From Chryseobacterium sp. 3008163 (GTDB taxonomy: Bacteria > Bacteroidota > Bacteroidia > Flavobacteriales > Weeksellaceae): DNA of 64,000 nucleotides. The stretch's first letter is position 1. Every line of letters starts with the position of its first letter. The notes under the pieces are model-generated. The model saw only the letters and a list, made by a program, of their open reading frames with translations, made no database searches and was not told where the DNA came from. Below, one piece after another: positions 1-64,000 of this stretch. The stretch is from assembly GCF_003669035.1 (NCBI RefSeq), contig NZ_CP033070.1, positions 4,278,001-4,342,000 on the forward strand, written 5' to 3'. Position numbers and translations under genes: made by a program.

Positions 1-34
1 ACGAAAAGGCTTGATTTGTATTTATAAATTCTTA

Positions 35-1072
35 TTATTTGATGAATTCTGTTTTGAAAACTTCATCATAGTTGTGGAAACAGTTGTTGATGAATCCTTG
101 TTCTTCCATCCATTTATCACTGTACACTTTTGTAATGTATCTTGATCCGTGATCAGGAAAAATCATGACAACGAAATCATTTTCAGTCAGTTCATGAGAC
201 TGAGCATATTGTATCAATCCCTGAGTAACGGCTCCCGTTGTATAACCACCCATAATAGCTTCCTTTAAAGCAATTTCACGGGTTCTGTACGCAGACATTT
301 CGTCGTTGACTCTCACAAATTCATCCACTTTATCAAAAAGCAGGGCTGAAGGAATTAAATTTTTCCCCATTCCTTCAATCTGGTAAGGATGAACATCTTC
401 TTTATGAATTTTTCCGGTTTCGTGGTAACTTTTCAAAATAGATCCGTCAGCATCTACACCGATGATTTTGATGTTTGGATTTTTTTCTTTTAAGAATTTT
501 GCAGAACCGGATAATGTTCCGCCAGTTCCTGTACATGCAAAAAGGTGAGTAATTTTCCCTTCCGTCTGTTCCCAAATCTCAGGACCTGTTGTCTGATAGT
601 GGGCATCAACATTCAATTCATTAAAATACTGATTGATATAAACAGAATTTGGGGTTTCGGCAGCAATTCTTTTTGCTACTTCATAATATGATCTTGGGTC
701 ATTCGCAGGTACATTCGCAGGACATATATATACTGTGGCACCAAGAGCTTTCAGATAAGCTATTTTTTCAGCTTTTGTTTTGTCACTTACTGCTAAAATA
801 CATTTGTATCCTTTGATGATACAAACCATAGCCAGTGAAAAACCAGTATTTCCGGAAGTAGTTTCTACAACTACAGAATCTTCCTTTAATAAACCTTTTT
901 TCTCAGCGTTTTCAATAATATGAAGTGCGATTCTATCTTTTGTGGAATGTCCAGGATTATATGATTCTAACTTGGCATAAACTTTTGCAGGAATCTCTTT
1001 AGTTACTATATTAAGTTTCACTAAAGGGGTGTTCCCAATCAAGCCAAGAATATTATCGTAAACATTACTCAT
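35..1072 (-). CDS. PLP-dependent cysteine synthase / cystathionine beta-synthase family protein
   Basis: Fold-type II PLP enzyme of 345 residues. Visible motifs are IGNTPLVKL near residue 12, the PLP lysine K45 in STKDR, the substrate-binding loop TSGNTG at 72-77, and the phosphate-binding GTGGT loop near 182-186. Members of this family make cysteine from O-acetylserine and sulfide or condense homocysteine with serine in the cytoplasm; the sequence alone does not separate these. The length fits a catalytic core without CBS regulatory domains. The gene reads away from the DUF2723 gene, with a shared 225-bp upstream region. The start is supported by a TAnnTTTG box about 30 bases upstream. Confidence 0.85.
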   Translation of the reverse strand: MSNVYDNILGLIGNTPLVKLNIVTKEIPAKVYAKLESYNPGHSTKDRIALHIIENAEKKGLLKEDSVVVETTSGNTGFSLAMVCIIKGYKCILAVSDKTKAEKIAYLKALGATVYICPANVPANDPRSYYEVAKRIAAETPNSVYINQYFNELNVDAHYQTTGPEIWEQTEGKITHLFACTGTGGTLSGSAKFLKEKNPNIKIIGVDADGSILKSYHETGKIHKEDVHPYQIEGMGKNLIPSALLFDKVDEFVRVNDEMSAYRTREIALKEAIMGGYTTGAVTQGLIQYAQSHELTENDFVVMIFPDHGSRYITKVYSDKWMEEQGFINNCFHNYDEVFKTEFIK

Positions 1073-1105
1073 TATTTGTTATTTTTTTCAAATAAAATCT
1101 GACCG

Positions 1106-1113
1106 CAAAAATA
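1106..1113 (-). promoter_or_regulatory. Candidate -7 promoter box for the cysteine synthase-like gene
   Basis: On the minus strand the bases read TATTTTTG, a perfect match to the Bacteroidota -7 consensus TAnnTTTG, ending about 33 bases before the start codon. No clear TTG-type -33 element was found at the usual spacing. Confidence 0.4.
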
Positions 1114-1297
1114 CAAAAAAATAAATAATTTTTAAACTTTTCAGAAATTATAAGTGCTGAAAGTAGAATTATCTCTTTTAAGCTTTTGATTACAGCTTCG
1201 AAACGTTGACAAAAAGCACGCCAATTTTTTAAATTTTGTTAAAATCGAATATAAACTAATCTAAAAACCTTATTTTCGCACTAATTGATTTTATACT

Positions 1298-4200
1298 ATG
1301 AAAAACTGGACTTTTAGGCAATGGAACACCCTTCTCGGATGGGTGATTTTCGTCATTGCATTTTTCACGTACTTATCAACGATAGAACCCAATTTTAGTT
1401 TTTGGGATTGTGGTGAGTACATTTCTTCAGCCGTAAAATTAGAGGTAACGCACGCGCCGGGAGCAGCTTTGTTCCAGATTGTGGGTGCGGTTGCTGCAAT
1501 ATTTGCGTTTGGAAAAGGTGAAAATTATTCTATTGTAATTAATGCAATGTCTGCATTATTCAGTGCATTTACAATTCTGTTTTTGTTCTGGACGATTACC
1601 CATTTTGTAAGAAGACTTCTGAACAAAGATTTTGAGGAAGTTACAAAACATCAGGAAATTGCTATTCTTTTTGCCGGAGCAATTGGAGCTCTTTGTTTTA
1701 CCTGGTCAGATACGTTCTGGTTTTCTGCGGTAGAAGGAGAGGTTTATTCAATGGCTTCATTGTTTATTGCTATCTTGGTTTGGCTTATCACCAAATGGGA
1801 GAACGAGTACAAAGAAGTAGATAATGAACGATGGATTATTTTAATCTTTTTTGTTGTAGGTCTCTCTGTAGGTGTTCACATGATGTGTATGTTGGCAATT
1901 CCTGCAATATGTTTAGTATACTATGCAAGAAATTATGAATTTACCTGGAAGAATTTCCTTTGGGCAAATGCTATTACATTAGGAATATTAATTATTGTCT
2001 TCAAAATTATCTTCCCGGTAATCATGTCATTATTCGGAAAACTTGAAATATTCTTTGTCAATGGTATCGGTCTTCCTTTCCACTCAGGAACGATTGCCGG
2101 TTTCATTATATTGGTTGCTATCTGTTATTTCATTCTAAAATATGCGAGACAGGCGAAGAAAAATATTTTTCAAACCATTGCTTTATCGGTAGTATATATG
2201 ATGATTGGTTTCTCATGTTGGATGGTAATTCCGATCAGAGCTAATGCAAATCCGCCGATGAACCTGAATGATCCGGATACCGCAATTGGTATGCTTGATT
2301 ATTACAACAGAGAGCAATATGGTGACTGGCCAACAATTTACGGTCAAAACTATACTGCATTTTTAGATAACAGCGGGATTGAAAAGAATGAAGACGGAAG
2401 TTTTAAAACTACAAAAACAGGCGAAGTTTTTGAAAAAGATGAGAAAACTGGAACGTACAGAAAAACAAGTGACCGTTTTAACTATGTTTTCAATCCAGCT
2501 CATGTGAGCTTGATGCCGAGAATGTTCAGCGAAGACAAAGCTGTAATGGGAAATTATATCTCTATGTACGGAGCGCCAGATTTTCAGTTTAATTATGCCA
2601 ATGAAAATATTGCTGATGATCCGCAGGCTAAAGAAATTTTTGACGAACTGAGAGGTAAATATGAAGATGGAAGTATAACTGCCGCGGATTATTTGAAGGT
2701 AAAACCTTATGAATTAATTACTGTTCAAAGACCTTCTTTTGCTCAGAATATGAATTATTTCATCACCTTTCAGAATGGATACTATTTCATTAGATATCTC
2801 TTATGGAACTTCGCAGGAAGACAAAACGATCTGGAAGGAAGCAGTGAAAATACGAGTGGAAATTGGATTTCCGGAATTCCTTTTATCGATAACTTCAATT
2901 TAGGAAATCAGGATGCAATGCCTGCGAAATTTCATAACGAAAGTACAGTAGCATTCTTCTTCTTACCTTTATTATTAGGAATTATCGGATGTTATTTCCA
3001 ATTTATGAGAGATTTTGGCAGATTCTATGCCCTTTTATCTTTATTTATATTAACGAGTGTGGGAATTGTTTTCTACACCGGAATGAAACCTTTCGAGCCA
3101 AGAGAAAGAGATTACGCAGTGGTCGGTTCCTTTTATGCCTTTGCAATATGGATAGGGCTCGGTGCTGGAGCAATTCTCTGGTACTTGCAGTCTAAAGTAA
3201 AATCAAATGCTGCCAACATCGGTTTTGGAGTTGTTTTAATGGCAGTTCCTTTGATGATGGGCTTCCAGAACTATAATGTTCACGACAGAAGTGGAAGATA
3301 TACAGCGTACGATTATTCATATTCAATGTTGAAATCTTTGCCAAAAAATGATATCTTATTTGTATATGGAGATAACGATACATATCCGGTTTGGGCAATG
3401 CAGGAAACTGAAAGATTCCGTGATGATGTGAAGGTGGTGAACTTTACGCTTCTTTCAACCCCTTGGAATATCGATCAGGTAAAAAGAAAAACATACAACG
3501 CCAGCGGAATCCCAAGTCAGTTGACCCACGACGATTACAGAGATGGTTCTAATGACCAGATTTATCTGATGAAAAAAGATGACTGGAAGAATATTTTAGC
3601 CAATCTCCAAGAGTCAGGAGCTCCGGCAAATCTTTTACAGCCGTTCCAGAAATATTTGGTTCAGGATTCAATGACGTTAAAAGAAGCTGTGAATTTCCTT
3701 AAAGTGAAGTCTCCTGAAAAAGATGAGATTTTAAAAATGATCTTTGGGGAAGCGCGTTATGAGAAATACAATTTCTTACCTGTAAGCAAATTTATTTTAC
3801 CGGTAAACAAGCAGAATGCTTTGAAAGCAGGAATCATTAATGCTGCTGATGTTCCAAATACAGTTGATCAAATTATGATTGACTACAAATCAGGAACTTT
3901 ATACAAAAACAACCTGATGATGTTTGATATTTTGGCAAACTTCGATTGGAAACGTCCGATTAACTTCTCTTCAGGCGGAGTGTATGAAAGCGAAAACATT
4001 TTCTTCTTAGATGAGTATCTTCAGTTTGACGGGTTCAGTTATAGATTAGTACCAATTCATACACCAAGAAGCAGTGATGGAGAAATGGGTAGAGTAGATG
4101 CAAACTCATTGTATAATGTTGTGAAAAACTTCAAGTGGGGTAATTTCAAAGATCTGAACGTTCATTTTGATGAAACAGCTACTTCAAATATTATCAGCTA

Positions 4201-4783
4201 CAGAAGTTCTGCAAGTAGAGCAGCAGCAGCTTTAGCATTATCTGGACAGAAAGCGAAAGCTTTAGAGATTTTAGATTTAGCATCAAAAGAAATTCCTGCA
4301 GAGAAATACAATGATCCACGTTCTTTAAGTTCAATGGTTTATGGTTACATCGTTGCCGTTCAAGAGCAAAAAGCATTAAAATTAGCTGAAATCTTGAAGA
4401 AAGGAATTTTTGAAGAGTACGATTATTACTTAAGTTTAAGTAAATCTGAGCAGGCATTTACCGGAAGACAGATGAGATCAAAACCAATGGAATATTCTCT
4501 TGTAGTAACTGCAGTGACGGATGCTTATAAAAAGATCGGACAAAACGAAAAAGCTTACGCTTACCTGGTAAAATCTATCGAACCAATTGATAAGAAATTC
4601 AATGTTTTCGTAAAAGATCTTCAGCAGATGGGCAAAGAAAAAGCGATGAAAGAATCTGAGAAAGTACAGGAAATCACCCCTTTCTATCAGTATTTATTTG
4701 ATATTATGGAGCCATTTGATTCTACTTATTCAAAAGAAAAAGAAGATCAGATTACTTCAGCAATTATCAAAGCGACACAGTAA
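1298..4783 (+). CDS. DUF2723 family membrane protein (GT-C type, GT117-like)
   Basis: Large membrane protein of 1161 residues. The N-terminal half holds about ten hydrophobic segments; the first is followed by a periplasmic loop with FWDCGEY (D37, E40), the acidic motif of DUF2723 / protein O-mannosyltransferase-like GT-C enzymes. Residues from about 330 to 520 form a large loop, membrane segments resume to about 660, and the last 500 residues are soluble with TPR-like helical repeats. The family is common in Bacteroidota and is thought to use lipid-linked sugars outside the inner membrane; a substrate cannot be read from the sequence. A second GT-C-type gene follows, suggesting a shared role in glycosylation. 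Confidence 0.85.
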   Translation: MKNWTFRQWNTLLGWVIFVIAFFTYLSTIEPNFSFWDCGEYISSAVKLEVTHAPGAALFQIVGAVAAIFAFGKGENYSIVINAMSALFSAFTILFLFWTITHFVRRLLNKDFEEVTKHQEIAILFAGAIGALCFTWSDTFWFSAVEGEVYSMASLFIAILVWLITKWENEYKEVDNERWIILIFFVVGLSVGVHMMCMLAIPAICLVYYARNYEFTWKNFLWANAITLGILIIVFKIIFPVIMSLFGKLEIFFVNGIGLPFHSGTIAGFIILVAICYFILKYARQAKKNIFQTIALSVVYMMIGFSCWMVIPIRANANPPMNLNDPDTAIGMLDYYNREQYGDWPTIYGQNYTAFLDNSGIEKNEDGSFKTTKTGEVFEKDEKTGTYRKTSDRFNYVFNPAHVSLMPRMFSEDKAVMGNYISMYGAPDFQFNYANENIADDPQAKEIFDELRGKYEDGSITAADYLKVKPYELITVQRPSFAQNMNYFITFQNGYYFIRYLLWNFAGRQNDLEGSSENTSGNWISGIPFIDNFNLGNQDAMPAKFHNESTVAFFFLPLLLGIIGCYFQFMRDFGRFYALLSLFILTSVGIVFYTGMKPFEPRERDYAVVGSFYAFAIWIGLGAGAILWYLQSKVKSNAANIGFGVVLMAVPLMMGFQNYNVHDRSGRYTAYDYSYSMLKSLPKNDILFVYGDNDTYPVWAMQETERFRDDVKVVNFTLLSTPWNIDQVKRKTYNASGIPSQLTHDDYRDGSNDQIYLMKKDDWKNILANLQESGAPANLLQPFQKYLVQDSMTLKEAVNFLKVKSPEKDEILKMIFGEARYEKYNFLPVSKFILPVNKQNALKAGIINAADVPNTVDQIMIDYKSGTLYKNNLMMFDILANFDWKRPINFSSGGVYESENIFFLDEYLQFDGFSYRLVPIHTPRSSDGEMGRVDANSLYNVVKNFKWGNFKDLNVHFDETATSNIISYRSSASRAAAALALSGQKAKALEILDLASKEIPAEKYNDPRSLSSMVYGYIVAVQEQKALKLAEILKKGIFEEYDYYLSLSKSEQAFTGRQMRSKPMEYSLVVTAVTDAYKKIGQNEKAYAYLVKSIEPIDKKFNVFVKDLQQMGKEKAMKESEKVQEITPFYQYLFDIMEPFDSTYSKEKEDQITSAIIKATQ

Positions 4784-4805
4784 AAATCAATTTTTAAAAT
4801 ACTTC

Positions 4806-4833
4806 AAAACGGAACTTCGGTTCCGTTTTTTTT
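4806..4833 (+). terminator. Rho-independent terminator of the DUF2723 gene
   Basis: A perfect 10-bp stem (4806-4815 with 4820-4829) closes on a TTCG tetraloop and runs into eight T residues. It lies 23 bases past the stop codon. Confidence 0.9.
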
Positions 4834-4837
4834 ATTG

Positions 4838-4868
4838 TTGATATTCAAGAATAATAGAATTATATTTG
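4838..4868 (+). promoter_or_regulatory. Promoter of the GT-C glycosyltransferase gene
   Basis: A TTG at 4838-4840 and TATATTTG at 4861-4868 are spaced by 20 bases, matching the flavobacterial -33/-7 architecture. It lies upstream of the ATG at 4886 but inside the longest open frame, so it argues for the ATG and against the TTG at 4835. Confidence 0.6.
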
Positions 4869-4885
4869 TGCATCAAAAAAACGCG

Positions 4886-6378
4886 ATGGCCGAAAACACT
4901 AGTAAAAATCTCCCGCTGTATGCTGTAATCTTTGCAGTGATTGCAAAACTTTATTTTCTATTGACGCACCATATTCAGGAAGACGCTTTCATCACTTGGC
5001 GGGTGGCCCAAAATTTATTGGATTACGGAGTGATTGGTTTCAATGGCGATACCAAAATATCAGCTTCTACAACACATCTGTATGTTTTCGTTTCTTATTT
5101 TTTTAATTTAATTTTTGGGAAAGAGAATTTTATCGAACCTCTCTTGATTCTAAACACCATTCTTTTTACGATTGGAAGTTTATTTCTTTCTCATTTATTA
5201 TTAAAAAATCCTTGGCATAAAGCAATTTTCATCTTTTTATTTGGGCTTCTGCCGCCTTCCATAAAGATCTCGATTCTCGGAATGGAATACGGAATTCTGT
5301 TCTTCCTCGAAATGGCTTTGCTCTATTATGGCTTTAAAAAAGAAAAAAATGGGCACTCATTGTATTTCCAATCTTGATTTTATTCACAAGAATTGATACC
5401 GTAATTTTCCTCGGAATTGTCTTTTTGGTTGATACTTTTTGGAACAGAAAAATAAAATGGGTCTATATTCTAGGTGGAATTTTAGGAGTTTCTGCGGCTT
5501 TGGCTTTCAACTGGTTTTACTTTGGTGAAATTGTGAATAATACGATTGTTGCTAAAAAGTTGGCGTACGACAGAGTGTATACTTTGCATCAGGATTTCGA
5601 ATATTTCAGATTAAATTATGGAAACTTCTGGGGAATGCTGAAGCTTCCCGATGACTTCAATCCGGTGACGATTGTTATTGCTGTTTTTGAGTTGTTATGT
5701 TTTATTTATTTAATCAGACAGAGAGAAAAAAGAAATTATTTCTTATGGATTATTTTTCTGTTTGCATGGACGAAACAGATTATTTTTCTTTCACAAAAAA
5801 GCCTTTTCGACTGGTATTATTGGGTTCCACAGATTTTACTGTTCGTTCCGGTTTTAATCTTTGTTTTAGAACAAAAAGTAAAAAGAAACTGGTGGCTTTC
5901 GGCATTGGTTATTTTCTATATTTTACCGATGCTGGCTTTCCAAACAATCCATTCTATCGCAACCGGAAACGGTGAGTGGAATTACAGAAGATCGATCGGA
6001 TTATTTTTAAACAACTACGAAAAAGACAAAAAACAATGGATTTTACTCGAACCTGCGGGATACATTCCTTATTTTTCTGGCTTAAAAACCATCGATGAAG
6101 TTGGATTGGTTGACAAACAGATTCAGGAAGAAATTAAAAAAGATAAACCTCATTACTGGCTTAATACCGTTAAAAAAAGACAGCCAAAATATTTGCTTTC
6201 TTACAATAATTTATTTGAAGGTAAGGATGCATATTATTATAAAACACATTATAAATTGTTAAATGAATTCCGTGTGAAGAATCATTTGCAAAGTGACAAC
6301 AAGATTTTAGAGAAAATTTACAAACTGAAGCCTTCCGGAACGGATTACAATCTTTACGAAAGAATGAAAGATAAATAA
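4886..6378 (+). CDS. GT-C type membrane glycosyltransferase, broken by a one-base frameshift
   Basis: The gene appears as two open frames, one ending at 5377 and one starting near 5374. Adding one A to the A7 run at 5343-5349 joins them so that KKEKK is followed by WALIVFPILILFTR, a continuing membrane segment; the product is then 497 residues. The N-terminal part has an EDAFITWR motif after the first membrane helix, the acidic motif seen in bacterial GT-C mannosyl/arabinosyl transferase-like proteins. Around ten hydrophobic helices are followed by a 150-residue soluble tail. The ATG at 4886 is chosen because a good promoter lies between it and the earlier TTG. The break may be a sequencing error or a real mutation. 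Confidence 0.75.
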
Positions 6379-6401
6379 TTCAGAACTTTAAACCTAAACC
6401 C

Positions 6402-6932
6402 ATGAAATACTGTGCTTTCCTCCGTGGTGTCAACGTAAAAGGCACGAATATGAAAATGGCAGAAGTCTGTGAAGTCTTTAAAAATGTAGGGGTGCAGGGT
6501 GTTGTGTCGGTTTTGGCGTCGGGAAATATTATTTTTACTTCAGATCAAAAAGTTGAAGATTTAAAAATGATTCTTGAAAAAGCAATGTCGGAGCATTTTA
6601 ATTACGAAGCGTTTCTTTTTGTGAAATCTAAAGAAGAAATTGAAAGTTTTTGGAATTCAAATCCGTTTGATAAAAATGAAGATTTACACGTTTATACATT
6701 TATAGGAAATAAAGATGTAGAAAGTGTTTTAATGAAAGAATTTGAAGCTGATTCAAAACCCGAAAACGAAGATGCAAAAATCGTCAACGGAAATTTCTAT
6801 TGGCAGGTTCCAAAAGGGAATACTTTAGATTCTACTTTCGGGAAAATTTTAGGCAGAAAAAATATGAAAGATCAGTTTACAAGCAGAAATATTAATACAT
6901 TTGAGAAGATTTTGAAAAAAACACACGCATGA
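6402..6932 (+). CDS. DUF1697 domain-containing protein
   Basis: A 176-residue soluble protein beginning with the family hallmark YCAFLRGVNVKG and ASGNIIF near residue 40. DUF1697 proteins are widespread small cytoplasmic proteins with no proven activity. It lies 23 bases after the glycosyltransferase gene, and its stop overlaps the next start by four bases (ATGA), so the next gene is probably translationally coupled to it. Confidence 0.85.
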   Translation: MKYCAFLRGVNVKGTNMKMAEVCEVFKNVGVQGVVSVLASGNIIFTSDQKVEDLKMILEKAMSEHFNYEAFLFVKSKEEIESFWNSNPFDKNEDLHVYTFIGNKDVESVLMKEFEADSKPENEDAKIVNGNFYWQVPKGNTLDSTFGKILGRKNMKDQFTSRNINTFEKILKKTHA

Positions 6933-7800
6933 GAAAAATTTTTATTAGTTCATTTTTGGTGGTAAGCGTTTCGATGTTTTCGCAAACAGTTTCGGATTTG
7001 AAATTTGATTCGAATGTTATAGATTCTGAAAATTCTTATGTTGCTTTACAAAAGAAGGAAACTGACACAAAGTATGGCTATGGATTTATCTATTTTGATG
7101 AAATGGCTGGATATTCATTCCGAAGTTTAGGAGATTTGGCTGTTGAAAATGGAAAACTGAAAGTTGTTACTGATGAGTTTCACAAATCATCAATGCTGAT
7201 TTCAAGAATTGGAAATTTCAATCTTAAAACAGCTAAACTGAGTGATGATGTAGTGAAAAAACTGAATTTAGAGTCACCGCCTAAATGGTTGGGAAATTAT
7301 AAAGGTTCAAAGCCAGAGAATGAGAAAATCCTGGACAGAGCAAGCAAGCTTAACGGTGCGAACAACCCGCAGTTAGCATTGCCAAAACTTTTAGAATTAC
7401 ATAAAAATAATTTTAAAACAGAAGCGTTATATTTTGAATTGATATTTTCATACAATGCTTTAGGAAAATTTCCAGAGGCAGAAATGATAAGCCAAGAAGC
7501 AATTAAAAATAAGAAAGCAGATGATTTGATAAAAAAGAATACATCTACTCACTAGTACATCAAAATAAATTAGAAGTTGCAGATGATTTTCTGACCAAGA
7601 ATATCTCTTCTTTTACCACAGAAAATAATAAGGCAGAAGCGATGATTAATATGGTCGCATCCAGTGCTCACAATAATGATTTTTTAATTGCCGATAAATG
7701 GTTAAAAGAACTAAAATCACAGCCCAGCTTTGGTAGATATCAAAATAATATCAAGCAGTTAGAAGGTATCATTAAAGATAAAAAAAGTAAAATTCAATAA
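6929..7800 (+). CDS. Exported hypothetical protein with TPR-like C-terminus, frame-broken
   Basis: The N-terminus is a clear signal peptide (lysine-rich start, hydrophobic stretch, FSQ cleavage site). The reading frame stops at 7555, but adding one A to the A6 run at 7531-7536 lets it continue as KKEYIYSLVHQNKL to a stop at 7798-7800, giving 290 residues. The restored C-terminal half is helical and resembles tetratricopeptide repeats (LELHKNNFKTEALYFELI and following). I do not recognise a named family. It overlaps the DUF1697 gene by four bases. Confidence 0.65.
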
Positions 7801-7849
7801 GCAAGCATAAATTTTTAAAACTGTTTAGTTAAAATAAATTCAAATAAAA

Positions 7850-8659
7850 ATGATTCAGTACTTAGACAACATACAGCACAAAGATTCAAAAAACTTTTTC
7901 TTAATCGCAGGACCATGCATCATCGAAGGTGAAGATATGGCATTGAGAATTGCAGAAAAAGTAATTGAACTGACCAATAAATACAATATTCCTTACATTT
8001 TTAAAGGAAGTTTCAAGAAAGCCAATAGAAGCAGAGTAGATTCTTTTACGACAATTGGTGAAGAAAAATCTCTGGAAATTCTTAAAAAAGTTGGGGAAAC
8101 TTTTAATATTCCAACCACCACAGATATTCACGAAAACGATCACGCAGCTTTGGCGGCGCAATATGTGGATGTTTTGCAGATTCCGGCATTCTTAGTGCGT
8201 CAAACCGATTTATTAATTGCCGCAGCAAAAACCGGAAAATGTGTTTCATTAAAAAAAGGACAGTTTCTTTCTCCGGAATCGATGAAATTTGCAGTTCAGA
8301 AAGTGACTGATTCAGATAATCAAAAAGTAGCCATCATTGAAAGAGGAAATTCTTTCGGATATACCGATTTAATTGTTGATTATAGAGGAATTCCTACGAT
8401 GAGAGCTTACGCTCCTGTAATTTTGGATGTTACGCATTCTCTTCAACAGCCTAATCAAAGCTCAGGAGTTACGGGAGGAAGACCAGATTTGATAGAAACC
8501 GTTGCCAAAGCAGGAATTGCAGTGGGTGCGGACGGAATTTTCATCGAAACACATCCTACACCGGAAACTGCTTTATCTGACGGAGCCAACATGCTTCGAC
8601 TGGATTTATTAGAAGATTTATTACAAAAATTAACAAGAGTTAGAGAATCCATTTTGTAA
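7850..8659 (+). CDS. kdsA: 3-deoxy-8-phosphooctulonate synthase
   Basis: KdsA condenses arabinose 5-phosphate with phosphoenolpyruvate to make KDO 8-phosphate for the lipopolysaccharide inner core. The 269-residue protein shows the family signatures IAGPCIIEG near residue 19, the phosphate-binding KGSFKKANRSR near 51-61, and the C-terminal GADGIFIETHP motif. Length is typical. It is 49 bases after the exported hypothetical gene and 42 bases before the TonB-dependent receptor gene, both on the same strand, so cotranscription is possible. Confidence 0.95.
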   Translation: MIQYLDNIQHKDSKNFFLIAGPCIIEGEDMALRIAEKVIELTNKYNIPYIFKGSFKKANRSRVDSFTTIGEEKSLEILKKVGETFNIPTTTDIHENDHAALAAQYVDVLQIPAFLVRQTDLLIAAAKTGKCVSLKKGQFLSPESMKFAVQKVTDSDNQKVAIIERGNSFGYTDLIVDYRGIPTMRAYAPVILDVTHSLQQPNQSSGVTGGRPDLIETVAKAGIAVGADGIFIETHPTPETALSDGANMLRLDLLEDLLQKLTRVRESIL

Positions 8660-8701
8660 TTGTTAAAAAATCCTTAATTTTAGAATTCTAAATAATTTCT
8701 T

Positions 8702-10905
8702 TTGAAAAAACTAGTTTTACCACTGAGCCTCATGGTTCCGATGTTAGTATTCTCCCAAACCAAAAAGAGAGATACAACAAGAACAACAAATATTGAGGAA
8801 GTCGTTTTCCAGAAAAAAGTAACAGGAAGCACGAATGACCTTACCACTGTAAAAATATCTGCAAAAGATGCTCAGAATGTGGCAAGCATTTCCGGAGGGA
8901 TCGAAGGAATTATTAAAACGTTACCTTCTGTAAACTCCAACACAGAACTGTCTTCGCAATACATGGTGCGTGGTGGAAACTACGACGAAAACCTTATTTA
9001 CATTAATGATATTGAGATCTACAGACCTTTCTTGATAAGAAATTCTCAGCAGGAAGGTTTAAGCATCATCAATCCTGATATGGTTTCTACAGTGAATTTT
9101 TCTGCCGGCGGTTTTGAGCCAAGATATGGTGATAAGATGTCTTCAGCATTAAATATTTATTACCGTGAGCCTGAAAAATTTGAAATTTCAGGAGAAGCAA
9201 GTTTAATTGGTGGAAGATTAACAACTGGTTTAGCTTCAAAAAATAAAAAATTAACAGCTTTATTTTCAGGAAGATATAGAAATACCAATTTGGTACTGAA
9301 TACTTTGAATGAAGATACTGATTTTAACCCGGTATACTACGATTTTCAGACCTATCTTAATTATCATGTGAGTGATAAATTTACCATGTCATTCATCGGA
9401 TATTATTCAAAGAACGACTATGAAATGTTTCCCAAAGAGCGAAGTGTAGACTTTGGTTCTTTGCAGAGGCCAATTAATCTTTCTGTTTTTTACAACGGTA
9501 AAGAAAACGATCAGTACAAAAACATGATGGGAACGTTCTCTATGAACTATAAACCGTCTGACAAATGGAGATTTACTTTAGACAGTTTTGCTTATCAAAA
9601 CAGAGAAAAAGAATATTATACAATCGCTTCGAGTTATATTTTACAGACTTTTGACCCGATTACAGGGAATCCGATTACATCTTACGATATAGGCGGACAG
9701 ATTGAACATGCTCGTAATGATTTGTTTGTAAGAACTTACGGAACGCAGTTCAGAACTCGTTTTTCACCGAATGTAAATACAGATATTGAATTTGGTTTTA
9801 AATATGAAAAAGAAAATCTTCGTGATTTAACCAATGAGTATAAATTAGTAGATTCATCTGGATACAGTATGCCAAGACCTCCGGATGATCCGAGATTTCC
9901 CGATGCTTCAGACTTAGATCTATTTTACAGCATTCAGGGTAATAATCATATCGAACCGACTAGAATGTCAGCGTATGGACAGTATTCGCAGAAGTTCTAC
10001 TGGGGTTCGAGCAAAGTTTTTGTAAACGCTGGGGCGAGAGTTGCACATTGGAGTTTTAATGATGAAACCATATTCTCACCAAGAGCACAGTTTGCCATAA
10101 AGCCTGATTGGAATACAGATATGTTGTTCAGGGTTTCGGGAGGTATTTATTACCAGGCACCTTTCTATAAAGAAATTAAAGATTTAAATGGAAATTTTAA
10201 TGCGAATATAAAATCTCAACGTTCGATTCAGGCAATCGTTGCCAATGATTTTGAATTTGAGTTCGACAACCGTCCGTTTAAATTAACGACAGAAGCATAC
10301 TACAAGAAAATGGATAACCTTATTCCGTATTATATGGATAATGTAAGAATCCGTTATTCCGGTAAAAACAATGCGTCAGGTTATGCCTATGGGCTTGATA
10401 CCAGATTGTTTGGTGAATTTGTTCCAGGAGTAGATTCTTGGTTGTCTGCGAGTTATGCTAGGATTTATGAAAATATTGACGGAAGAGGAGATATTCCAAG
10501 ACCGACCGATCAACGTTTCAGATTTGCAATGTTTTATCAGGATTATATGCCAAGATTTCCGCAAATGCGTGTGAATCTTACGTTAACCTATGCAATGGGA
10601 TTACCAAACGGAGCGCCGGTTTTCACAGATCCTTATCAGTATCAGAAAACTTTGCCTTCTTACAAGAGAGTGGATTTAGGTCTTTCTTATGCATTTGTAG
10701 ATGCTAAAGAAAAAAACAGACTTATGGTTTCTTGAGTAATTTTGATGAATTAACATTAGGAGTTCAGGTCTTTAATGCATTTAATATTAACAACACAGTT
10801 TCTAACCAATGGATAACTGATGCGAATACGAATTTGATGTACCCAGTTCCAGTACGTTTGACGGGAAGGTTCTTTAATGTCAAGCTTGAGTTTAAGATTA
10901 AATAA
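8702..10905 (+). CDS. TonB-dependent receptor, frameshifted near the C-terminus
   Basis: Outer-membrane beta-barrel receptor. A TTG start gives a normal signal peptide ending in VFSQ; no ATG offers one. A plug domain follows (about residues 40-150, with RGGNYDEN and GGFEPRYGDKMSS), then a barrel rich in alternating aromatic strands. The frame stops at 10735, but adding one A to the A7 run at 10710-10716 continues it as QTYGFLSNFDELTLG and ends with strands typical of the last barrel turns (FNVKLEFKIK), giving 734 residues. There is no carboxypeptidase-like regulatory domain before the plug, which many Bacteroidota receptors have. The ligand is unknown; position after kdsA does not reveal it. 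Confidence 0.85.
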
Positions 10906-10935
10906 AAACTTAAATTTTATCAAAAATATACAATG

Positions 10936-10963
10936 ACTCCTGAAATTTTCAGGAGTTTTTTTT
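10936..10963 (+). terminator. Terminator of the TonB-dependent receptor gene
   Basis: An 8-10 bp stem (ACTCCTGA pairing with TCAGGAGT at 10949-10956) is followed by eight T residues. It sits 30 bases after the restored stop codon, which supports the restored 3' end. Confidence 0.85.
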
Positions 10964-11021
10964 ATCCTTAATTTTATAACAATACCCCTTAATTTTGTAA
11001 CAATCATTCAACGGATATTTT

Positions 11022-11029
11022 TACCTTTG
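11022..11029 (+). promoter_or_regulatory. -7 promoter box of the HYC_CC_PP gene
   Basis: TACCTTTG is a perfect TAnnTTTG match, ten bases before the ATG at 11039. A TTTTG at 10993-10997 is a possible -33 element, although the 24-base spacing is long. Confidence 0.5.
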
Positions 11030-11038
11030 TTTCAGCTT

Positions 11039-11415
11039 ATGAAAAGATTCTTGCCATACTATTTTCTATTTTCTACTTCGGTTTTTCTTCCGGAGCAGTT
11101 TTTAGCATGCATTATTGTATGAAAGAATTGGTTTCAGTGACTCAAAAATCTGATGATACCTGTAGCAAATGCGGAACGAAAGAAAAGAGAGACTGCTGCA
11201 AAACCGAAATAAAATTGGTGAAAGTTGAAGATTCTCAAAAATCAGATTTCTTGAAAATTGAATTTCTGCAAACTGTTTCAGAAATTCAAAATCATCAGTT
11301 TTTCTTTACAGACCAATCATTTTTAGCTACAAAATTCACTCAAATTCAGATCAATGCACCACCGGAAAACCGGCCGGTTCCGATCTTTATTCATCATTGT
11401 AATTTTAGAATTTAA
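11039..11415 (+). CDS. HYC_CC_PP family protein, N-terminus frame-broken
   Basis: Small exported protein. The intact frame starts only at 11107, inside the protein. Adding one A to the A4 run at 11042-11045 lets the ATG at 11039 encode a proper signal peptide (MKKILAILFSIFYFGF) that flows into SMHYCMKEL; the product is 125 residues. The three family landmarks are present: HYC in MHYC, CC in RDCCK, and PP in APPEN. Several further cysteines (CSKC) and histidines near the end suggest metal handling, and the next two genes are copper-linked families. The function is not established. Confidence 0.75.
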
Positions 11416-11512
11416 AATTTGTTAGTCGTTTGATATTCATATCATAATGAACGACATACTTTGTCGCATCATGCGATTTTCAAATTATTATTCAATCTAA
11501 AATCTTAAAACA

Positions 11513-11986
11513 ATGAAAAAATATATCATTACAGCCCTATTTTCTTTATTTGCAATCGTATCTGTCTCAGCTCAGCTAAAATCTGACACTCAGGTAACAA
11601 AGCTTTACCTAAACTATATTACCATCAAAAATGCGTTGGCTTCAGATAATGCCGACAAAACTTCTCAAGCTGCAACAGAGTTTATTAAAACTGCTTCAGC
11701 TATCGATTACAAAGTTCTTTCTGAAGGGAATGTGAGTACTCTGAAGAAAGATGCAACAGCGATTTCAAATGCTAAAGACATTGCGGCTCAAAGAGAGAGT
11801 TTCTTTAATCTTTCAGACAACATGATTGCTTTGGCGAAGCAGTTTAAAGTTTCAGAAAGTCCGATTTTCATTCAGTTTTGTCCGATGGCAGACGGAAGCT
11901 GGCTGAGCAACGAGAAAAAAATCATCAATCCTTATTACGGCAGCTCTATGCTTTCTTGTGGTTCTGTAAAATCAGAGATTAAATAA
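11513..11986 (+). CDS. DUF3347 domain-containing exported protein
   Basis: The 157-residue protein has a signal peptide (to VSAQ) followed by a helical domain and the typical DUF3347 end: QFCPMADGSWLSNEKKI and NPYYGSSMLSCG. This domain also occurs at the C-terminus of some metal efflux adaptor proteins, and the conserved Cys and Met residues are thought to bind copper. It sits between the HYC_CC_PP gene and the multicopper oxidase gene on the same strand, which favours a periplasmic copper-binding role. That role is inferred. Confidence 0.85.
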   Translation: MKKYIITALFSLFAIVSVSAQLKSDTQVTKLYLNYITIKNALASDNADKTSQAATEFIKTASAIDYKVLSEGNVSTLKKDATAISNAKDIAAQRESFFNLSDNMIALAKQFKVSESPIFIQFCPMADGSWLSNEKKIINPYYGSSMLSCGSVKSEIK

Positions 11987-12086
11987 ATATTGTATTTATT
12001 TGTAAAATAATCAGTTGAATATATTTAATTAAAATCTACTTTAATAGGTTAGATTAATATTCAGCTATAAAGAATTTTGAAATATT

Positions 12087-14879
12087 ATGAAAAAAATAAT
12101 AATGTTTCTGATGCTTTTGTTCTCTGTTTTCAGTTTTTCACAATCCGTTAAGACATATTTTACGTGTCCGATGGATAAAGATGTCATTGCATCAAAACCC
12201 GGTGACTGTCCTAAATGCGGAATGACTTTGATGATGAAAACCGTCGTCATAAAACCTAAGGTTACAGAAAAACCATCAGTAAAAAATATACCGAAAGCAA
12301 CAGTAAAATCAGAAATAAAAATCAAGGCTAAGAATAAGCCTGAGATTGCGAGAAAAGTTGAAGTTAAAAAAGTAAGCAGTGGTAAGAAATCTAATGAGAT
12401 TAATAAAACTCTAAGTGCTAAACCGATTTTAGATTCAAACACTCAAACTAAACCTCAGTCTCAATCTCAGTCTAAAATAAGCTACACTTGTCCGATGCAT
12501 CCTGAAGTCGTTTCCGACAAACTTGGGAAATGTCCAAAATGCGGAATGGATTTAGGAGAAGTTGAAAATAATGCTCAATTTGAGCCTGAACCTAAACCTG
12601 AGAAATCTGTTTTAAAAAGAAATTCCGAAAATGGAAAAATATCTTTTGGCGGAAAAACAGTTCGCTATGATTTATATGTAAAAGATACGATTGTCAATTT
12701 CACTGGAGAAAACCGCAGAGCAATCGCCGTAAATGGAAAATTACAGGCTCCGACTTTATATTTCACAGAAGGAGATACTGCAGAGATTTATCTTCATAAT
12801 ATGCTGAAGGAAAATACAGGTTTCCATTGGCATGGCGTGATTTTACCGAATGAGCACGACGGAGTTCCTTACCTGACAACAAAACCTGTGGAGCCCGGAG
12901 AAACTCATTTGTATAAATTCAGAGTTTCGCAGAACGGAACGTATTGGTATCATTCACACGAGGGTTTGCAGGAGCAAATCGGGATGAATGGAATTCTGGT
13001 TTTCAATAAAAGAGAAGGCGAGCCTAAAACGGAATACACAAAAGAAATTCCGGTGCTTTTAGGTGAATGGAGTGACGAAGATCCGATGCAGATTGCACGA
13101 AGGCTTCATATGGCGAATACCGATTGGTATGCAATTAAAAAAAATGCAGTCCAGAGTTACTGGGAAGCGATAAAATCCGGAAACTTCGGAACAAAAGCCC
13201 TGAATGAATGGAAGAGGATGGAAGCAATGGATGTAAGCGATGTCTATTACGATAAATTTCTGATCAACGGACTTCCAAGTTCTGAATATTCAAATCTAAA
13301 AGCGGGTGACAAAGTACGTTTGAGAGTCGCCAATGGAGGATCTTCTACTTATTTCTGGCTAAATTTCGGTGGCGGAAAAATAAAAGTAGTAGGAAATGAC
13401 GGAAATGATGTCGTCCCTGTAGAAGTAGATCGTCTGATTGTAGGCGTTTCGGAAACGTATGATATTGAAGTCACCATTCCAGAAAACAAAAGTTTTGAAT
13501 TTCGTGCGACGTCAGAAGACAGAATTGGTCACGCTTCTTTATGGTTAGGTTCAGGTGAGAAAATTGAAGTTCCCAATTTACCGAGATTAAAGCTTTTCGA
13601 GGGGATGAAAATGATGAACGGCATGATGAAGATGAGCGGAAATATGAAACCGATGAACATGGTCATGGGAAATCAGATGATGGACATGAATGAAGTGATG
13701 TATCCTGAACTTTCTGAAAGTCAGCGAAAAATGACGATGAAGCACATGAATGAAATGATGGGGATTAAAGAAAAAAAATCAGAAAAAGAAGCAGATCATT
13801 CTAATCACTCAGGAATGGATATGGAGGAAAAATCGATCAAAAGATTATCGTATAATATTTTAAAATCTCCCGAAAAAACAATTCTTCCTACAGAAAATGT
13901 TCGTGAAATGAAATTTACGCTGGAAGGAAATATGAATCATTATCTGTGGACTTTAGATAATAAAACGGTTACAGAGACCGATAAGATTTTAGTGAAAAAA
14001 GGAGAGGTTTTGCGAATTACTTTGTACAATAACTCGATGATGCGGCATCCGATGCATTTACACGGTCACGATTTTAGGCTGATCAATTCAAAAGGAGAAT
14101 ATTCACCCCTAAAAAATGTTGTAGATATTATGCCGATGGAAACCAATACGATTGAATTTGCAGCCAATCAAGATGGCGACTGGTTTTTTCACTGCCATAT
14201 TCTGTATCACATGATGGCGGGAATGGGAAGGATTTTCAGTTACGAAGACTCAAAACCTAATCCGCAGCTGCCCAACAGAAAGCTAGCCTGGAAAAGCTTT
14301 TTAAAAGATAACAGAATGATAAGTTCGATGGCCATGGTCGATCTTCACAGCAATAAAATGCATGCAGAAACGATGACAATGTTCGGACCGAGATGGGCAA
14401 ATCTGAATGAATTTCATTCGAATTGGGAGTTTGATCATTTTGACGGAAACTTTAAAGTCGGTCAGTTTTTAGGAAAATTTCAATGGGCGATTCCTTATGC
14501 AGGTTTGAGGATTCAAAAAAGTCATGAAATCATGGAGCGACAGATGGCTGAAGAAATGGGAGAAGATTTTAATGGAAAGAAAACCTGGTTCGGACAACAA
14601 AAAGCTTCGAAAAATAAGACTGTATTCATTATTGGAGCCCAATATATTTTGCCGATGCTGATCACGGCAGATGCAAGTGTTGATCACAATGGGAAAGTAT
14701 TATTGGAATTAAGCCGGGAAGATATTCCGATTTCCAGAAGATTGAGAGGGAATTTCAGTATCAATTCTGATGGAGAATTTACCTCGGGAATACGGTATAT
14801 TCTACAAAAATGGTTATCCGTTTCCGGAAATTATGACAATGAAATGGGCTGGGGTGGCGGAATTACGCTGACCTATTAA
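12087..14879 (+). CDS. Multicopper oxidase with N-terminal heavy-metal-binding modules and a C-terminal barrel-like region
   Basis: A 930-residue exported protein (signal peptide to FSFSQ). Two CPM...CPKCGM heavy-metal-binding modules lie at about 24-50 and 133-159, joined by a Lys-rich linker. Three cupredoxin domains follow: HWHG at about 245-248, YHSHEG near 290, then the type 1 and trinuclear-site motifs HPMHLHGHD near 654 and HCHILYH near 702. A Met-rich stretch (about 510-560) resembles the copper-binding segment of CopA/CueO proteins. After about residue 730 the sequence has alternating aromatic strands (FQWAIPYAGLRI, GGGITLTY end) that resemble the CopB outer-membrane protein. Likely role: periplasmic Cu(I) oxidation and copper tolerance. 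Confidence 0.85.
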   Translation: MKKIIMFLMLLFSVFSFSQSVKTYFTCPMDKDVIASKPGDCPKCGMTLMMKTVVIKPKVTEKPSVKNIPKATVKSEIKIKAKNKPEIARKVEVKKVSSGKKSNEINKTLSAKPILDSNTQTKPQSQSQSKISYTCPMHPEVVSDKLGKCPKCGMDLGEVENNAQFEPEPKPEKSVLKRNSENGKISFGGKTVRYDLYVKDTIVNFTGENRRAIAVNGKLQAPTLYFTEGDTAEIYLHNMLKENTGFHWHGVILPNEHDGVPYLTTKPVEPGETHLYKFRVSQNGTYWYHSHEGLQEQIGMNGILVFNKREGEPKTEYTKEIPVLLGEWSDEDPMQIARRLHMANTDWYAIKKNAVQSYWEAIKSGNFGTKALNEWKRMEAMDVSDVYYDKFLINGLPSSEYSNLKAGDKVRLRVANGGSSTYFWLNFGGGKIKVVGNDGNDVVPVEVDRLIVGVSETYDIEVTIPENKSFEFRATSEDRIGHASLWLGSGEKIEVPNLPRLKLFEGMKMMNGMMKMSGNMKPMNMVMGNQMMDMNEVMYPELSESQRKMTMKHMNEMMGIKEKKSEKEADHSNHSGMDMEEKSIKRLSYNILKSPEKTILPTENVREMKFTLEGNMNHYLWTLDNKTVTETDKILVKKGEVLRITLYNNSMMRHPMHLHGHDFRLINSKGEYSPLKNVVDIMPMETNTIEFAANQDGDWFFHCHILYHMMAGMGRIFSYEDSKPNPQLPNRKLAWKSFLKDNRMISSMAMVDLHSNKMHAETMTMFGPRWANLNEFHSNWEFDHFDGNFKVGQFLGKFQWAIPYAGLRIQKSHEIMERQMAEEMGEDFNGKKTWFGQQKASKNKTVFIIGAQYILPMLITADASVDHNGKVLLELSREDIPISRRLRGNFSINSDGEFTSGIRYILQKWLSVSGNYDNEMGWGGGITLTY

Positions 14880-14883
14880 ATAC

Positions 14884-14916
14884 AAAGGCTGCTTTAATTG
14901 TTAAGCAGCCTTTTTT
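14884..14916 (+). terminator. Terminator of the multicopper oxidase gene
   Basis: An 11-bp stem (14884-14894 with 14903-14913) with an 8-base loop is followed by a run of T. It begins five bases after the stop codon. Confidence 0.9.
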
Positions 14917-15012
14917 ATTTACTTGTTTTAAATTTCCTAAATATTTTAGAAGGAAAAGAATTGGCAGCCAGAGAATTGAAAAATCATATTTCCAGTTGTA
15001 GAATTTTCTCAA

Positions 15013-16099
15013 TCATTTTTGATTAGTACTTTCAGGAATTAATCTCATCACGAAGTTTCTTAAAGTATTTCCTTTTTCCCACTGAGAAATCTGCCCGATT
15101 TTCCAGCTGGTGTTAACGATATAATCAACTTTTTTCTTCTGGTATTTTGAAATTCTTCAAAAACTGAATTGAAATTTTTGTTATTTTCTAATAATTTTCC
15201 AAGCACATAAGCATCTTCAATCGACTGACACGCACCTTGCCCCATATTCGGAGTTGTTGCATGAGCTGCATCACCAATTAGACAAAGGTTTTTAGCAAAC
15301 CATTTTGGAATAGGAGCGAGGTCAATAATATCATTTAAAATAATATTTTCTGGTTTTGTTGCTTCCAAAATCTGTAAAACTAACGGATCAAAATCTCTGA
15401 AAGTTTTAGTTAAATCAGTATTTGCTGTGAAATTGTTTTCGTTGATTAAAGCGTACCAATACACTTTATTTTCAGAAAGCTTCACAAAACCAAAGCGTTT
15501 TCCCTTTCCCCATATTTCTAAAGCATGATGAAGATATTTTTCAGGAAGATTAAAATTGGTTAGTCCGCGCCAACATTTTTGTTTGGAATTTCTGATGGTT
15601 CCGGTTTCTAGAATTTGATTACGGACTTTAGAATGAATTCCATCTGCTCCAAAAACGATTTTGCTTTCGATTTCATTTCCGTTTTCAAAGTTTAAATGAT
15701 AATTTTCATTCTTCTCAATCTTTTGTAAACTGTGATGCAGCTGTAAATTTTCAAAGCCGATATTTGAAGCTAAAATATTCTGTAAATCTGCTCGGTGAAT
15801 GGCAACATTACAAGAATTAAATTTCTTTTCCAAAGCCAGAACATTCGTTGTTGAAATGGTTTTCAGTTTTTCATCCGTAATAAAAATTCCATGAATTTTG
15901 TTTCCAGCGTTTTCAATTTCTTCTTTTAATCCTAATTTCTCAAAATCTGCATTGCATTAACGGCCATCATAATTCCTGCTCCGACAGGTTTTATTTCCGG
16001 TGCAGATTCGTAAATGGTAAAGTCTAAATTTTGTTGCTTCAGAATATTTCCTAAAGTCAAACCGCCAATTCCGGCTCCGATGATTGAGATGTGATTCAT
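15013..16099 (-). CDS. FAD-dependent aromatic-ring-type monooxygenase, with two frame breaks
   Basis: PHBH/UbiH-fold flavoprotein. The intact central frame (15060-15833) holds GADGIHSKVR and GDAAHATTPNMGQG, the second FAD-binding motif. The N-terminus is in another frame from the ATG at 16099 and starts with the Rossmann motif IIGAGIGGLTLG; the A4 run at 15942-15945 needs one more base to connect it. The C-terminus also needs one more base, in the T6 run at 15130-15135, after which it reads on to a conventional end (FVMRLIPES) and a stop at 15013-15015. The restored protein is 362 residues, the normal length. The substrate is unknown. It starts seven bases after the preceding gene's stop. Confidence 0.8.
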
Positions 16100-16105
16100 T
16101 TAAAA

Positions 16106-16582
16106 TTATTGAAATTTAAAATAAGTTAAATCAAATTTTGTATTAGTGAAATCTAATATAATTCTATAATCGATCTTTGCTAGTCCTCTTTTCGAAAAAC
16201 CTTTTATTCTAATTTTATAGTCTACTTGTTGCTTTGAAATGTAATTAATTTCTTCCCAAACACACGGAAAATTTTCATTATTTCCAATTTTACTAATTTG
16301 TAAGATAGGTTGAGCTATATTGAAAATTTTACTTCTAGTAAGTAGAAAAATGTGGTTATCCAAAAGAATAATTGTTGATTTATTAATCTGGTAATTGTAA
16401 ACGGATTTACTACTTGATACATCAATATCGGTGTCAATATCACTTAGTTTGACAATTTTTTTTCCTGATAAAGATTCCAAAAATCTTTTCTCTTTATTCT
16501 TGTTATGATAGTGAGATACTAATTTTCCTGCGAAAATGATAAAAATTATTATTCCAAAAATTAAATAAATTTCCATATTCAA
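16106..16582 (-). CDS. Hypothetical protein with one N-terminal membrane helix
   Basis: A 158-residue protein with a single hydrophobic helix at about residues 4-20, then a soluble, beta-rich domain ending in hydrophobic strands. No family is recognised. A second ATG two codons in is an alternative start. It is transcribed ahead of the FAD monooxygenase gene with a six-base gap, so the two probably form one unit, starting just after the rpoD terminator. Confidence 0.6.
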   Translation of the reverse strand: MNMEIYLIFGIIIFIIFAGKLVSHYHNKNKEKRFLESLSGKKIVKLSDIDTDIDVSSSKSVYNYQINKSTIILLDNHIFLLTRSKIFNIAQPILQISKIGNNENFPCVWEEINYISKQQVDYKIRIKGFSKRGLAKIDYRIILDFTNTKFDLTYFKFQ

Positions 16583-16591
16583 ATATAAAAA

Positions 16592-16622
16592 AAGCGGAGC
16601 TTGAAAAATTCAAACTCCGCTT
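16592..16622 (-). terminator. Terminator of rpoD
   Basis: AAGCGGAG (16592-16599) pairs with CTCCGCTT (16615-16622). Read on the minus strand, the stem is followed by a T-run and lies 22 bases after the rpoD stop. Confidence 0.85.
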
Positions 16623-16643
16623 AATAATTATTTAAACTAAAAA

Positions 16644-17510
16644 TTATTTACCTAAATAAGACTTCAAAATCTTACTTCTGGTATTGTGTTTCAGTCTTTT
16701 GATTGCTTTTTCTTTGATCTGACGAACTCTTTCTCTTGTAAGGTCAAAAGTTTCACCGATTTCTTCCAAAGTCATTGGATGCTTACCGTTCAGTCCGAAA
16801 TATAATCTTACCAAATCAGCCTCTCTAGGAGTCAACGTGTTCAATGCTCTTTCAATTTCAATCTGAAGAGATTCAAGCATCAAATCTTTATCCGGGCTTG
16901 GAGATTCTCCGGAACGCAATACGTCATACAAGTTAGAATCTTCACCTTCTACCAATGGAGCATCCATCGACAGGTGTCTTCCGGAGTTTTTCATTGATTC
17001 TTTGATGTCTTCTTCACTCATGTCAAGAACTTCAGCCAATTCTTCCGGAGAAGGTGGTCTTTCGTTTTCTTGTTCAAGGTGAGCGTATGCTTTATTGATT
17101 TTGTTTATCGAACCAATTTTGTTCAGCGGTAATCTTACAATTCTCGACTGCTCAGCCAAAGCCTGTAAAATCGACTGACGAATCCACCATACGGCGTAAG
17201 AGATAAATTTAAAACCTCTTGTTTCATCATATCTTTTTGCAGCTTTCATCAATCCTAAATTCCCTTCGTTGATTAAATCGGGAAGAGAAAGACCCTGGTT
17301 TTGGTACTGTTTTGATACTGAAACTACGAAACGAAGGTTGGCTTTAATCAATTTTTCCAATGCGACTCTATCGCCGGCGCGGATTTTTTGTGCCAAATCT
17401 ACCTCTTCGTCTGCGGTAATCAATTCTACTTTACCAATTTCCTGCAAATACTTGTCTAGTGAAGCGGTTTCCCTGTTGGTAACCTGCTTGGTTATTTTTA
17501 ATTGTCTCAT
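16644..17510 (-). CDS. rpoD: Primary RNA polymerase sigma factor RpoD/SigA
   Basis: The 288-residue housekeeping sigma factor lacks region 1.1, as is usual in Bacteroidota. Region 1.2 lies at about 17-45, region 2 (with [18 protein letters not shown] and [10 protein letters not shown]) at about 55-125, region 3 in the middle, and region 4 with [14 protein letters not shown] helix-turn-helix and [16 protein letters not shown] near the end. Region 2.4/4.2 of this protein recognises TAnnTTTG and TTG elements, consistent with the promoters marked in this window. Monocistronic, bounded by its own terminator. Confidence 0.97.
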
Positions 17511-17523
17511 TTATCGTTATTCT

Positions 17524-17531
17524 CAAAAATA
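17524..17531 (-). promoter_or_regulatory. -7 promoter box of rpoD
   Basis: The minus strand reads TATTTTTG, a perfect TAnnTTTG match, ending 14 bases before the rpoD ATG. A TATAAT-like stretch lies about 20 bases further upstream. Confidence 0.5.
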
Positions 17532-17691
17532 GAGTTACTGTATATTATACGTTTGAAACGATCAAAAGGTTACACATGTTTTAATTATTTTTTATTTAAT
17601 TAAAATAATGCTGGATTTTTAGTTGTAAATTATGGCTCATGTTTTTATAAATGAGAAATGATGTGTTACTTTTTAGCCAAGTATTTTCAGT

Positions 17692-17822
17692 TACGTCACT
17701 TCGAGTAGCTTTCAAAAAAGCGTATCGAGAAGTTTTTGATCAATGACTGAATTTGTTAGAAGTTCATGGGTTCTCGATACATTTTTCTACGTTTCACTCC
17801 GAAAAACACTCGAACTGACGGA
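17692..17822. repeat. REP-like imperfect inverted repeat
   Basis: The left arm begins CGTCACTTCGAGTAG and later has GTATCGAGAA; the right arm, read in reverse, begins CGTCAGTTCGAGTG and has GTATCGAGAA at the matching place. The whole can fold into a long imperfect hairpin. It resembles an intergenic palindromic unit or a small miniature transposable element. Confidence 0.55.
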
Positions 17823-17911
17823 ACAAAAAAAGTGAAACCGAAGTCTCACTTTATATAATTGATAACGAATTAAAAATTGATTTTTAAAATTCACTCATTC
17901 ATTATTGACAC

Positions 17912-18703
17912 TTAAAAAAGATCATTCAATACTTTAGCCAGTCTCAAGCCTCCGTAAAGAAGCTGTCTTTCCATGGTATCGTTGAATTTGTATTGATAAT
18001 CGTAACTCAATTTTGAGTCATTCGGAGTTTGTGCATAGATTTTATTGGCAATCTGATGAGAATCGTATAACCAGTTTTCTAATGTTCCTGATTGAATTTG
18101 CTTTACTTCATCTTTCGTTTTAATATCCAAAAGCTTTGCATATTCTGTATAGCTATATTTTTGTGAATCAACCAACTTTCCATCCCAAACTGAGTGTAGA
18201 TTTGTTTTATCTCCAAAATAAGTAACGTTAATTTTATTTCCTCCCAAATCTTCAGATCTTCCTGTATGCATTGGCTGTGCTAAATCTCCCATCATATGAA
18301 TAAGGAAAATCAAAGCAATTTTTCTGTCTTTTTCAGAAGTTTTTTCGTCTTTGATTTGTGAAGATAACGTTTTAATCTGCGAATATAGGCTTGGTCCTGA
18401 CTGAGCTTTCAGATTTTTTTCAAATGATGTGAAATCTGCTTGTGGATCAATGTTCACATAATGCCATACTGAAGTCTGCTTCCACACTCCTGTAGTGTCA
18501 GACTTGATAAAATCTGGCCAGTTTGCCCAATACGCCAAACGTTCTTGCCCCATCATTTTTCTTATTTCCCTTCTTGCCTTACCAGATAAGTGGTTTTCTG
18601 CAATCTCTGCAATTACTCGGTGACCTGTCAATCCCCACGCAAAAGAATATACTGAGCTGGAGATCATTAATAAAAGCAGCATTTTAGAATAAATACTTTT
18701 CAT
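17912..18703 (-). CDS. S1/P1 family nuclease
   Basis: Zinc-dependent nuclease acting on single-stranded nucleic acid, exported to the periplasm or outside. The 263-residue sequence has a signal peptide to about residue 22, after which the mature protein starts with W-G as the family requires (the tryptophan amino group binds zinc). Further zinc ligands are visible in GHR near 28, HYVN, and HMMGDLAQPMH. Length is typical. It stands alone, reading toward rpoD. Confidence 0.93.
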   Translation of the reverse strand: MKSIYSKMLLLLMISSSVYSFAWGLTGHRVIAEIAENHLSGKARREIRKMMGQERLAYWANWPDFIKSDTTGVWKQTSVWHYVNIDPQADFTSFEKNLKAQSGPSLYSQIKTLSSQIKDEKTSEKDRKIALIFLIHMMGDLAQPMHTGRSEDLGGNKINVTYFGDKTNLHSVWDGKLVDSQKYSYTEYAKLLDIKTKDEVKQIQSGTLENWLYDSHQIANKIYAQTPNDSKLSYDYQYKFNDTMERQLLYGGLRLAKVLNDLF

Positions 18704-18972
18704 TTTTTAATAATAATTTTAGATGGCAAAGATAGGATAGACTTTTCAAAATCAGAGTAAAATCGGAATATTTTCTTGTGATATTTATTGATTGTTAAAT
18801 AAATTTAATCTGTCTTATTTTAATTAAAAAAACTGTTGTTTTACTTATTAAATTCTAAATTTATCACTAAATTGGATTAACAAAATATTTAGACATTTGT
18901 AAAAGAATATTTTTTCAAATTTGAGAGATATATTATCTTTACACTAACAACCAAAATCACGAATCACAAAGT

Positions 18973-19914
18973 ATGTACGACAATAGCATTGTAGATATGC
19001 ATTATAACAAACTGCAGACAGATTTTAAAGCTGAAGCGGTTGCCGTCAATCTCCTGAAATACCATCGGGCAGTAAGCAATATTTTTATCGACAGGATCGG
19101 AAGTAACGACCGGGCTTATTTAAAGGATATCAAAAGTATTTCTAGTCAATATCTTGGTTTTGATGAAGAAGTTCTAAGCATAAAAACCTATAGAGAAGGT
19201 ATTTATGACTATTTACCTGAAGGACTTTTTCACCCGCCATCACTTAACACTTCAAGAAAAAATGTTGAAAGTGTAGTAAATGAAATCCGAAAGCAAAAAC
19301 GAGTAGAAGAGGATGCACGAAAATTTTTCATGCCTTTCGAACTTGAAATTTTCTTCACAGAAATCGGCGCTTTGCTGAAAGAATACGATTTTGATCTCGC
19401 AAGCGATACCGATTCACTTTTGACGGTGTTTTCAGAGCTTTGGCCGGTTGTAAAGATGCTTGATAAAAAGAATGCGTATATTTTTATTCATATTTTACCT
19501 TTTTTCCATCAGATAAGAGGCGATAAAAAATGGTTCGAGCGTTGTATGAATTCATTTTTAGGAGTTCCTGTAGAAATTACTTTTACTCCAAATGTTATCG
19601 ACAGAATTGAGGAAGAAGACGATTCTATTTTGTTGGGGAACTCAAGATTAGGCGTAACGTACATCCCAAGTGGAAAACATATGGATGGAGAAAGAAATTG
19701 GATCGTCAATGTAGGCCCGATTCCGTATGATGAAATGAAAAAGTATATTCCAGGGAATTCTTTCAGAAAAGTTCTTCAGGCTCTGTACGATTATTGTTTA
19801 CCGGTACACGTAGATATTGAAGAAAATTTTGTCACCGAAAAGAAAGAATATTCGTTTATGCTGGAAGATAACGAAAGAAATTCTAACAGGCTAGGTTTCT
19901 CTACTTTTCTGTAA
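18973..19914 (+). CDS. tssG: Type VI secretion system (subtype iii) TssG-like baseplate protein
   Basis: A soluble 313-residue protein. The C-terminal part has the TssG-like pattern of a short SRLGVTYI strand, VNVGPIPYDEMKKYIPG, and a final DYCLPVHVDIEE strand. TssG forms the baseplate wedge with TssF in contractile secretion systems. The identification rests on this C-terminal pattern and on the next two genes (TssN, TssK); the N-terminal 200 residues are not diagnostic by eye. It is the first gene of a three-gene unit. Confidence 0.6.
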   Translation: MYDNSIVDMHYNKLQTDFKAEAVAVNLLKYHRAVSNIFIDRIGSNDRAYLKDIKSISSQYLGFDEEVLSIKTYREGIYDYLPEGLFHPPSLNTSRKNVESVVNEIRKQKRVEEDARKFFMPFELEIFFTEIGALLKEYDFDLASDTDSLLTVFSELWPVVKMLDKKNAYIFIHILPFFHQIRGDKKWFERCMNSFLGVPVEITFTPNVIDRIEEEDDSILLGNSRLGVTYIPSGKHMDGERNWIVNVGPIPYDEMKKYIPGNSFRKVLQALYDYCLPVHVDIEENFVTEKKEYSFMLEDNERNSNRLGFSTFL

Positions 19915-19967
19915 AATATTTTATTATATTTACAATCATCAATCACAATCATTATTAATTGAATTAA

Positions 19968-20867
19968 ATGGAATTTTCATCAGTAAAAGGTGTATTTTTA
20001 AGATTTATATTAGTGCCACTATTGGCGGTAATTATGATGGGCATCATGGGTGCCATCAGACGAAATCAGCCTGCAATTAAAATTAAGGTTATTATCATCT
20101 ATGTTTTGCTATGCAGTTTGTGCCTGGCAATTCCAGGTTTTTTTGGATTCTCAAGGAATTTATTTAATCCTTATTGGTACTTGATTTCGCAGGCGATCTA
20201 CTTATTATTAGGAATCTTTCATGTTAATTTAATGCATCGATTCTTTAGAAAACATATTCAGTCATTTGGCTTAAGCGTTTTATTTGAATCTGTACTTTCG
20301 ATCACATGTGTTCTTTTGGGAGCTTACTTATTCGTACTCATTTTCACTTGGATCAGTAAAGATCAGGGATATCCGATTATGTCTGCGACCAGTGCTTTGA
20401 TCTTTTTTGTACCTATGGTATTTCACTACTGCTACATTCAGTTTATCAGTATTCCGGTTGATATTTATAAAACCTGGAAATATTCTCCAGATCAGAAACC
20501 ACCGGATTTTGAAGGAGCAGATTTTGACCGATTAATGGTTTTAAATGTTGAATTGAGCAAGAATCTTGAAGATGCCAACCGATTTAGAATTAAAGCTAAA
20601 ACTTTACCGACAGGAGTCACTTTCGGAGACTGGTTTTTCCGTGTGGTAGACGATTACAATCATAAAAATCCGAAATCAATCATTCACTTGTCAGACGAAG
20701 CGAAAGAATCATATTACTGGATATTTTACACCAAAAAATCTTTTTTCAGTTTCAGAAAATACATCGATTTTGATCAGGATATCAACACCAACAGTATTTC
20801 TGAAAATGAAGTGGTCATCTGTAAAAGGGTGATTCAGCATGAGGAAGAAGGAAAAAGAAAAGCATAA
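19968..20867 (+). CDS. tssN: TssN family type VI secretion protein
   Basis: TssN is a membrane component found only in the Bacteroidota T6SS-iii and is thought to take the place of part of the TssJLM membrane complex. The 299-residue protein has about five hydrophobic helices in the first 160 residues and a cytoplasmic C-terminal domain with FGDWFFRVVDDYN and SYYWIFYTKKSFF. It lies 53 bases after the TssG-like gene and 25 bases before tssK. Confidence 0.8.
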   Translation: MEFSSVKGVFLRFILVPLLAVIMMGIMGAIRRNQPAIKIKVIIIYVLLCSLCLAIPGFFGFSRNLFNPYWYLISQAIYLLLGIFHVNLMHRFFRKHIQSFGLSVLFESVLSITCVLLGAYLFVLIFTWISKDQGYPIMSATSALIFFVPMVFHYCYIQFISIPVDIYKTWKYSPDQKPPDFEGADFDRLMVLNVELSKNLEDANRFRIKAKTLPTGVTFGDWFFRVVDDYNHKNPKSIIHLSDEAKESYYWIFYTKKSFFSFRKYIDFDQDINTNSISENEVVICKRVIQHEEEGKRKA

Positions 20868-20892
20868 TCACAAATTTTAAAAAAGTATTACT

Positions 20893-22038
20893 ATGATACA
20901 GCCAATCAAACATTTTGCAATCAACTGGGTCGACGGGATGAAAGTTTCCCAGAGACATCTTAATGATCAGGATAATTTCTTAATAGATACGATTAGAGAC
21001 GCCAATTCTTTGGCCATAACTACATATAACTACGGATTGTTGCCAATTCCGAACGAATTTACAGACAAAACTATCTTTGATGTTCATAATACGGCAACCA
21101 ACGATGTTCAGCTTGTTATTAAACATTGCAGCGCCGTTACATTGGCCGGTTACAGAATTGAACTTAAAGACAGGAGAGTGAGTGTAAAATCGCTAGCGAA
21201 GTCGATGAATATGGAGGAAGATAACATCGATGGCGAATATTATATTCTTATTTCGGTAAATCCTTTTGATAAAGTTCCATTTGGTGATATTGATCCGGAA
21301 GAAATTCCCCCAAGACATCCGAATGCTCATGCGAATTATCATATCGAATTGCTTCCGGTTTCTTCACTGAACAGCAGTTATTCAGGAGGAAATTATTTGG
21401 TGGTAGGAAAGGTTGATTTTAAAGGAAATATTACTCAGGTGAATTCTACTTTTATTCCACCTTGTACTTCAGTACAAAGTCATCCTGCATTGATTGATTA
21501 TTACAATGGTTATGCAAAATCAATTGGAAATCTACAACAGTACGCATTTAAAATCATTCAGAAAGCTTCCCATAAAAATCAAAATACAGCATTAGCCTTA
21601 AATGTAAAATCATTGTGTACAGTTTTGGTAAATACATTTGGAGATATGTATTTCCAGTTCAGAAATGTAATTCCTTACCAGGCACCTGTTTTTCTGATCG
21701 AATCTTTTGCGAAACTGGCTTTAAGAATGTACAATGCAACTCAGGTTTTAGTACCTGCAGAATTGGAAGAAATGCTCAATTACAGTTTAGAGTGGAGCGA
21801 AATTGCGCCTCACACTCTACTCAACCAATTATCAACGGTTGCAGAAACCAATTATGATCATCACAACTGTGGCGAACCGTTATTATACATTCAGCAGATG
21901 TTGAGAAGTCTTGAAATTATTTTCTCTAAATTGAGCGAACTTGATTACATCGGTCAGCGTAAAGAAAACATCATTGTTAATGAACAGGAAGTTTCTTCAA
22001 ACACCAATCCGAAAAGAGGTTGGAGTGTTTTAGATTAG
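20893..22038 (+). CDS. tssK: Type VI secretion system baseplate protein TssK (subtype iii)
   Basis: TssK is a trimeric connector between the T6SS baseplate and the membrane complex. The 381-residue protein opens with WVDGMKVSQRHLNDQDNF, matching the W-x-x-G-M...H-x-x-x-Q/D start of TssK, and has a helical C-terminal half. It closes the operon and is followed by a terminator. The rest of the T6SS-iii (sheath, TssF, ClpV, Hcp) is not in this window. Confidence 0.8.
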   Translation: MIQPIKHFAINWVDGMKVSQRHLNDQDNFLIDTIRDANSLAITTYNYGLLPIPNEFTDKTIFDVHNTATNDVQLVIKHCSAVTLAGYRIELKDRRVSVKSLAKSMNMEEDNIDGEYYILISVNPFDKVPFGDIDPEEIPPRHPNAHANYHIELLPVSSLNSSYSGGNYLVVGKVDFKGNITQVNSTFIPPCTSVQSHPALIDYYNGYAKSIGNLQQYAFKIIQKASHKNQNTALALNVKSLCTVLVNTFGDMYFQFRNVIPYQAPVFLIESFAKLALRMYNATQVLVPAELEEMLNYSLEWSEIAPHTLLNQLSTVAETNYDHHNCGEPLLYIQQMLRSLEIIFSKLSELDYIGQRKENIIVNEQEVSSNTNPKRGWSVLD

Positions 22039-22060
22039 CAATTTAAACTTAAAAATACTT

Positions 22061-22090
22061 AATCCCGCGATTCATATTTCGGGATTTTTT
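22061..22090 (+). terminator. Terminator of the T6SS gene unit
   Basis: AATCCCG (22061-22067) pairs with CGGGATT (22080-22086), followed by a T-run. It lies 22 bases after the tssK stop. Confidence 0.8.
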
Positions 22091-22143
22091 ATGTAAAATT
22101 GTTGAGTGAAATTCATAAAAATAATTCTGTAATTTTATCTAAA

Positions 22144-23309
22144 ATGAACATTGAAAAAATAAGACAAGATACAAAAGGATTGTCTGACAAAATATTCTTA
22201 AACAGCGCAGGTTCTTCATTAATGCCTAGCATCGTCGTAGAATCGATGGTTGATTACTTTCATCAGGAAGAACAATTCGGAGGATACGAAGTTGCCAACA
22301 GAAATGTTGATTTACTGGAACAATTTTACAAAGAAACTGCAAAATTAATCAACTGCAAGCCTTCAAATATTGGCTTTGCAGCGAGTGCAACCGAGGCTTT
22401 TGCGAAAGCTTTGTCGAGTATTATTTTCAAGGAAGGCGATTGTATTATTACCACGGTAGACGATTATATTTCCAATCAGATTACATTTATTTCTTTACAG
22501 AAAAAACTGAATGTACAAATCTTCAGAATGAAAAATCTTCCCGATAACGAATTAGATCTGGAGGATTTTGAAAATTTAATTAAAAAATATAATCCCAAAT
22601 TAGTTGCTGTCACTCATATTCCTACTAATTCCGGGTTGATTCAAAATGTAGAAGCTGTGGGCAAAATCTGCCGTCAATATGATATTTTTTATTTGGTGGA
22701 TGCGTGTCAGTCTGTTGGACAAATGGTCGTCGATGTTGAAAAAATAAACTGTGATTTTCTTACGGCAACCGGAAGGAAATTTCTTCGCGGACCAAGAGGT
22801 ACAGGGTTTTTATATGTTTCAGATCGAGTTTTGGAGAAAGATTATGCCCCCTGCTTTTGGATGCAATGGGCGCATATTGGTCAGAATTTAATGATTATGA
22901 ATTATTTAAAACTGCAAAAAGATTTGAATATTTTGAGCATTCATACGGTTCAGTTGTAGGCTTCACTGAAACTTTAAAATATGCAAACAATGTAGGGTTG
23001 GAAAATATTGAAAATTACAACAGAAAATTATCCGAAAAACTAAGAGAGAATCTTCAGAATTCAGGTTTTAAGGTTTTAGATCAGGGAAATCGATTAAGCA
23101 GTATTGTGACTTTTTGTGGTGCGGATAATGATTTAGAGAATATTCAGAAAGTCCTTACAGAAAATAATGTATTCTTCTCTGTAAGTTATAAAAATTCTGC
23201 ACTGATTGACTTTACTAACAAAAATGTGCCTGGAGCGATACGGCTTTCTCCCCATTATTTTAATACGATGGAAGAAATTGAAAAAATATCCGAAATTTTA
23301 AAAGGATAA
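22144..23309 (+). CDS. Class V aminotransferase, frame-broken
   Basis: PLP enzyme of the cysteine desulfurase / class V aminotransferase fold. The sequence runs LNSAGSSLMP at the start, DACQSVGQM in the middle, and ATGRKFLRGPRGTGF around the PLP lysine. The frame stops early at 22959; adding one C to the C5 run at 22847-22851 gives APLLLDAMGAYWSEFND and continues to 23309, for 388 residues, the family length. The ATG at 22144 is preferred over the TTG at 22099 because the homologous start is close to the LNSAG motif. The substrate is not evident. Confidence 0.8.
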
Positions 23310-23379
23310 TTTGACTTTGAGAGTTTCAGTCAACTTCAGAATAATTAATTTTTCATAAGCTGAAACTCTCAAAGTCAAA
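23310..23379. terminator. Bidirectional terminator with a 20-bp perfect stem
   Basis: Bases 23310-23329 are the exact reverse complement of 23360-23379. The hairpin lies between the convergent aminotransferase and DtxR genes and can end transcription from both sides. Confidence 0.85.
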
Positions 23380-23382
23380 AGT

Positions 23383-24035
23383 TTATTTTTTAACCAGAAT
23401 TTTCTCCGTTGCTTTTTTACTTAAAACTTCGTGCTTTCCGTCAACTTCAACGGTTACAGATTTATCAAAATCTTCAATTTTAATGATCTTTATTTTAGTA
23501 TTCAGGAGAAGTTTTCTTTCGGTTAGGTAGTTCAGAAAAGCATCATCCGATAAGGTTACAGAAGCAAAAATGACATTTTCGCCAACTTTGCAGTCGCTTA
23601 ATTTCTGTAAATCCATCGAGATAATATTTCCGTCTTTATCCGGAATAGGTTCTCCGTGAGGATCGAATTTGGGATGATCTAAAATTTCATCCATCTTATC
23701 AAAAAATATTTTTGAGTGAACGTGTTCCAGCTGTTCGGCAATTTCATGAACATTTTCCCATCCGAAGTTCATTTTTTTAACCAGAAACATTTCGGTCAGT
23801 CTGTGTTTTCTGACCACCAATGCAGCTTCACGTCTGCCTTTTTCAGTAACTTTCAGTGGTTTGTAGGTTTCGTAGATAACCCATTTTTTTCTGAAAATTT
23901 CTTCATCATATTATTAACGCTCGGCATTTTCACATTGAGGAATTTGCTGAGTTCGTTAATCGTCACTTTACCTTCATTGTCAACTAAATGAAACAAAGCC
24001 TTCAGATAATTTTCTTCGGTTAATGTTGTCTTCAA
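23383..24035 (-). CDS. DtxR/MntR-type metal-dependent regulator, frame-broken
   Basis: The N-terminal winged helix-turn-helix (TEENYLKALFHLVDNEG, TINELSKFLNV) stops early, and the dimerisation and C-terminal parts follow in another frame. Adding one base to the T7 run at 23884-23890 joins them as SEKKWVIYETYKPLKVTEKG, giving 217 residues. The metal-binding dimerisation helix (RHRLTEMFLV-like, with VHEIAEQLEHVHS) and a C-terminal FeoA/SH3-like domain are visible, as in MntR/IdeR proteins that repress metal-uptake genes when Mn(II) or Fe(II) is bound. No transporter gene is adjacent. Confidence 0.82.
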
Positions 24036-24120
24036 AATGTTAGATGATTTTCGTTACAAATCTAACAAAATAATATTTAAAATTGAGTCTTGTTATTTTA
24101 AGTTTTTTTAATTTTACACA

Positions 24121-25149
24121 ATGAAATTTTCATTCAAAAACGACTATTCTGAGGGTTGTCATCCCAAAATTCTTGAAGCACTTGTACATTATAACCTCGA
24201 TCAGCAGGCTGGTTATGGAGAAGATCAGTATTCAGTGAAAGCTAAAGATTTAATTAAAGAAAAAATAAATAATCCAGATTCTGATGTCTATTTTGTCTCA
24301 GGTGGAACTCAGGCAAATCTTATTGTTATTTCTTCCATTTTAAAGCCTTATCAATGTGTGATTTCTGCGGCGACTGGACATATTCTGAATAATGAAACCG
24401 GAGCGATTGAAGCGACAGGACATAAAATTTTAAGCATTGAAAAAGAAGACGGAAAATTAACTCCATCCGATATTATTCCTGTCCTGGAAAATCACAAAAA
24501 TATTCCGCACCAAGTAATGCCGAAGCTGGTGTACATCTCTAATTCTACTGAACTTGGAACGGTTTATACAAAAAATGAATTGGAAGGTTTATCCCTTTTC
24601 TGCAGAGACAATAATCTGTATTTATTCATGGATGGAGCAAGATTAGGACATGCTTTAACATCCGAAATTAGCGATTTAAGTTTAGAAGATGTAGCGAAAT
24701 TAACCGATGTTTTTTATCTTGGTGGAACAAAAAACGGAGCGTTACTAGGCGAAGCGATTATCATCAACAATCTGCTGTTGCAGGAAGATTTTGCATTTAA
24801 TATCAAACAAAAAGGAGCGTTGTTGGCAAAAGGTCGTTTATTGGGAATTCAGTTTTTAGAATTGATGCAGAATGATTTATATTTTGATCTGGCAAAACAC
24901 GCCAACCAACAAGCCATGAAAATAAAAAATGCTTTACTGCAAAAGGGAGCATCTTTTCTATCTGACACCTTTACCAATCAGATTTTCCCAATTTTAAGCC
25001 ATGAGCTTATTGGAATTTTATTAGAGAAATTTGAATTTTATGTTTGGAAAAATATCGATGAAAAGTCATCTGCCATCCGTTTGATTACCTCATGGAATAC
25101 GAGCGACGAAGCAGTTGATGACTTTATAGAAATTATTGATAATCATTAA
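24121..25149 (+). CDS. Threonine aldolase / beta-eliminating lyase family enzyme
   Basis: A 342-residue fold-type I PLP enzyme. Visible features are NDYSEG at the start, the substrate loop FVSGGTQANL, DGARLGHA near the centre, and the PLP-lysine motif LGGTKNGAL. This family includes low-specificity L-threonine aldolase, which splits threonine or allo-threonine to glycine and acetaldehyde. It is divergent from the DtxR gene over an 85-bp AT-rich region. Confidence 0.88.
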   Translation: MKFSFKNDYSEGCHPKILEALVHYNLDQQAGYGEDQYSVKAKDLIKEKINNPDSDVYFVSGGTQANLIVISSILKPYQCVISAATGHILNNETGAIEATGHKILSIEKEDGKLTPSDIIPVLENHKNIPHQVMPKLVYISNSTELGTVYTKNELEGLSLFCRDNNLYLFMDGARLGHALTSEISDLSLEDVAKLTDVFYLGGTKNGALLGEAIIINNLLLQEDFAFNIKQKGALLAKGRLLGIQFLELMQNDLYFDLAKHANQQAMKIKNALLQKGASFLSDTFTNQIFPILSHELIGILLEKFEFYVWKNIDEKSSAIRLITSWNTSDEAVDDFIEIIDNH

Positions 25150-25155
25150 AAAAAT

Positions 25156-25231
25156 CTCTCGCAGATTAAAGGGATTACGCAGATTTTTTTTGATTGAAAT
25201 TAATCTGCGTAATCTACAAAATCAGCGAGAG
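25156..25231. repeat. Palindromic repeat copy 1, acting as a convergent terminator
   Basis: The left arm (25156-25185) contains CTCTCGCAGATT and GGATTACGCAGATT; the right arm (25202-25231) is its imperfect reverse complement, about 24 of 30 bases. Related copies lie at 27029-27120 and 59231-59309. It separates the convergent aldolase and deacetylase genes. Confidence 0.75.
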
Positions 25232-25293
25232 TTTTAAACTTTCAACACTCTCTTAAAGCATTATACATCTTTTGTTTCTCTGTGGTAAAATTA

Positions 25294-26160
25294 TTAATTC
25301 AGAACTTCATTAATTTTCGGGTATTCTGAAATTTTTCTGAATACAAAACGATTGGTTTTTTGTAGTTTTTCAATAAATAAATCCAATTCATTTACAGAAT
25401 CGGCATCCGTTAAATATTGATCGTGAGTAAGAAAAACCAGATGTCTTGAAGTTTTTTCGAGATCATTAAAAAAGATACTGTCCACTTTTTTTAGCATGAC
25501 CTGATGATTATCTTTAAGCTGCATTTTATTGGTGGGTTTCCATTCGAGATCCCAGCCGATTACTTTATAACCTGCAGTTTTTAATCTGTTTGCAGCTTCA
25601 TTTGAAGTTTTGATATCGGTACTCGTAATATTATTGAGTCTCCAGATATTTCTTCCAGGAGTTCTGGCAATTTTATTCTGTAATCTTAAACTGTCTTTTG
25701 CAGTATCAAAATCATGCACAACCATTGCAGGATTTTGATAGAAATCTGTGTATCTGTTGTGAGCATGGGTGTGACTATGATTAGCCAATTCGATTAATTT
25801 GTCTTTTCTGAGAGATTCGAGGTCGTCTTTTTGTCGTTTGCTTCCGTTGGCATGTTCGCCCACTAAAAATGCAGTGGCACAAACATTTCGTTTATGAAGA
25901 ATTTTAAGAAGATTTTCAGTACCGCGATTGGGACCATCATCAAAAGTGAGATAGATAACTCTTTTGTCTGACATGACTTCATCATCATCAATTTTCAAAA
26001 CTTGCTTTGCGACGGGAGGTTCTTTAGAAATCATCGTTTCAGATTCTTTCTTGTCTTTTTTCTGATTACAACTTGTAAACAAAATTGATGTTGCACCGAA
26101 CACTGCAACCATCCCTAGAAAAGTCCTGTTAAAAGACTTTTCCGCAAAAGTTTTTTTCAT
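25294..26160 (-). CDS. Polysaccharide deacetylase family lipoprotein
   Basis: NodB-type metal-dependent deacetylase of 288 residues. A lipoprotein signal with the lipobox LFTSC is followed by a Lys/Glu-rich linker and the catalytic domain: TFDDGP (catalytic Asp and metal Asp) near residue 72, the metal-binding HSHTHAH near 128, and RTPGRNIW. Likely a membrane-anchored enzyme acting on peptidoglycan or a surface polysaccharide. It is a single gene bounded by the palindromic repeat. Confidence 0.88.
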   Translation of the reverse strand: MKKTFAEKSFNRTFLGMVAVFGATSILFTSCNQKKDKKESETMISKEPPVAKQVLKIDDDEVMSDKRVIYLTFDDGPNRGTENLLKILHKRNVCATAFLVGEHANGSKRQKDDLESLRKDKLIELANHSHTHAHNRYTDFYQNPAMVVHDFDTAKDSLRLQNKIARTPGRNIWRLNNITSTDIKTSNEAANRLKTAGYKVIGWDLEWKPTNKMQLKDNHQVMLKKVDSIFFNDLEKTSRHLVFLTHDQYLTDADSVNELDLFIEKLQKTNRFVFRKISEYPKINEVLN

Positions 26161-26278
26161 AAAAATTGATGGATATTAAATTGTTAAAAAATGTTAATTT
26201 TCAAGTTTTAAATTTAGCAATTTTAATACCACTATTTGTGAGAAATTTTTAGATTTAATTAAATTTTAATAAAAATTA

Positions 26279-27013
26279 TTAAGCCAAAATTTTTTGAAGA
26301 TATAAACCATTTTTAATCGCCGAAATCCCCCAGGTATTATTGAAAAATATAAATGATTTCAAACCTGAATTTTTAATTTTCTCTGCCAAATTATTTAAAA
26401 AACCTTCTGAATATTCTGATTTATAAAGTATAGGTTTTCCGTGAAGTCGATAATAAAGTACATCATTTGAATTGATTACAATATCTTCTGAAAGGTTTCC
26501 CGGAAAACTTACACCAGAGAAAATGATTTTATTGTCGTTTAGAATTTTATAAATTTGATTATTCCACCAAGATTCATGACGGAATTCAATAACATTTAAA
26601 AATTGAAAATCAATATTTTCTAAAATCCGGTTTAAATTTTCTTCCGTATTTTTAAACGAAGGTGGAAACTGATATAAAAATCCGGCAAGTTTTTCTTTTA
26701 AATTGCTTTGAATATGCATGCAGAATTCGATGATTTCTTCTTTGCAGTTTTCCAGTCTTTTTTCATGTGAAATGATCTTTGGAATTTTAATGAAAAATTT
26801 AAAATCTTCCGGAGTTTCATCAAACCATTTTTGAAGTGTTTTGGAAGTTGGCTTTCTGTAAAATGTAGAATTGATTTCAACAGCATTGAACTGCTGAGAA
26901 TACAAACTTAAATAATCTTTACTTTTGGCATCTTCAGGATACAAAGTTCCCTTCCAATCGTTGTTGTAAAAACCCGAGCACCCAATGTAAAGATTTTCTT
27001 TTTTCATTTTCAA
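26279..27013 (-). CDS. DUF72 domain-containing protein
   Basis: TIM-barrel protein of 244 residues with the family start IGCSGFYNNDWKGTLYP and NAVEINSTFYRKP, then VIEFRHESWW and a C-terminal FFNNTWGISAI strand. DUF72 proteins (YecE-like) are widespread with no proven activity. It lies downstream of the P-ATPase gene on the same strand, with a palindromic repeat between. Confidence 0.9.
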   Translation of the reverse strand: MKMKKENLYIGCSGFYNNDWKGTLYPEDAKSKDYLSLYSQQFNAVEINSTFYRKPTSKTLQKWFDETPEDFKFFIKIPKIISHEKRLENCKEEIIEFCMHIQSNLKEKLAGFLYQFPPSFKNTEENLNRILENIDFQFLNVIEFRHESWWNNQIYKILNDNKIIFSGVSFPGNLSEDIVINSNDVLYYRLHGKPILYKSEYSEGFLNNLAEKIKNSGLKSFIFFNNTWGISAIKNGLYLQKILA

Positions 27014-27028
27014 AATTCAATTAATTTA

Positions 27029-27120
27029 TTTCTCGCTGATTTTTCAGATTAAGCAGATTCTTTTAGTTTAAACTATTTTAAGATTATTATTTTTTAAATC
27101 AAATTAATCTGCGAGAGAAA
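27029..27120. repeat. Palindromic repeat copy 2
   Basis: The left arm has TTTCTCGCTGATTTTTCAG and AAGCAGATT; the right arm ends AATCTGCGAGAGAAA. The arms are more diverged than in copy 1 and are separated by an AT-rich loop. It sits between the P-ATPase stop and the DUF72 start. Confidence 0.65.
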
Positions 27121-27134
27121 ATTTCAACGAAGAT

Positions 27135-29876
27135 TTATTTCACATTCAAATCAACAGAATTCAATCTCAACGAATTTAAAATCACAGACAAAGAACTGAT
27201 GCTCATTGCCGCTGCAGCGATCATTGGAGACAATAATATTCCGAAAAAAGGATACAACAATCCTGCCGCAATCGGAATTCCCAGAACATTATAAATAAAG
27301 GCGAAAAATAGATTTTCTTTGATGTTTTTAAGAAGCTTTTCACTTAGAATTTTTGCTTTGGTAACACCAATCAAATCTCCTTTTAATAAGGTAATTTCTG
27401 CACTTTCAATAGCGACGTCGGTTCCTGTTCCCATGGCGATCCCGATATTGGCTTGCGCTAAAGCAGGGGAGTCGTTGATTCCGTCGCCGGTCATCGCTAC
27501 TATTTTTCCTTGTTGCTGAAGTTTTTTGACTTCATTTAATTTATCTTCAGGAAGACAATTGGCTTTAAAATGTTTAATTCCAAGAGCGTCTGCAACAGCT
27601 TTTGCGTTATGTTCATTATCGCCTGTCATCATAATGACGTCAATTCCGTCATTCAGAAGTAATTCGACTGCTTTTTTCGAGCTCTCTTTTATTTTATCGG
27701 TAAAACTGATTAAACCTAAAACTTCATTTTCCTGCGCAACGTAAGAAATTGTATGCGCTTTTGATTGAATTTCAATTGCTTTCTGTTTTAAAATTTCAGG
27801 AATCAGAATTTGATTTGAAGTCAGTAAATTTTCATTTCCTAAATAAACGGTTTTTCCGTTGATAGTTCCTTTCACACCTTTCCCAGAAATGTTTTCAAAA
27901 TCACTTACTTTTTCAGCCGAAATATTTTCATATTTTGCTTTTTTAATCACTGCATTTGACAGTGGATGTTCTGAATTTTGATTTAAAGAATAGGCTAACT
28001 TTAAAACTAAATTTTGATCATTATTTAAAGTTTCAATATGCTCAACCGACGGCTTTCCTTCAGTCAAAGTGCCTGTTTTATCGGTAATTAAAACGTTTAC
28101 TTTATTCATTTGTTCAAGTGCTTCGGCATTTTTAATTAAAATACCATTCTTAGCTCCTTTACCAATTCCTACCATCAAAGACATCGGCGTTGCCAAACCT
28201 AAAGCACACGGACAAGCCACGATGAGAACGGCAACGGCATTCACAAAAGCAAACAAACTTTTTTTACCTTCCGGTCCAAAAAACTGCCATAAAATAAAGG
28301 TAATAACCGCAACTAAAATAACTACCGGAACAAAAACTTTTGCTACTTTATCCGTCAGTTTTTGTATCGGAGCACGACTTCGGCTCGCATCGTTGACCAT
28401 TTTAATAATCTTTGAAAGCAACGTTTCATCGCCCACTTTTTCAGCTTTCATGATAAAAACGTGATTCCCGTTAATGGTTCCTGACGTTACTTTGTCATCC
28501 AGATTTTTCTCTACAGGAATAGGTTCGCCGGTTATCATACTTTCGTCAACCACAGAATTTCCTTCCGTAATTTTTCCATCCACAGGAATTTTTTCGCCGG
28601 GTTTTACTTTTAATAGATCTCCAATTTTTATTTCTGAAAGCGGAACTTTTTTTTCCTCGCCATTTACCATTAAATTGGCTTCATCCGGAGAAAGATTCAT
28701 CAATTCTTTGATGGCATTTCCTGTTTTCTTGTGAGCAACAGCTTCCATTAGCTGACCTAAAATAACTAAGGTGATAATGACACAAACTGCCTCAAAATAC
28801 AACGGGCTTTTATGATTATGCCCTCGAATTTCGTGAGGAACAATATCTGGGAAAAGTAAAGCAACAATGCTAAACAAAAACGCAGCGGAAACACCTAAAG
28901 CAATCAGGCTAAACATATTCAGGTTCCAAGTTTTAAATGAAATAAATCCTCTTTTCATCAAAAACCATCCTGAGTAGAACAGCACAGGAATCGTTAAAAC
29001 AAGTTCAATGTAACCTTGAATTTGATGTGAAAAAGGAAAATCAATAAACATTCCGCCCATCGAAAGAATAAAAACGGGAATTGTGAATGCTAACGAAGTG
29101 ATGAATTTTCTTTTTAAAATATTGAACGTTTCATCTTCTTGATTGTCACCATTTTTATCAGGATATCTTACCAAGTCCATTCCGCAAACAGGACAGCCAA
29201 CGTTGGAGTCATAGGTTTTATCTCCTTCACAAAACATTGGGCAATAATATTTCCCCGCCATGTCATCCGTAACTTTTGGTTTTTCCTGATGCTGATGATT
29301 GTGGGAATGCGAATGATGATTTGAAACTGAATTTTTAACTAAATCTTCCGTGATTTTTTCTAAATGCATGTGACAAACCGGACAGTCGCCTTTTTCATCA
29401 TAAATTTTGTCACCCTCACAGAACATCGGACAGTAATAATCACCGATATGATCTTTAAAATTTTCAGGTAAATTGGTTTTAGAAAAAGTAGGTTTAAAAT
29501 TGGGATCTTTTGCCAATTTTTCCTCAATCGGAACTAAAAACATGTTGCAGACCGGACATCTTTCGCCCTGCTTAAAATATACTTTTTCGCCTTCGCATTC
29601 CATCGGGCAATAATAAACGGAAGATGGAGAAACTCTATCCTGAGGTTTTACAAAAACTTTATCTGGATTATGTGGGTCTTCAAGTTTATAATTTCCTGCT
29701 TCTTCTAAGGCTTTATTTAATTCATTTAATTTAATTTCTCGATCAGAATTGATGGTCGCTGTATTGCTTTTGAGATCAATATCTGCATTTATATTTTCAA
29801 GACTGTTGAGTTTTTCTGAAATTTTATTTTGGCAACCTGAGCAGGTCATCCCAAGTATTTTATATTGTTTTTGCAT
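27135..29876 (-). CDS. copA: Copper-type heavy metal P1B-ATPase with four N-terminal metal-binding modules
   Basis: A 913-residue inner-membrane efflux pump. The N-terminus has an HMA domain (GMTCSGCQ at 9-16) and then three cassettes of the form YYCPM-x-CE...CPVC-x-M at about 87-116, 145-172 and 208-236, with a His-rich segment between the second and third. The membrane part holds [10 protein letters not shown], the CPC ion site of Cu(I)/Ag(I) pumps; TGEPIP, DKTGTLT, SEHPL and [10 protein letters not shown] complete the catalytic domains. Start and length are consistent. A fused HMA-AraC regulator gene lies 136 bases upstream and is the likely controller. Confidence 0.93.
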
Positions 29877-30012
29877 TATCTTAAATTTATTCTACAAATT
29901 TCCAAAATGAAAATGGAAGACTGTTATAAATTTAAGGATAATAGTTACAGAATTTGGTTAGTTAGCTAAAGTTGTTAGACTGTAACTAAATAACTGATGA
30001 CTCATTCGCTTT

Positions 30013-30573
30013 TCAAATTTGATCCAACGGTTTTCTGTTCTGAACTTCTAGTTTTTTAAACTGAGTAGGGGTGTAGCCCGTTGTACTTTTAAATTGCGAG
30101 GAAAGATGCTGCACACTTTTATAACCCATGTGTCCGGCAATTTCGGTTAAAGTAAAATCGTTGTTGAAAAGAAGTTCTTTAACTTTTTCAATTTTTTGGA
30201 GAATATAATATTGCTCTAAAGTGACATTTTCGTTTTGCGAAAAAACTTTAGATAAAGAACTGTAATCTTTGTGTAAGGCACTACTTAGGAAATTTGATAA
30301 AACAAAATTTTCATCTGTATCTAATCTTCCTATTTTTAGAATAACAAGATTTTTAATATTTTCGATAAGTTGTTGAGAGGGGGCTTTTAAAATTTCAAAG
30401 CCAATTTCTTCAAGCTTATTTTCAATTGGGAGCAACTCATTTTCTGAAATGTCAGATTCAGTCTCAACTTCTCCTAATTGGATACATTGAACCTTAATTT
30501 CAGATTTTTTAAAAATATCAGCAACGGCGGAAATACAACGGTCGCAAACCATATTTTTTATGAGAATTTTCAT
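30013..30573 (-). CDS. AraC-family regulator with an N-terminal heavy-metal-associated-like domain
   Basis: A 186-residue protein with two parts. Residues 1-65 look like an HMA fold with a C-x-x-C pair (MVCDRC, Cys10 and Cys13) at the place of the metal site. Residues about 95-180 carry an AraC helix-turn-helix (TLTEIAGHMGYKSVQHLSSQFK and GYTPTQFKK). The next gene in the direction of transcription is the copper P-ATPase. The simplest reading is a copper-responsive activator of that pump; this is inferred. Its start overlaps the thioesterase stop by four bases. Confidence 0.8.
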   Translation of the reverse strand: MKILIKNMVCDRCISAVADIFKKSEIKVQCIQLGEVETESDISENELLPIENKLEEIGFEILKAPSQQLIENIKNLVILKIGRLDTDENFVLSNFLSSALHKDYSSLSKVFSQNENVTLEQYYILQKIEKVKELLFNNDFTLTEIAGHMGYKSVQHLSSQFKSTTGYTPTQFKKLEVQNRKPLDQI

Positions 30574-30965
30574 GACGGGTTGCCCAATCGGTCTTTTACA
30601 AATTCTACTTTTGTTTTTCCGTGCGGTGAAGGATTTCCGTCTTCATTAAGATTTACCATTACAATTCTGTCAACAGTAATGATGGTTTGATGGGTCATTT
30701 TGTTTCTTACAGCGCATTTTAAAGTTAATGAAGTTGACCCAAAAGCTGAAACTTCAATTCCAATTTCTATAATATCCCCCTGTTTTGCAGAACTTACAAA
30801 GTTGATTTCTGAGATATATTTTGTTACCACTTTTTTGTTTTCAAGTTGAATTACAGCATACAAAGCTGCTTCCTCATCGATCCATTGTAAAAGTCTTCCT
30901 CCAAAAAGTGATTGGTTAGGATTTAAATCTTCAGGTTTTACCCATTTTCTGGTGTGATAATTCAT
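30570..30965 (-). CDS. Acyl-CoA thioesterase, hotdog fold
   Basis: A 131-residue single hotdog domain with NQSLFGGRLLQWIDEEAALYA at the active-site helix, as in YciA/BACH thioesterases that hydrolyse acyl-CoAs. It is the first gene of a unit with the HMA-AraC regulator, coupled by a four-base overlap, although no functional link is obvious. Confidence 0.85.
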   Translation of the reverse strand: MNYHTRKWVKPEDLNPNQSLFGGRLLQWIDEEAALYAVIQLENKKVVTKYISEINFVSSAKQGDIIEIGIEVSAFGSTSLTLKCAVRNKMTHQTIITVDRIVMVNLNEDGNPSPHGKTKVEFVKDRLGNPS

Positions 30966-31066
30966 GAAATTGATATTTGAAACACAAATTTAATGTTTAA
31001 AACTGAATTTTTTGTGTGTTTATCATGTTTTAATCAAAACGAGAGCATTTATAAACTCAATTATTT

Positions 31067-31474
31067 TCACTTGGAACGCATCGCTTTTACTTTTTTGAAC
31101 GAATCATTTTTTAGGAAATTCTGATATTTTTCACTCTCAATTGGAATCATTTCGACTTTATTTTCTGCATTATGATAGAATCCAAATCCATATCTTTTTG
31201 TTAGAGCTGAACAGCGAAGACAAGGTTGACCTTTGGAAAAGAACTTATCTCTTTCATGCTCTTTTTCCTTGTCTGAAATGTCATTTTTAATCATATAATA
31301 TTTGAAACTGAGATCGTCTGAAGTGTATTTGTATGGATTTTTGCTTAAAAATCCATACTGCAAATTCGCAACTGTTTTTTCTTTCTTTTCAGATGGAATC
31401 TGACTTTCTGAAACAGGGCAGTCTTCTGCAACTTCAATAAACGTATTGATAGAGTTTGTAGTGTGGTATTTCAT
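31067..31474 (-). CDS. DUF6157 family protein
   Basis: A 135-residue soluble protein matching the DUF6157 pattern: HTTNSINTFIEVAEDCPV at the start, NPYKYTSDDL, RDKFFSKGQPCLR and LTKRYGFGF. No function is known for the family. It is a single gene. Confidence 0.8.
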   Translation of the reverse strand: MKYHTTNSINTFIEVAEDCPVSESQIPSEKKEKTVANLQYGFLSKNPYKYTSDDLSFKYYMIKNDISDKEKEHERDKFFSKGQPCLRCSALTKRYGFGFYHNAENKVEMIPIESEKYQNFLKNDSFKKVKAMRSK

Positions 31475-31611
31475 ATCTATTTTTAATGGTTTTGAGGTGT
31501 ATTTTAAGGATGTATTGATTGTAAATATTTCATGTAAATGTTTGATTTAAAGCTAAATTACTACAATCTTATATTAAATTTTCTTTAATAGATGAAATAG
31601 TTTAAAAAAAG

Positions 31612-31641
31612 TTTTGATTTATTTAATTTAATTGTATCTTG
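31612..31641 (+). promoter_or_regulatory. Candidate promoter of the RRM protein gene
   Basis: A TTTTG at 31612-31616 and TATCTTG at 31635-31641 are 18 bases apart, close to the flavobacterial pattern. It would give a leader of about 90 bases, as is common for cold-induced genes. Confidence 0.35.
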
Positions 31642-31734
31642 CAAGCGTTTATATCAGGAATCAATATTATGTTCATTATTATGTTGCTTTTCTTTTATAC
31701 CAGAATTTATATTAATTTTTAATTTTTTTTTACA

Positions 31735-32118
31735 ATGAACATTTTTGTTTCAAACATCAATTACGCAACTAAAGAATATGAGTTGCACGATTTATTCGCA
31801 GAATTTGGCGATGTATCATCTGCTAAAATTGTTACAGACAGAGAAACTGGTCGTTCTAGAGGTTTCGGTTTCGTAGAAATGGGTGACGAAGAAGGAGCTC
31901 AAGCTATCGAAGCTCTTAATCAAAAAGAACTTAACGGAAAGATTCTTAACGTGTCTGAGGCTAAGCCAAGAGAAGAAAAACCAAGAAGAAGTTTTGATAA
32001 TAACAGAAGCGGAGGTGGAAGTTATGGTAACAACCGTTCAGGAGGTAACTCTGGTGGTGGTAGTTACGGAAACAACAACAACCGTGGAGGTAACGGAGGC
32101 GGCGGAAGTCGTTGGTAA
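31735..32118 (+). CDS. RNA recognition motif protein with a Gly-rich tail
   Basis: A 127-residue RNA-binding protein. One RRM covers residues 1-80 with RNP2 (IFVSNI) at the start and RNP1 (RGFGFVEM) in the middle. The tail from about residue 85 is rich in Gly, Asn, Ser and Arg. The architecture is that of bacterial cold-inducible RNA-binding proteins. The long AT-rich leader may carry post-transcriptional control. A terminator follows. Confidence 0.93.
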   Translation: MNIFVSNINYATKEYELHDLFAEFGDVSSAKIVTDRETGRSRGFGFVEMGDEEGAQAIEALNQKELNGKILNVSEAKPREEKPRRSFDNNRSGGGSYGNNRSGGNSGGGSYGNNNNRGGNGGGGSRW

Positions 32119-32124
32119 AAAATT

Positions 32125-32150
32125 GAAGCGGCTTTTAAGCCGCTTTTTTT
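32125..32150 (+). terminator. Terminator of the RRM protein gene
   Basis: AAGCGGCTT (32125-32133) pairs with AAGCCGCTT (32136-32144) and runs into T residues, seven bases after the stop. Confidence 0.85.
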
Positions 32151-32198
32151 ATGTCTTTATTGTAAGAAAAAATAGTATTGAATTAATTTTCTGTTTTA

Positions 32199-32226
32199 AA
32201 CTAACAACCAGAAACTAATAACTAAA
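32199..32226. repeat. Heptanucleotide-phased tract (unit about AACTAAT)
   Basis: Consecutive 7-mers read AACTAAC, AACCAGA, AACTAAT, AACTAAA. It lies between the ends of the convergent RRM and BlaI-type genes. Confidence 0.55.
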
Positions 32227-32229
32227 CTA

Positions 32230-32697
32230 CTAATCTTTTTTCTTCTTCTTTTTCTTATCCTTTCCTTTTTTATCTTTCTTAGGATTCAGTATTTCTTCAG
32301 CATATTCGAGAGTTGGAGTTTTTACTTTTACAGGTTTCATTTCAATTTTAAGATCAAAATATTCTTTAAGATCATTCTGAGATACCAGATTTTCTTTAAA
32401 CAAAAATTCTAAAATTTCTTTGCCAGAATTATTGAAAAAATTCTGCGTGAGTTCTCTCAATATAAATTTTTTATACTCGTCAAAAGGAACGATGACGCTG
32501 TATTTAAAAATACGGCCTTCTTTTTCTGTAGATAAATAACCTTTTTCAACCAATATTTTCAGGTAAGTAGAAACTGTATTTTGATGCGGTTTTGGTTCAG
32601 GATGTTTCTCCATGACATCTTTTAAATAAAAAGAATTTAAGTCCCAAAAAAGCTTCATTAAGTTCTCTTCTGCTGATGTAAGATGATTTATTTTCAT
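32230..32697 (-). CDS. BlaI/MecI/CopY family transcriptional regulator
   Basis: A 155-residue protein with a winged helix in residues 5-80 (LTSAEENLMKLFW, NTVSTYLKILVEKGYL), as in BlaI/MecI repressors, and an unusual Lys-rich tail of about 20 residues. In Bacteroidota these regulators are often paired with a BlaR/M56 peptidase, but none is next to it here. It starts 46 bases after the PAP2-like gene. Confidence 0.85.
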   Translation of the reverse strand: MKINHLTSAEENLMKLFWDLNSFYLKDVMEKHPEPKPHQNTVSTYLKILVEKGYLSTEKEGRIFKYSVIVPFDEYKKFILRELTQNFFNNSGKEILEFLFKENLVSQNDLKEYFDLKIEMKPVKVKTPTLEYAEEILNPKKDKKGKDKKKKKKKD

Positions 32698-32743
32698 ATT
32701 TAAATTTTATAAAATAGTAGGGTATCGCTTTTTCGCAAAGTAT

Positions 32744-33391
32744 TTATTTGATTGTAGTTTCCACAGGAATCACTTCAGTCGGTATATCATTGCGCTGATA
32801 CTTATTGTTGCAATAAAGATAAATAAAAGAAACCAAAACAGCGATGCCTGCTCCCGTAAATACTTCTTTTACGGTATGTCTTTTCAGAATAACTCTCGTA
32901 ATTCCGACCAAAATTGCAATCGCAAGCCATGCAAAACCAATTTTCACATCAAATGCAAAGAATAACGCAGAGACAAATACATTGAATGCAGTATGCATCG
33001 AGCTTTTAATATATAAATTACTGAACTGTAATGCGAACAGAAGAATTAAAATAAACAACATCACGAAATCTATAAAGCCATTCTTAATATAATTGAACGT
33101 CAAATAAGAAACAATACAGACAGCAATGAAAATATACAATGTTTTTCTTTGAACTCTATTTGATACGTCCATATTGGTATATCGACCTGTTTTTACATTC
33201 CAGACAATCCAGATAATTACCGGAAGAATGGTCATCAGTAAAATAGGCAAAAAGTGTGTGAAAGCTTCTTTAAAGGTGTAATTCTGAATACTGAAATACA
33301 CGAAATAGATAACCAAAGAAACTAAAGGATTAAAAAAATCTGAAATAATTCTTGAAACAATGTGTAGTAATGAGGTCTTTTTTTCTTCCAT
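32744..33391 (-). CDS. PAP2-like integral membrane protein
   Basis: A 215-residue protein with about six hydrophobic helices. It has the order of motifs of the PAP2 phosphatase fold, but degenerate: SSMHTAF in place of PSGH, and TRVILKRHTVKEV in place of SR...H...D (the second histidine is kept and the aspartate is Glu). Lipid phosphatase activity is possible but not assured. It is probably cotranscribed with the BlaI-type regulator gene. Confidence 0.65.
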   Translation of the reverse strand: MEEKKTSLLHIVSRIISDFFNPLVSLVIYFVYFSIQNYTFKEAFTHFLPILLMTILPVIIWIVWNVKTGRYTNMDVSNRVQRKTLYIFIAVCIVSYLTFNYIKNGFIDFVMLFILILLFALQFSNLYIKSSMHTAFNVFVSALFFAFDVKIGFAWLAIAILVGITRVILKRHTVKEVFTGAGIAVLVSFIYLYCNNKYQRNDIPTEVIPVETTIK

Positions 33392-33471
33392 ATTGAAGTT
33401 TGTGATGTAAATATAACATTATAACTAAAAAAACAATTGCTCTATATATAATAAAAACAAAGTTTTTTTTA

Positions 33472-33479
33472 TATTTTTG
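33472..33479 (+). promoter_or_regulatory. -7 promoter box of pdhA
   Basis: TATTTTTG matches TAnnTTTG perfectly, 38 bases before the pdhA start. No convincing -33 element was found. Confidence 0.4.
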
Positions 33480-33517
33480 CTCAACTATTTCATAATAAAT
33501 AAGCAAGAAGCTAGCAC

Positions 33518-34519
33518 ATGAAAGAATTTTCTAAAGAGGTATACCTGAAGTGGTATGAAGATATGACAATGTGGAGAAGGTTTGAAGACAAATGCCGTTC
33601 TCTTTATTTAAAACAAAAAATCAGAGGTTTTTTACATTTGTACAACGGTCAGGAAGCTATTCCGGCTGGTTTTACGCATGCAATGGATTTAACTAAAGAC
33701 AGCATGATCACTGCTTACAGATGTCACATTCATCCGATGGCAATGGGAGTAGACCCAAAAAGAATCATGGCAGAACTTTGTGGTAAAGCTACAGGTACTT
33801 CAGGAGGTATGGGTGGATCTATGCACATTTTTAGTAAAGAACACAGATTTTACGGAGGTCATGGTATTGTAGGAGGTCAAATTCCTTTGGGAGCAGGTAT
33901 TGCTTTTGCAGATAAATATTTCGACAGAAAAGCGGTAAACATCTGTTTCTTCGGAGACGGTGCTGCAAGACAAGGTTCTCTTCACGAAACTTTCAACATG
34001 GCAATGAACTGGAAACTTCCGGTAGTATTTGTGGTTGAAAACAATCAATATGCGATGGGAACTTCTGTAAAAAGAACTGCTAATCACGAAGATATCTACA
34101 AACTAGGATTAGGTTACGAAATGCCTTGTTTAGCCGTTGATGCAATGGATCCTGAGAAAGTGGCTGAAGCTGCTTACGAAGCTATTGAAAGAGCTAGAAG
34201 AGGAGACGGACCGACTTTCATTGAAGCAAGAACGTACCGTTTCAGAGGTCACTCAATGTCTGATGCTGAGCCTTACAGATCTAAGGATGAAGTTGCTATT
34301 GCAAAAAAAGACGATCCAATAGAATTAATCAAAGCGAGAATCTTAGAAAACAACTGGGCAACTGAAGAAGAATTGGAAGCTACAGATAACAAATCAAGAG
34401 ACTTTGTAGAAGAGTGCATCGAGTTTATGGAAAATTCTCCATACCCGACCGCAGAAAAAATCTACGAGTATGTTTACGCTCAGGAAGATTATCCATTCTT
34501 AGACAAATTAGAAAACTAA
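33518..34519 (+). CDS. pdhA: Pyruvate dehydrogenase E1 component alpha subunit
   Basis: Thiamine-pyrophosphate-dependent subunit that decarboxylates pyruvate in the pyruvate dehydrogenase complex. The 333-residue protein shows the E1-alpha signatures GGMGGSMHIF, the TPP/Mg motif from GDGAARQGS to VVENN (about 147-176), and YRFRGHSMSDAE, the phosphorylation-loop equivalent. The E2 gene follows after 82 bases; the E1 beta gene that usually accompanies it is not between them or elsewhere in this window. Confidence 0.95.
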   Translation: MKEFSKEVYLKWYEDMTMWRRFEDKCRSLYLKQKIRGFLHLYNGQEAIPAGFTHAMDLTKDSMITAYRCHIHPMAMGVDPKRIMAELCGKATGTSGGMGGSMHIFSKEHRFYGGHGIVGGQIPLGAGIAFADKYFDRKAVNICFFGDGAARQGSLHETFNMAMNWKLPVVFVVENNQYAMGTSVKRTANHEDIYKLGLGYEMPCLAVDAMDPEKVAEAAYEAIERARRGDGPTFIEARTYRFRGHSMSDAEPYRSKDEVAIAKKDDPIELIKARILENNWATEEELEATDNKSRDFVEECIEFMENSPYPTAEKIYEYVYAQEDYPFLDKLEN

Positions 34520-34597
34520 AAATTAATAATTAATTTGATATTTGAATTTGAGGCTATCTAATCTCAAATCTCGAATCTCGAATCTCAAATCAATATA
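34517..34597. repeat. Heptanucleotide-phased intergenic tract between pdhA and pdhC
   Basis: From 34514 onward the sequence splits into consecutive 7-mers: AACTAAA, AATTAAT, AATTAAT, TTGATAT, TTGAATT, TGAGGCT, ATCTAAT, CTCAAAT, CTCGAAT, CTCGAAT, CTCAAAT, CAATATA, reaching five bases before the next ATG. Almost the entire spacer is built this way. Confidence 0.7.
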
Positions 34598-34601
34598 GAT
34601 T

Positions 34602-36218
34602 ATGGCAGAAGTTATTACAATGCCACGTCTTTCCGACACGATGACGGAAGGTAAGGTGGCGAAATGGCATAAAAAAGTAGGAGATAAAATAAAGGAAGGA
34701 GATATTTTAGCTGAAATTGAAACAGATAAAGCGGTTCAGGATTTCGAATCTGAAATTGAAGGAACTCTTTTATTTGTAGGAGTTGAAGAAGGTGCTGCTG
34801 CGGCAGTTGATTCTATTTTAGCAATTATCGGTCAAGAAGGTGAAGATATTTCTTCTTTAAAAGGAGGAAATGCTCCGGCGGCTGAAGGTGCTTCTGAAGA
34901 GAAAAAATCTGAAGAAGAATCTAAAACTGAAAACGAATCTACAAGCGTTGAGCAAACTTCAGCTGAAGTTCCTGCAGGAGTAGAAGTAATTACAATGCCA
35001 AGACTTTCTGATACAATGACAGAAGGTAAGGTAGCTAAATGGCACAAAAACGTTGGAGATACAGTAAAAGAAGGAGACTTACTTGCTGAGATCGAAACAG
35101 ATAAAGCAGTTCAGGATTTTGAATCTGAATTCAATGGAGTTCTTCTAAAACAAGGTGTTGAAGAAGGCGGAGCTGCACCAGTTGACAGTGTTTTGGCAAT
35201 TATCGGCCCTGAAGGAACTGATGTTTCAGGAGTTGGAGCTGCAAAACCGGCAACAAAATCTGAAGACAAACCAGCTGAGCAAAAATCTGCAGCGAAAGCA
35301 GAAGAGAAATCGGTTGCACAAACTGCAAATACTTCTTCATCGGACAGAGTAGCTATTTCTCCTTTAGCTAAAAAAATAGCTCAGGATAAAGGCGTTGACA
35401 TCAACAGTCTTCAAGGTTCTGGTGAAAACGGAAGAATTGTGAAAAAAGATATTGAAAACTATCAGCCTTCACAAAAATCTGAAGCTGCTCCGGCACAAAA
35501 TAATGCTGCTGCTCAGGTTGCTTTAAGCTTTGTACAGGGAGAAGATACAGAAACTCCAAACTCTCAGGTAAGAAATATCATTGCGAAACGTCTTGCTGAA
35601 AGTAAGTTCTCTGCTCCTCACTATTATCTAATGGTTGAAATCAACATGGATAAAGCGATTGAGGCAAGAAAAGAAATCAACTCATTACCAGATACTAAAA
35701 TTTCATTCAACGATATGATTATTAAGGCGACAGCAGTTGCTTTAAGAAAACATCCGCAGGTGAACTCAAGCTGGGCAGGAGATAAAGTAATTCACAGAGG
35801 AAACATCAATGTTGGAGTAGCAGTTGCGATTCCTGACGGATTGGTAGTTCCGGTTCTAAAGAATACAGACCAAATGAATTACACTCAGATTTCTGCTGCT
35901 GTGAAAGATATGGCTGGAAGAGCAAAATCTAAAGGTCTTAAAGCAAACGAAATGGAAGGGTCTACATTCTCTATCTCAAACTTAGGAATGTTCGGAATTG
36001 AAACCTTTACAAGTATTATCAATCAACCAAATGCTGCAATTCTTTCAGTAGGTGCTATTGTTGAGAAACCAATCGTAAAAGATGGTCAAATTGTAGTAGG
36101 GAATCTTATGAAACTTTCATTAGCGTGTGACCACAGAGTAGTTGATGGTGCTACGGGAGCTCAGTTCTTGCAGACATTAAAAACATATTTAGAAAGTCCA
36201 TTAACATTGTTACTGTAA
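34602..36218 (+). CDS. pdhC: Dihydrolipoamide acetyltransferase (pyruvate dehydrogenase E2)
   Basis: Core subunit of the pyruvate dehydrogenase complex, which transfers acetyl groups to CoA. The 538-residue protein has two nearly identical lipoyl domains (residues 1-75 and about 127-202), each with the lipoyl lysine in ETDKAVQ; Ala/Glu/Lys-rich linkers; a peripheral-subunit-binding domain at about 248-285 (ISPLAKKIAQ); and a catalytic domain ending with DHRVVDGATG. It is followed by a terminator. Confidence 0.95.
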   Translation: MAEVITMPRLSDTMTEGKVAKWHKKVGDKIKEGDILAEIETDKAVQDFESEIEGTLLFVGVEEGAAAAVDSILAIIGQEGEDISSLKGGNAPAAEGASEEKKSEEESKTENESTSVEQTSAEVPAGVEVITMPRLSDTMTEGKVAKWHKNVGDTVKEGDLLAEIETDKAVQDFESEFNGVLLKQGVEEGGAAPVDSVLAIIGPEGTDVSGVGAAKPATKSEDKPAEQKSAAKAEEKSVAQTANTSSSDRVAISPLAKKIAQDKGVDINSLQGSGENGRIVKKDIENYQPSQKSEAAPAQNNAAAQVALSFVQGEDTETPNSQVRNIIAKRLAESKFSAPHYYLMVEINMDKAIEARKEINSLPDTKISFNDMIIKATAVALRKHPQVNSSWAGDKVIHRGNINVGVAVAIPDGLVVPVLKNTDQMNYTQISAAVKDMAGRAKSKGLKANEMEGSTFSISNLGMFGIETFTSIINQPNAAILSVGAIVEKPIVKDGQIVVGNLMKLSLACDHRVVDGATGAQFLQTLKTYLESPLTLLL

Positions 36219-36240
36219 TTTTCTTTTTATATTATACTAA

Positions 36241-36269
36241 AAACCTCTCATCTCGAGAGGTTTTTTTGT
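36241..36269 (+). terminator. Terminator of pdhC
   Basis: AAAACCTCTC (36241-36250) pairs with GAGAGGTTTT (36256-36265), followed by a T-run, 23 bases after the stop. Confidence 0.88.
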
Positions 36270-36304
36270 TTTAAATTTTACTTAATCGTTCAATTCTTAA
36301 TTTT

Positions 36305-36360
36305 ACTTCTAACTTCTAACTTCTAACTTCTAACTTCTAACTTCTAACTTCTAACTTCTA
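36305..36360. repeat. Eight exact copies of the heptamer ACTTCTA
   Basis: A perfect microsatellite, followed by one degenerate copy ACTTAAG. A -7-like AATCTTTG lies directly after it at 36368-36375, so the array occupies the -33 region of the next gene's presumed promoter. Confidence 0.95.
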
Positions 36361-36367
36361 ACTTAAG

Positions 36368-36375
36368 AATCTTTG
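36368..36375 (+). promoter_or_regulatory. Candidate -7 box of the GLPGLI gene pair
   Basis: AATCTTTG matches TAnnTTTG except at the first base and lies 41 bases before the start codon. The upstream -33 position falls inside the heptamer array. Confidence 0.35.
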
Positions 36376-36415
36376 CCAATAGAGAATAATATCCTATTTT
36401 AGTGAAAAAATTTAA

Positions 36416-37282
36416 ATGAAGAAAATTATTTTCGGATTGCTTTCTTTTTTAGGCATCGCAACCTACTCCCAAAATCAGCGATTTTCTTATGAATATAAAT
36501 TTGTAAGAGATTCCACAGAAAAAGATAAAGCTGAAACTGAAGTGATGCTTTTAAATGTTTTTTCTAAAGGTTCTCAGTTTTACAGTAAAGATACTTTTGA
36601 TTCTGATTCAATCATTAATGAGGAATTTAAAAAACAGTCTAAAGGTGGAAGTATGGACATAAATTTAACTGGATTTAAGGCAAAAGGAAAAGTGAGATAT
36701 CAAATTGAGAAAAATTATCCTGATTATTCTGTAAACTTTTTCACACAGTTGGGTTCTTCGGAATATATGATCCAAGAATCTAGAAAAATAGATTGGAAAA
36801 TATTGCCTGAAAATGAAAAAGTGGGTGAGTTTAACACTCAGAAAGCAACTTGCAACTATGTCGGTAGAGTTTGGACTGCTTGGTTTACTACAGACATCCC
36901 AATTCAGGATGGGCCACACAAATTTCATGGTTTACCTGGTTTAATTGTAAAATTGGAAGACAAAACAAAATCTCATACTTATGAACTGAAAGGGGTGAGG
37001 AAATTCAGTAATGAAAATGAATGGAAAAGTTTCAAAGACAAAGAAAGGTATGAGCCATTAATTGTTTTAAATGATAAAAAATACAAGAAAGTTTATTTGG
37101 ATAATAGGGCAGATCCTAATAAAGGATTAAGAAGTCTTTTAGCAGAAGGCGGGAAAGTTGAAATGAAAGATGCTTCTGGAAAGATCATGGATACCAATCA
37201 AATAATGAAGGACAGAGAAAAAAAACAGGTTGAAGCAAACAAGAAAAATAATAATCCGCTGGAATTAGACTTATTAAAATAA
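36416..37282 (+). CDS. GLPGLI family exported protein (first paralogue)
   Basis: A 288-residue protein with a signal peptide (to ATYSQ) and the family core GLPGLIVKLEDKTKSHTYELK at about 176 onward, preceded by the usual W-T-A-W-F-T-x-x-I-P-I-Q-D-G-P motif. GLPGLI proteins are secreted or outer-membrane proteins of Bacteroidota with unknown function, often near TonB receptors. It is followed 16 bases later by a close paralogue. Confidence 0.9.
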   Translation: MKKIIFGLLSFLGIATYSQNQRFSYEYKFVRDSTEKDKAETEVMLLNVFSKGSQFYSKDTFDSDSIINEEFKKQSKGGSMDINLTGFKAKGKVRYQIEKNYPDYSVNFFTQLGSSEYMIQESRKIDWKILPENEKVGEFNTQKATCNYVGRVWTAWFTTDIPIQDGPHKFHGLPGLIVKLEDKTKSHTYELKGVRKFSNENEWKSFKDKERYEPLIVLNDKKYKKVYLDNRADPNKGLRSLLAEGGKVEMKDASGKIMDTNQIMKDREKKQVEANKKNNNPLELDLLK

Positions 37283-37298
37283 TTTAGAAATATTTTAA

Positions 37299-38153
37299 AT
37301 GATACAAACGAAAACATTACTAATTGCTATTTTTACATTTTTAAGTCTATATTTTACTGCACAAAGCCAACGATTTGCATACGAATATGTATTCGTAAAA
37401 GACTCTACAAAAATGAATGACAAAGAGTCTGAGCTCATGTATCTTGATGTCTCCAAAAAAGGTTCGAAATTCTTCAGCCAGAAAAGAGAAATAGCAGATT
37501 CTCTACATTTGGAGATTGTAAAAAATCAAAATAAAGATTTTAGCGGAATTGACTATGGATTAGTTGTATATGTAGTTGAAAAATCTTATCCTGATTTTAA
37601 AATAAATTTATTTGATAACCTTGATATGAGTAAATACAAGATTTCTGATAATCGCAAAATGGATTGGAAGATTCTTTCGGAAAAAGAAACAATTGGAGAT
37701 TTAAATGCCCAAAAAGCAACCTGTAATTTTGCCGGAAGAACGTGGACAGCCTGGTTTGTATCTGACATTCCCATTCAGGATGGCCCTTACAAATTTAATG
37801 GTTTGCCTGGATTAATTATTAAAATTGAAGATAAAACTAAATCGCATTCATTTGTTCTGAAAGAAATCAAAAAATTACGGTCTGATCAAGAATGGAAAAG
37901 TGACGGAGAAAAGAAAAGTTTTAATGCCATAATTGCCATAGATCAGGAAAAATACAAGAAACAGTTTAAAGATAACAGAGAAAATCCAACAAAAGGTATG
38001 CGTCAAATGATGTCTGGAGGTAATAAAATAATGATGATAGATGAAAAAGGGAAGCCTTTGGACATTGAGGAAATGATGCGTGACATGGAAAAAAATGCTA
38101 AAGCAAATAATGCTAAGAACAATAATGTTTTGGAACTGGATTTACTACAATAA
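37299..38153 (+). CDS. GLPGLI family exported protein (second paralogue)
   Basis: A 284-residue protein that aligns along its whole length with the preceding gene product (both start QRFAYEY/QRFSYEY and end NNxLELDLLx), so the pair is a tandem duplication. The signal peptide and GLPGLIIKIEDKTKSH core are present. The function is unknown. The downstream region is an insertion-sequence remnant, so no clear terminator is left. Confidence 0.9.
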   Translation: MIQTKTLLIAIFTFLSLYFTAQSQRFAYEYVFVKDSTKMNDKESELMYLDVSKKGSKFFSQKREIADSLHLEIVKNQNKDFSGIDYGLVVYVVEKSYPDFKINLFDNLDMSKYKISDNRKMDWKILSEKETIGDLNAQKATCNFAGRTWTAWFVSDIPIQDGPYKFNGLPGLIIKIEDKTKSHSFVLKEIKKLRSDQEWKSDGEKKSFNAIIAIDQEKYKKQFKDNRENPTKGMRQMMSGGNKIMMIDEKGKPLDIEEMMRDMEKNAKANNAKNNNVLELDLLQ

Positions 38154-38196
38154 AAAACTCCCGAAACTTTAGACTGCCACCAATTGTTAGACAAAA

Positions 38197-38333
38197 TTAA
38201 ACAATATAATTAGATGAAAGAGTTCGGTACTGTATCGGGCTCTTTCCTTTTAAATTTAACCTTATTCTGTCGTTGTTGTAATAAGTGATGTATTGTTTTA
38301 TTTCTTTTCTAAGCTCATCGATTGTTTTAAAAA
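38197..38333 (-). pseudogene. IS3-family transposase OrfB C-terminal fragment
   Basis: The minus strand reads FKTIDELRKEIKQYITYYN, then NDRIRLNLKGKSPIQYRT, to a stop. This is the typical end of IS3/IS150-group OrfB transposases (the YYN...R...L.G.SP..YR pattern). The catalytic core is missing. Confidence 0.8.
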
Positions 38334-38335
38334 CG

Positions 38336-38398
38336 GTCTATAGACAACAATCTTCCCAAAGTATCAATAACAAATAAATTCTTTTTGATACTCCCTGA
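38336..38398 (-). pseudogene. Possible second transposase fragment (IS4/IS5-like)
   Basis: The minus strand encodes SGSIKKNLFVIDTLGRLLSI, which resembles the RKRHxxVDTLGLLL segment of IS5-type DDE transposases. It lies inside the IS3-type terminal repeats, suggesting a mosaic of decayed elements. The match is short. Confidence 0.35.
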
Positions 38399-38539
38399 TG
38401 ACTTATAATTTAAAGCCTGTTCCAAATTTTCTTTTCATAAAAAATGCCCCTAAAAAGTGTCTAACTTTTTTGGGGCAGTCCAGTAAGCTGGGGATTTTCT
38501 GTTGTAAGAATATATATAATTTGATTTGGGCGGTGGTTT

Positions 38540-38962
38540 CTATGCTACTGCTTCGTTTTTAAATATATTCTTCATAGAAACTCCTGTTTCTTTTCCAAAA
38601 AGACAAGAGAATATATTTTGAAATTCATGAATGTACTTGCATTTAATTGTATTTCCATAAATTTTCAAACCTTCAACGATTTTCTTTGAACTTAAATCGA
38701 TATCATACTTGATAAATGATTCTGGTCTTTCGTATCTGATTCTGTGATCTGAACTATAAGTTCTTGAAAACCCAAATTTTACTAACCAATCTTCATTAAT
38801 GCTGATAGGGTTGATAGAATCTGCAGGTACTGCCAAAGATTGATAATCATTTTCAATCTTTACAGAATAATCATTATTCTCATTGTGAAAAATCTCTGTA
38901 ATCGTGAAAATCTGGCCTCTATAATCTACCAGATTTTTAATTTTCAAATCTGTTACTTTCAT
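38540..38962 (-). CDS. Hypothetical protein next to the IS remnant
   Basis: A 140-residue soluble protein. The first 70 residues look like a small beta-rich domain (VDYRGQIFTITEI), followed by INEDWLVKFGF and a C-terminal KYIHEFQNIFSCLFG. Similar sequences occur as uncharacterised proteins on Bacteroidota chromosomes and prophages, where they are usually linked to mobile DNA. No function is recognised. Confidence 0.55.
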   Translation of the reverse strand: MKVTDLKIKNLVDYRGQIFTITEIFHNENNDYSVKIENDYQSLAVPADSINPISINEDWLVKFGFSRTYSSDHRIRYERPESFIKYDIDLSSKKIVEGLKIYGNTIKCKYIHEFQNIFSCLFGKETGVSMKNIFKNEAVA

Positions 38963-39130
38963 AATAATAGTGTGGTTTGATTAATAGTTTGCAAATACTA
39001 TGCCTCGCATTGCTCATGTGGTATGTAATATGATAAATAATTCTAAATTTTAGGTAAATTAGTTGTTAACTAAATTTTCAAACCCAGTTTAGCTTAAAAA
39101 GGTCTTCAATATTCATTAAATCTCAGTTTT

Positions 39131-39835
39131 CTATATCAAATCAGGATTGTTTTCTTCTTTTTTAAATTTATAAAATAAAAAGATATTCCATAGAATCATT
39201 TCGTAACCATAAACGGTGTCTTCGACAGGTATTGTTAAAATTCTTAATCCAATTATTCTCTCAGGATTGTAATTGACAATAGGAGAGTCGAGCCCGGTTC
39301 CTGTGAGGATTCCGTTGACTGCGAGAAAGCCGGGCATCAGTATTAAATAAATAAAGGAAGCTTTACCAATCCATCTTGCTTTTAAAATAAAGCATAGAAT
39401 GAAAAGACTGATCGCTGTGGTGAGAAACGTAACGAAAGGATAAATTTTGTCTTCAAAATGAACCGCTAAACAAAGTAAAATTATAATTGAAACGATTACA
39501 AATATCTTTTCAAGACTTTCTTTCCAATCGAGTTTGAAAAATTTATCTAAACAAAAATAAGTAAACACACATGAGAAAGGAATACAGATAAAAAACATCA
39601 ACTCTTCAATCGGAAGTCCAAACAATCTTTTTCCCATCAGATATCGGTCATTAAACCACCAAACTCCAATATCAGTAAACCAAACATCCCAAGCAATAAA
39701 AAATAAAGCTACTGAAAAAGAAGCCATAATAAACGCTTTAAAATGTTTGTGAAACTTTATTTTCGGATGAAATGAAAATAAAAAACAGATAATCACAGTG
39801 AAAAAATTAATCGCCAAATACGTGTATTGCCACAT
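39131..39835 (-). CDS. crtY: Lycopene cyclase (fused CrtYc-CrtYd type)
   Basis: A 234-residue integral membrane protein with about seven hydrophobic helices, made of two lycopene cyclase domains. Each has the conserved acidic motif: LPIEELMFF in the first half and IPVEDTVYGYEMIL in the second. It closes the ends of lycopene into beta rings to give beta-carotene. It is the last gene of the carotenoid operon and lies two bases after crtZ. Confidence 0.88.
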   Translation of the reverse strand: MWQYTYLAINFFTVIICFLFSFHPKIKFHKHFKAFIMASFSVALFFIAWDVWFTDIGVWWFNDRYLMGKRLFGLPIEELMFFICIPFSCVFTYFCLDKFFKLDWKESLEKIFVIVSIIILLCLAVHFEDKIYPFVTFLTTAISLFILCFILKARWIGKASFIYLILMPGFLAVNGILTGTGLDSPIVNYNPERIIGLRILTIPVEDTVYGYEMILWNIFLFYKFKKEENNPDLI

Positions 39836-39837
39836 GA

Positions 39838-40296
39838 TTACTTTTTGTTTTTATTAAAATACATTTTAAAATATTTCACAGGAACCCACAAAAACCCGAA
39901 ACATTCTCCCATTTCCTTCCCAGTATGCTTGTGATGTTGTTTATGAGCACGTCTTATAGCCAATAAATAAGGATTTTGGGTGTCTCTGAGAAATTTAAAA
40001 CGTTGATGGATAAAGATGTCGTGAACGAAAAAATATGCCATTCCGTATAATGTAATCCCGATAGCGATATAGAAGTAAGCATTGAAATTATTGATTGTGC
40101 CGTAATACATCAGAGCAATTGTTGGGATTGCAAAAATTGCAAAGAAATAATCATTTCTTTCTAAGTCTCCTTCGTTGCTGTGGTCGTGATGATCTCTATG
40201 AAGCGTCCACAAAAAACCATGCATTATATATTTATGAACCATCCACGTAATGCCCTCCATGATGAAAAATGTTGCAACAACTATTAGAAAATTCAT
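39838..40296 (-). CDS. crtZ: Beta-carotene hydroxylase
   Basis: A 152-residue membrane di-iron enzyme. The histidine clusters of the fatty-acid hydroxylase superfamily are all present: HKYIMH, HRDHHDH, HDIFIH and HKQHHKH. It adds hydroxyl groups to beta-carotene to make zeaxanthin. It sits between the SRPBCC gene (three bases before) and crtY. Confidence 0.93.
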   Translation of the reverse strand: MNFLIVVATFFIMEGITWMVHKYIMHGFLWTLHRDHHDHSNEGDLERNDYFFAIFAIPTIALMYYGTINNFNAYFYIAIGITLYGMAYFFVHDIFIHQRFKFLRDTQNPYLLAIRRAHKQHHKHTGKEMGECFGFLWVPVKYFKMYFNKNKK

Positions 40297-40299
40297 TAT

Positions 40300-40767
40300 T
40301 TATTCTTTTTTAGAATTAAACATTTCTTCCAGAATATTAAAACGGTAACTGAAAATTTGTTCCAATTTATTTTTCACAAAAAGTTTGTGAGCAATTTCAC
40401 CTAAAAATCCCATCGGAAGTTCATAGTCCACGGTATCTTTTATTAAAACACCTTTTTCATTTGGAATAAATTCATGAAAATGATTCCACAATTTATAAGG
40501 TCCTTTCATTTGAAAGTCTGTGAAACTTCTGCTTTGATCGACTTGTGTAATTTCTGTTCGCCAATCCATTTTAATGCCTAAAAGTGGTGAAACATAATAA
40601 TCGATAGTCATTCCTTCGTAAATTTCGTCGTTCTCCAATTTTGTTCGAACGATGAAATTCATGTCTTTCGGAGTGATTTTAGAAAGATTATTGGCTGATG
40701 AAAAGAATTTCCAGGCAGTTCCTATATCACAGTTTAATTGTTGTTCTCTTTTAAGTTGGTGTACCAT
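40300..40767 (-). CDS. SRPBCC family protein of the carotenoid operon
   Basis: A 155-residue START-like/SRPBCC domain: LKREQQLNCDIGTAWKFF at the start and FHEFIPNEKGVLIKD in the last third. These proteins bind hydrophobic ligands. Its place between crtB and crtZ, with spacings of 28 and three bases, suggests it handles a carotenoid or precursor; this is inferred. Confidence 0.8.
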   Translation of the reverse strand: MVHQLKREQQLNCDIGTAWKFFSSANNLSKITPKDMNFIVRTKLENDEIYEGMTIDYYVSPLLGIKMDWRTEITQVDQSRSFTDFQMKGPYKLWNHFHEFIPNEKGVLIKDTVDYELPMGFLGEIAHKLFVKNKLEQIFSYRFNILEEMFNSKKE

Positions 40768-40795
40768 CTTTTTGATTTAAGGTAAATTTTAGATT

Positions 40796-41632
40796 CTATA
40801 AATAAGATATTTTGTATTGAACATAACTGCTCATCATCAGCGAAAATTTTCTTCCGTTTGAAATTCTGATTCTTTGATTGATAATTTTTTTTGCCGGAGT
40901 TCTTTTAATTTTTCTAAATAACGAAATATAATATCTGTACGCCAAATAAACGCCAAATCTCGCTGAGTTTGGTAAACTTTTAATGCCTTCTAAAGCTTCT
41001 TTAAATTCTTGCTGAATATCATTCTCAATATGTTCTTTCACCGAATTATCAAAATCAGTAATATCAACATTAGGAAAATAAGTGCGCCCCAAAACCTGAT
41101 AATCATCTTTCAAATCTCTCAAAAAATTGACTTTCTGAAAAGCCGAACCCAATTTCATCGCCGAAGGTTTCAGTATTTTATATTGCTCTTTATTTCCGTT
41201 CACAAAAATATGAAGACACATTAAACCAACAACTTCTGCAGAACCGAGAATATATTGTTTATATAAATCTGAATTGTAATCAATTTTCTGAAGATCCATT
41301 TCCATACTGTCGAGAAATTGGTAAATCAATTGTACATCAATTTCATACCGATGAATGGTTTCCTGAAAGCATTGCAAAATAGGATTTAAAGAAATTTTTT
41401 CTTCCAAAGCCTGATTCGTCTGCTCTCTGAAGCGTGCCAATAGAGTAGAACGGTCAAAATCATGGAAGCTGTCGACAATTTCATCCGCTAAACGCACATA
41501 TCCGTAGATAGCGTAAATTGAATTTCTAATTTTTGGTGACAAAGCCAAAATACCCAATGAAAAACTGGTGCTGTACTGCTTTGTGGTCTGTTTACTGATC
41601 TTGTAAGAGAGATCGTCAAATAGTTTTTTCAT
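40796..41632 (-). CDS. crtB: Phytoene synthase
   Basis: A 278-residue squalene/phytoene synthase. Two Asp-rich motifs bind the diphosphate magnesium ions: DEIVDSFHD near 69 and the later DLKDDYQVLGRTYFP. It joins two geranylgeranyl diphosphates to phytoene. It is 11 bases after crtI. Confidence 0.93.
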   Translation of the reverse strand: MKKLFDDLSYKISKQTTKQYSTSFSLGILALSPKIRNSIYAIYGYVRLADEIVDSFHDFDRSTLLARFREQTNQALEEKISLNPILQCFQETIHRYEIDVQLIYQFLDSMEMDLQKIDYNSDLYKQYILGSAEVVGLMCLHIFVNGNKEQYKILKPSAMKLGSAFQKVNFLRDLKDDYQVLGRTYFPNVDITDFDNSVKEHIENDIQQEFKEALEGIKSLPNSARFGVYLAYRYYISLFRKIKRTPAKKIINQRIRISNGRKFSLMMSSYVQYKISYL

Positions 41633-41643
41633 AGTATTCTTGG

Positions 41644-43122
41644 TTATTTGGTGGCTTCGATGGCTGCAATTTTTCCCGAAATAATTGACGGTGGAACTCC
41701 TGGTCCCGGAACCGTCAACTGTCCGGTATAGAATAAATTGCTTACTTTTTTATTTCTTAATGAAGGTTTTAAAACTGCCGTTTGAGAAAGCGTGTTCGCC
41801 AATCCGTATGCATTTCCTTCATAAGCATTATAATCTTCTTTAAAATCTTTGATGCAATAGCTTTTTTTATAATCCAATTTTGATTTTAAATCAGATGTTT
41901 CAGTGTGTTTTTCAAGTCTGAGAATCATTTCATTAAAGTATTTTTCTCTTACTTCTTCGCTATCTTCCAATCCAGTTGCAACCGGCATTAAGAGAAAAAC
42001 ATTTTCACAATTTTCAGGAGCGACATTTGGGTCAGTCTTAGATGGACAGCACACATAAAATAATGGTTTTGTAGGCCATTTTTTATCATCGTATATTTCG
42101 GTGGTATGCAAATCCAGATCATTTTCAAAAAACAAAGTGTGATGTTTCAGATTTGGAATTTTTTCGTTAAATCCTAAATAATAAATTAAACATGAAGGGG
42201 CGAAAGTTCTTTTTTTCCAGTAATCTTCCGTATAATTCCTGTATTCTTTCGAAAGTAAACTGTTTTCTGTGTGATGATAATCTGACGATGCGATTATGCT
42301 GTCAAATTCAATATCTTTTCCATTCACAGAAACGGCAGTAGCTTTATTTTGATTGATTTTTATTGAATCTATATTTGAATTTAGATGAAATTGAACCCCT
42401 TGTTCTTTCGCTACATCTGCCATTGCATCAATGATTTTTGAAAATCCGCCCATCGGATACCATGTTCCGAGTTTATAACCACCGTAATTCATCAAACTGT
42501 ATAATGCGGGAATGTCTTTCGGGGCGGCTCCCAGAAAAATTACTGGGAATTCCATCAACATAATGAGTTTTGGATCTTTAAAATATTTTCTGACAAATTT
42601 GTGGAAATTGGATAATAAATCAAGTTTTAAAGCACTCTTAGCAATCTTTGGAGAAACAAATTCGAACCAGGAATGACAAGGTTTGTTGACGAAATCTTTC
42701 ATCCCGACTTCATATTTGTATTGAGCATCTTTCATAAATTCATCCAGCTTTTTGCCTGCGCCTTTTTCTGTAGATTCAAAAAGATTTTTCATCTCTTCAT
42801 AATCATGAGGAATCTGCATGTTTCCGTCCGAAAAAACCATTTCAAACTGCGGATTTAGCGGAATTAGTTCAAAAAAGTTTGACGTTTTTTTACCAAAATC
42901 TGAGAAGAAGTTTTCAATAATATCCGGCATCCAATACCAGCTTGGGCCCATATCAAAAGTGTAGCCCTTATCTGTAACAAATTTTCTTGCTCTTCCACCT
43001 AAACTGCTGTTTTTTTCAAATACATGAACTTCGTGACCTTTCTGCGCAGAGTAAGCAGCAGCCGACAATCCTGAAAATCCTGAGCCTATGATTGCTATCT
43101 TACTCATATTAATTATTTTCAA
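41644..43122 (-). CDS. crtI: Phytoene desaturase
   Basis: A 492-residue FAD enzyme that converts phytoene to lycopene. The N-terminus has the dinucleotide motif IGSGFSGLSAA and HVFEKNSSLGGRAR; the C-terminus has FYTGQLTVPGPGVPPSI, typical of CrtI. Its start overlaps the marR stop by 14 bases. The nearer internal ATG (MSKIAIIG, five residues in) is an equally plausible start. Confidence 0.93.
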   Translation of the reverse strand: MKIINMSKIAIIGSGFSGLSAAAYSAQKGHEVHVFEKNSSLGGRARKFVTDKGYTFDMGPSWYWMPDIIENFFSDFGKKTSNFFELIPLNPQFEMVFSDGNMQIPHDYEEMKNLFESTEKGAGKKLDEFMKDAQYKYEVGMKDFVNKPCHSWFEFVSPKIAKSALKLDLLSNFHKFVRKYFKDPKLIMLMEFPVIFLGAAPKDIPALYSLMNYGGYKLGTWYPMGGFSKIIDAMADVAKEQGVQFHLNSNIDSIKINQNKATAVSVNGKDIEFDSIIASSDYHHTENSLLSKEYRNYTEDYWKKRTFAPSCLIYYLGFNEKIPNLKHHTLFFENDLDLHTTEIYDDKKWPTKPLFYVCCPSKTDPNVAPENCENVFLLMPVATGLEDSEEVREKYFNEMILRLEKHTETSDLKSKLDYKKSYCIKDFKEDYNAYEGNAYGLANTLSQTAVLKPSLRNKKVSNLFYTGQLTVPGPGVPPSIISGKIAAIEATK

Positions 43123-43783
43123 ATGTAAAATCTCTATAAACGGTGTTTATAAGATCTTTGCTGTCAATATTTTTGTTATAAATAGGATGATGGAAATGAT
43201 CCAGTTTATTTAAAATCCGAATCAAGTCGATTTTTTCTGAACGAGTAAGATTTCCTGAAACAATTTTTGTAGCCTGACGAATCTTTTCCATTTGATTTTC
43301 AAGAGCTTTCAAACCTTTTTCTGTTATGTGAATTAATTTGATTCTTTTATCTTGTGTAGAATCATCTTGCACAATCCATCCTTGTTTCAGAAGTCGATTG
43401 ATCACAAGATTTCCCACAGGTTTATCGTGAATGTTTTTTTTAATTAAATCGATTTTAGACATTGTCCCAAATGATTTAAGGGTAATTAAATAAATAAAAT
43501 CTTCCTGAGTAGAAAAGTCAGAATCTGAAATTGCTGACTTTGAATATGTTTTTGCATATCGATTAAGGTGTACTAATAAGGTGCTGATGGCACTTTCTGC
43601 AGTTCTTCCGTTTTCTTTTCCTTCCCAATCTGTGTCGTTATCTTGTATTGATTGTTTTTTAGATTCCTGATTAAAAATCCAGGTTTTAAAGCCTTCAATG
43701 GTTGATGGATAATCTGAATTGGTATTATTCAAATTAAATTCCTCGAGAAGAGCTACAGTATCTTTTACTAAATCAATATTCAT
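43109..43783 (-). CDS. MarR-family regulator heading the carotenoid operon
   Basis: A 224-residue protein with a winged helix at about 110-200 (TMSKIDLIKKNIHDKPVGN, then LLKQGWIVQDDSTQDKRIK, the wing) and an N-terminal extension of about 90 residues not found in short MarR proteins. As first gene of the crt operon it most likely regulates the operon; a long palindrome lies just upstream. Confidence 0.85.
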   Translation of the reverse strand: MNIDLVKDTVALLEEFNLNNTNSDYPSTIEGFKTWIFNQESKKQSIQDNDTDWEGKENGRTAESAISTLLVHLNRYAKTYSKSAISDSDFSTQEDFIYLITLKSFGTMSKIDLIKKNIHDKPVGNLVINRLLKQGWIVQDDSTQDKRIKLIHITEKGLKALENQMEKIRQATKIVSGNLTRSEKIDLIRILNKLDHFHHPIYNKNIDSKDLINTVYRDFTFENN

Positions 43784-43805
43784 TTCATTAAATTTAATTG
43801 TTTAT

Positions 43806-43838
43806 AAATATACTATTTTTTAATTTAATAGTTTATTT
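43806..43838. promoter_or_regulatory. Palindromic operator upstream of marR-crt operon
   Basis: AAATATACTATT (43806-43817) and AATAGTTTATTT (43827-43838) are inverted copies with 11 of 12 matching bases. The left arm covers a -7-like TATATTTA read on the minus strand, 22 bases before the marR start. A MarR dimer could occlude the promoter. Confidence 0.55.
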
Positions 43839-43946
43839 ATGTATTGTTTTGTATCAAAAATGATTCCATAAAGTGATGATATGATTTATTTTCAAAAAAA
43901 ATAAGACTCTGCACGCAAAGTCTTATTCTCCTAATTCTAACTAATT

Positions 43947-45320
43947 CTAAACTATGATATGAAATTTATTTTTAATGATTTTTTTAGTTGTAGTCTTTCC
44001 TGTTGATGTTTTGATAGTTACGAAGTAAACTCCTGTTGGTGCGTTTGAAATATCTACTTTCTCAGCATCGTTTTTAGATTTAATTATTCTTCCAACGGTA
44101 TTGGTAATTTCAACAGATTTTATTTTGTCATCCCCTTTGAAATATATAATTCCTGTAGTAGGATTTGGGTATATAGCGGAAACTTCTTTTCTAGTATCAC
44201 TTACTGATAAAGCAGATAACGAAATTCTTTTCACTCTTGTTGAACCCTGTGAGTATGCTAAAACCAAGTAATTATTGGTAGAATCTACGAACAAATCATT
44301 ATAAGTAACCTGTCCATCCGAAACAAAATCTCCTCCTAATGTAGACCAGGTATTTGATGTGCTGTCAAATTTATAAACCGTATTTCTTAAATGATTTCCG
44401 TCACTGCTATCCCATTGACTTGCCACAACGTAAGGATTGCCGCTTGAAGTGACGGCAATCGCAAGATGCTGTACAGCCTTCAATGAAAAATTAGCGTTAC
44501 CAACTTGTGACCAGGCAGTACCGTTCCACTTTTTCACATTGATTTTTCTTCCGAGAGCAGAAGTAGATATATAAGCTACATATATATTATTACTGCCATC
44601 GATTGCAATATCAGAAGTGTATTGCTCCCCCGAAGACGAAGCATCTACAATCGCACCTCCCAGTATTGTCCAGGTATCTGTAGAGGTTGCAGTAGTTGAG
44701 TTTTCATAAACTCTTACTCCACTTAAGACATTACAGGTGTATACTTTATTATTTGTACCGATAACCATCTCTGCAAAAGTAGCACCGCCAGAAAATCCTG
44801 CATTTCCGACTTGTTCCCATGTATTATTTACTAATCGTCTTACTGTTCCGGAACCATCTGAAGCATAGGTGAATAAAGTGTTGGTTGGTGATACGGCAGA
44901 TGCATGATAATTAACTGCATTGGTTGTAGCACTTGTCAAGGGCGACCACGCATTGCCACTGAATTTACGAACCTCTAATCCTGTACCCTGATTAGTATAA
45001 AAAACATTTCCTAAAGCATCTATTGAAAGGGAGTTGTAAAGAGCAGTACCTGAAGTTATTCCTGGAGCTCCTCCAAGATATGACCAAGATGATCCATCAA
45101 ATTTTTGTACAGAACCTTTCGCCACAGAACCATCATAGTATGATAAAAAGTAATTTCCGGAAGCATCAACTACCAAATTATTGTAGCTAGAATTACCTGC
45201 AGAGACATTGGCTGATGCACCTACATTTTCCCATTGCTGAGCTTGTAAAGAAATAAAATTTAGAATAACCCCACAGGCTAAGAGTGTTTTTCTAAATGTA
45301 AAAAAGGAGTTTTTTTTCAT
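43947..45320 (-). CDS. T9SS type A sorting-domain protein with beta-propeller-like repeats
   Basis: A secreted 457-residue protein. After a signal peptide (to SLQAQ) it has about six repeats of a W-x-x-V/L-G-x-A pattern with alternating strands, likely a propeller. The last 75 residues are a type A C-terminal domain for type IX secretion: IYPNPTTGIIYFKG, NTVGRIIKS and APTGVYFVTI. The final residues after KIIKN (KFHIIV) extend past the usual end, which would instead stop at once if the A5 run near 43973 had one more base. The function is unknown; probably surface-bound. Confidence 0.85.
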   Translation of the reverse strand: MKKNSFFTFRKTLLACGVILNFISLQAQQWENVGASANVSAGNSSYNNLVVDASGNYFLSYYDGSVAKGSVQKFDGSSWSYLGGAPGITSGTALYNSLSIDALGNVFYTNQGTGLEVRKFSGNAWSPLTSATTNAVNYHASAVSPTNTLFTYASDGSGTVRRLVNNTWEQVGNAGFSGGATFAEMVIGTNNKVYTCNVLSGVRVYENSTTATSTDTWTILGGAIVDASSSGEQYTSDIAIDGSNNIYVAYISTSALGRKINVKKWNGTAWSQVGNANFSLKAVQHLAIAVTSSGNPYVVASQWDSSDGNHLRNTVYKFDSTSNTWSTLGGDFVSDGQVTYNDLFVDSTNNYLVLAYSQGSTRVKRISLSALSVSDTRKEVSAIYPNPTTGIIYFKGDDKIKSVEITNTVGRIIKSKNDAEKVDISNAPTGVYFVTIKTSTGKTTTKKIIKNKFHIIV

Positions 45321-45681
45321 GGTAACAAATTTTAGATTTTTATAATTATTGTATTACTTTTTTAATTTTCAGGAATGAAAAAAGATGGACAAATCTTACA
45401 TGAAGAATGTTTAACAAATGTATGGTGTTGAATGATGAAACAGAAGAATTTTGAAGAATTTAAAATGAAATCAGATACTCATTAGATACTCCATGAGCTA
45501 TAAGCAAGATTGATGATTAATTTGCAATATAGGTTGTGCGAATTTTTAAATAATAATTAAGTTTTTAATTTAAAATAATGTGTCCAAGATCTAATTGTTT
45601 CGTAATGAAATATTAATAAAAGAAATCCATTATCATTTATTAAACGACAATGGCTTTTTACATTGAAAATTTTTAAGCTTA
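45321..45681. other. 361-bp intergenic region upstream of the T9SS protein gene
   Basis: AT-rich. I see no gene, no clear promoter and no strong terminator here. Confidence 0.5.
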
Positions 45682-47091
45682 TTAAATATTATCTATAAAT
45701 TGATAAATGTCATCGTTCGCAGGAATTTCCAATTTTTTTCTTAATCTGTACTTTTTATTCTGAACGGTACGAGTTTCTATAAAAGTATACTGAGCAATTT
45801 CTTTAGTTGTTAATTTGATTTTCAGAAGTGCACAAAACTCAATTTCAGATTGTTGTAAATCAGGATTAATTTTCAATAATTTATTAGAAAACAGCGGGAA
45901 AATATTTTCAAATGCAAATAAAAAAGATTCATCTTTATTTTTCACAAGATTGATGAGATGCTTGTATGTTTCTTGTAAATTGAGATCTTCTGCTTTTTTG
46001 CTTTTTCTTTTATATTTAAAAATAATAAACCCGAAAGTTCCTATAAGAACTGCAAAAGCAATAATCCAAAATACAATTTTTTGAGAATCTTTTTGATTGT
46101 CCTCAATTTTCTCTTTTTCAATTACTTTTTGAAGCGAATTGTATTTACTCTGCAGAATATTCAGATCCAATTGCTTTAATTTTTGCTGGTAATATTCTGC
46201 ACTGTCTATCTTTCCTGTCTTATTATAAATTTCCTGTAAAGCAGTATAGATATTACTTTTATTGAGTTCAATGCCGTTTTTTTGACTAAAGAAAAGCGCT
46301 TTATGAAAATTTGAAATTGAATTTTTATAATCACCTCTGTATTTCATTACTTCTCCCAATACAATATGATTGGAAACCATTGCCTTGTCATAAGGAAGTT
46401 CTATGGGCGTTAATTCCATAGATTTTTTCACGTAATAATCAGCAGAGTCTATATTGTATTGAATGTAAATATTAGCAAGATTTGAATAGTTTAAATATTG
46501 AAAATCAGAATATTCCTTAGGATTTTTAAGTTCTTTTCCCGTTGCTATTTCTTCAAGAATTTTTTTTGCAGCCTTTCTCGGCTGATTGATATCCAAATAA
46601 ATATTTGAATAGCTATTCAGGATATTGGCTTTCGCATAAAATATTTTTTTTGACTTCGACTGGTCTTTTTGCAGAATCTCATAAGCATTATTTAAATATA
46701 TAATAGCCTTATCATGAAAGTTATTGATGGAGTAGGTTTCTGCCAAATAAACATTGGCCATTGCTTCGTAATAGGCATCTTTGAATTCACGGGATTTTTG
46801 CTGTAAATTTTCTGAAGAAACAATGAGACTGTCCATTAGATTTTTGCTGTAGAAATAACGACATTTTCTATCAAGTAGCTTCATCTCAGAAAGTGAATCT
46901 TTCAGACTGCGTGATTCTATTAATAAAGGTTCTAACTGCTGATAAGCTTTATCAATATTGCTTGTGAATAGTTTTGAATTTGTAGAAATCTTTTGTCTTA
47001 ATTTTTCTATATGCGCAGATTGCTGAGCTTTTAAAGAAAAACTCGAAGTTAATATAGAAAAAAATATAAATTTCAGCAAAAGCCTTCTCAT
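45682..47091 (-). CDS. TPR-domain membrane-anchored LuxR-type transcriptional regulator
   Basis: A 469-residue protein. A signal peptide or first helix is followed by tetratricopeptide repeats (about 30-330), one transmembrane helix at about 340-360 (FWIIAFAVLIGTFGF), a cytoplasmic helical segment, and a C-terminal helix-turn-helix (LTTKEIAQYTFIETRTVQNKKYRLRKKL). This is a common Bacteroidota regulator layout in which the periplasmic TPR part may sense a signal. Target genes are not evident; the T9SS protein gene follows on the same strand. Confidence 0.85.
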   Translation of the reverse strand: MRRLLLKFIFFSILTSSFSLKAQQSAHIEKLRQKISTNSKLFTSNIDKAYQQLEPLLIESRSLKDSLSEMKLLDRKCRYFYSKNLMDSLIVSSENLQQKSREFKDAYYEAMANVYLAETYSINNFHDKAIIYLNNAYEILQKDQSKSKKIFYAKANILNSYSNIYLDINQPRKAAKKILEEIATGKELKNPKEYSDFQYLNYSNLANIYIQYNIDSADYYVKKSMELTPIELPYDKAMVSNHIVLGEVMKYRGDYKNSISNFHKALFFSQKNGIELNKSNIYTALQEIYNKTGKIDSAEYYQQKLKQLDLNILQSKYNSLQKVIEKEKIEDNQKDSQKIVFWIIAFAVLIGTFGFIIFKYKRKSKKAEDLNLQETYKHLINLVKNKDESFLFAFENIFPLFSNKLLKINPDLQQSEIEFCALLKIKLTTKEIAQYTFIETRTVQNKKYRLRKKLEIPANDDIYQFIDNI

Positions 47092-47916
47092 TCTAGTGTA
47101 TTAGATTATGATTTTAATAGATTTTTGTGAAGTGTGGTGCTAATTTAGTTAAAAAATGAATTTATTTATATAAAAATGCTAGGTAATTCTATCTTAAGTA
47201 TTAGAAATAAAATATACAAATTAATGAAGATGAATTATGCTTTTAAAATTAGAGTACCAATATTTTTAAACTCTGAAGCATCATTAAATATGTTTAACTT
47301 TGAAATATTATCTTTAAACTATTATTAGTCAATAACCAATGTTTTATTGTGAAATAGTAAAAGATGATTTATATTTGTATAAAATTTGCTTATTAAATTT
47401 CATAATCAAATCATTTTTTCGGTATGTAATTAATGATAAACTGAATAAATTGTGTTTTAATTTTTCATGAATGTGGAGTTTTTCACATTAAATAAATAAA
47501 AAAGCACTTTTGAAATTACCTTTATTTGGTACAGTTTTAGTTATACAAAAAAATATTTGCACATAAGAGATTAATATGTAAATTTACTTAAGCAATTTTC
47601 TCAAAATGGTGAATCATAATCGTTAAATTATAATGATAACTATTTTTTGATAACTTTGCTCCTCACACCAGGTAGATTACACTTTTTTATGAAATAAATA
47701 TTTAGAGTTAAGCCAAATCCAAAACAATATTAATATCGTACTTATTATAAATCTTTTCAAAAAAGTGGGAAATTCGTATAATTTCTACAAGCTTTTTTAT
47801 GAGAAGAGTAATATTTAAAAGAAAATGAATAGTCATTTAGGGTTCAATACTCTTAATTCCTATTGATTTCGAATTAAAAATAATTAATTGCTTAATGCAG
47901 TTTTAAATAATAGACG
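47092..47916. other. 825-bp region without recognised genes
   Basis: Very AT-rich. Two perfect TAnnTTTG boxes (TATATTTG near 47370 and TAACTTTG at 47651-47658) could start non-coding or leader transcripts toward the TetR gene. One 34-codon frame at 47224-47328 is not convincing. Confidence 0.5.
47651..47658 (+). promoter_or_regulatory. Candidate -7 box upstream of the tetR-family gene
   Basis: TAACTTTG matches TAnnTTTG. It is about 260 bases before the start codon, so it would give a long leader. No -33 element is clear. Confidence 0.25.
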
Positions 47917-48546
47917 ATGCCTAGAAAAGTTGTACAAGGTCCTATCAGGGATAAAGAGAAAACCAAACAAAAATTGCTTAACGCAGTTGGGAAAATTTTG
48001 AAAACTAAAGGTTATTCAGGATTAATGGTTAGTAAAATTGCGGCCGTTGCCGGTTTCGATAAAAAATTAATATACGAATATTTCGGAAGTACTGATAAGC
48101 TTATTGACGAGTATATCAGATCTCAGGATTATTGGAGTAGAGTAGACGAAAAAGAGCTGAATGTAGATCTTTCAGACGGTGGTAAGGAGATGTCAAAAAT
48201 TGCTTTGCTTAATCAATATGAAAGTTTAAGAAAAAACAAAGAACTACAAAAAATTATCGTTTGGGAACTTTCTGAAAACCGCCCTATTCTTAAAAAATTA
48301 TTCGAACAACGTGAAGAAGTGGGTGAAGGTTTATTCACAAGCATTACAGATCCACATTTCGGCGAAAAATCTGACGAGTACAGAGCAATTACAGCGTTGC
48401 TTGTAGCAGGAATTTATCACTTGAATCTCTACACTGCACACAATGGAACGACCTTCTGTGGAATAGACACAAAATCTGAAGACGGTAGGAAGAAAATTGA
48501 GAAAGCTATCGTTGATATTATAGATTTCGCTTATCAGAAGAAATAA
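47917..48546 (+). CDS. TetR/AcrR family transcriptional regulator
   Basis: A 209-residue protein with an N-terminal helix-turn-helix (LMVSKIAAVAGFDKKLIYEYF) and an all-helical ligand domain. The ligand and targets are unknown. It is 86 bases before dnaX on the same strand and looks like a separate unit. Confidence 0.88.
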   Translation: MPRKVVQGPIRDKEKTKQKLLNAVGKILKTKGYSGLMVSKIAAVAGFDKKLIYEYFGSTDKLIDEYIRSQDYWSRVDEKELNVDLSDGGKEMSKIALLNQYESLRKNKELQKIIVWELSENRPILKKLFEQREEVGEGLFTSITDPHFGEKSDEYRAITALLVAGIYHLNLYTAHNGTTFCGIDTKSEDGRKKIEKAIVDIIDFAYQKK

Positions 48547-48620
48547 TTATTTTCTAAAATTTTGACTTTGCATACAGCTAAATTTGAAAATTTATACTTT
48601 CAAATTAGAACAATATTTCT

Positions 48621-48628
48621 TACTTTTG
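48621..48628 (+). promoter_or_regulatory. -7 box directly before dnaX
   Basis: TACTTTTG matches TAnnTTTG and ends four bases before the dnaX ATG. If used, the transcript would start at or next to the start codon. Confidence 0.3.
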
Positions 48629-48632
48629 GGCT

Positions 48633-50336
48633 ATGGAAAACTTTATAGTATCTGCAAGAAAATACCGCCCCCAACAGTTTGACACCGTTGTTGGGCAATC
48701 ACATATTACAGATACTTTAGAGCATGCTATAGAAGAAAATCAGTTAGCTCAGGCTCTGCTTTTCTGTGGTCCTCGTGGAGTAGGTAAGACGACTTGCGCA
48801 AGAATTTTAGCTAGAAAAATTAACGAAAAAGACGGTTCTGTTTCAGAAGATGGTTTCGCATATAATATATATGAGTTAGATGCTGCATCCAATAACTCTG
48901 TTGATGATATTCGTGAATTGATTGATCAGGTGCGTTTTGCTCCGCAGGTTGGTCAATATAAAGTATATATTATTGACGAGGTTCATATGTTGTCATCCGC
49001 AGCATTCAACGCCTTTCTGAAAACTTTGGAAGAACCGCCGGCTCATGCAATTTTTATTCTTGCAACGACTGAAAAGCATAAGATTATTCCTACCATCTTG
49101 TCTCGTTGTCAGATTTATGATTTCAAAAGAATTACAATTCTTGATATTCAAAGTCATTTAAAAGGTATTGCTGAAAAAGAAAATATTAAATATGAAGATG
49201 ATGCTTTGTATTTAATTGCTCAAAAAGCAGATGGAGCATTAAGAGATGCACTTTCTATTTTTGACAGACTTTCTACGTTTTCACAGAAGAATATTACGTT
49301 GGCAAAAGCTGCCGAAGTTCTCAATATTTTAGATTACGATCAGTATCTTAAAATTGTAGATTTTGCTAAAGAAAATAAAATTCCTGAAGTTCTTTTTGCT
49401 TTTAATGAAATAGTAAAACGAGGATTCGACCCGCATATTTTTATTGCAGGTTTAGGAAATCATTTCAGAGATTTAATGATGGCTCAGAATGCTTCAACAA
49501 TTGATTTAATTGAAGTAGGAGAGCAGACCAAAACGAAATTTGTCGAGCAGGCTCAGAAATGGAATGCCCAGCAATTAATCGATGGAATTGAGATTTGCAA
49601 TCACGCAGATATTAATTATAAAAATTCAAAGAACCCAAGGCTTACCGTAGAAATTGCTTTGATGCAATTGGCTTCTCTCACTGCAGGTGGAGATGTTGCT
49701 AAAAAAAAAGTTTATAATATTAGCTCCCTTTCTTCATGAAAAGCAGGAAGTGAAATTACCTTCAAAAATCGAAATTGAAGAAAAAAAGAGGAAGTAATTG
49801 TAAAACCTCAGAATACTGAACAGCCATCTGCGGAAATAACTATTAAAACTGCTTCAAAACCTTTATCAAGACCGAAATCTTCATCAGGTTTCAGCATCAA
49901 TTCTTTTATAAATAAAGAAGAAAAACAAGAAGTTGAAGAAATCGTTGCCGTAACAAATGATAATTTACAAGAACATCATTTCACAGAAACTGATCTTCAG
50001 TCTGAATGGAATCTAATGTTGATGAATCTTCGTGCAAAAGATCCCTTTGTATTTAATGCAATAAAGTCATTCAAACTTGAAAAGATTGATGAGAAAATGA
50101 TTCAGGTTCAGTACCCGTCAGAGTCTGCAAAAGTGGAATTTGACAAAATAAGTGGCGAATTTTTCAATCATTTTAAAAGAAAAGTAAATAATTACGCAAT
50201 CAAAATTGAATACAAACAAGATGTTCAAAATCTTAAGATTGAGGTACTTACAACCAAGAAAAAGTTTGAAAGGTTTGTAGAGATTAATCCTTTATTAAAA
50301 GATCTTGATGATTTAATGAAGTTTGATTTAACTTAA
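48633..50336 (+). CDS. dnaX: DNA polymerase III subunit gamma/tau, frame changes at two A-runs
   Basis: Clamp-loader ATPase. Residues 1-360 have Walker A GPRGVGKTT, Walker B DEVHMLSS, sensor 1 ATTEKHK and sensor 2 GALRDALS, without the Cys zinc module, as in other Bacteroidota. The frame stops at 49739 (368 residues, just past domain III) because of the A9 run at 49701-49709. With A8 or A11 it reads KKFIILAPFLHEKQEV. A second run, A7 at 49781-49787, needs one more A to continue as IEEKKEEVIVKP to the tau C-terminus (50016-50336: LMNLRAKDPFVFNAI...). The restored tau is about 567 residues. Errors are likely, but A9 slippage giving gamma and tau is a real alternative. Confidence 0.85.
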
Positions 50337-50349
50337 TTTTATATCTTTG
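50322..50349 (+). promoter_or_regulatory. Promoter of the small membrane protein gene
   Basis: TTTG at 50322-50325 and TATCTTTG at 50342-50349, 16 bases apart; the -7 box is a perfect TAnnTTTG. It lies at the very end of dnaX, 40 bases before the start at 50390. Confidence 0.5.
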
Positions 50350-50389
50350 TCAAATATTTGTGCTCAAAAATATTTTTTTGCCAAATTTA

Positions 50390-50565
50390 ATGACTTATAA
50401 AAAACTAGAAATAGACAATTCTTACGATTAAAGTGGAAAAATTATTATTCCCATATCTGTCTAATTTTACACCTGCTAATTTCTTTAGCAGTTATTTTAG
50501 TTTTGCTACTATTTATTATAGAAATTTCAGAAACTATTATCGATTTTATTGGTATAGCTAACTAA
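50390..50565 (+). CDS. Small single-helix membrane protein, frame-broken
   Basis: Too short for standard gene finding. The ATG at 50390 opens MTYKKLEIDN; one extra T in the TT at 50419-50420 brings in FLRLKWKNYYSHICLILHL, a hydrophobic helix of about 25 residues (to LLFIIEI), then SETIIDFIGIAN and a stop at 50563-50565. The restored length is 58 residues: a basic cytoplasmic start and one transmembrane helix. A perfect -7 promoter box lies upstream. No family is recognised. Confidence 0.5.
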
Positions 50566-50716
50566 ATTTCTTTCTCAAAAAATTCGGGAAAATCTATTAT
50601 TTTCCCATCCCCAATTTCATTACATTTTTGTACCCATTTTTTGAAAAGAATTATAAATTAACTTTATAAGGCTTTGTCATTGAATATAAAATTTAAATAA
50701 AATAATACTTTACAAT

Positions 50717-51799
50717 ATGAACTTAATAGATTTAAAAAACGACTGGATCAACGAGTTTCCCCAACCGATGATGATTGCAGGACCATGTAGTGCTGAAAGT
50801 GAAGCTCAAATGCTTGAAACAGCAAAAAGAATTAAAGATACCAATGCTCAGGTTCCAATTTTCCGTGCAGGAATCTGGAAACCGCGTACGAAACCAAATG
50901 GTTTTGAAGGAGTTGGAGTTATTGGATTAAATTGGTTAAAAAAAGTAAAACAAGAATACGGATTTAAAACCGCTACAGAAGTTGCCAATGCGCATCACGT
51001 TGCAGCAGCTTTGGAAGCCGATGTTGATATTCTCTGGATTGGTGCAAGATCAACAGTAAATCCTTTTACTGTTCAGGAAATTGCAGAAGCTTTGAAAGGA
51101 ACTAAGAAAACAGTTTTGGTCAAAAATCCTGTAAATCCGGATCTAGCATTATGGATTGGGGCTTTAGAAAGGCTTTTAGGACAAGATATTAAAAATTTAG
51201 GTGTCATTCACCGTGGTTTTTCAACGTACCAAAAGACAAAATACAGAAATAATCCCAATTGGCAGATTGCTTTAGATTTTAAAAGTCAATTCCCGAATAT
51301 TCCAATGCTCATCGATCCTTCGCATATTTGTGGTAACAGAACCGGTTTGGCGGATATTACGCAGGAAGCTTTAAATGTTGGTTACCAAGGAGCTATCATC
51401 GAATCGCATTCTAATCCGGATGAAGCTTGGAGTGATGCTTCTCAACAGATTACCCCCGAAGTTTTGGCTGAATTGATTTCAAACTTAAAAGTGAGAAATT
51501 CAGGAATAGCTGGTTTCGATAACGAAATGGGAAGACATAGAACATTGATTTCTGATCTTGATTTCCAAATGATAGAACTGCTTTCTCAAAGAATGAAAAT
51601 TTCAGAACAAATAGGAAAGCTGAAAAAAGAAAATGATATCGCCATCTTCCAGCCGGAACGTTGGAAAGTAATCACTGAGTATGCCATCCAAAAGGCAAAA
51701 GAAACAGGAATGTCTCAGGATTTTATTGAAAAGGTTTTCAAAGCGATTCATGAAGAATCTATTGAAAAGCAAAATAATATTATGATCGACAGAAAATAA
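50717..51799 (+). CDS. Bifunctional DAHP synthase / chorismate mutase (type II)
   Basis: A fusion of two shikimate-pathway enzymes in 360 residues. Residues 1-260 are a KDO8P-synthase-like (type I-beta) DAHP synthase with IAGPCSAES, FRAGIWKPRTKP and DPSHICGNR; it condenses erythrose 4-phosphate and phosphoenolpyruvate. Residues about 265-360 are an AroQ-type chorismate mutase (RTLISDLDFQMIELLSQRM, IAIFQPERW), which also acts as a feedback sensor in this fusion type. Common in Bacteroidota. It is followed by rsgA after 105 bases. Confidence 0.93.
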   Translation: MNLIDLKNDWINEFPQPMMIAGPCSAESEAQMLETAKRIKDTNAQVPIFRAGIWKPRTKPNGFEGVGVIGLNWLKKVKQEYGFKTATEVANAHHVAAALEADVDILWIGARSTVNPFTVQEIAEALKGTKKTVLVKNPVNPDLALWIGALERLLGQDIKNLGVIHRGFSTYQKTKYRNNPNWQIALDFKSQFPNIPMLIDPSHICGNRTGLADITQEALNVGYQGAIIESHSNPDEAWSDASQQITPEVLAELISNLKVRNSGIAGFDNEMGRHRTLISDLDFQMIELLSQRMKISEQIGKLKKENDIAIFQPERWKVITEYAIQKAKETGMSQDFIEKVFKAIHEESIEKQNNIMIDRK

Positions 51800-51806
51800 A
51801 AGTAGG

Positions 51807-51890
51807 AAATAGGTCTAAGGATTTAGAATTGAAAATTGCTTCTTAATAGCTCAAACTAAATCCTTTTACCTAAATCCTAATTCCTTATAT
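51807..51890. repeat. Heptanucleotide-phased tract before rsgA
   Basis: In one 7-base frame the spacer reads AAATAGG, TCTAAGG, ATTTAGA, ATTGAAA, ATTGCTT, CTTAATA, GCTCAAA, CTAAATC, CTTTTAC, CTAAATC, CTAATTC, CTTATAT. Neighbouring units are related but the tract is degenerate. It runs straight into the rsgA -7 box. Confidence 0.55.
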
Positions 51891-51893
51891 TTG
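51886..51893 (+). promoter_or_regulatory. -7 promoter box of rsgA
   Basis: TATATTTG matches TAnnTTTG perfectly and ends 11 bases before the rsgA start. The region upstream is the heptamer tract. Confidence 0.5.
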
Positions 51894-51904
51894 CACTCAT
51901 ATAT

Positions 51905-52831
51905 ATGAAAGGAAAAATCATTAAATCTACAGGAAGCTGGTATCAGGTTTTGGAAACAGGAACCGATAAAATTTTTGAGGCGAGAATTCGTGGTAAATTC
52001 AAGCTGATCAAAACCAGACTGACCAATCCTCTTGCTGTGGGTGATTTTGTTGAATTTCAATTGGAACAGGATGATATTGCATGGATTACGAAAATCGATC
52101 CACGTAGAAATTACCTGATCAGGAAAGCCGTTAACCTTTCTAAAGAAGCACACATCATTGCTTCAAACATTGATATAGCTTGTTTTATATTTACCTTAAA
52201 ACATCCTGAAACATCTTTCGGTTTTCTGGACCGTTTCCTTGCTTGTTGTGAAGCTTACAACATCAAACCACTTATTCTTTTCAATAAAATGGATGTTTTG
52301 AATGAGGAAGAAATAGAAGTGGTAAAAGATATTCAGTTTTTGTATCAGGAAATTGGTTATGACAGTTTAGAGATTTCATCTTATTCTAAACTTAATCTGG
52401 AAGGTTTACAAGACCTTCTAAAAGACCAGACTTCTGTATTTTTCGGTCATTCCGGATGTGGTAAATCTACTTTAGTTAACGCATTGCAACCTGATCTAAA
52501 TCTACGTACATCAGAAATTTCAGACACTCATCTTAAAGGTAAACATACAACTACTTTTGCTCAGATGCATTTTTGGCATTTCGGTGGAAATGTAATTGAT
52601 ACTCCCGGTGTGAGGGAGTTTGCAATGATTGATATTGAAAAAGAAGAAGTTCAGCACTATTTTCCTGAAATATTCAGAAAGAGAAAAGAGTGTAAATTTC
52701 ACAACTGTATGCATATCAACGAACCAAAATGTGCCGTTCTTGATTCTTTAGAGACGGGTGAAATTCAACATTCACGATATTCTACGTATATCAAACTGAT
52801 GGAGGAGGCTGAAGAAAATTCTCAAAACTAA
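51905..52831 (+). CDS. rsgA: Ribosome small subunit-dependent GTPase A
   Basis: A circularly permuted GTPase that helps mature the 30S ribosomal subunit. The 308-residue protein has an N-terminal OB fold, then the permuted motifs NKMD (G4), GHSGCGKSTLVNAL (G1) and DTPGVREF (G3), and a C-terminal zinc site (CKFHNCMHINEPKC). Length and order are typical. Confidence 0.95.
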   Translation: MKGKIIKSTGSWYQVLETGTDKIFEARIRGKFKLIKTRLTNPLAVGDFVEFQLEQDDIAWITKIDPRRNYLIRKAVNLSKEAHIIASNIDIACFIFTLKHPETSFGFLDRFLACCEAYNIKPLILFNKMDVLNEEEIEVVKDIQFLYQEIGYDSLEISSYSKLNLEGLQDLLKDQTSVFFGHSGCGKSTLVNALQPDLNLRTSEISDTHLKGKHTTTFAQMHFWHFGGNVIDTPGVREFAMIDIEKEEVQHYFPEIFRKRKECKFHNCMHINEPKCAVLDSLETGEIQHSRYSTYIKLMEEAEENSQN

Positions 52832-52963
52832 ATTTTACTGCTTTAAAAATTCATTGTGAGTTTGCTTTATTGATTCGAATTGAATCGATAATTTATTTGC
52901 GTCTTAAGATTTGTATTTCCTTATTGCGAAATATATAATAAAATCATTGGATTATTATAAATA

Positions 52964-53046
52964 CAAAACCCAGCCGAAGCTGGGTAAAAACTAATAACCA
53001 TGAAAACTCAAATTAAACATGAGAATCGAATTTATAGTTGCAATTT
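52964..53046 (-). ncRNA. Candidate minus-strand small RNA
   Basis: On the minus strand a perfect -7 box TATTTTTG (53053-53060) would start a transcript near 53046. About 60 bases on it reaches a hairpin ACCCAGC-TTCG-GCTGGGT followed by TTTTG, a plausible terminator, giving an RNA of about 80 nt. There is no minus-strand gene nearby that would need this terminator. Confidence 0.3.
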
Positions 53047-53130
53047 GTGTGCCAAAAATAGATGTCATATTTCTTAATAAATGTTATTTTGTGTTAAAAT
53101 TAAATTAAAATTATATTTAGATATTTTTCG

Positions 53131-53138
53131 TAATTTTG
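53131..53138 (+). promoter_or_regulatory. -7 promoter box of ndk
   Basis: TAATTTTG matches TAnnTTTG perfectly, 24 bases before the ndk start codon. Confidence 0.5.
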
Positions 53139-53162
53139 TGCCATTAAAAAATATATACATTT

Positions 53163-53579
53163 ATGTCTAACATTACATTCACTATGATTAAGCCTGATGC
53201 AGTTGCTGATGGGCACATCGGAGCTATTTTAGGGAAAATTTCAGAAGGAGGTTTCAAAATCAAAGCTTTAAAATTAACTCAGCTTACTGTTGCTGATGCT
53301 AAAAAATTCTACGAAGTACATGCTGAAAGACCATTTTATGGAGAATTGGTTGACTTCATGAGTTCAGGACCAATTGTTGCTGCAGTTTTGGAAAAAGATA
53401 ACGCAGTTGAAGATTTCAGAACTTTAATTGGTTCTACAAATCCTGCTGACGCTGCTGAAGGAACTATCAGAAAAATGTTTGCTAGAAGTATCGGAGAGAA
53501 TGCTGTACACGGATCTGATTCTGATGAGAATGCTCTTATCGAAGCACAATTTCATTTTTCAGGAAGAGAGATTTTCTAA
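53163..53579 (+). CDS. ndk: Nucleoside-diphosphate kinase
   Basis: A 138-residue enzyme that balances nucleoside triphosphate pools by phosphate transfer through a histidine. The start [10 protein letters not shown] and the active-site motif NAVHGSDS are plain, and the length is typical. Monocistronic with its own promoter and terminator. Confidence 0.97.
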
Positions 53580-53931
53580 TCAAAACTCTTAAAAATAAAA
53601 AAATCCGGAAATTTTCCGGATTTTTTTGTTTTAAGTAATTAATTGAAATTTTTCTGCCATTTCGTCATTAAAAATATTTCAATCAATCATAATATGATTA
53701 TAGTTTTTAATTAAAATAATAATAAATAATTAAAATTATGTTATCAATTTCGCAAAAATGTTTTGGTATAATTGTTTAGTTTGTGTAGAAACATTGTTAT
53801 TGTGAAAAATTCTTTGTTTTACGGGTGGTCTTAATCTTGAAAAAATCAGAACTTTACATTAGTTAAAACAAGATAAATTAACATCAAAATAGAAACTAAC
53901 AAACCTTAGTGCTTTCAAGCAGTTTTTTGAT
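53580..53931. other. 352-bp convergent intergenic region between ndk and rpe
   Basis: Apart from the ndk terminator, only AT-rich sequence is seen; no gene or repeat. Confidence 0.5.
53603..53627 (+). terminator. Terminator of ndk
   Basis: ATCCGGAA (53603-53610) pairs with TTCCGGAT (53614-53621), flanked by A and T runs, 23 bases after the stop. Confidence 0.88.
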
Positions 53932-54582
53932 TTATACTTTTAAAAGCTCTATTGTTCTTTCCGGACTTTCGGCTGAAAAAACTGCATTGCCTGCAACTAA
54001 AACGTCAGCACCCGCTTCAAACAATTTAGAAGCATTATCTAAATTTACACCGCCGTCAATTTCTATTAAAGCTGTAGAATTATTGCTTAAAATTAAATCT
54101 TTAGCCTCTGCAATCTTCTTATAGGTATTCTCGATAAATTTCTGACCACCAAATCCCGGATTTACACTCATCAATAAAACCAAATCTACATCGGCAATAA
54201 TATCTTCAAGCATTAAAACAGGCGTAGAAGGATTAAGTACAACACCAGCTTTCGCGCCTTTGCTCTGAATTAAATTAATAGTTCTGTGAAGATGTGTACA
54301 CGCTTCGTAATGTATAGAAACTAAATCTGCTCCGTATTCAATGAATTCTTCAACATACTTTTCGGGTTCTAAAATCATTAAATGCACATCTACGAATTTT
54401 TTTGCATGTTGCTGAATGGTTTTCATCACGGGAAAACCAAAAGATATATTGGGAACAAATCTTCCGTCCATCACATCAACATGTAGCCAATCGGCTTGAG
54501 AATTGTTGAGCATTTCGATATCTCTTTGCAGATTCCCGAAGTCTGCGGATAATAGGGAAGGAGCGATGAGTTTAGTTTTCAT
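53932..54582 (-). CDS. rpe: Ribulose-phosphate 3-epimerase
   Basis: A 216-residue TIM-barrel enzyme that interconverts ribulose 5-phosphate and xylulose 5-phosphate in the pentose phosphate pathway. Motifs: LLSADFGNL, HVDVMDGRFVPN, VHLMI, SVNPGFGGQKF and EIDGGV, all with their metal and phosphate ligands. It is 24 bases after the small membrane protein gene. Confidence 0.96.
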   Translation of the reverse strand: MKTKLIAPSLLSADFGNLQRDIEMLNNSQADWLHVDVMDGRFVPNISFGFPVMKTIQQHAKKFVDVHLMILEPEKYVEEFIEYGADLVSIHYEACTHLHRTINLIQSKGAKAGVVLNPSTPVLMLEDIIADVDLVLLMSVNPGFGGQKFIENTYKKIAEAKDLILSNNSTALIEIDGGVNLDNASKLFEAGADVLVAGNAVFSAESPERTIELLKV

Positions 54583-54606
54583 TTTTACTTATATTTCTTT
54601 TACTTT

Positions 54607-54906
54607 TTAAAATGGATTGACAAATAGAAAATAATACGAAAATATGCCTAAGATCAATATCGCTTCTATGATTGCTAGCTTAATATTATTTATTTTAATT
54701 ACCAATAATCTATCAATGACAAACAATATTAGTGGAACAATACTTATAATTAATAGTGTTTCAAGAATCATATTGTAGGCAGATCCTATTTTTGGAGGAT
54801 TAAAAATTTTATATATCATTAAAAATAATACGTAGGCGAAAAATAATGTCGCTATAATTGACACAAAAGTTGGCTTTCGTATTAAATGACTGAAAAAACT
54901 TTTCAT
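54607..54906 (-). CDS. Small hypothetical membrane protein
   Basis: A 99-residue protein with three hydrophobic helices (about 14-34, 47-67 and 75-95) and short basic ends. No family is recognised. It lies one base after the M42 peptidase gene, so the two are cotranscribed, with rpe following. Confidence 0.65.
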   Translation of the reverse strand: MKSFFSHLIRKPTFVSIIATLFFAYVLFLMIYKIFNPPKIGSAYNMILETLLIISIVPLILFVIDRLLVIKINNIKLAIIEAILILGIFSYYFLFVNPF

Positions 54907-54907
54907 C

Positions 54908-55984
54908 TTAATGATACTTCAGTTTCATTTCCGGTGTAATCTTCAATAATGTTTCGTAGATTAACTGAATCACATTTCCTACATCTTCTTTTGAAACCAT
55001 TTCTACTGTAGTATGCATGTATCTTAAAGGCAATGAAATCAATGCGCTTGGTACACCTCCGTTCGAATGTGCAAACGCATCAGTATCTGTTCCTGTAGCT
55101 CTGCTTGCAGCAGCTCTTTGGAAAGGGATTTCTTTCTTTTTTGCAGTATCAATAATCAATTCTCTGATCACATGGTGAACGCTTGGTGCAAAGAAAACTA
55201 CCGGGCCATCACCACATTTCTGATCGCCTTCTTTTTTCTTCTCAATCATTGGAGTTGTCGTATCATGCGTAACATCTGTTACAATAGCAATATTTGGTTT
55301 GATGGTATCAGCGATCATATCTGCACCATACAAGCCAACCTCTTCCTGAACGGAATTGGTAATATATAAACCAAACGGAAGTTGTTTTTTATTCTCTTTT
55401 AAAAGTCTTGCAACTTCAGCAATCATAAACCCTCCGATTCTGTTATCCAAAGCTCTGCAGACAAAATAACGGTCATTCATTTCGAAAAACTCGTCAGGAT
55501 AGGTAATCATACATCCAACGAAAATTCCTAAATCTTCAACTTCCTGTTTTGTAGTTGCACCGCAATCAATGAAAATGTTTTCAATTTTTGGTGTCGGTTC
55601 GTTTTGGTTTGCGCTTCTTGTGTGAATAGCAGGCCATCCGAAAACTCCTTTTACAATTCCTTTATCACCATGAATATGGACGATTTTTGAAGGGGCAATC
55701 GTTTGATCAGAACCTCCGTTTCTGATAACATAAATCAATCCGTCATCTGTAATATAATTGACATACCAAGAAATTTCATCAGCGTGAGCTTCAATCACCA
55801 CTTTGAATTCGGCTTCAGGATTAATGATTCCGTAGCAGGTTCCGTAATGATCTACCTCGATTTTATCAACGTATGGAGTGATGTAATCCATCCAGACTTC
55901 CTGACCTCTGTGTTCGTATCCGGTTGGTGATGAAGTGTTTAAATATTTTTCTAAAAATTTCAAAGATTTCTTCTCGAATTTCAT
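54908..55984 (-). CDS. M42 family metallopeptidase
   Basis: A 358-residue di-metal aminopeptidase. Metal ligands and catalytic residues fall in AHADEISW (His-x-Asp), CRALDNRIGG, VQEEVGLYGA (the catalytic Glu-Glu), VTDVTHD and the C-terminal LRYMHTTVEMV. M42 peptidases trim short peptides; some were once called endoglucanase M or glutamyl aminopeptidase. Cytoplasmic, no signal peptide. Confidence 0.93.
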   Translation of the reverse strand: MKFEKKSLKFLEKYLNTSSPTGYEHRGQEVWMDYITPYVDKIEVDHYGTCYGIINPEAEFKVVIEAHADEISWYVNYITDDGLIYVIRNGGSDQTIAPSKIVHIHGDKGIVKGVFGWPAIHTRSANQNEPTPKIENIFIDCGATTKQEVEDLGIFVGCMITYPDEFFEMNDRYFVCRALDNRIGGFMIAEVARLLKENKKQLPFGLYITNSVQEEVGLYGADMIADTIKPNIAIVTDVTHDTTTPMIEKKKEGDQKCGDGPVVFFAPSVHHVIRELIIDTAKKKEIPFQRAAASRATGTDTDAFAHSNGGVPSALISLPLRYMHTTVEMVSKEDVGNVIQLIYETLLKITPEMKLKYH

Positions 55985-56036
55985 ATTTGAGGAATGATTT
56001 TTGTAGTTAAGTTTCGTTATAATACGTGTAAAAATA

Positions 56037-56744
56037 ATGAAATTTCATAAAATCACCTTTCTTTTTCTGTTCTTTTTTGGTGTTGCTGCATTCGGGCAGC
56101 AAAGGGATTCTATTATTGCTAAACCATTGAATCAATATCCACCAGAATTATTAAAAACTGATGAATTTGGCAATAAATATTATTATGATGAAAGTCAGAA
56201 GGCTAAAATCTATGAGATTAACGGTGAGACTGTAGTGGTGATGGATGAATTGGTTTTGCTTAATAAACCTAAGTTTAATAATCAATTGGATAAGAATTAT
56301 TATTTCTTCCTAAATAAAAAATTATATAGAGTTTATCCATTATTCCTAACGGCATTGCAGCAATACAGAGATATTCAGGTTGAAATGAAGATTATGGATA
56401 CCGCAGCTAAAAGGAAATATATCAAAGACCGTCAAAATATGCTTGCAGATCAATATGAAAAGCAACTAAGAGATTTAACGACAACAGAAGGTCAGGTTTT
56501 TGCAAAATTAATGAACAGAGCAACCGGCAAAAATGTTTTTGAAATCATTAAAGAAATGCGTGGTGGCTGGAGTGCTTTCTGGTGGAATGTAAAAGGTAAA
56601 TTGGCAGATATCGATTTAAAAGACCGATACAATCCACATAAAAATAGAACCGATGAATTTTTAGAATCTCTATTGCAATCCAATTGGAATTCCGGTTATT
56701 TGCAACCTTATCCCGGAGCTAGAGATTTTAAAGTTTCAAAATAA
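56037..56744 (+). CDS. DUF4294 domain-containing exported protein
   Basis: A 235-residue protein with a signal peptide (to AAFGQ) and the DUF4294 domain: VVVMDELVLL, LDKNYYFFLNKKLYRVYP and GWSAFWWNVKGKLADID. Restricted to Bacteroidota, with no known function. It is divergent from the M42 gene (52 bases between starts). Confidence 0.88.
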   Translation: MKFHKITFLFLFFFGVAAFGQQRDSIIAKPLNQYPPELLKTDEFGNKYYYDESQKAKIYEINGETVVVMDELVLLNKPKFNNQLDKNYYFFLNKKLYRVYPLFLTALQQYRDIQVEMKIMDTAAKRKYIKDRQNMLADQYEKQLRDLTTTEGQVFAKLMNRATGKNVFEIIKEMRGGWSAFWWNVKGKLADIDLKDRYNPHKNRTDEFLESLLQSNWNSGYLQPYPGARDFKVSK

Positions 56745-56745
56745 T

Positions 56746-56780
56746 AAAAATTCCTGTAAAAATATTTTACAGGAATTTTT
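56746..56780. terminator. Bidirectional terminator between DUF4294 and Nudix genes
   Basis: Bases 56746-56761 and 56765-56780 are exact inverted copies (16-bp stem, three-base loop) with flanking A and T runs. It overlaps the end of the Nudix gene. Confidence 0.88.
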
Positions 56781-57183
56781 CTTTTAATTTTTCAAAAACA
56801 ATTTTATCAACCGGTAAGGTAAAAGGATTTACTTCTGTATCTATAGGAAGCCATTCTGTTTTTTCTATGCAAGGGTCGAGAATCAGAAAATCTTCTTCAT
56901 TGGTAATTTTCACCATATAATATATAGTAAGAAGTTGCTCATTTTCTCTGAATCTGGAAACTAAGAAATCTTCCTGCGTGTAAAGATGTTCTACGATATC
57001 TATTTTTACGTTGAGTTCTTCATCAAACTCACGGTGAAGACATTCTGTTAATCCTTCTCCGAATTCCAATCCGCCACCAGGAAACTTTAATAAAGGTTGT
57101 CCTGCATATTCTTCAAAAAGCGTGAGAACTTTATTGTCTTTTACTGCACAGGCATAAACTCTCACGTTAATCTTATCAATCAT
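56767..57183 (-). CDS. NUDIX hydrolase
   Basis: A 138-residue protein with a complete Nudix box, GGGLEFGEGLTECLHREFDEEL, at about residues 36-57, where the Glu residues bind the metal. These enzymes hydrolyse nucleoside-diphosphate-linked compounds; the substrate is not predictable here. Its last codons form part of the bidirectional terminator. Confidence 0.9.
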   Translation of the reverse strand: MIDKINVRVYACAVKDNKVLTLFEEYAGQPLLKFPGGGLEFGEGLTECLHREFDEELNVKIDIVEHLYTQEDFLVSRFRENEQLLTIYYMVKITNEEDFLILDPCIEKTEWLPIDTEVNPFTLPVDKIVFEKLKEKFL

Positions 57184-57217
57184 ATGTAATATTTTGTAAA
57201 GCTAAAATAAGGAAAAT

Positions 57218-57317
57218 AGTTAAAAGTTAAGAGTTATCAATTATGAATTATGAGTTTTCAAAATATGTAATTTTTATTTAGATTACCAACTATAACTAAT
57301 AAGACATCATTCATCAC
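57218..57317. repeat. Heptanucleotide-phased tract between Nudix and mnmD genes
   Basis: The 7-mers AGTTAAA, AGTTAAG, AGTTATC, AATTATG, AATTATG, AGTTTTC cover 57218-57259. In the same phase the region continues with weaker units, including AACTATA, ACTAATA, ATTCATC, ACCTATA and ACTTTAT, up to the mnmD stop. Confidence 0.6.
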
Positions 57318-58007
57318 CTATAACTTTATGGCATTGATCATTTCTCTTTTTCCCGGTGGGCCTTGCTTTTTTTCCACATTAAAATTAAGTTCTTTCAGAA
57401 TTCTTCTCACACTTCCTTTTGATGAATATGTTGTTAACAATCCGTTGATACTCATTTTATCTGAAACCATCTCAAATAAAGGCTTTTCCCAAAGGTCAGG
57501 CTGTACTCGTGCGCCAAAGCAATCGTAATAAACCAGGTTAATCTTCGGTAAATCAATGTTTTTCAGGTCAAAAAAGTCACATTGTATCTTTTTTAAATTA
57601 AAACCCTTAATGATTTCTTCTGATTTCTCCCATTCAGTTTGATGAATTTTTTGATAAATATTTTTTAATTCTGGGTTATCAAAAAGGTCGAAGTAGGCTA
57701 AATTTTCGATCTCAGATTCATTTATCGGGTATTTTTCGAGTGTAAAATAGTTGATAGTATGATTTTTGTCAGTTTTTAAATATTCATTAATTGTCACCAA
57801 AACATTTAAACCTGTTCCAAAACCGAGTTCTAAAATGTTAATTTCGTAATCATTTAATAGATTTAATCCGTTTTTGATAAACACATGTTCGGCTTCTTGT
57901 AACGCACCATGGTGTGAATGATAGTTTTCATTTAATTCATTGATAAACAATGTTTTACTTCCGTCGTTTGTGGTTCTGATTTCTCTTTCCAAAGTATTTT
58001 TTTTCAA
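57318..58007 (-). CDS. mnmD: tRNA 5-methylaminomethyl-2-thiouridine methyltransferase MnmD
   Basis: A 229-residue SAM-dependent methyltransferase of the MnmC N-domain type, without the FAD oxidase domain. It completes the wobble-uridine modification of some tRNAs. Motifs: LELGFGTGLNVL (SAM binding) and DCFGARVQPDLWEKPLF, with NGLLTTYSSKG near the end. Bacteroidota often carry this stand-alone form. It is divergent from ilvE. Confidence 0.9.
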   Translation of the reverse strand: MKKNTLEREIRTTNDGSKTLFINELNENYHSHHGALQEAEHVFIKNGLNLLNDYEINILELGFGTGLNVLVTINEYLKTDKNHTINYFTLEKYPINESEIENLAYFDLFDNPELKNIYQKIHQTEWEKSEEIIKGFNLKKIQCDFFDLKNIDLPKINLVYYDCFGARVQPDLWEKPLFEMVSDKMSINGLLTTYSSKGSVRRILKELNFNVEKKQGPPGKREMINAIKL

Positions 58008-58043
58008 ATTTAATGTAAAATTTTTATATTTGAAAAATTATGT

Positions 58044-58051
58044 TAAATTTG
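58044..58051 (+). promoter_or_regulatory. -7 promoter box of ilvE
   Basis: TAAATTTG matches TAnnTTTG perfectly, 25 bases before the ilvE start. The nearest TTTG upstream is too close for a normal -33. Confidence 0.45.
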
Positions 58052-58076
58052 TGGAACATCATAAAAATTTTAAGAA

Positions 58077-59150
58077 ATGATAATTCAAAAAACAGAAAAC
58101 TCTAGAATTTCTACTTTCGATCCCAATAATTTTTCGTTCGGAAATACTTTCAGTGATCACATGATCATCTGTGAATATGAGGATGGTAAATGGGGCGATG
58201 TGAAATTGGTTCCTTATGGTCCCCTTTTGTTTACTCCTGCGATGATGGGTGTAAATTACGGACAGGCTTGTTTTGAAGGCATGAAAGCTTACAAAGACAA
58301 TGACGGACAGGTTTTCCTTTTCAGGCCCGAAAAGAATTTTGAGCGTATCAATAAATCTGCAAAACGTTTGGCAATGCCAGAAGTTACCGAAGAAATATTT
58401 TTAGATGGTCTTAAAGCATTAGTAAATATGGATAGAGAATGGATTCCTCAAGGTGAAGGTAATTCTTTATATATCAGACCACTAATTTTTGCTACCGAAG
58501 AGGCTTTGAAAGCAAGAGTTGCCAATAAATATATGTTTGCAATCGTGGCGACACCTGCAAAAATGTATTATACAGAACCTGTATCTGTGAAAATTTCTGA
58601 TCATTATTCAAGAGCAGCAAGTGGTGGAGTAGGTTCGGCAAAAGCAGCCGGAAACTATGCAGCTTCTTTCTACCCAACTCAGTTGGCGATGGAAGAAGGT
58701 TATGATCAAATCATCTGGACAGATGATGCTACTCACGAATATTTCGAAGAAAGCGGAACAATGAATGTTTTTGTAAGAATCAACGATACGATTTTTACAC
58801 CTCCCACTTCTGAGAAAATCTTAGACGGAGTTACCAGAGACAGTTTCATTCAGTTGGCTAAGAAAAGAGGTTTTGAAGTAAAAGTAGAAGCAATAAAAGT
58901 AAAAGATGTTGTTGAAGCTCAGAAAAACGGAACTTTGAAAGAAGTTTGGGGAGTAGGTACAGCGGTTGTTACAACGGTTTTTCAGGCCTTGGGTTACAAT
59001 GGCGAAAAATTGGAGTTACCAAGACTTTCAGACGAAGAAAGTTTTGCAGTGAGACTTAAAAATGATTTAGTTGATTTACAGACCAACCATTCAGAAGATC
59101 CTTTCGGATGGAGAGTTCTAGTTGAAAAAGATGTTTTAGAAACAGCTTAA
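58077..59150 (+). CDS. ilvE: Branched-chain amino acid aminotransferase
   Basis: A 357-residue fold-type IV PLP aminotransferase that makes or degrades Leu, Ile and Val. Motifs: GQACFEGMKAYK, IRPLIFATEE, GSAKAAGNYA near the PLP lysine, and EESGTMNVFV. Length matches the BCAT family. It is a single gene with a terminator behind it. Confidence 0.95.
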   Translation: MIIQKTENSRISTFDPNNFSFGNTFSDHMIICEYEDGKWGDVKLVPYGPLLFTPAMMGVNYGQACFEGMKAYKDNDGQVFLFRPEKNFERINKSAKRLAMPEVTEEIFLDGLKALVNMDREWIPQGEGNSLYIRPLIFATEEALKARVANKYMFAIVATPAKMYYTEPVSVKISDHYSRAASGGVGSAKAAGNYAASFYPTQLAMEEGYDQIIWTDDATHEYFEESGTMNVFVRINDTIFTPPTSEKILDGVTRDSFIQLAKKRGFEVKVEAIKVKDVVEAQKNGTLKEVWGVGTAVVTTVFQALGYNGEKLELPRLSDEESFAVRLKNDLVDLQTNHSEDPFGWRVLVEKDVLETA

Positions 59151-59175
59151 TTTCAATCAATTTAATAATATATAC

Positions 59176-59204
59176 AAAGCCAGGATTTTTTCTTGGCTTT
59201 TTTT
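59176..59204 (+). terminator. Terminator of ilvE
   Basis: AAAGCCA (59176-59182) pairs with TGGCTTT (59194-59200), followed by a T-run, 26 bases after the stop. Confidence 0.8.
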
Positions 59205-59230
59205 AATTTAAATCTAAAAGTTTAAATTTA

Positions 59231-59309
59231 TTCTCTCTCATATCAAGCTGATTAAGCAGATTTTCATCTAACTGTATTTATCTGCGTAATCTGCAAAATC
59301 AGCGAGAAC
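59231..59309. repeat. Palindromic repeat copy 3
   Basis: The right arm, read in reverse, is TTCTCGCTGATTTTGCAG followed by ATTACGCAGAT, nearly the same as copy 1. The left arm (TTCTCTCTCATATCAAGCTG, ATTAAGCAGATT) is diverged. Confidence 0.65.
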
Positions 59310-59415
59310 CAAAGAATGTTTTTATTAGTTCAAATTTATTTTTGATATTTAGAAACATTCGACATTTTAAAATTTCAAAAAAATATTAAAACTTTATTTT
59401 AATAAATTCCTCAAG

Positions 59416-59448
59416 TTTTGTTAATCATTCCCGAAATGCGTATTTTCG
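59416..59448 (+). promoter_or_regulatory. Promoter of the gldI unit
   Basis: TTTTG (59416-59420) and TATTTTCG (59441-59448, one mismatch to TAnnTTTG) are 20 bases apart, just upstream of the gldI ATG at 59460. Confidence 0.5.
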
Positions 59449-59458
59449 CAAAAGTTTT

Positions 59459-59971
59459 ATGAAAAAAATACTTCTCATCTCCGCATTAGGACTTTTAAGC
59501 TGTAAAAGAAATGCCCCACAGGTGCATCCTCCGGTGGGTGGTGTATTGAGCCAGAGTGATCTTGATGTTTCCAGAAACAGAATGAAAAATCTCAATACTT
59601 TAGAAAGACAGCAGATTCAGGATTGGGTGAATAGTCAGGATATTAAATTTTATCCTACTCAGCTTAATTACTGGACGACCGTAGAAGGTTTTGACAAAAG
59701 ACAAAGAAGACCGGATGATTCTCCGATTTCGTATTCTTATGATCTGTTTGATTTTGATCAGACTAAAATTTATGACAAATCTATTCAGAGAAACGATGCG
59801 AGATTCGGGCATTTTGATGAGTTGAAAGCAGTAGAAAATGCTTTAAGATATATGAATGACGGGGAAGAAGTAACGCTTCTTGTACCATCAACATTAGCTT
59901 ACGGTACTTTTGGAGACGAAAATAAAATAGATAACGATATTCCTTTAATTATAAAATTAAAAGTTCTATAG
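59459..59971 (+). CDS. gldI: Gliding-motility-associated peptidyl-prolyl isomerase lipoprotein GldI
   Basis: A 170-residue lipoprotein (lipobox GLLSC) with an FKBP domain in the last 100 residues (FGHFDELKAVENALRYMNDGEEVTLLVPSTLAYG). GldI is needed for gliding in Flavobacterium and is thought to help fold periplasmic parts of the gliding/type IX secretion machinery. In non-gliding relatives it is kept with the T9SS. One base separates it from the next isomerase gene. Confidence 0.85.
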   Translation: MKKILLISALGLLSCKRNAPQVHPPVGGVLSQSDLDVSRNRMKNLNTLERQQIQDWVNSQDIKFYPTQLNYWTTVEGFDKRQRRPDDSPISYSYDLFDFDQTKIYDKSIQRNDARFGHFDELKAVENALRYMNDGEEVTLLVPSTLAYGTFGDENKIDNDIPLIIKLKVL

Positions 59972-59972
59972 A

Positions 59973-61088
59973 ATGAAATTGTTTAACAAAAATATAATTC
60001 TGGCAGCAGCAAGTGTTTCGCTGCTAAGTTGTACACCAATTTATAAGAAAATGAACGTAGACAAAGAAACTTACGAAGGGCTTAAAGACGGACTTTATGC
60101 TAATCTACAAACTACAAAAGGTAACTTGATTGTAAAGTTTGAAGACAAAAAATCACCAGTGACTGTGGCTAACTTTGTTGGTCTTGCAGAAGGTAAAATT
60201 GATAACAAATCAAAGGCAAAAGGTGTTCCTTTTTATGACGGAACGATTTTCCACAGAGTAATCAAAGATTTCATGATTCAAGGAGGAGATCCTCAGGGAA
60301 CAGGAATGGGAGATCCCGGATATAAATTTGAAGACGAGAAAAACGACCTTAAACATACAGGAAAAGGTATTTTGTCAATGGCTAACTCTGGACCAAACAC
60401 CAACGGTTCTCAGTTCTTCATTACTGAAATTGCTACTCCTTGGTTAGATGGCAGACACACAATCTTCGGAGAAGTTGTAAAAGGTGATGATGTGATTGAT
60501 GCAATTGCTGTTGTTGAAAAAGGTGCTCAGGATAAACCAAAAACTGATATCGTACTTGAAAAAGTAAGTATTTTCAGCAAAGGAGATGAGTACAAAGGTT
60601 ACGATGCGGCAAAAACTTTCACTGAAGGTAAAGCTAAAATCGCTGAAAACAATAAAGCTTTCATCGCTAAAGAAGAAGCTGAAAAGAAGAAAAAGGAAGA
60701 AGAGTTCAAAGCAAATCAGCAGAAAATGGTTGATGATGCAAAAGCAGGAATGCAGGTAACTGAATCTGGTCTTTACTACAAAATCACTAAGAAAACTGAA
60801 GGAAAAGCTCCTAAAGCCGGTGATAATATTTCTGTACATTATGCAGGTAAATTAGTTGACGGAACTGAGTTTGATTCTTCATTCAAAAGAGGTGAACCTC
60901 TTGAGTTTCCTGTAGGAACTGGAAGAGTAATCAAAGGTTGGGACGAAGGTATCCTATTATTAAAAGAAGGAGAAACGGCTACACTTTTGATTCCGCCGGC
61001 AATGGCTTACGGAGAAAGAGTTGCAGGAGGAGTTATCCCAGCAAATGCATGGTTAATATTCGACGTGGAATTGGTAAAAGTTCCTTAA
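59973..61088 (+). CDS. Cyclophilin-FKBP double peptidyl-prolyl isomerase lipoprotein
   Basis: A 371-residue lipoprotein (lipobox VSLLSC) with two isomerase folds. A cyclophilin domain spans about 30-200 (FHRVIKDFMIQGGDPQGTG, MANSGPNTNGSQFFI). A charged Lys/Glu coiled-coil linker lies at about 205-245, and an FKBP domain ends the protein (VHYAGKLVDGTEFDSS, GWDEGILLLKEGE, PPAMAYGER). It is cotranscribed with gldI and probably acts on the same exported substrates. Confidence 0.9.
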   Translation: MKLFNKNIILAAASVSLLSCTPIYKKMNVDKETYEGLKDGLYANLQTTKGNLIVKFEDKKSPVTVANFVGLAEGKIDNKSKAKGVPFYDGTIFHRVIKDFMIQGGDPQGTGMGDPGYKFEDEKNDLKHTGKGILSMANSGPNTNGSQFFITEIATPWLDGRHTIFGEVVKGDDVIDAIAVVEKGAQDKPKTDIVLEKVSIFSKGDEYKGYDAAKTFTEGKAKIAENNKAFIAKEEAEKKKKEEEFKANQQKMVDDAKAGMQVTESGLYYKITKKTEGKAPKAGDNISVHYAGKLVDGTEFDSSFKRGEPLEFPVGTGRVIKGWDEGILLLKEGETATLLIPPAMAYGERVAGGVIPANAWLIFDVELVKVP

Positions 61089-61110
61089 TCGAAATTGATA
61101 TAAAATAATG

Positions 61111-61139
61111 AAAGCCGTCTCGTGAGAGACGGCTTTTTT
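61111..61139 (+). terminator. Terminator of the gldI unit
   Basis: AAAGCCGTCTC (61111-61121) pairs with GAGACGGCTTT (61126-61136) around a GTGA tetraloop, followed by a T-run. Confidence 0.9.
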
Positions 61140-61602
61140 GATGAAGTGGATTAATTTATATGACCGCTTTCTTTGTGGTTTAATTATATATTTTTTGCCA
61201 AGAATGAATAAATTTTCATAATTAAAATCAAATGAGAATTCCATTTAAATGAAAATATTTAACGATTAAATTCGTGAGGTAGTAGTTGTTTTTTTATTGT
61301 TTGCTTCAAACCCAAAATGTGGAAAATGTTAGTTTTGTAATTTAATTAATTGATATATAGGGTTGTATACATATTAGGATTACCGTTATACGTTTCTGCT
61401 TATTAAGATAGAACTTTTAGTAATAAGATGTTTTTTTTCATATAATTAAAATTTATCATTTTTCAATACAATAGCTATAATGTTAATTAAATTAAAAATT
61501 GCAATGTTAATAGAACAACGCTATAGTAAGGTTATGTACTATTTCTGAAAACATTGAGATATTTCCCCCTCCCCCCACTAAATTTTTAAACAACTTATCT
61601 CC

Positions 61603-61665
61603 TGCCGTCTGTCTTAAAAGTGAGAAGTATAATTTTTATTCTTCTCTTCTTTAAGAGTCAGACGA
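61603..61665. repeat. Imperfect hairpin upstream of the surface-protein genes
   Basis: CGTCTG...CTTAAA...GAGAAG on the left is matched in order by CTTCTC...TTTAAG...CAGACG on the right, so the 63-base segment can fold into a stem with small bulges. A C-rich stretch precedes it. Confidence 0.5.
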
Positions 61666-61925
61666 CGAAATAGAAAATTAACAAGTCAAGGATTTTTTTT
61701 AATAGATTATCTGGATTGTGCATTGTTTTCTTACCCAATATATTGCTAAAGTTTGATTTTCCACGTCCCATGAATTTTAGTTTTTGTTATCTTAAAATAG
61801 GATATACTTTATGATTCCTTGCTAAGCTTTGCCATTGGGAATATTTTTATGAATTCAAAATAAAAATACATTTAGTTGCAATAACTTATTAATAATAAGC
61901 ACCTTAAATTCTTATCGTTCTTCTT

Positions 61926-61982
61926 TAGCGTATCTCTGTAGTATGTTTATTTATGTTGACAAAGCATCTGTAGCGTATCTCT
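61926..61982. repeat. 12-bp direct repeat TAGCGTATCTCT
   Basis: Exact copies at 61926-61937 and 61971-61982, 45 bases apart, end about 55 bases before the next start codon. They could be paired regulator sites. Confidence 0.5.
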
Positions 61983-62037
61983 TTTCTTTAGTTCAGGTAA
62001 AAATTAGGCTAATGTTGCACTTTGATTAAAAGGTAAA

Positions 62038-62646
62038 ATGTATTTAAAGAAAAATGGTAGCAGTATAAAATATGCATTTGGTATGCGTTTTTTGCTATGC
62101 TGTATTTTTTATAATGCACATAATACAAATGCACAAGTCTTTGTAGGAAAGAACACGAGCCTAAATATAAAAGACAGCATTCCTTTCAATATGCAGAATG
62201 AAAACAGTACAGCGCTATTATATATAGCAGAAGAAGCGACCGTATATAATGTAGAGGAATTATCCAATGTCAAAGTTGTTATTCCTTCCAGTCAGGTTTT
62301 ACAAATACCTTCAAAAACTTCTTTAGCAAAAACTGTAGAAAAGACTGAAAAAAGAAAAACACGAAAATTGGTTTCAAAAAGGGATGATAAAGTTGAAATC
62401 CGTATATCCAAGGATGAAAATCATTCCATAATTTCCAGTGGTTATGCAGGAAAAATTGCTGTTATTACAACCAGTACTTATAAGGCAAAAGAAGTAATCT
62501 TTTGGGAGGAATATAGAATGCTTCCGGTATTATTGAAAATTATTTTTGATGAAAATTATACAAAAAGTGAATTAATTGAAAGAATAATTCTTTCAGGAAA
62601 ACACACTCGCCCTCCTCCTTTTTTTAATGATGGCATATTCACATAA
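62038..62646 (+). CDS. Hypothetical exported protein preceding the surface protein
   Basis: A 202-residue protein. A weak signal sequence (FLLCCIFYNAHNTNAQ) is followed by VFVGKNTSLNIKD, a beta-rich first half, a basic Lys/Arg-rich linker at about 100-115, and a compact C-terminal part. No family is recognised. It is followed by a terminator and then the secreted protein gene, and may work with it. Confidence 0.55.
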   Translation: MYLKKNGSSIKYAFGMRFLLCCIFYNAHNTNAQVFVGKNTSLNIKDSIPFNMQNENSTALLYIAEEATVYNVEELSNVKVVIPSSQVLQIPSKTSLAKTVEKTEKRKTRKLVSKRDDKVEIRISKDENHSIISSGYAGKIAVITTSTYKAKEVIFWEEYRMLPVLLKIIFDENYTKSELIERIILSGKHTRPPPFFNDGIFT

Positions 62647-62676
62647 TTAAAAACACAATTCAATATATCAACTCAT

Positions 62677-62710
62677 GGAAAAGAGTAATTGTAAAGCTCT
62701 TTTCCTTTTT
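62677..62710 (+). terminator. Terminator between the two last genes
   Basis: GGAAAAGAG (62677-62685) pairs with CTCTTTTCC (62697-62705), followed by five T residues. Confidence 0.75.
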
Positions 62711-62733
62711 ATAAATTAAAATTATCAAACAAA

Positions 62734-63998
62734 ATGAAAAATAAATTTTACATATTCTTTGCATTAACGATCGGTTCGTTAGCTTTCGGTCAGGTGGGTA
62801 TTAACACACAAAACCCACAGGGGATTTTCAATATAGATGGTGGTAAAAATAATGCAACCACAGGAACCCCAACTGCAGTACAGTTAGCTGATGATTTTAT
62901 TGTAACCGCATCAGGATCTACGGGTATTGGGACATCTCCTGTAGCATCTGCTCTTTTGGAACTTAATGTGAGTCAGCTTGCTACAGGAAGCAAAAAGGAT
63001 TTTTAGGGCCAAGAGTCCCTTTAATACAATATAAAGATGTGGCTACAATTCCAAGTCCTGCAACTGGTTTATTGGTGTTCAATGAAGGAACAGCTGGTCT
63101 TTCTTATACAGGATACGTATATTGGGACGGTATCGAATGGAGACCTTTGGATGGGCGCTCATTAGCACCTGGTACGATAGGCAGTTTGGACTGTACAAAC
63201 GCTACTCTTACTCCGATTACCTATACCGCAGGTACTCTTTATAACGGAACAATGTCAGTTCCCTATACCGCTGGAAATGGAGGAATATACGCTGCACAAT
63301 CTATAGGACCTGTAAACGGACTTACAGCAACACTTGCAGCAGGTAATTTTGCACAAGGATCTGGTAATTTACTCTATACCATTTCTGGGACACCAACGGT
63401 ATCCAGCCCGACTACAACAACATTTAATATTCCTTCAATTGGAGGACAAAGCTGTAGTGCAACAGTTGGTCTCGGAAAAGTATTAGCTCCTGGTGAATAT
63501 CAATTCTTTACTTTTACATTACCAGCGACGTATACAGGATTATTAAGTGCACAAGTCGGCGGTACCTATAATGCTATTTTAGGCGGTAAAGTAAGATTGG
63601 ATCTTAATTTTAATACTAGTTCCAATGCAGGTAGCGGAACTGTTTCCTACAATCCTCGTTTGGTAAATGTTTTTAGTTCTAACATTAAAGTTTGGTATGC
63701 TGCATTATCGAGTGTAGATCGCCAGCGCCGTGCGAACGTTTTATTAGCTCCAGGAGGTTATCTGGAAACAGATAATGGTATTTTCCTTAACTGGGGAGAT
63801 AATATGAATAGTGGTTCAACTCCTGTAGTAGCTTCTAGCTCTAGTGATGATTCTCAGGAGATAGAAACAGTAGATTTAATTGTAGACGGAATTTGGTACA
63901 GAATTATCGTTTATGTTACTGTAGATAACCTCAATGATAATATCCCTGCCAATAACATCCGACGTGTCTTTATGACCGCACAAAGAATGTCTAACTAA
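62734..63998 (+). CDS. Secreted surface-type protein, frame-broken
   Basis: The signal peptide (to LAFGQ) is followed by VGINTQNPQGIFNIDGG, the opening seen in many Bacteroidota secreted proteins that resemble phage tail-fibre stems. The frame stops at 63006; adding one A to the A5 run at 62992-62996 gives SKKGFLGPRVPLIQYKDV and continues to 63998, for 421 residues. The middle is Gly/Thr/Ser-rich and repetitive, and the end is a beta-rich domain. No T9SS tail is recognised. Probably an exposed structural or adhesive protein; the function is unknown. Confidence 0.65.
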
Positions 63999-64000
63999 TA

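Follow-up and report, generated by a model that had tools for sequence, protein, structure and literature searches.

The window, by which we mean the whole 64-kb stretch of DNA analysed (Chryseobacterium sp. 3008163, assembly GCF_003669035.1, NZ_CP033070.1, positions 4,278,001-4,342,000), holds five intergenic tracts that an earlier note had read as built of consecutive 7-mers. The best local lag-7 identity run of each spacer was compared with 2000 dinucleotide shuffles (p floor 0.0005). A perfect tandem array of 8.6 copies of ACTTCTA, the one perfect array already recognised in the note, was found at 36305-36364 (no strand assigned), between a terminator-like hairpin and the following gene (spacer 36219-36415, p=0.0005, the test floor). 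On the plus strand, the spacer between pdhA and aceF (34520-34601) likewise reached the test floor (p=0.0005) and is predicted to fold into a hairpin whose right arm holds heptads (MFE -15.5 kcal/mol; 3 of 200 shuffles folded as well). This spacer, there called pdhA-pdhC, had been described as heptameric from stop to start, which was not borne out: clean heptads (CTCAAAT/CTCGAAT, plus strand) occupy only 34557-34591, a tract containing the right arm at 34562-34583, and the left part is the inverted partner, the 5' arm at 34533-34553 (plus strand).

Upstream of an rsgA-like gene, the spacer 51800-51904 (plus strand) carries weak heptads within a strong hairpin (lag-7 p=0.005, or 0.02 across all lags 4-15; inverted repeat p=0.0033; MFE -27.2 kcal/mol, with 0 of 200 shuffles folding as well). 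Just 3' of this hairpin, at 51886-51893 on the plus strand (position by eye), lies TATATTTG, which we take to fit the Bacteroidetes -7 promoter motif TAnnTTTG. Degenerate heptads (AGTTAAA/AGTTATC/AATTATG) were located upstream of a NUDIX-like gene at 57215-57256 (no strand assigned; spacer 57184-57317, p=0.0005, the test floor), and in this genome they folded no better than shuffles (161 of 200 at least equal). The AACTAAT tract proposed at 32199-32226 (no strand assigned) was not significant alone, its spacer (32119-32229) giving a lag-7 p of 0.10, or 0.06 across all lags. The heptameric build of the five spacers was therefore strong in three (34520, 36219 and 57184) and moderate in one (51800), but 32199-32226 was indistinguishable from chance; intergenic tandem 7-bp units beyond chance, as in a heptanucleotide SSR, were thus present in four of the five tracts.

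Period statistics were obtained from a genome sample of 1.26 Mb, composed of the window and 60 evenly spaced stretches of 20 kb that make up 26% of the genome. Local runs, with a lag-identity run score of at least 10, were counted in the intergenic DNA of these stretches and the window (865 segments, 164 kb) and compared with 10 shuffles of it. Period 7 gave 23 runs against 4.8 in the shuffles, period 6 showed no excess (6 against 6.8) and period 8 a weaker excess than period 7 (15 against 5.3); in a version with five shuffles the observed 23, 6 and 15 runs at periods 7, 6 and 8 stood against 6.2, 5.2 and 3.8. The Poisson p for the excess at period 7 over dinucleotide shuffles is about 2e-9, which is optimistic because paralogous rRNA copies enter the count separately. 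Mean lag identity was as marked at lag 6 as at lag 7 (z 11.4 and 9.1 in all intergenic DNA, 6.2 and 6.6 in spacers up to 200 bp), so that simple autocorrelation fails to pick out 7. An excess of period 7 over periods 6 and 8, whose absence the note had named as refuting, was in this sample accordingly found by local runs but not by mean lag identity. The density of period-7 runs was 24 in 54.6 kb of spacers up to 200 bp and 8 in 102 kb of longer ones. Exact arrays (at least three copies, units of 6-12 bp) were counted in 171.5 kb of intergenic and 1.09 Mb of coding DNA from the same genome's sample; five with 7-bp units and one with a 6-bp unit were intergenic, and none with units of 7-12 bp was detected in the coding DNA.

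The period-7 excess in the intergenic DNA of this genome is real, and it is not unique, period 8 showing like behaviour. In a panel of relatives (80 loci of 12 kb) period 8 was at least as frequent as period 7, with 22 runs against 13 outside the pdhA-aceF spacer. An order-level sample gave 8 runs against 0.4 in shuffles at period 7 and the same at period 8, and periods 6 (5 against 0.5) and 9 (5 against 1.1) were also raised.

A shared period with no shared sequence, as originally proposed, holds for most tracts, but five rRNA spacers and the site C1:1,296,504-1,296,538 also hold ACTTCTA-type triplets (up to two mismatches), the reversed pattern occurring 0 times. The other exact 7-bp arrays of the sample are built of TTAACAC, at a single locus, or of TTGATGG, in rRNA flanks.

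When the array at 36305 was compared with its orthologues in relatives, much as the note had suggested, it differed by whole 7-bp units, with 8.6 copies in this genome and 4.4 and 1.6 in near relatives whose flanks are still alignable. The fourth of these genomes (L101) carries at that site about six copies of another unit, ACTCCTA, which stands in place of ACTTCTA throughout. Within this genome the flanks of four rRNA operons hold 3, 5, 5 and 4 copies of TTGATGG, and three of the four are identical across the next 400 bp. An octad array behaves alike, the spacer of L125 having 6.6 copies of AGAGTATT and that of its near relative L126 about one. Units have expanded locally at these sites. Slippage as the step behind this is inferred from differences between species and between paralogues.

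The pdhA-aceF spacer exists as three alternative hairpin classes, heptad (7-base units), oct1 and oct2 (both 8-base units), one of which fills it in 77 of 81 loci. The classes are spread across the genus and differ even among close relatives, and the heptad class was also found in Epilithonimonas and Soonwooa; the spacers of L149 and L153 measure 16 and 4 bp. Classes were assigned by regular expressions, with L079, L140, L151 and L152 relabelled by eye and L109 and L146 outside the tree. On a quick tree of the flanking genes, in which 22 of 76 inner branches are poorly supported, 75 loci with the three classes required 22 class changes, where the minimum possible is 2 and shuffled labels gave a mean of 35.7 (lowest of 200, 30). 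Adding the labels 'other' and 'none' gave 25 changes on 79 loci, and omitting the relabelling by eye gave 21 on 71. Both marks of a switched intergenic region, highly divergent alternative spacers and a class incongruent with the gene tree, were thus found at pdhA-aceF. The heptad tract of this spacer is inherited and not a fresh creation of this genome.

The excess linkage of spacer class to flanking sites was 0.035-0.061 bits at all distances in 77 loci; it peaked within the final 100 bp of pdhA (0.061, with 0.389 at a single site), lay at 0.043-0.052 farther off and did not increase on the aceF side. A long linked tract around the spacer was not seen, and a short one may lie on the pdhA side. 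Generalising spacer switching by a global identity cut-off failed, since unrelated AT-rich spacers reach the alignment identity concerned: all 106 close-pair pdhA-aceF comparisons lay at 0.62 or above, and 7 of 63 comparisons of other spacers below 0.62. Unit counts of the two arms in the heptad class, taken by regular expressions, were not significantly correlated (rho 0.28, p 0.18, n 25). By eye, L083, L125, L137 and L143, with five right units, carry four left units.

Selection for intergenic RNA hairpins (mRNA stability, processing or uncoupling) may be primary and the period a by-product of hairpin lengthening, which we regard as possible, though unlikely. Consistent with such selection, the three unrelated pdhA-aceF classes fold better than shuffles (median z -3.2, -2.8 and -2.4; n=24, 24 and 25), and at the rsgA site own arms suited each other better than swapped ones in 29 of 29 spacers, beyond the shuffled control. 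Changes in the predicted stems of the heptad and oct1 alignments mostly keep pairing, mainly via G-U, in a structure that the program had picked from that very alignment. Between near relatives, spacers of one class also diverge less than pdhA third positions (0.021/0.083, 0.052/0.132 and 0.118/0.202). More distant same-class pairs, however, diverge nearly like third positions (0.282/0.316 and 0.406/0.424; the third-position bin 0.6-0.8, whose members look like loci with the pdhA end shifted by one codon, was not used). Two-sided changes are few, at 1 of 19 pairs for heptad and 1 of 23 for oct1, and the oct2 alignment has only 6 consensus pairs, 3 of them with two-sided changes. Within classes, own arms were no better than swapped ones for heptad (13 of 24) and oct1 (10 of 24), and were better in 20 of 25 for oct2.

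The strand evidence also speaks against hairpin selection as the primary cause. The sense strand was more stable in 16 of 24 oct1 and 21 of 29 rsgA spacers (oct1 alignment -12.34 kcal/mol in sense, -0.65 in antisense), but in only 4 of 24 heptad, 8 of 25 oct2 and 7 of 27 NUDIX spacers, no preference being consistent across panels. In three panels every hairpin scoring at least 14 placed G in its 5' arm and C in its 3' arm (27/27, 5/5 and 67/67), but the hairpins of period 7, 8 or 9 in the genome sample were split into 8 G-left and 7 C-left, and this arrangement is therefore no rule. Most period-7 tracts of this genome lack an inverted partner: the tract's own surroundings gave a better partner than swapped ones in 17 of 32 (p=0.23; 6 of 12 at a higher threshold), and in 9 of 13 period-8 tracts (p=0.17). 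The hairpin is therefore a feature of some sites only, and the 16- and 4-bp spacers of L149 and L153 also count against this reading. A further reading, in our view rather unlikely, would make the three pdhA-aceF hairpins a trans-species polymorphism of functionally equivalent RNA structures, kept because the gene pair needs a hairpin and swapped between species, the borders of exchange lying close to the stop codon and the start codon; periodic arms would then be a slippage-tolerant design, and the 7/8-base period would be selected and more than a mutational footprint.

A dispersed mobile palindrome (REP/REPIN or MITE) inserted at spacers might be suspected, given that some sites are palindromic, that other palindromic families occur in the genome and that the 16- and 4-bp spacers could pass as empty sites. 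It is highly improbable: when nhmmer profiles of each pdhA-aceF class were run against the 1.26 Mb of the genome sample, no further strong copy turned up (the best match elsewhere had E=0.15), on which the candidate of a dispersed element was rejected, in agreement with the earlier note. In the 80 relatives' loci outside pdhA-aceF, the four better matches (E 0.00015-0.0064) were other heptad arrays and the rest were weak (E 0.097-0.98). No intact Y1 transposase (PF01797) was detected in the whole genome, the two matches being one with two internal stops and one open frame of 77 aa, and the same spacer is filled by one of three classes in nearly all loci. The arrays could also be candidate sites at which a heptad-recognising factor binds, of the kind MacGregor proposed for TAACTGA in Beggiatoaceae; some tracts end near start codons and the ACTTCTA-type unit recurs, but units vary among loci and among species at a single locus, period 8 replaces period 7 at the same site, and we rate this as very unlikely. 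Chance or base composition, which would suffice for the non-significant tract at 32199-32226 alone, is rejected for the set overall, with next to no probability left to it beside the 23 runs against 4.8 and exact 7-bp arrays that are intergenic only in this genome's sample.

We therefore favour, as likely, a local mutational process in short spacers, replication slippage or an equivalent duplication and deletion of whole units, that favours 7- or 8-bp units, 7 foremost here, with hairpins where arms are complementary and with pdhA-aceF classes that are inherited and move between species. An array would arise from a local seed by whole-unit duplication and deletion, and would be homogenised because its copies derive from one or few units; growth of the seed, homogenisation and then decay by substitution would therefore give a common period and mostly differing sequence. 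Units lying in two complementary arms would make the spacer a hairpin, whose arms could presumably still pair after gain or loss of units because they are periodic. In favour of this reading, left arms matched the right arms of their own spacer more closely than right arms taken from other species in 29 of 29 rsgA spacers, 18 of 27 NUDIX spacers and 36 of 36 pdhA-aceF spacers drawn from 73, an advantage exceeding that of shuffled spacers in the same procedure. At pdhA-aceF the inherited hairpin would belong to one of three spacer classes, which move between species, probably by recombination. The note's proposal of a process that creates or expands 7-base units locally is upheld in part, by the whole-unit differences among the 36305 orthologues and the rRNA flanks, and has to be narrowed in that period 8 behaves alike, the pdhA-aceF tract is inherited, one unit type is recurrent at unrelated loci and some tracts are hairpin arms.

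Elizabethkingia and Chryseobacterium belong to the same family, and in the STRR heptamers of cyanobacteria one unit occurs at many loci. TAACTGA and other heptamer direct repeats, including some in Elizabethkingia anophelis NUHP1, were described by MacGregor (2015, PMC4679880), who proposed that the Beggiatoaceae TAACTGA repeats serve a post-transcriptional regulator. As far as that account goes, the likeness lies in intergenic arrays in Bacteroidetes that are sometimes absent from near relatives, whereas a single fixed heptamer prevails there and many units per genome, with hairpin arms, occur here. Among the literature matches listed, no description of heptad repeats in Chryseobacterium was found. 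In most repeat-rich prokaryotic genomes, 7-bp units make up the commonest kind of long simple sequence repeat (Mrazek et al. 2007, via PMC4679880; also cited in PMC4692102), and common to those repeats and ours are the 7-bp units, to which degenerate tracts, period 8 and, at some sites, complementary arms are added here. The explanation cited for the favouring of 7 bp in bacterial tandem repeats, a slippage origin linked to a 7-nt polymerase contact (Mrazek 2007, via PMC4679880), is a proposal; a genus in which many species have been sequenced, with its series of orthologous arrays and its heptad-variable rRNA flanks, offers a system in which mutation rate could be measured by unit length, and pdhA-aceF is a natural experiment in which three unrelated hairpins, built on two periods, alternate between the same two conserved genes. 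The P6b element of the Nostoc tRNA-Leu intron is a hairpin of degenerate heptanucleotides (PMC3488679) and, in the description given there, resembles our tracts in heptads that pair and vary in copy number; it is intron RNA, whereas ours are spacers of protein genes, in one of which 8-base classes take the place of the heptads in other loci. Switched intergenic regions, or horizontal regulatory transfer, are known from an E. coli study (via PMC5890482) and, on what is reported there, share with pdhA-aceF highly divergent alternative spacers at one gene pair and incongruence with the gene tree; here, all alternatives are hairpins with 7/8-base periods, genus-wide, between two same-strand genes of one pathway. 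Heptamer repeats are known and spacer switching is known; their combination is new.

The host genome is a single contig of 4.56 Mb, with the window at 4,278,001-4,342,000. Its closest named relatives by PdhA are Chryseobacterium aahli and Chryseobacterium sp. JAH (each 100%; stretches L075 and L076, L numbers denoting DNA fetched from relatives or from this genome), and L075 is the closest over pdhA and aceF DNA (98%). An Rfam search of the window returned no family at or above threshold. Five heptad tracts had been named in an earlier note on this DNA, and in a per-spacer lag-7 shuffle test the spacers at 34520-34601, 36219-36415 and 57184-57317 lay at the test floor and that at 51800-51904 gave p=0.005, while the spacer with 32199-32226 was not separated from its shuffles (p=0.10).

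Periodicity was assessed in the window and in 60 stretches of 20 kb taken at even spacing (together 1.2 Mb, or 26% of the genome). Runs of identity between bases a given lag apart (score of at least 10) were counted in 865 intergenic segments (164 kb) and compared with 10 dinucleotide shuffles, giving 23 runs at lag 7 (4.8 in shuffles), 6 at lag 6 (6.8) and 15 at lag 8 (5.3). The proposed excess of period 7 over periods 6 and 8 was borne out by these counts; it failed against period 6 by mean lag identity, which over all sampled spacers was as elevated at lag 6 as at lag 7, despite the lack of any period-6 run excess in spacers. Among units of 6-12 bp, exact intergenic arrays of at least three copies numbered five at 7 bp (paralogous rRNA flanks account for two), one at 6 bp and none at 8-12 bp; 1.09 Mb of coding sequence held one at 6 bp and none at 7-12 bp. 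The top three lag-8 runs were tetranucleotide arrays, and degenerate octads such as CAATGTAA/CAATCTAA were also present. Tracts of the latter type lie at L052:16224-16294, L052:1798-1866, L052:15911-15946 and L074:10920-10954, in several cases partnered with ATTGTTAC-type units.

In the 12-kb loci of 80 relatives, with the pdhA-aceF spacer removed, there were 22 period-8 runs (3.4 expected) and 13 period-7 runs (4.8 expected), which are not independent of one another because the loci are orthologous; exact arrays numbered four at 7 bp, three at 8 bp and one at 6 bp. The lag-6 mean identity and the period-8 runs of the relatives are evidence against a special status of 7. Three small samples, each of stretches from ten genomes (31-44 kb of spacer per set), extended the comparison. 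Ten genomes of the genus had 8 period-7 runs (1.7 expected) and 1 at period 8 (0.9), ten of the order had 8 at both period 7 and period 8 (0.4 expected for each), 5 at period 6 (0.5) and 5 at period 9 (1.1), and ten of the class or phylum had 3 at period 7 and 0 at period 8 (0.3 for each).

Comparison of copy number in relatives, which the earlier note had suggested, revealed gain or loss of whole units. The ACTTCTA array (36305-36364), which follows aceF and is bordered by a terminator-like hairpin and the next gene, has 8.6 copies in the window, 4.4 in L075 and 1.6 in L076, with flanks still alignable. At the same site, again with alignable flanks, L101 carries about six copies of ACTCCTA instead, and the same change in all copies indicates that they derive from one altered unit; by eye, the array is absent from L092. 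Within this genome, TTGATGG arrays of 3, 5, 5 and 4 copies flank four of the five rRNA spacers at a distance of about 4 kb, the next 400 bp being identical in three of the four flanks and different in the fourth. Heptads inside the internal spacer of the rRNA operons do not differ among its five copies; in L010 (approximately 1450-1740) they form two similar elements, each adjoining a tRNA gene, with units AGTTGTC and CTAACTT. The unit TTGTCAG of these heptads is also a unit of cyanobacterial STRR repeats. A GTTA array that flanks rRNA operons of the same genome differs among them in copy number (9, 3 and 12; L274, L275 and L277) and is also seen at L040:8429 and L063:18606; an 18-copy AGAT array lies at L021:11694, and Flavo-1 RNA (RF01705) matches stand either side of an rRNA operon (L040:7780-7866 and 14818-14908). 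In two strains named C. jejuense, an AGAGTATT octad array in a two-armed spacer (L125:1436-1614) has 6.6 copies and about one at its L126 counterpart.

The pdhA-aceF spacer (34520-34601) exists in three alternative classes, one of 7-base units (heptad) and two of 8-base units (oct1 and oct2). Among the window and 80 related loci, 24 were heptad (plus L079 by eye), 24 oct1 and 25 oct2 (plus L140, L151 and L152 by eye); L133 and L147 were of another type, and L149 and L153 had very short spacers (16 and 4 bp). A quick tree built from flanking gene DNA required 22 changes among the three classes over 75 loci, where the minimum is 2 and label shuffles averaged 35.7 and never fell below 30 in 200 draws; with the labels "other" and "none" there were 25 changes (79 loci). 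In 10 chosen different-class pairs of relatives (two rows occurring twice) the spacer differed by 41-56%, compared with 0-10% for the final 50 bp of pdhA, 0-14% for the 50 bp preceding these and 0-2% for the opening 50 bp of aceF; in five chosen same-class pairs the spacer difference was 0-6%. Across 77 loci, the association between class and flanking sites strengthened slightly at most near the spacer, and did so on the side of pdhA alone. Same-class spacers diverged less than pdhA third positions between near relatives and almost equally between distant ones.

The pdhA-aceF spacer is predicted to form a hairpin whose right arm holds the heptads (MFE -15.5; 3/200 shuffles as good), and the spacer upstream of the rsgA-like gene (51800-51904) a stronger one (MFE -27.2; 0/200). 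The NUDIX site (57184-57317) showed no hairpin beyond chance in the window, with 161/200 shuffles folding equally well or better; heptad hairpins are found there in some relatives, such as L206 (own-arm score 28) and L212 (24), and by eye the near relative L186 lacks clear heptads. Two arms with octad units were seen by eye at the rsgA site of L159, L170 and L173. Left arms generally fitted their own right arm better than that of other species, with a mean excess of 5.0 at rsgA (1.5 shuffled; 29 spacers), 2.95 at NUDIX (1.6; 27 spacers) and 3.3 at pdhA-aceF (1.3; 30 of 73), the own arm being the better in 29/29, 18/27 and 36/36 (drawn from 73) spacers, respectively. Inside single pdhA-aceF classes this advantage was gone in heptad (13/24) and oct1 (10/24) and present in oct2 (20/25). 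An inverted partner was not general among the period-7 tracts of this genome (17/32, p=0.23). In the predicted heptad and oct1 stems most changes left pairing intact, chiefly by way of G-U, and one pair in each had changed on both sides; the oct2 alignment had six consensus pairs only. The strand with the more stable RNA varies by class, so these results do not demonstrate that the RNA acts in the sense transcript.

Other palindromic repeats were noted. An intergenic family showing 9-base periodicity (ATCTGCNNA, ends TCTCGC...GCGAGA) occupies 25152-25235, 27014-27134 and 59151-59458 of the window, L039:17447-17505 and L032:15089-15338. A larger family (120-160 bp), carrying AACCATTAAG towards one end and CTTAATGGTT towards the opposite one, is found in several spacers (L032:6910-7049, L037:5115-5238, L041:16161-16318 and L073:9780-9906), and TTTGACTTTGAGAGTTTCAG at 23310-23379 of the window is a perfect inverted repeat of 20 bp whose arms are separated by a 30-base loop.

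Duplication and deletion of whole units, favouring those of 7 and 8 bp, most probably build arrays from local seeds and homogenise them, and substitution would blur them. Such gain and loss would act chiefly in spacers of up to 200 bp, where 24 period-7 runs were counted in 54.6 kb; spacers above that length had 8 in 102 kb. Where arms are complementary, pairing would withstand gain or loss of units owing to their periodicity, and at pdhA-aceF the periodic hairpins have probably become lasting alternatives that pass between species. We infer, rather than observe, the enzymatic step, what singles out 7 and 8, the way in which exchange takes place and any function. Mrazek's idea, as cited in PMC4679880, is that slippage by heptanucleotides is promoted by a polymerase contact of 7 nt.

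Heptamer repeats are reported from Nostoc and Xanthomonas in PMC4692102, and from Beggiatoaceae, Cyanobacteria and Bacteroidetes, including Elizabethkingia, in PMC4679880. The Nostoc tRNA-Leu intron has a hairpin of degenerate heptads with variable copy number (PMC3488679), and switched intergenic regions have been described from E. coli and S. aureus (PMC5890482). As far as searches go, and among the literature matches listed, it is new that hairpins of 7-base and of 8-base units replace one another in a single conserved spacer across a genus.
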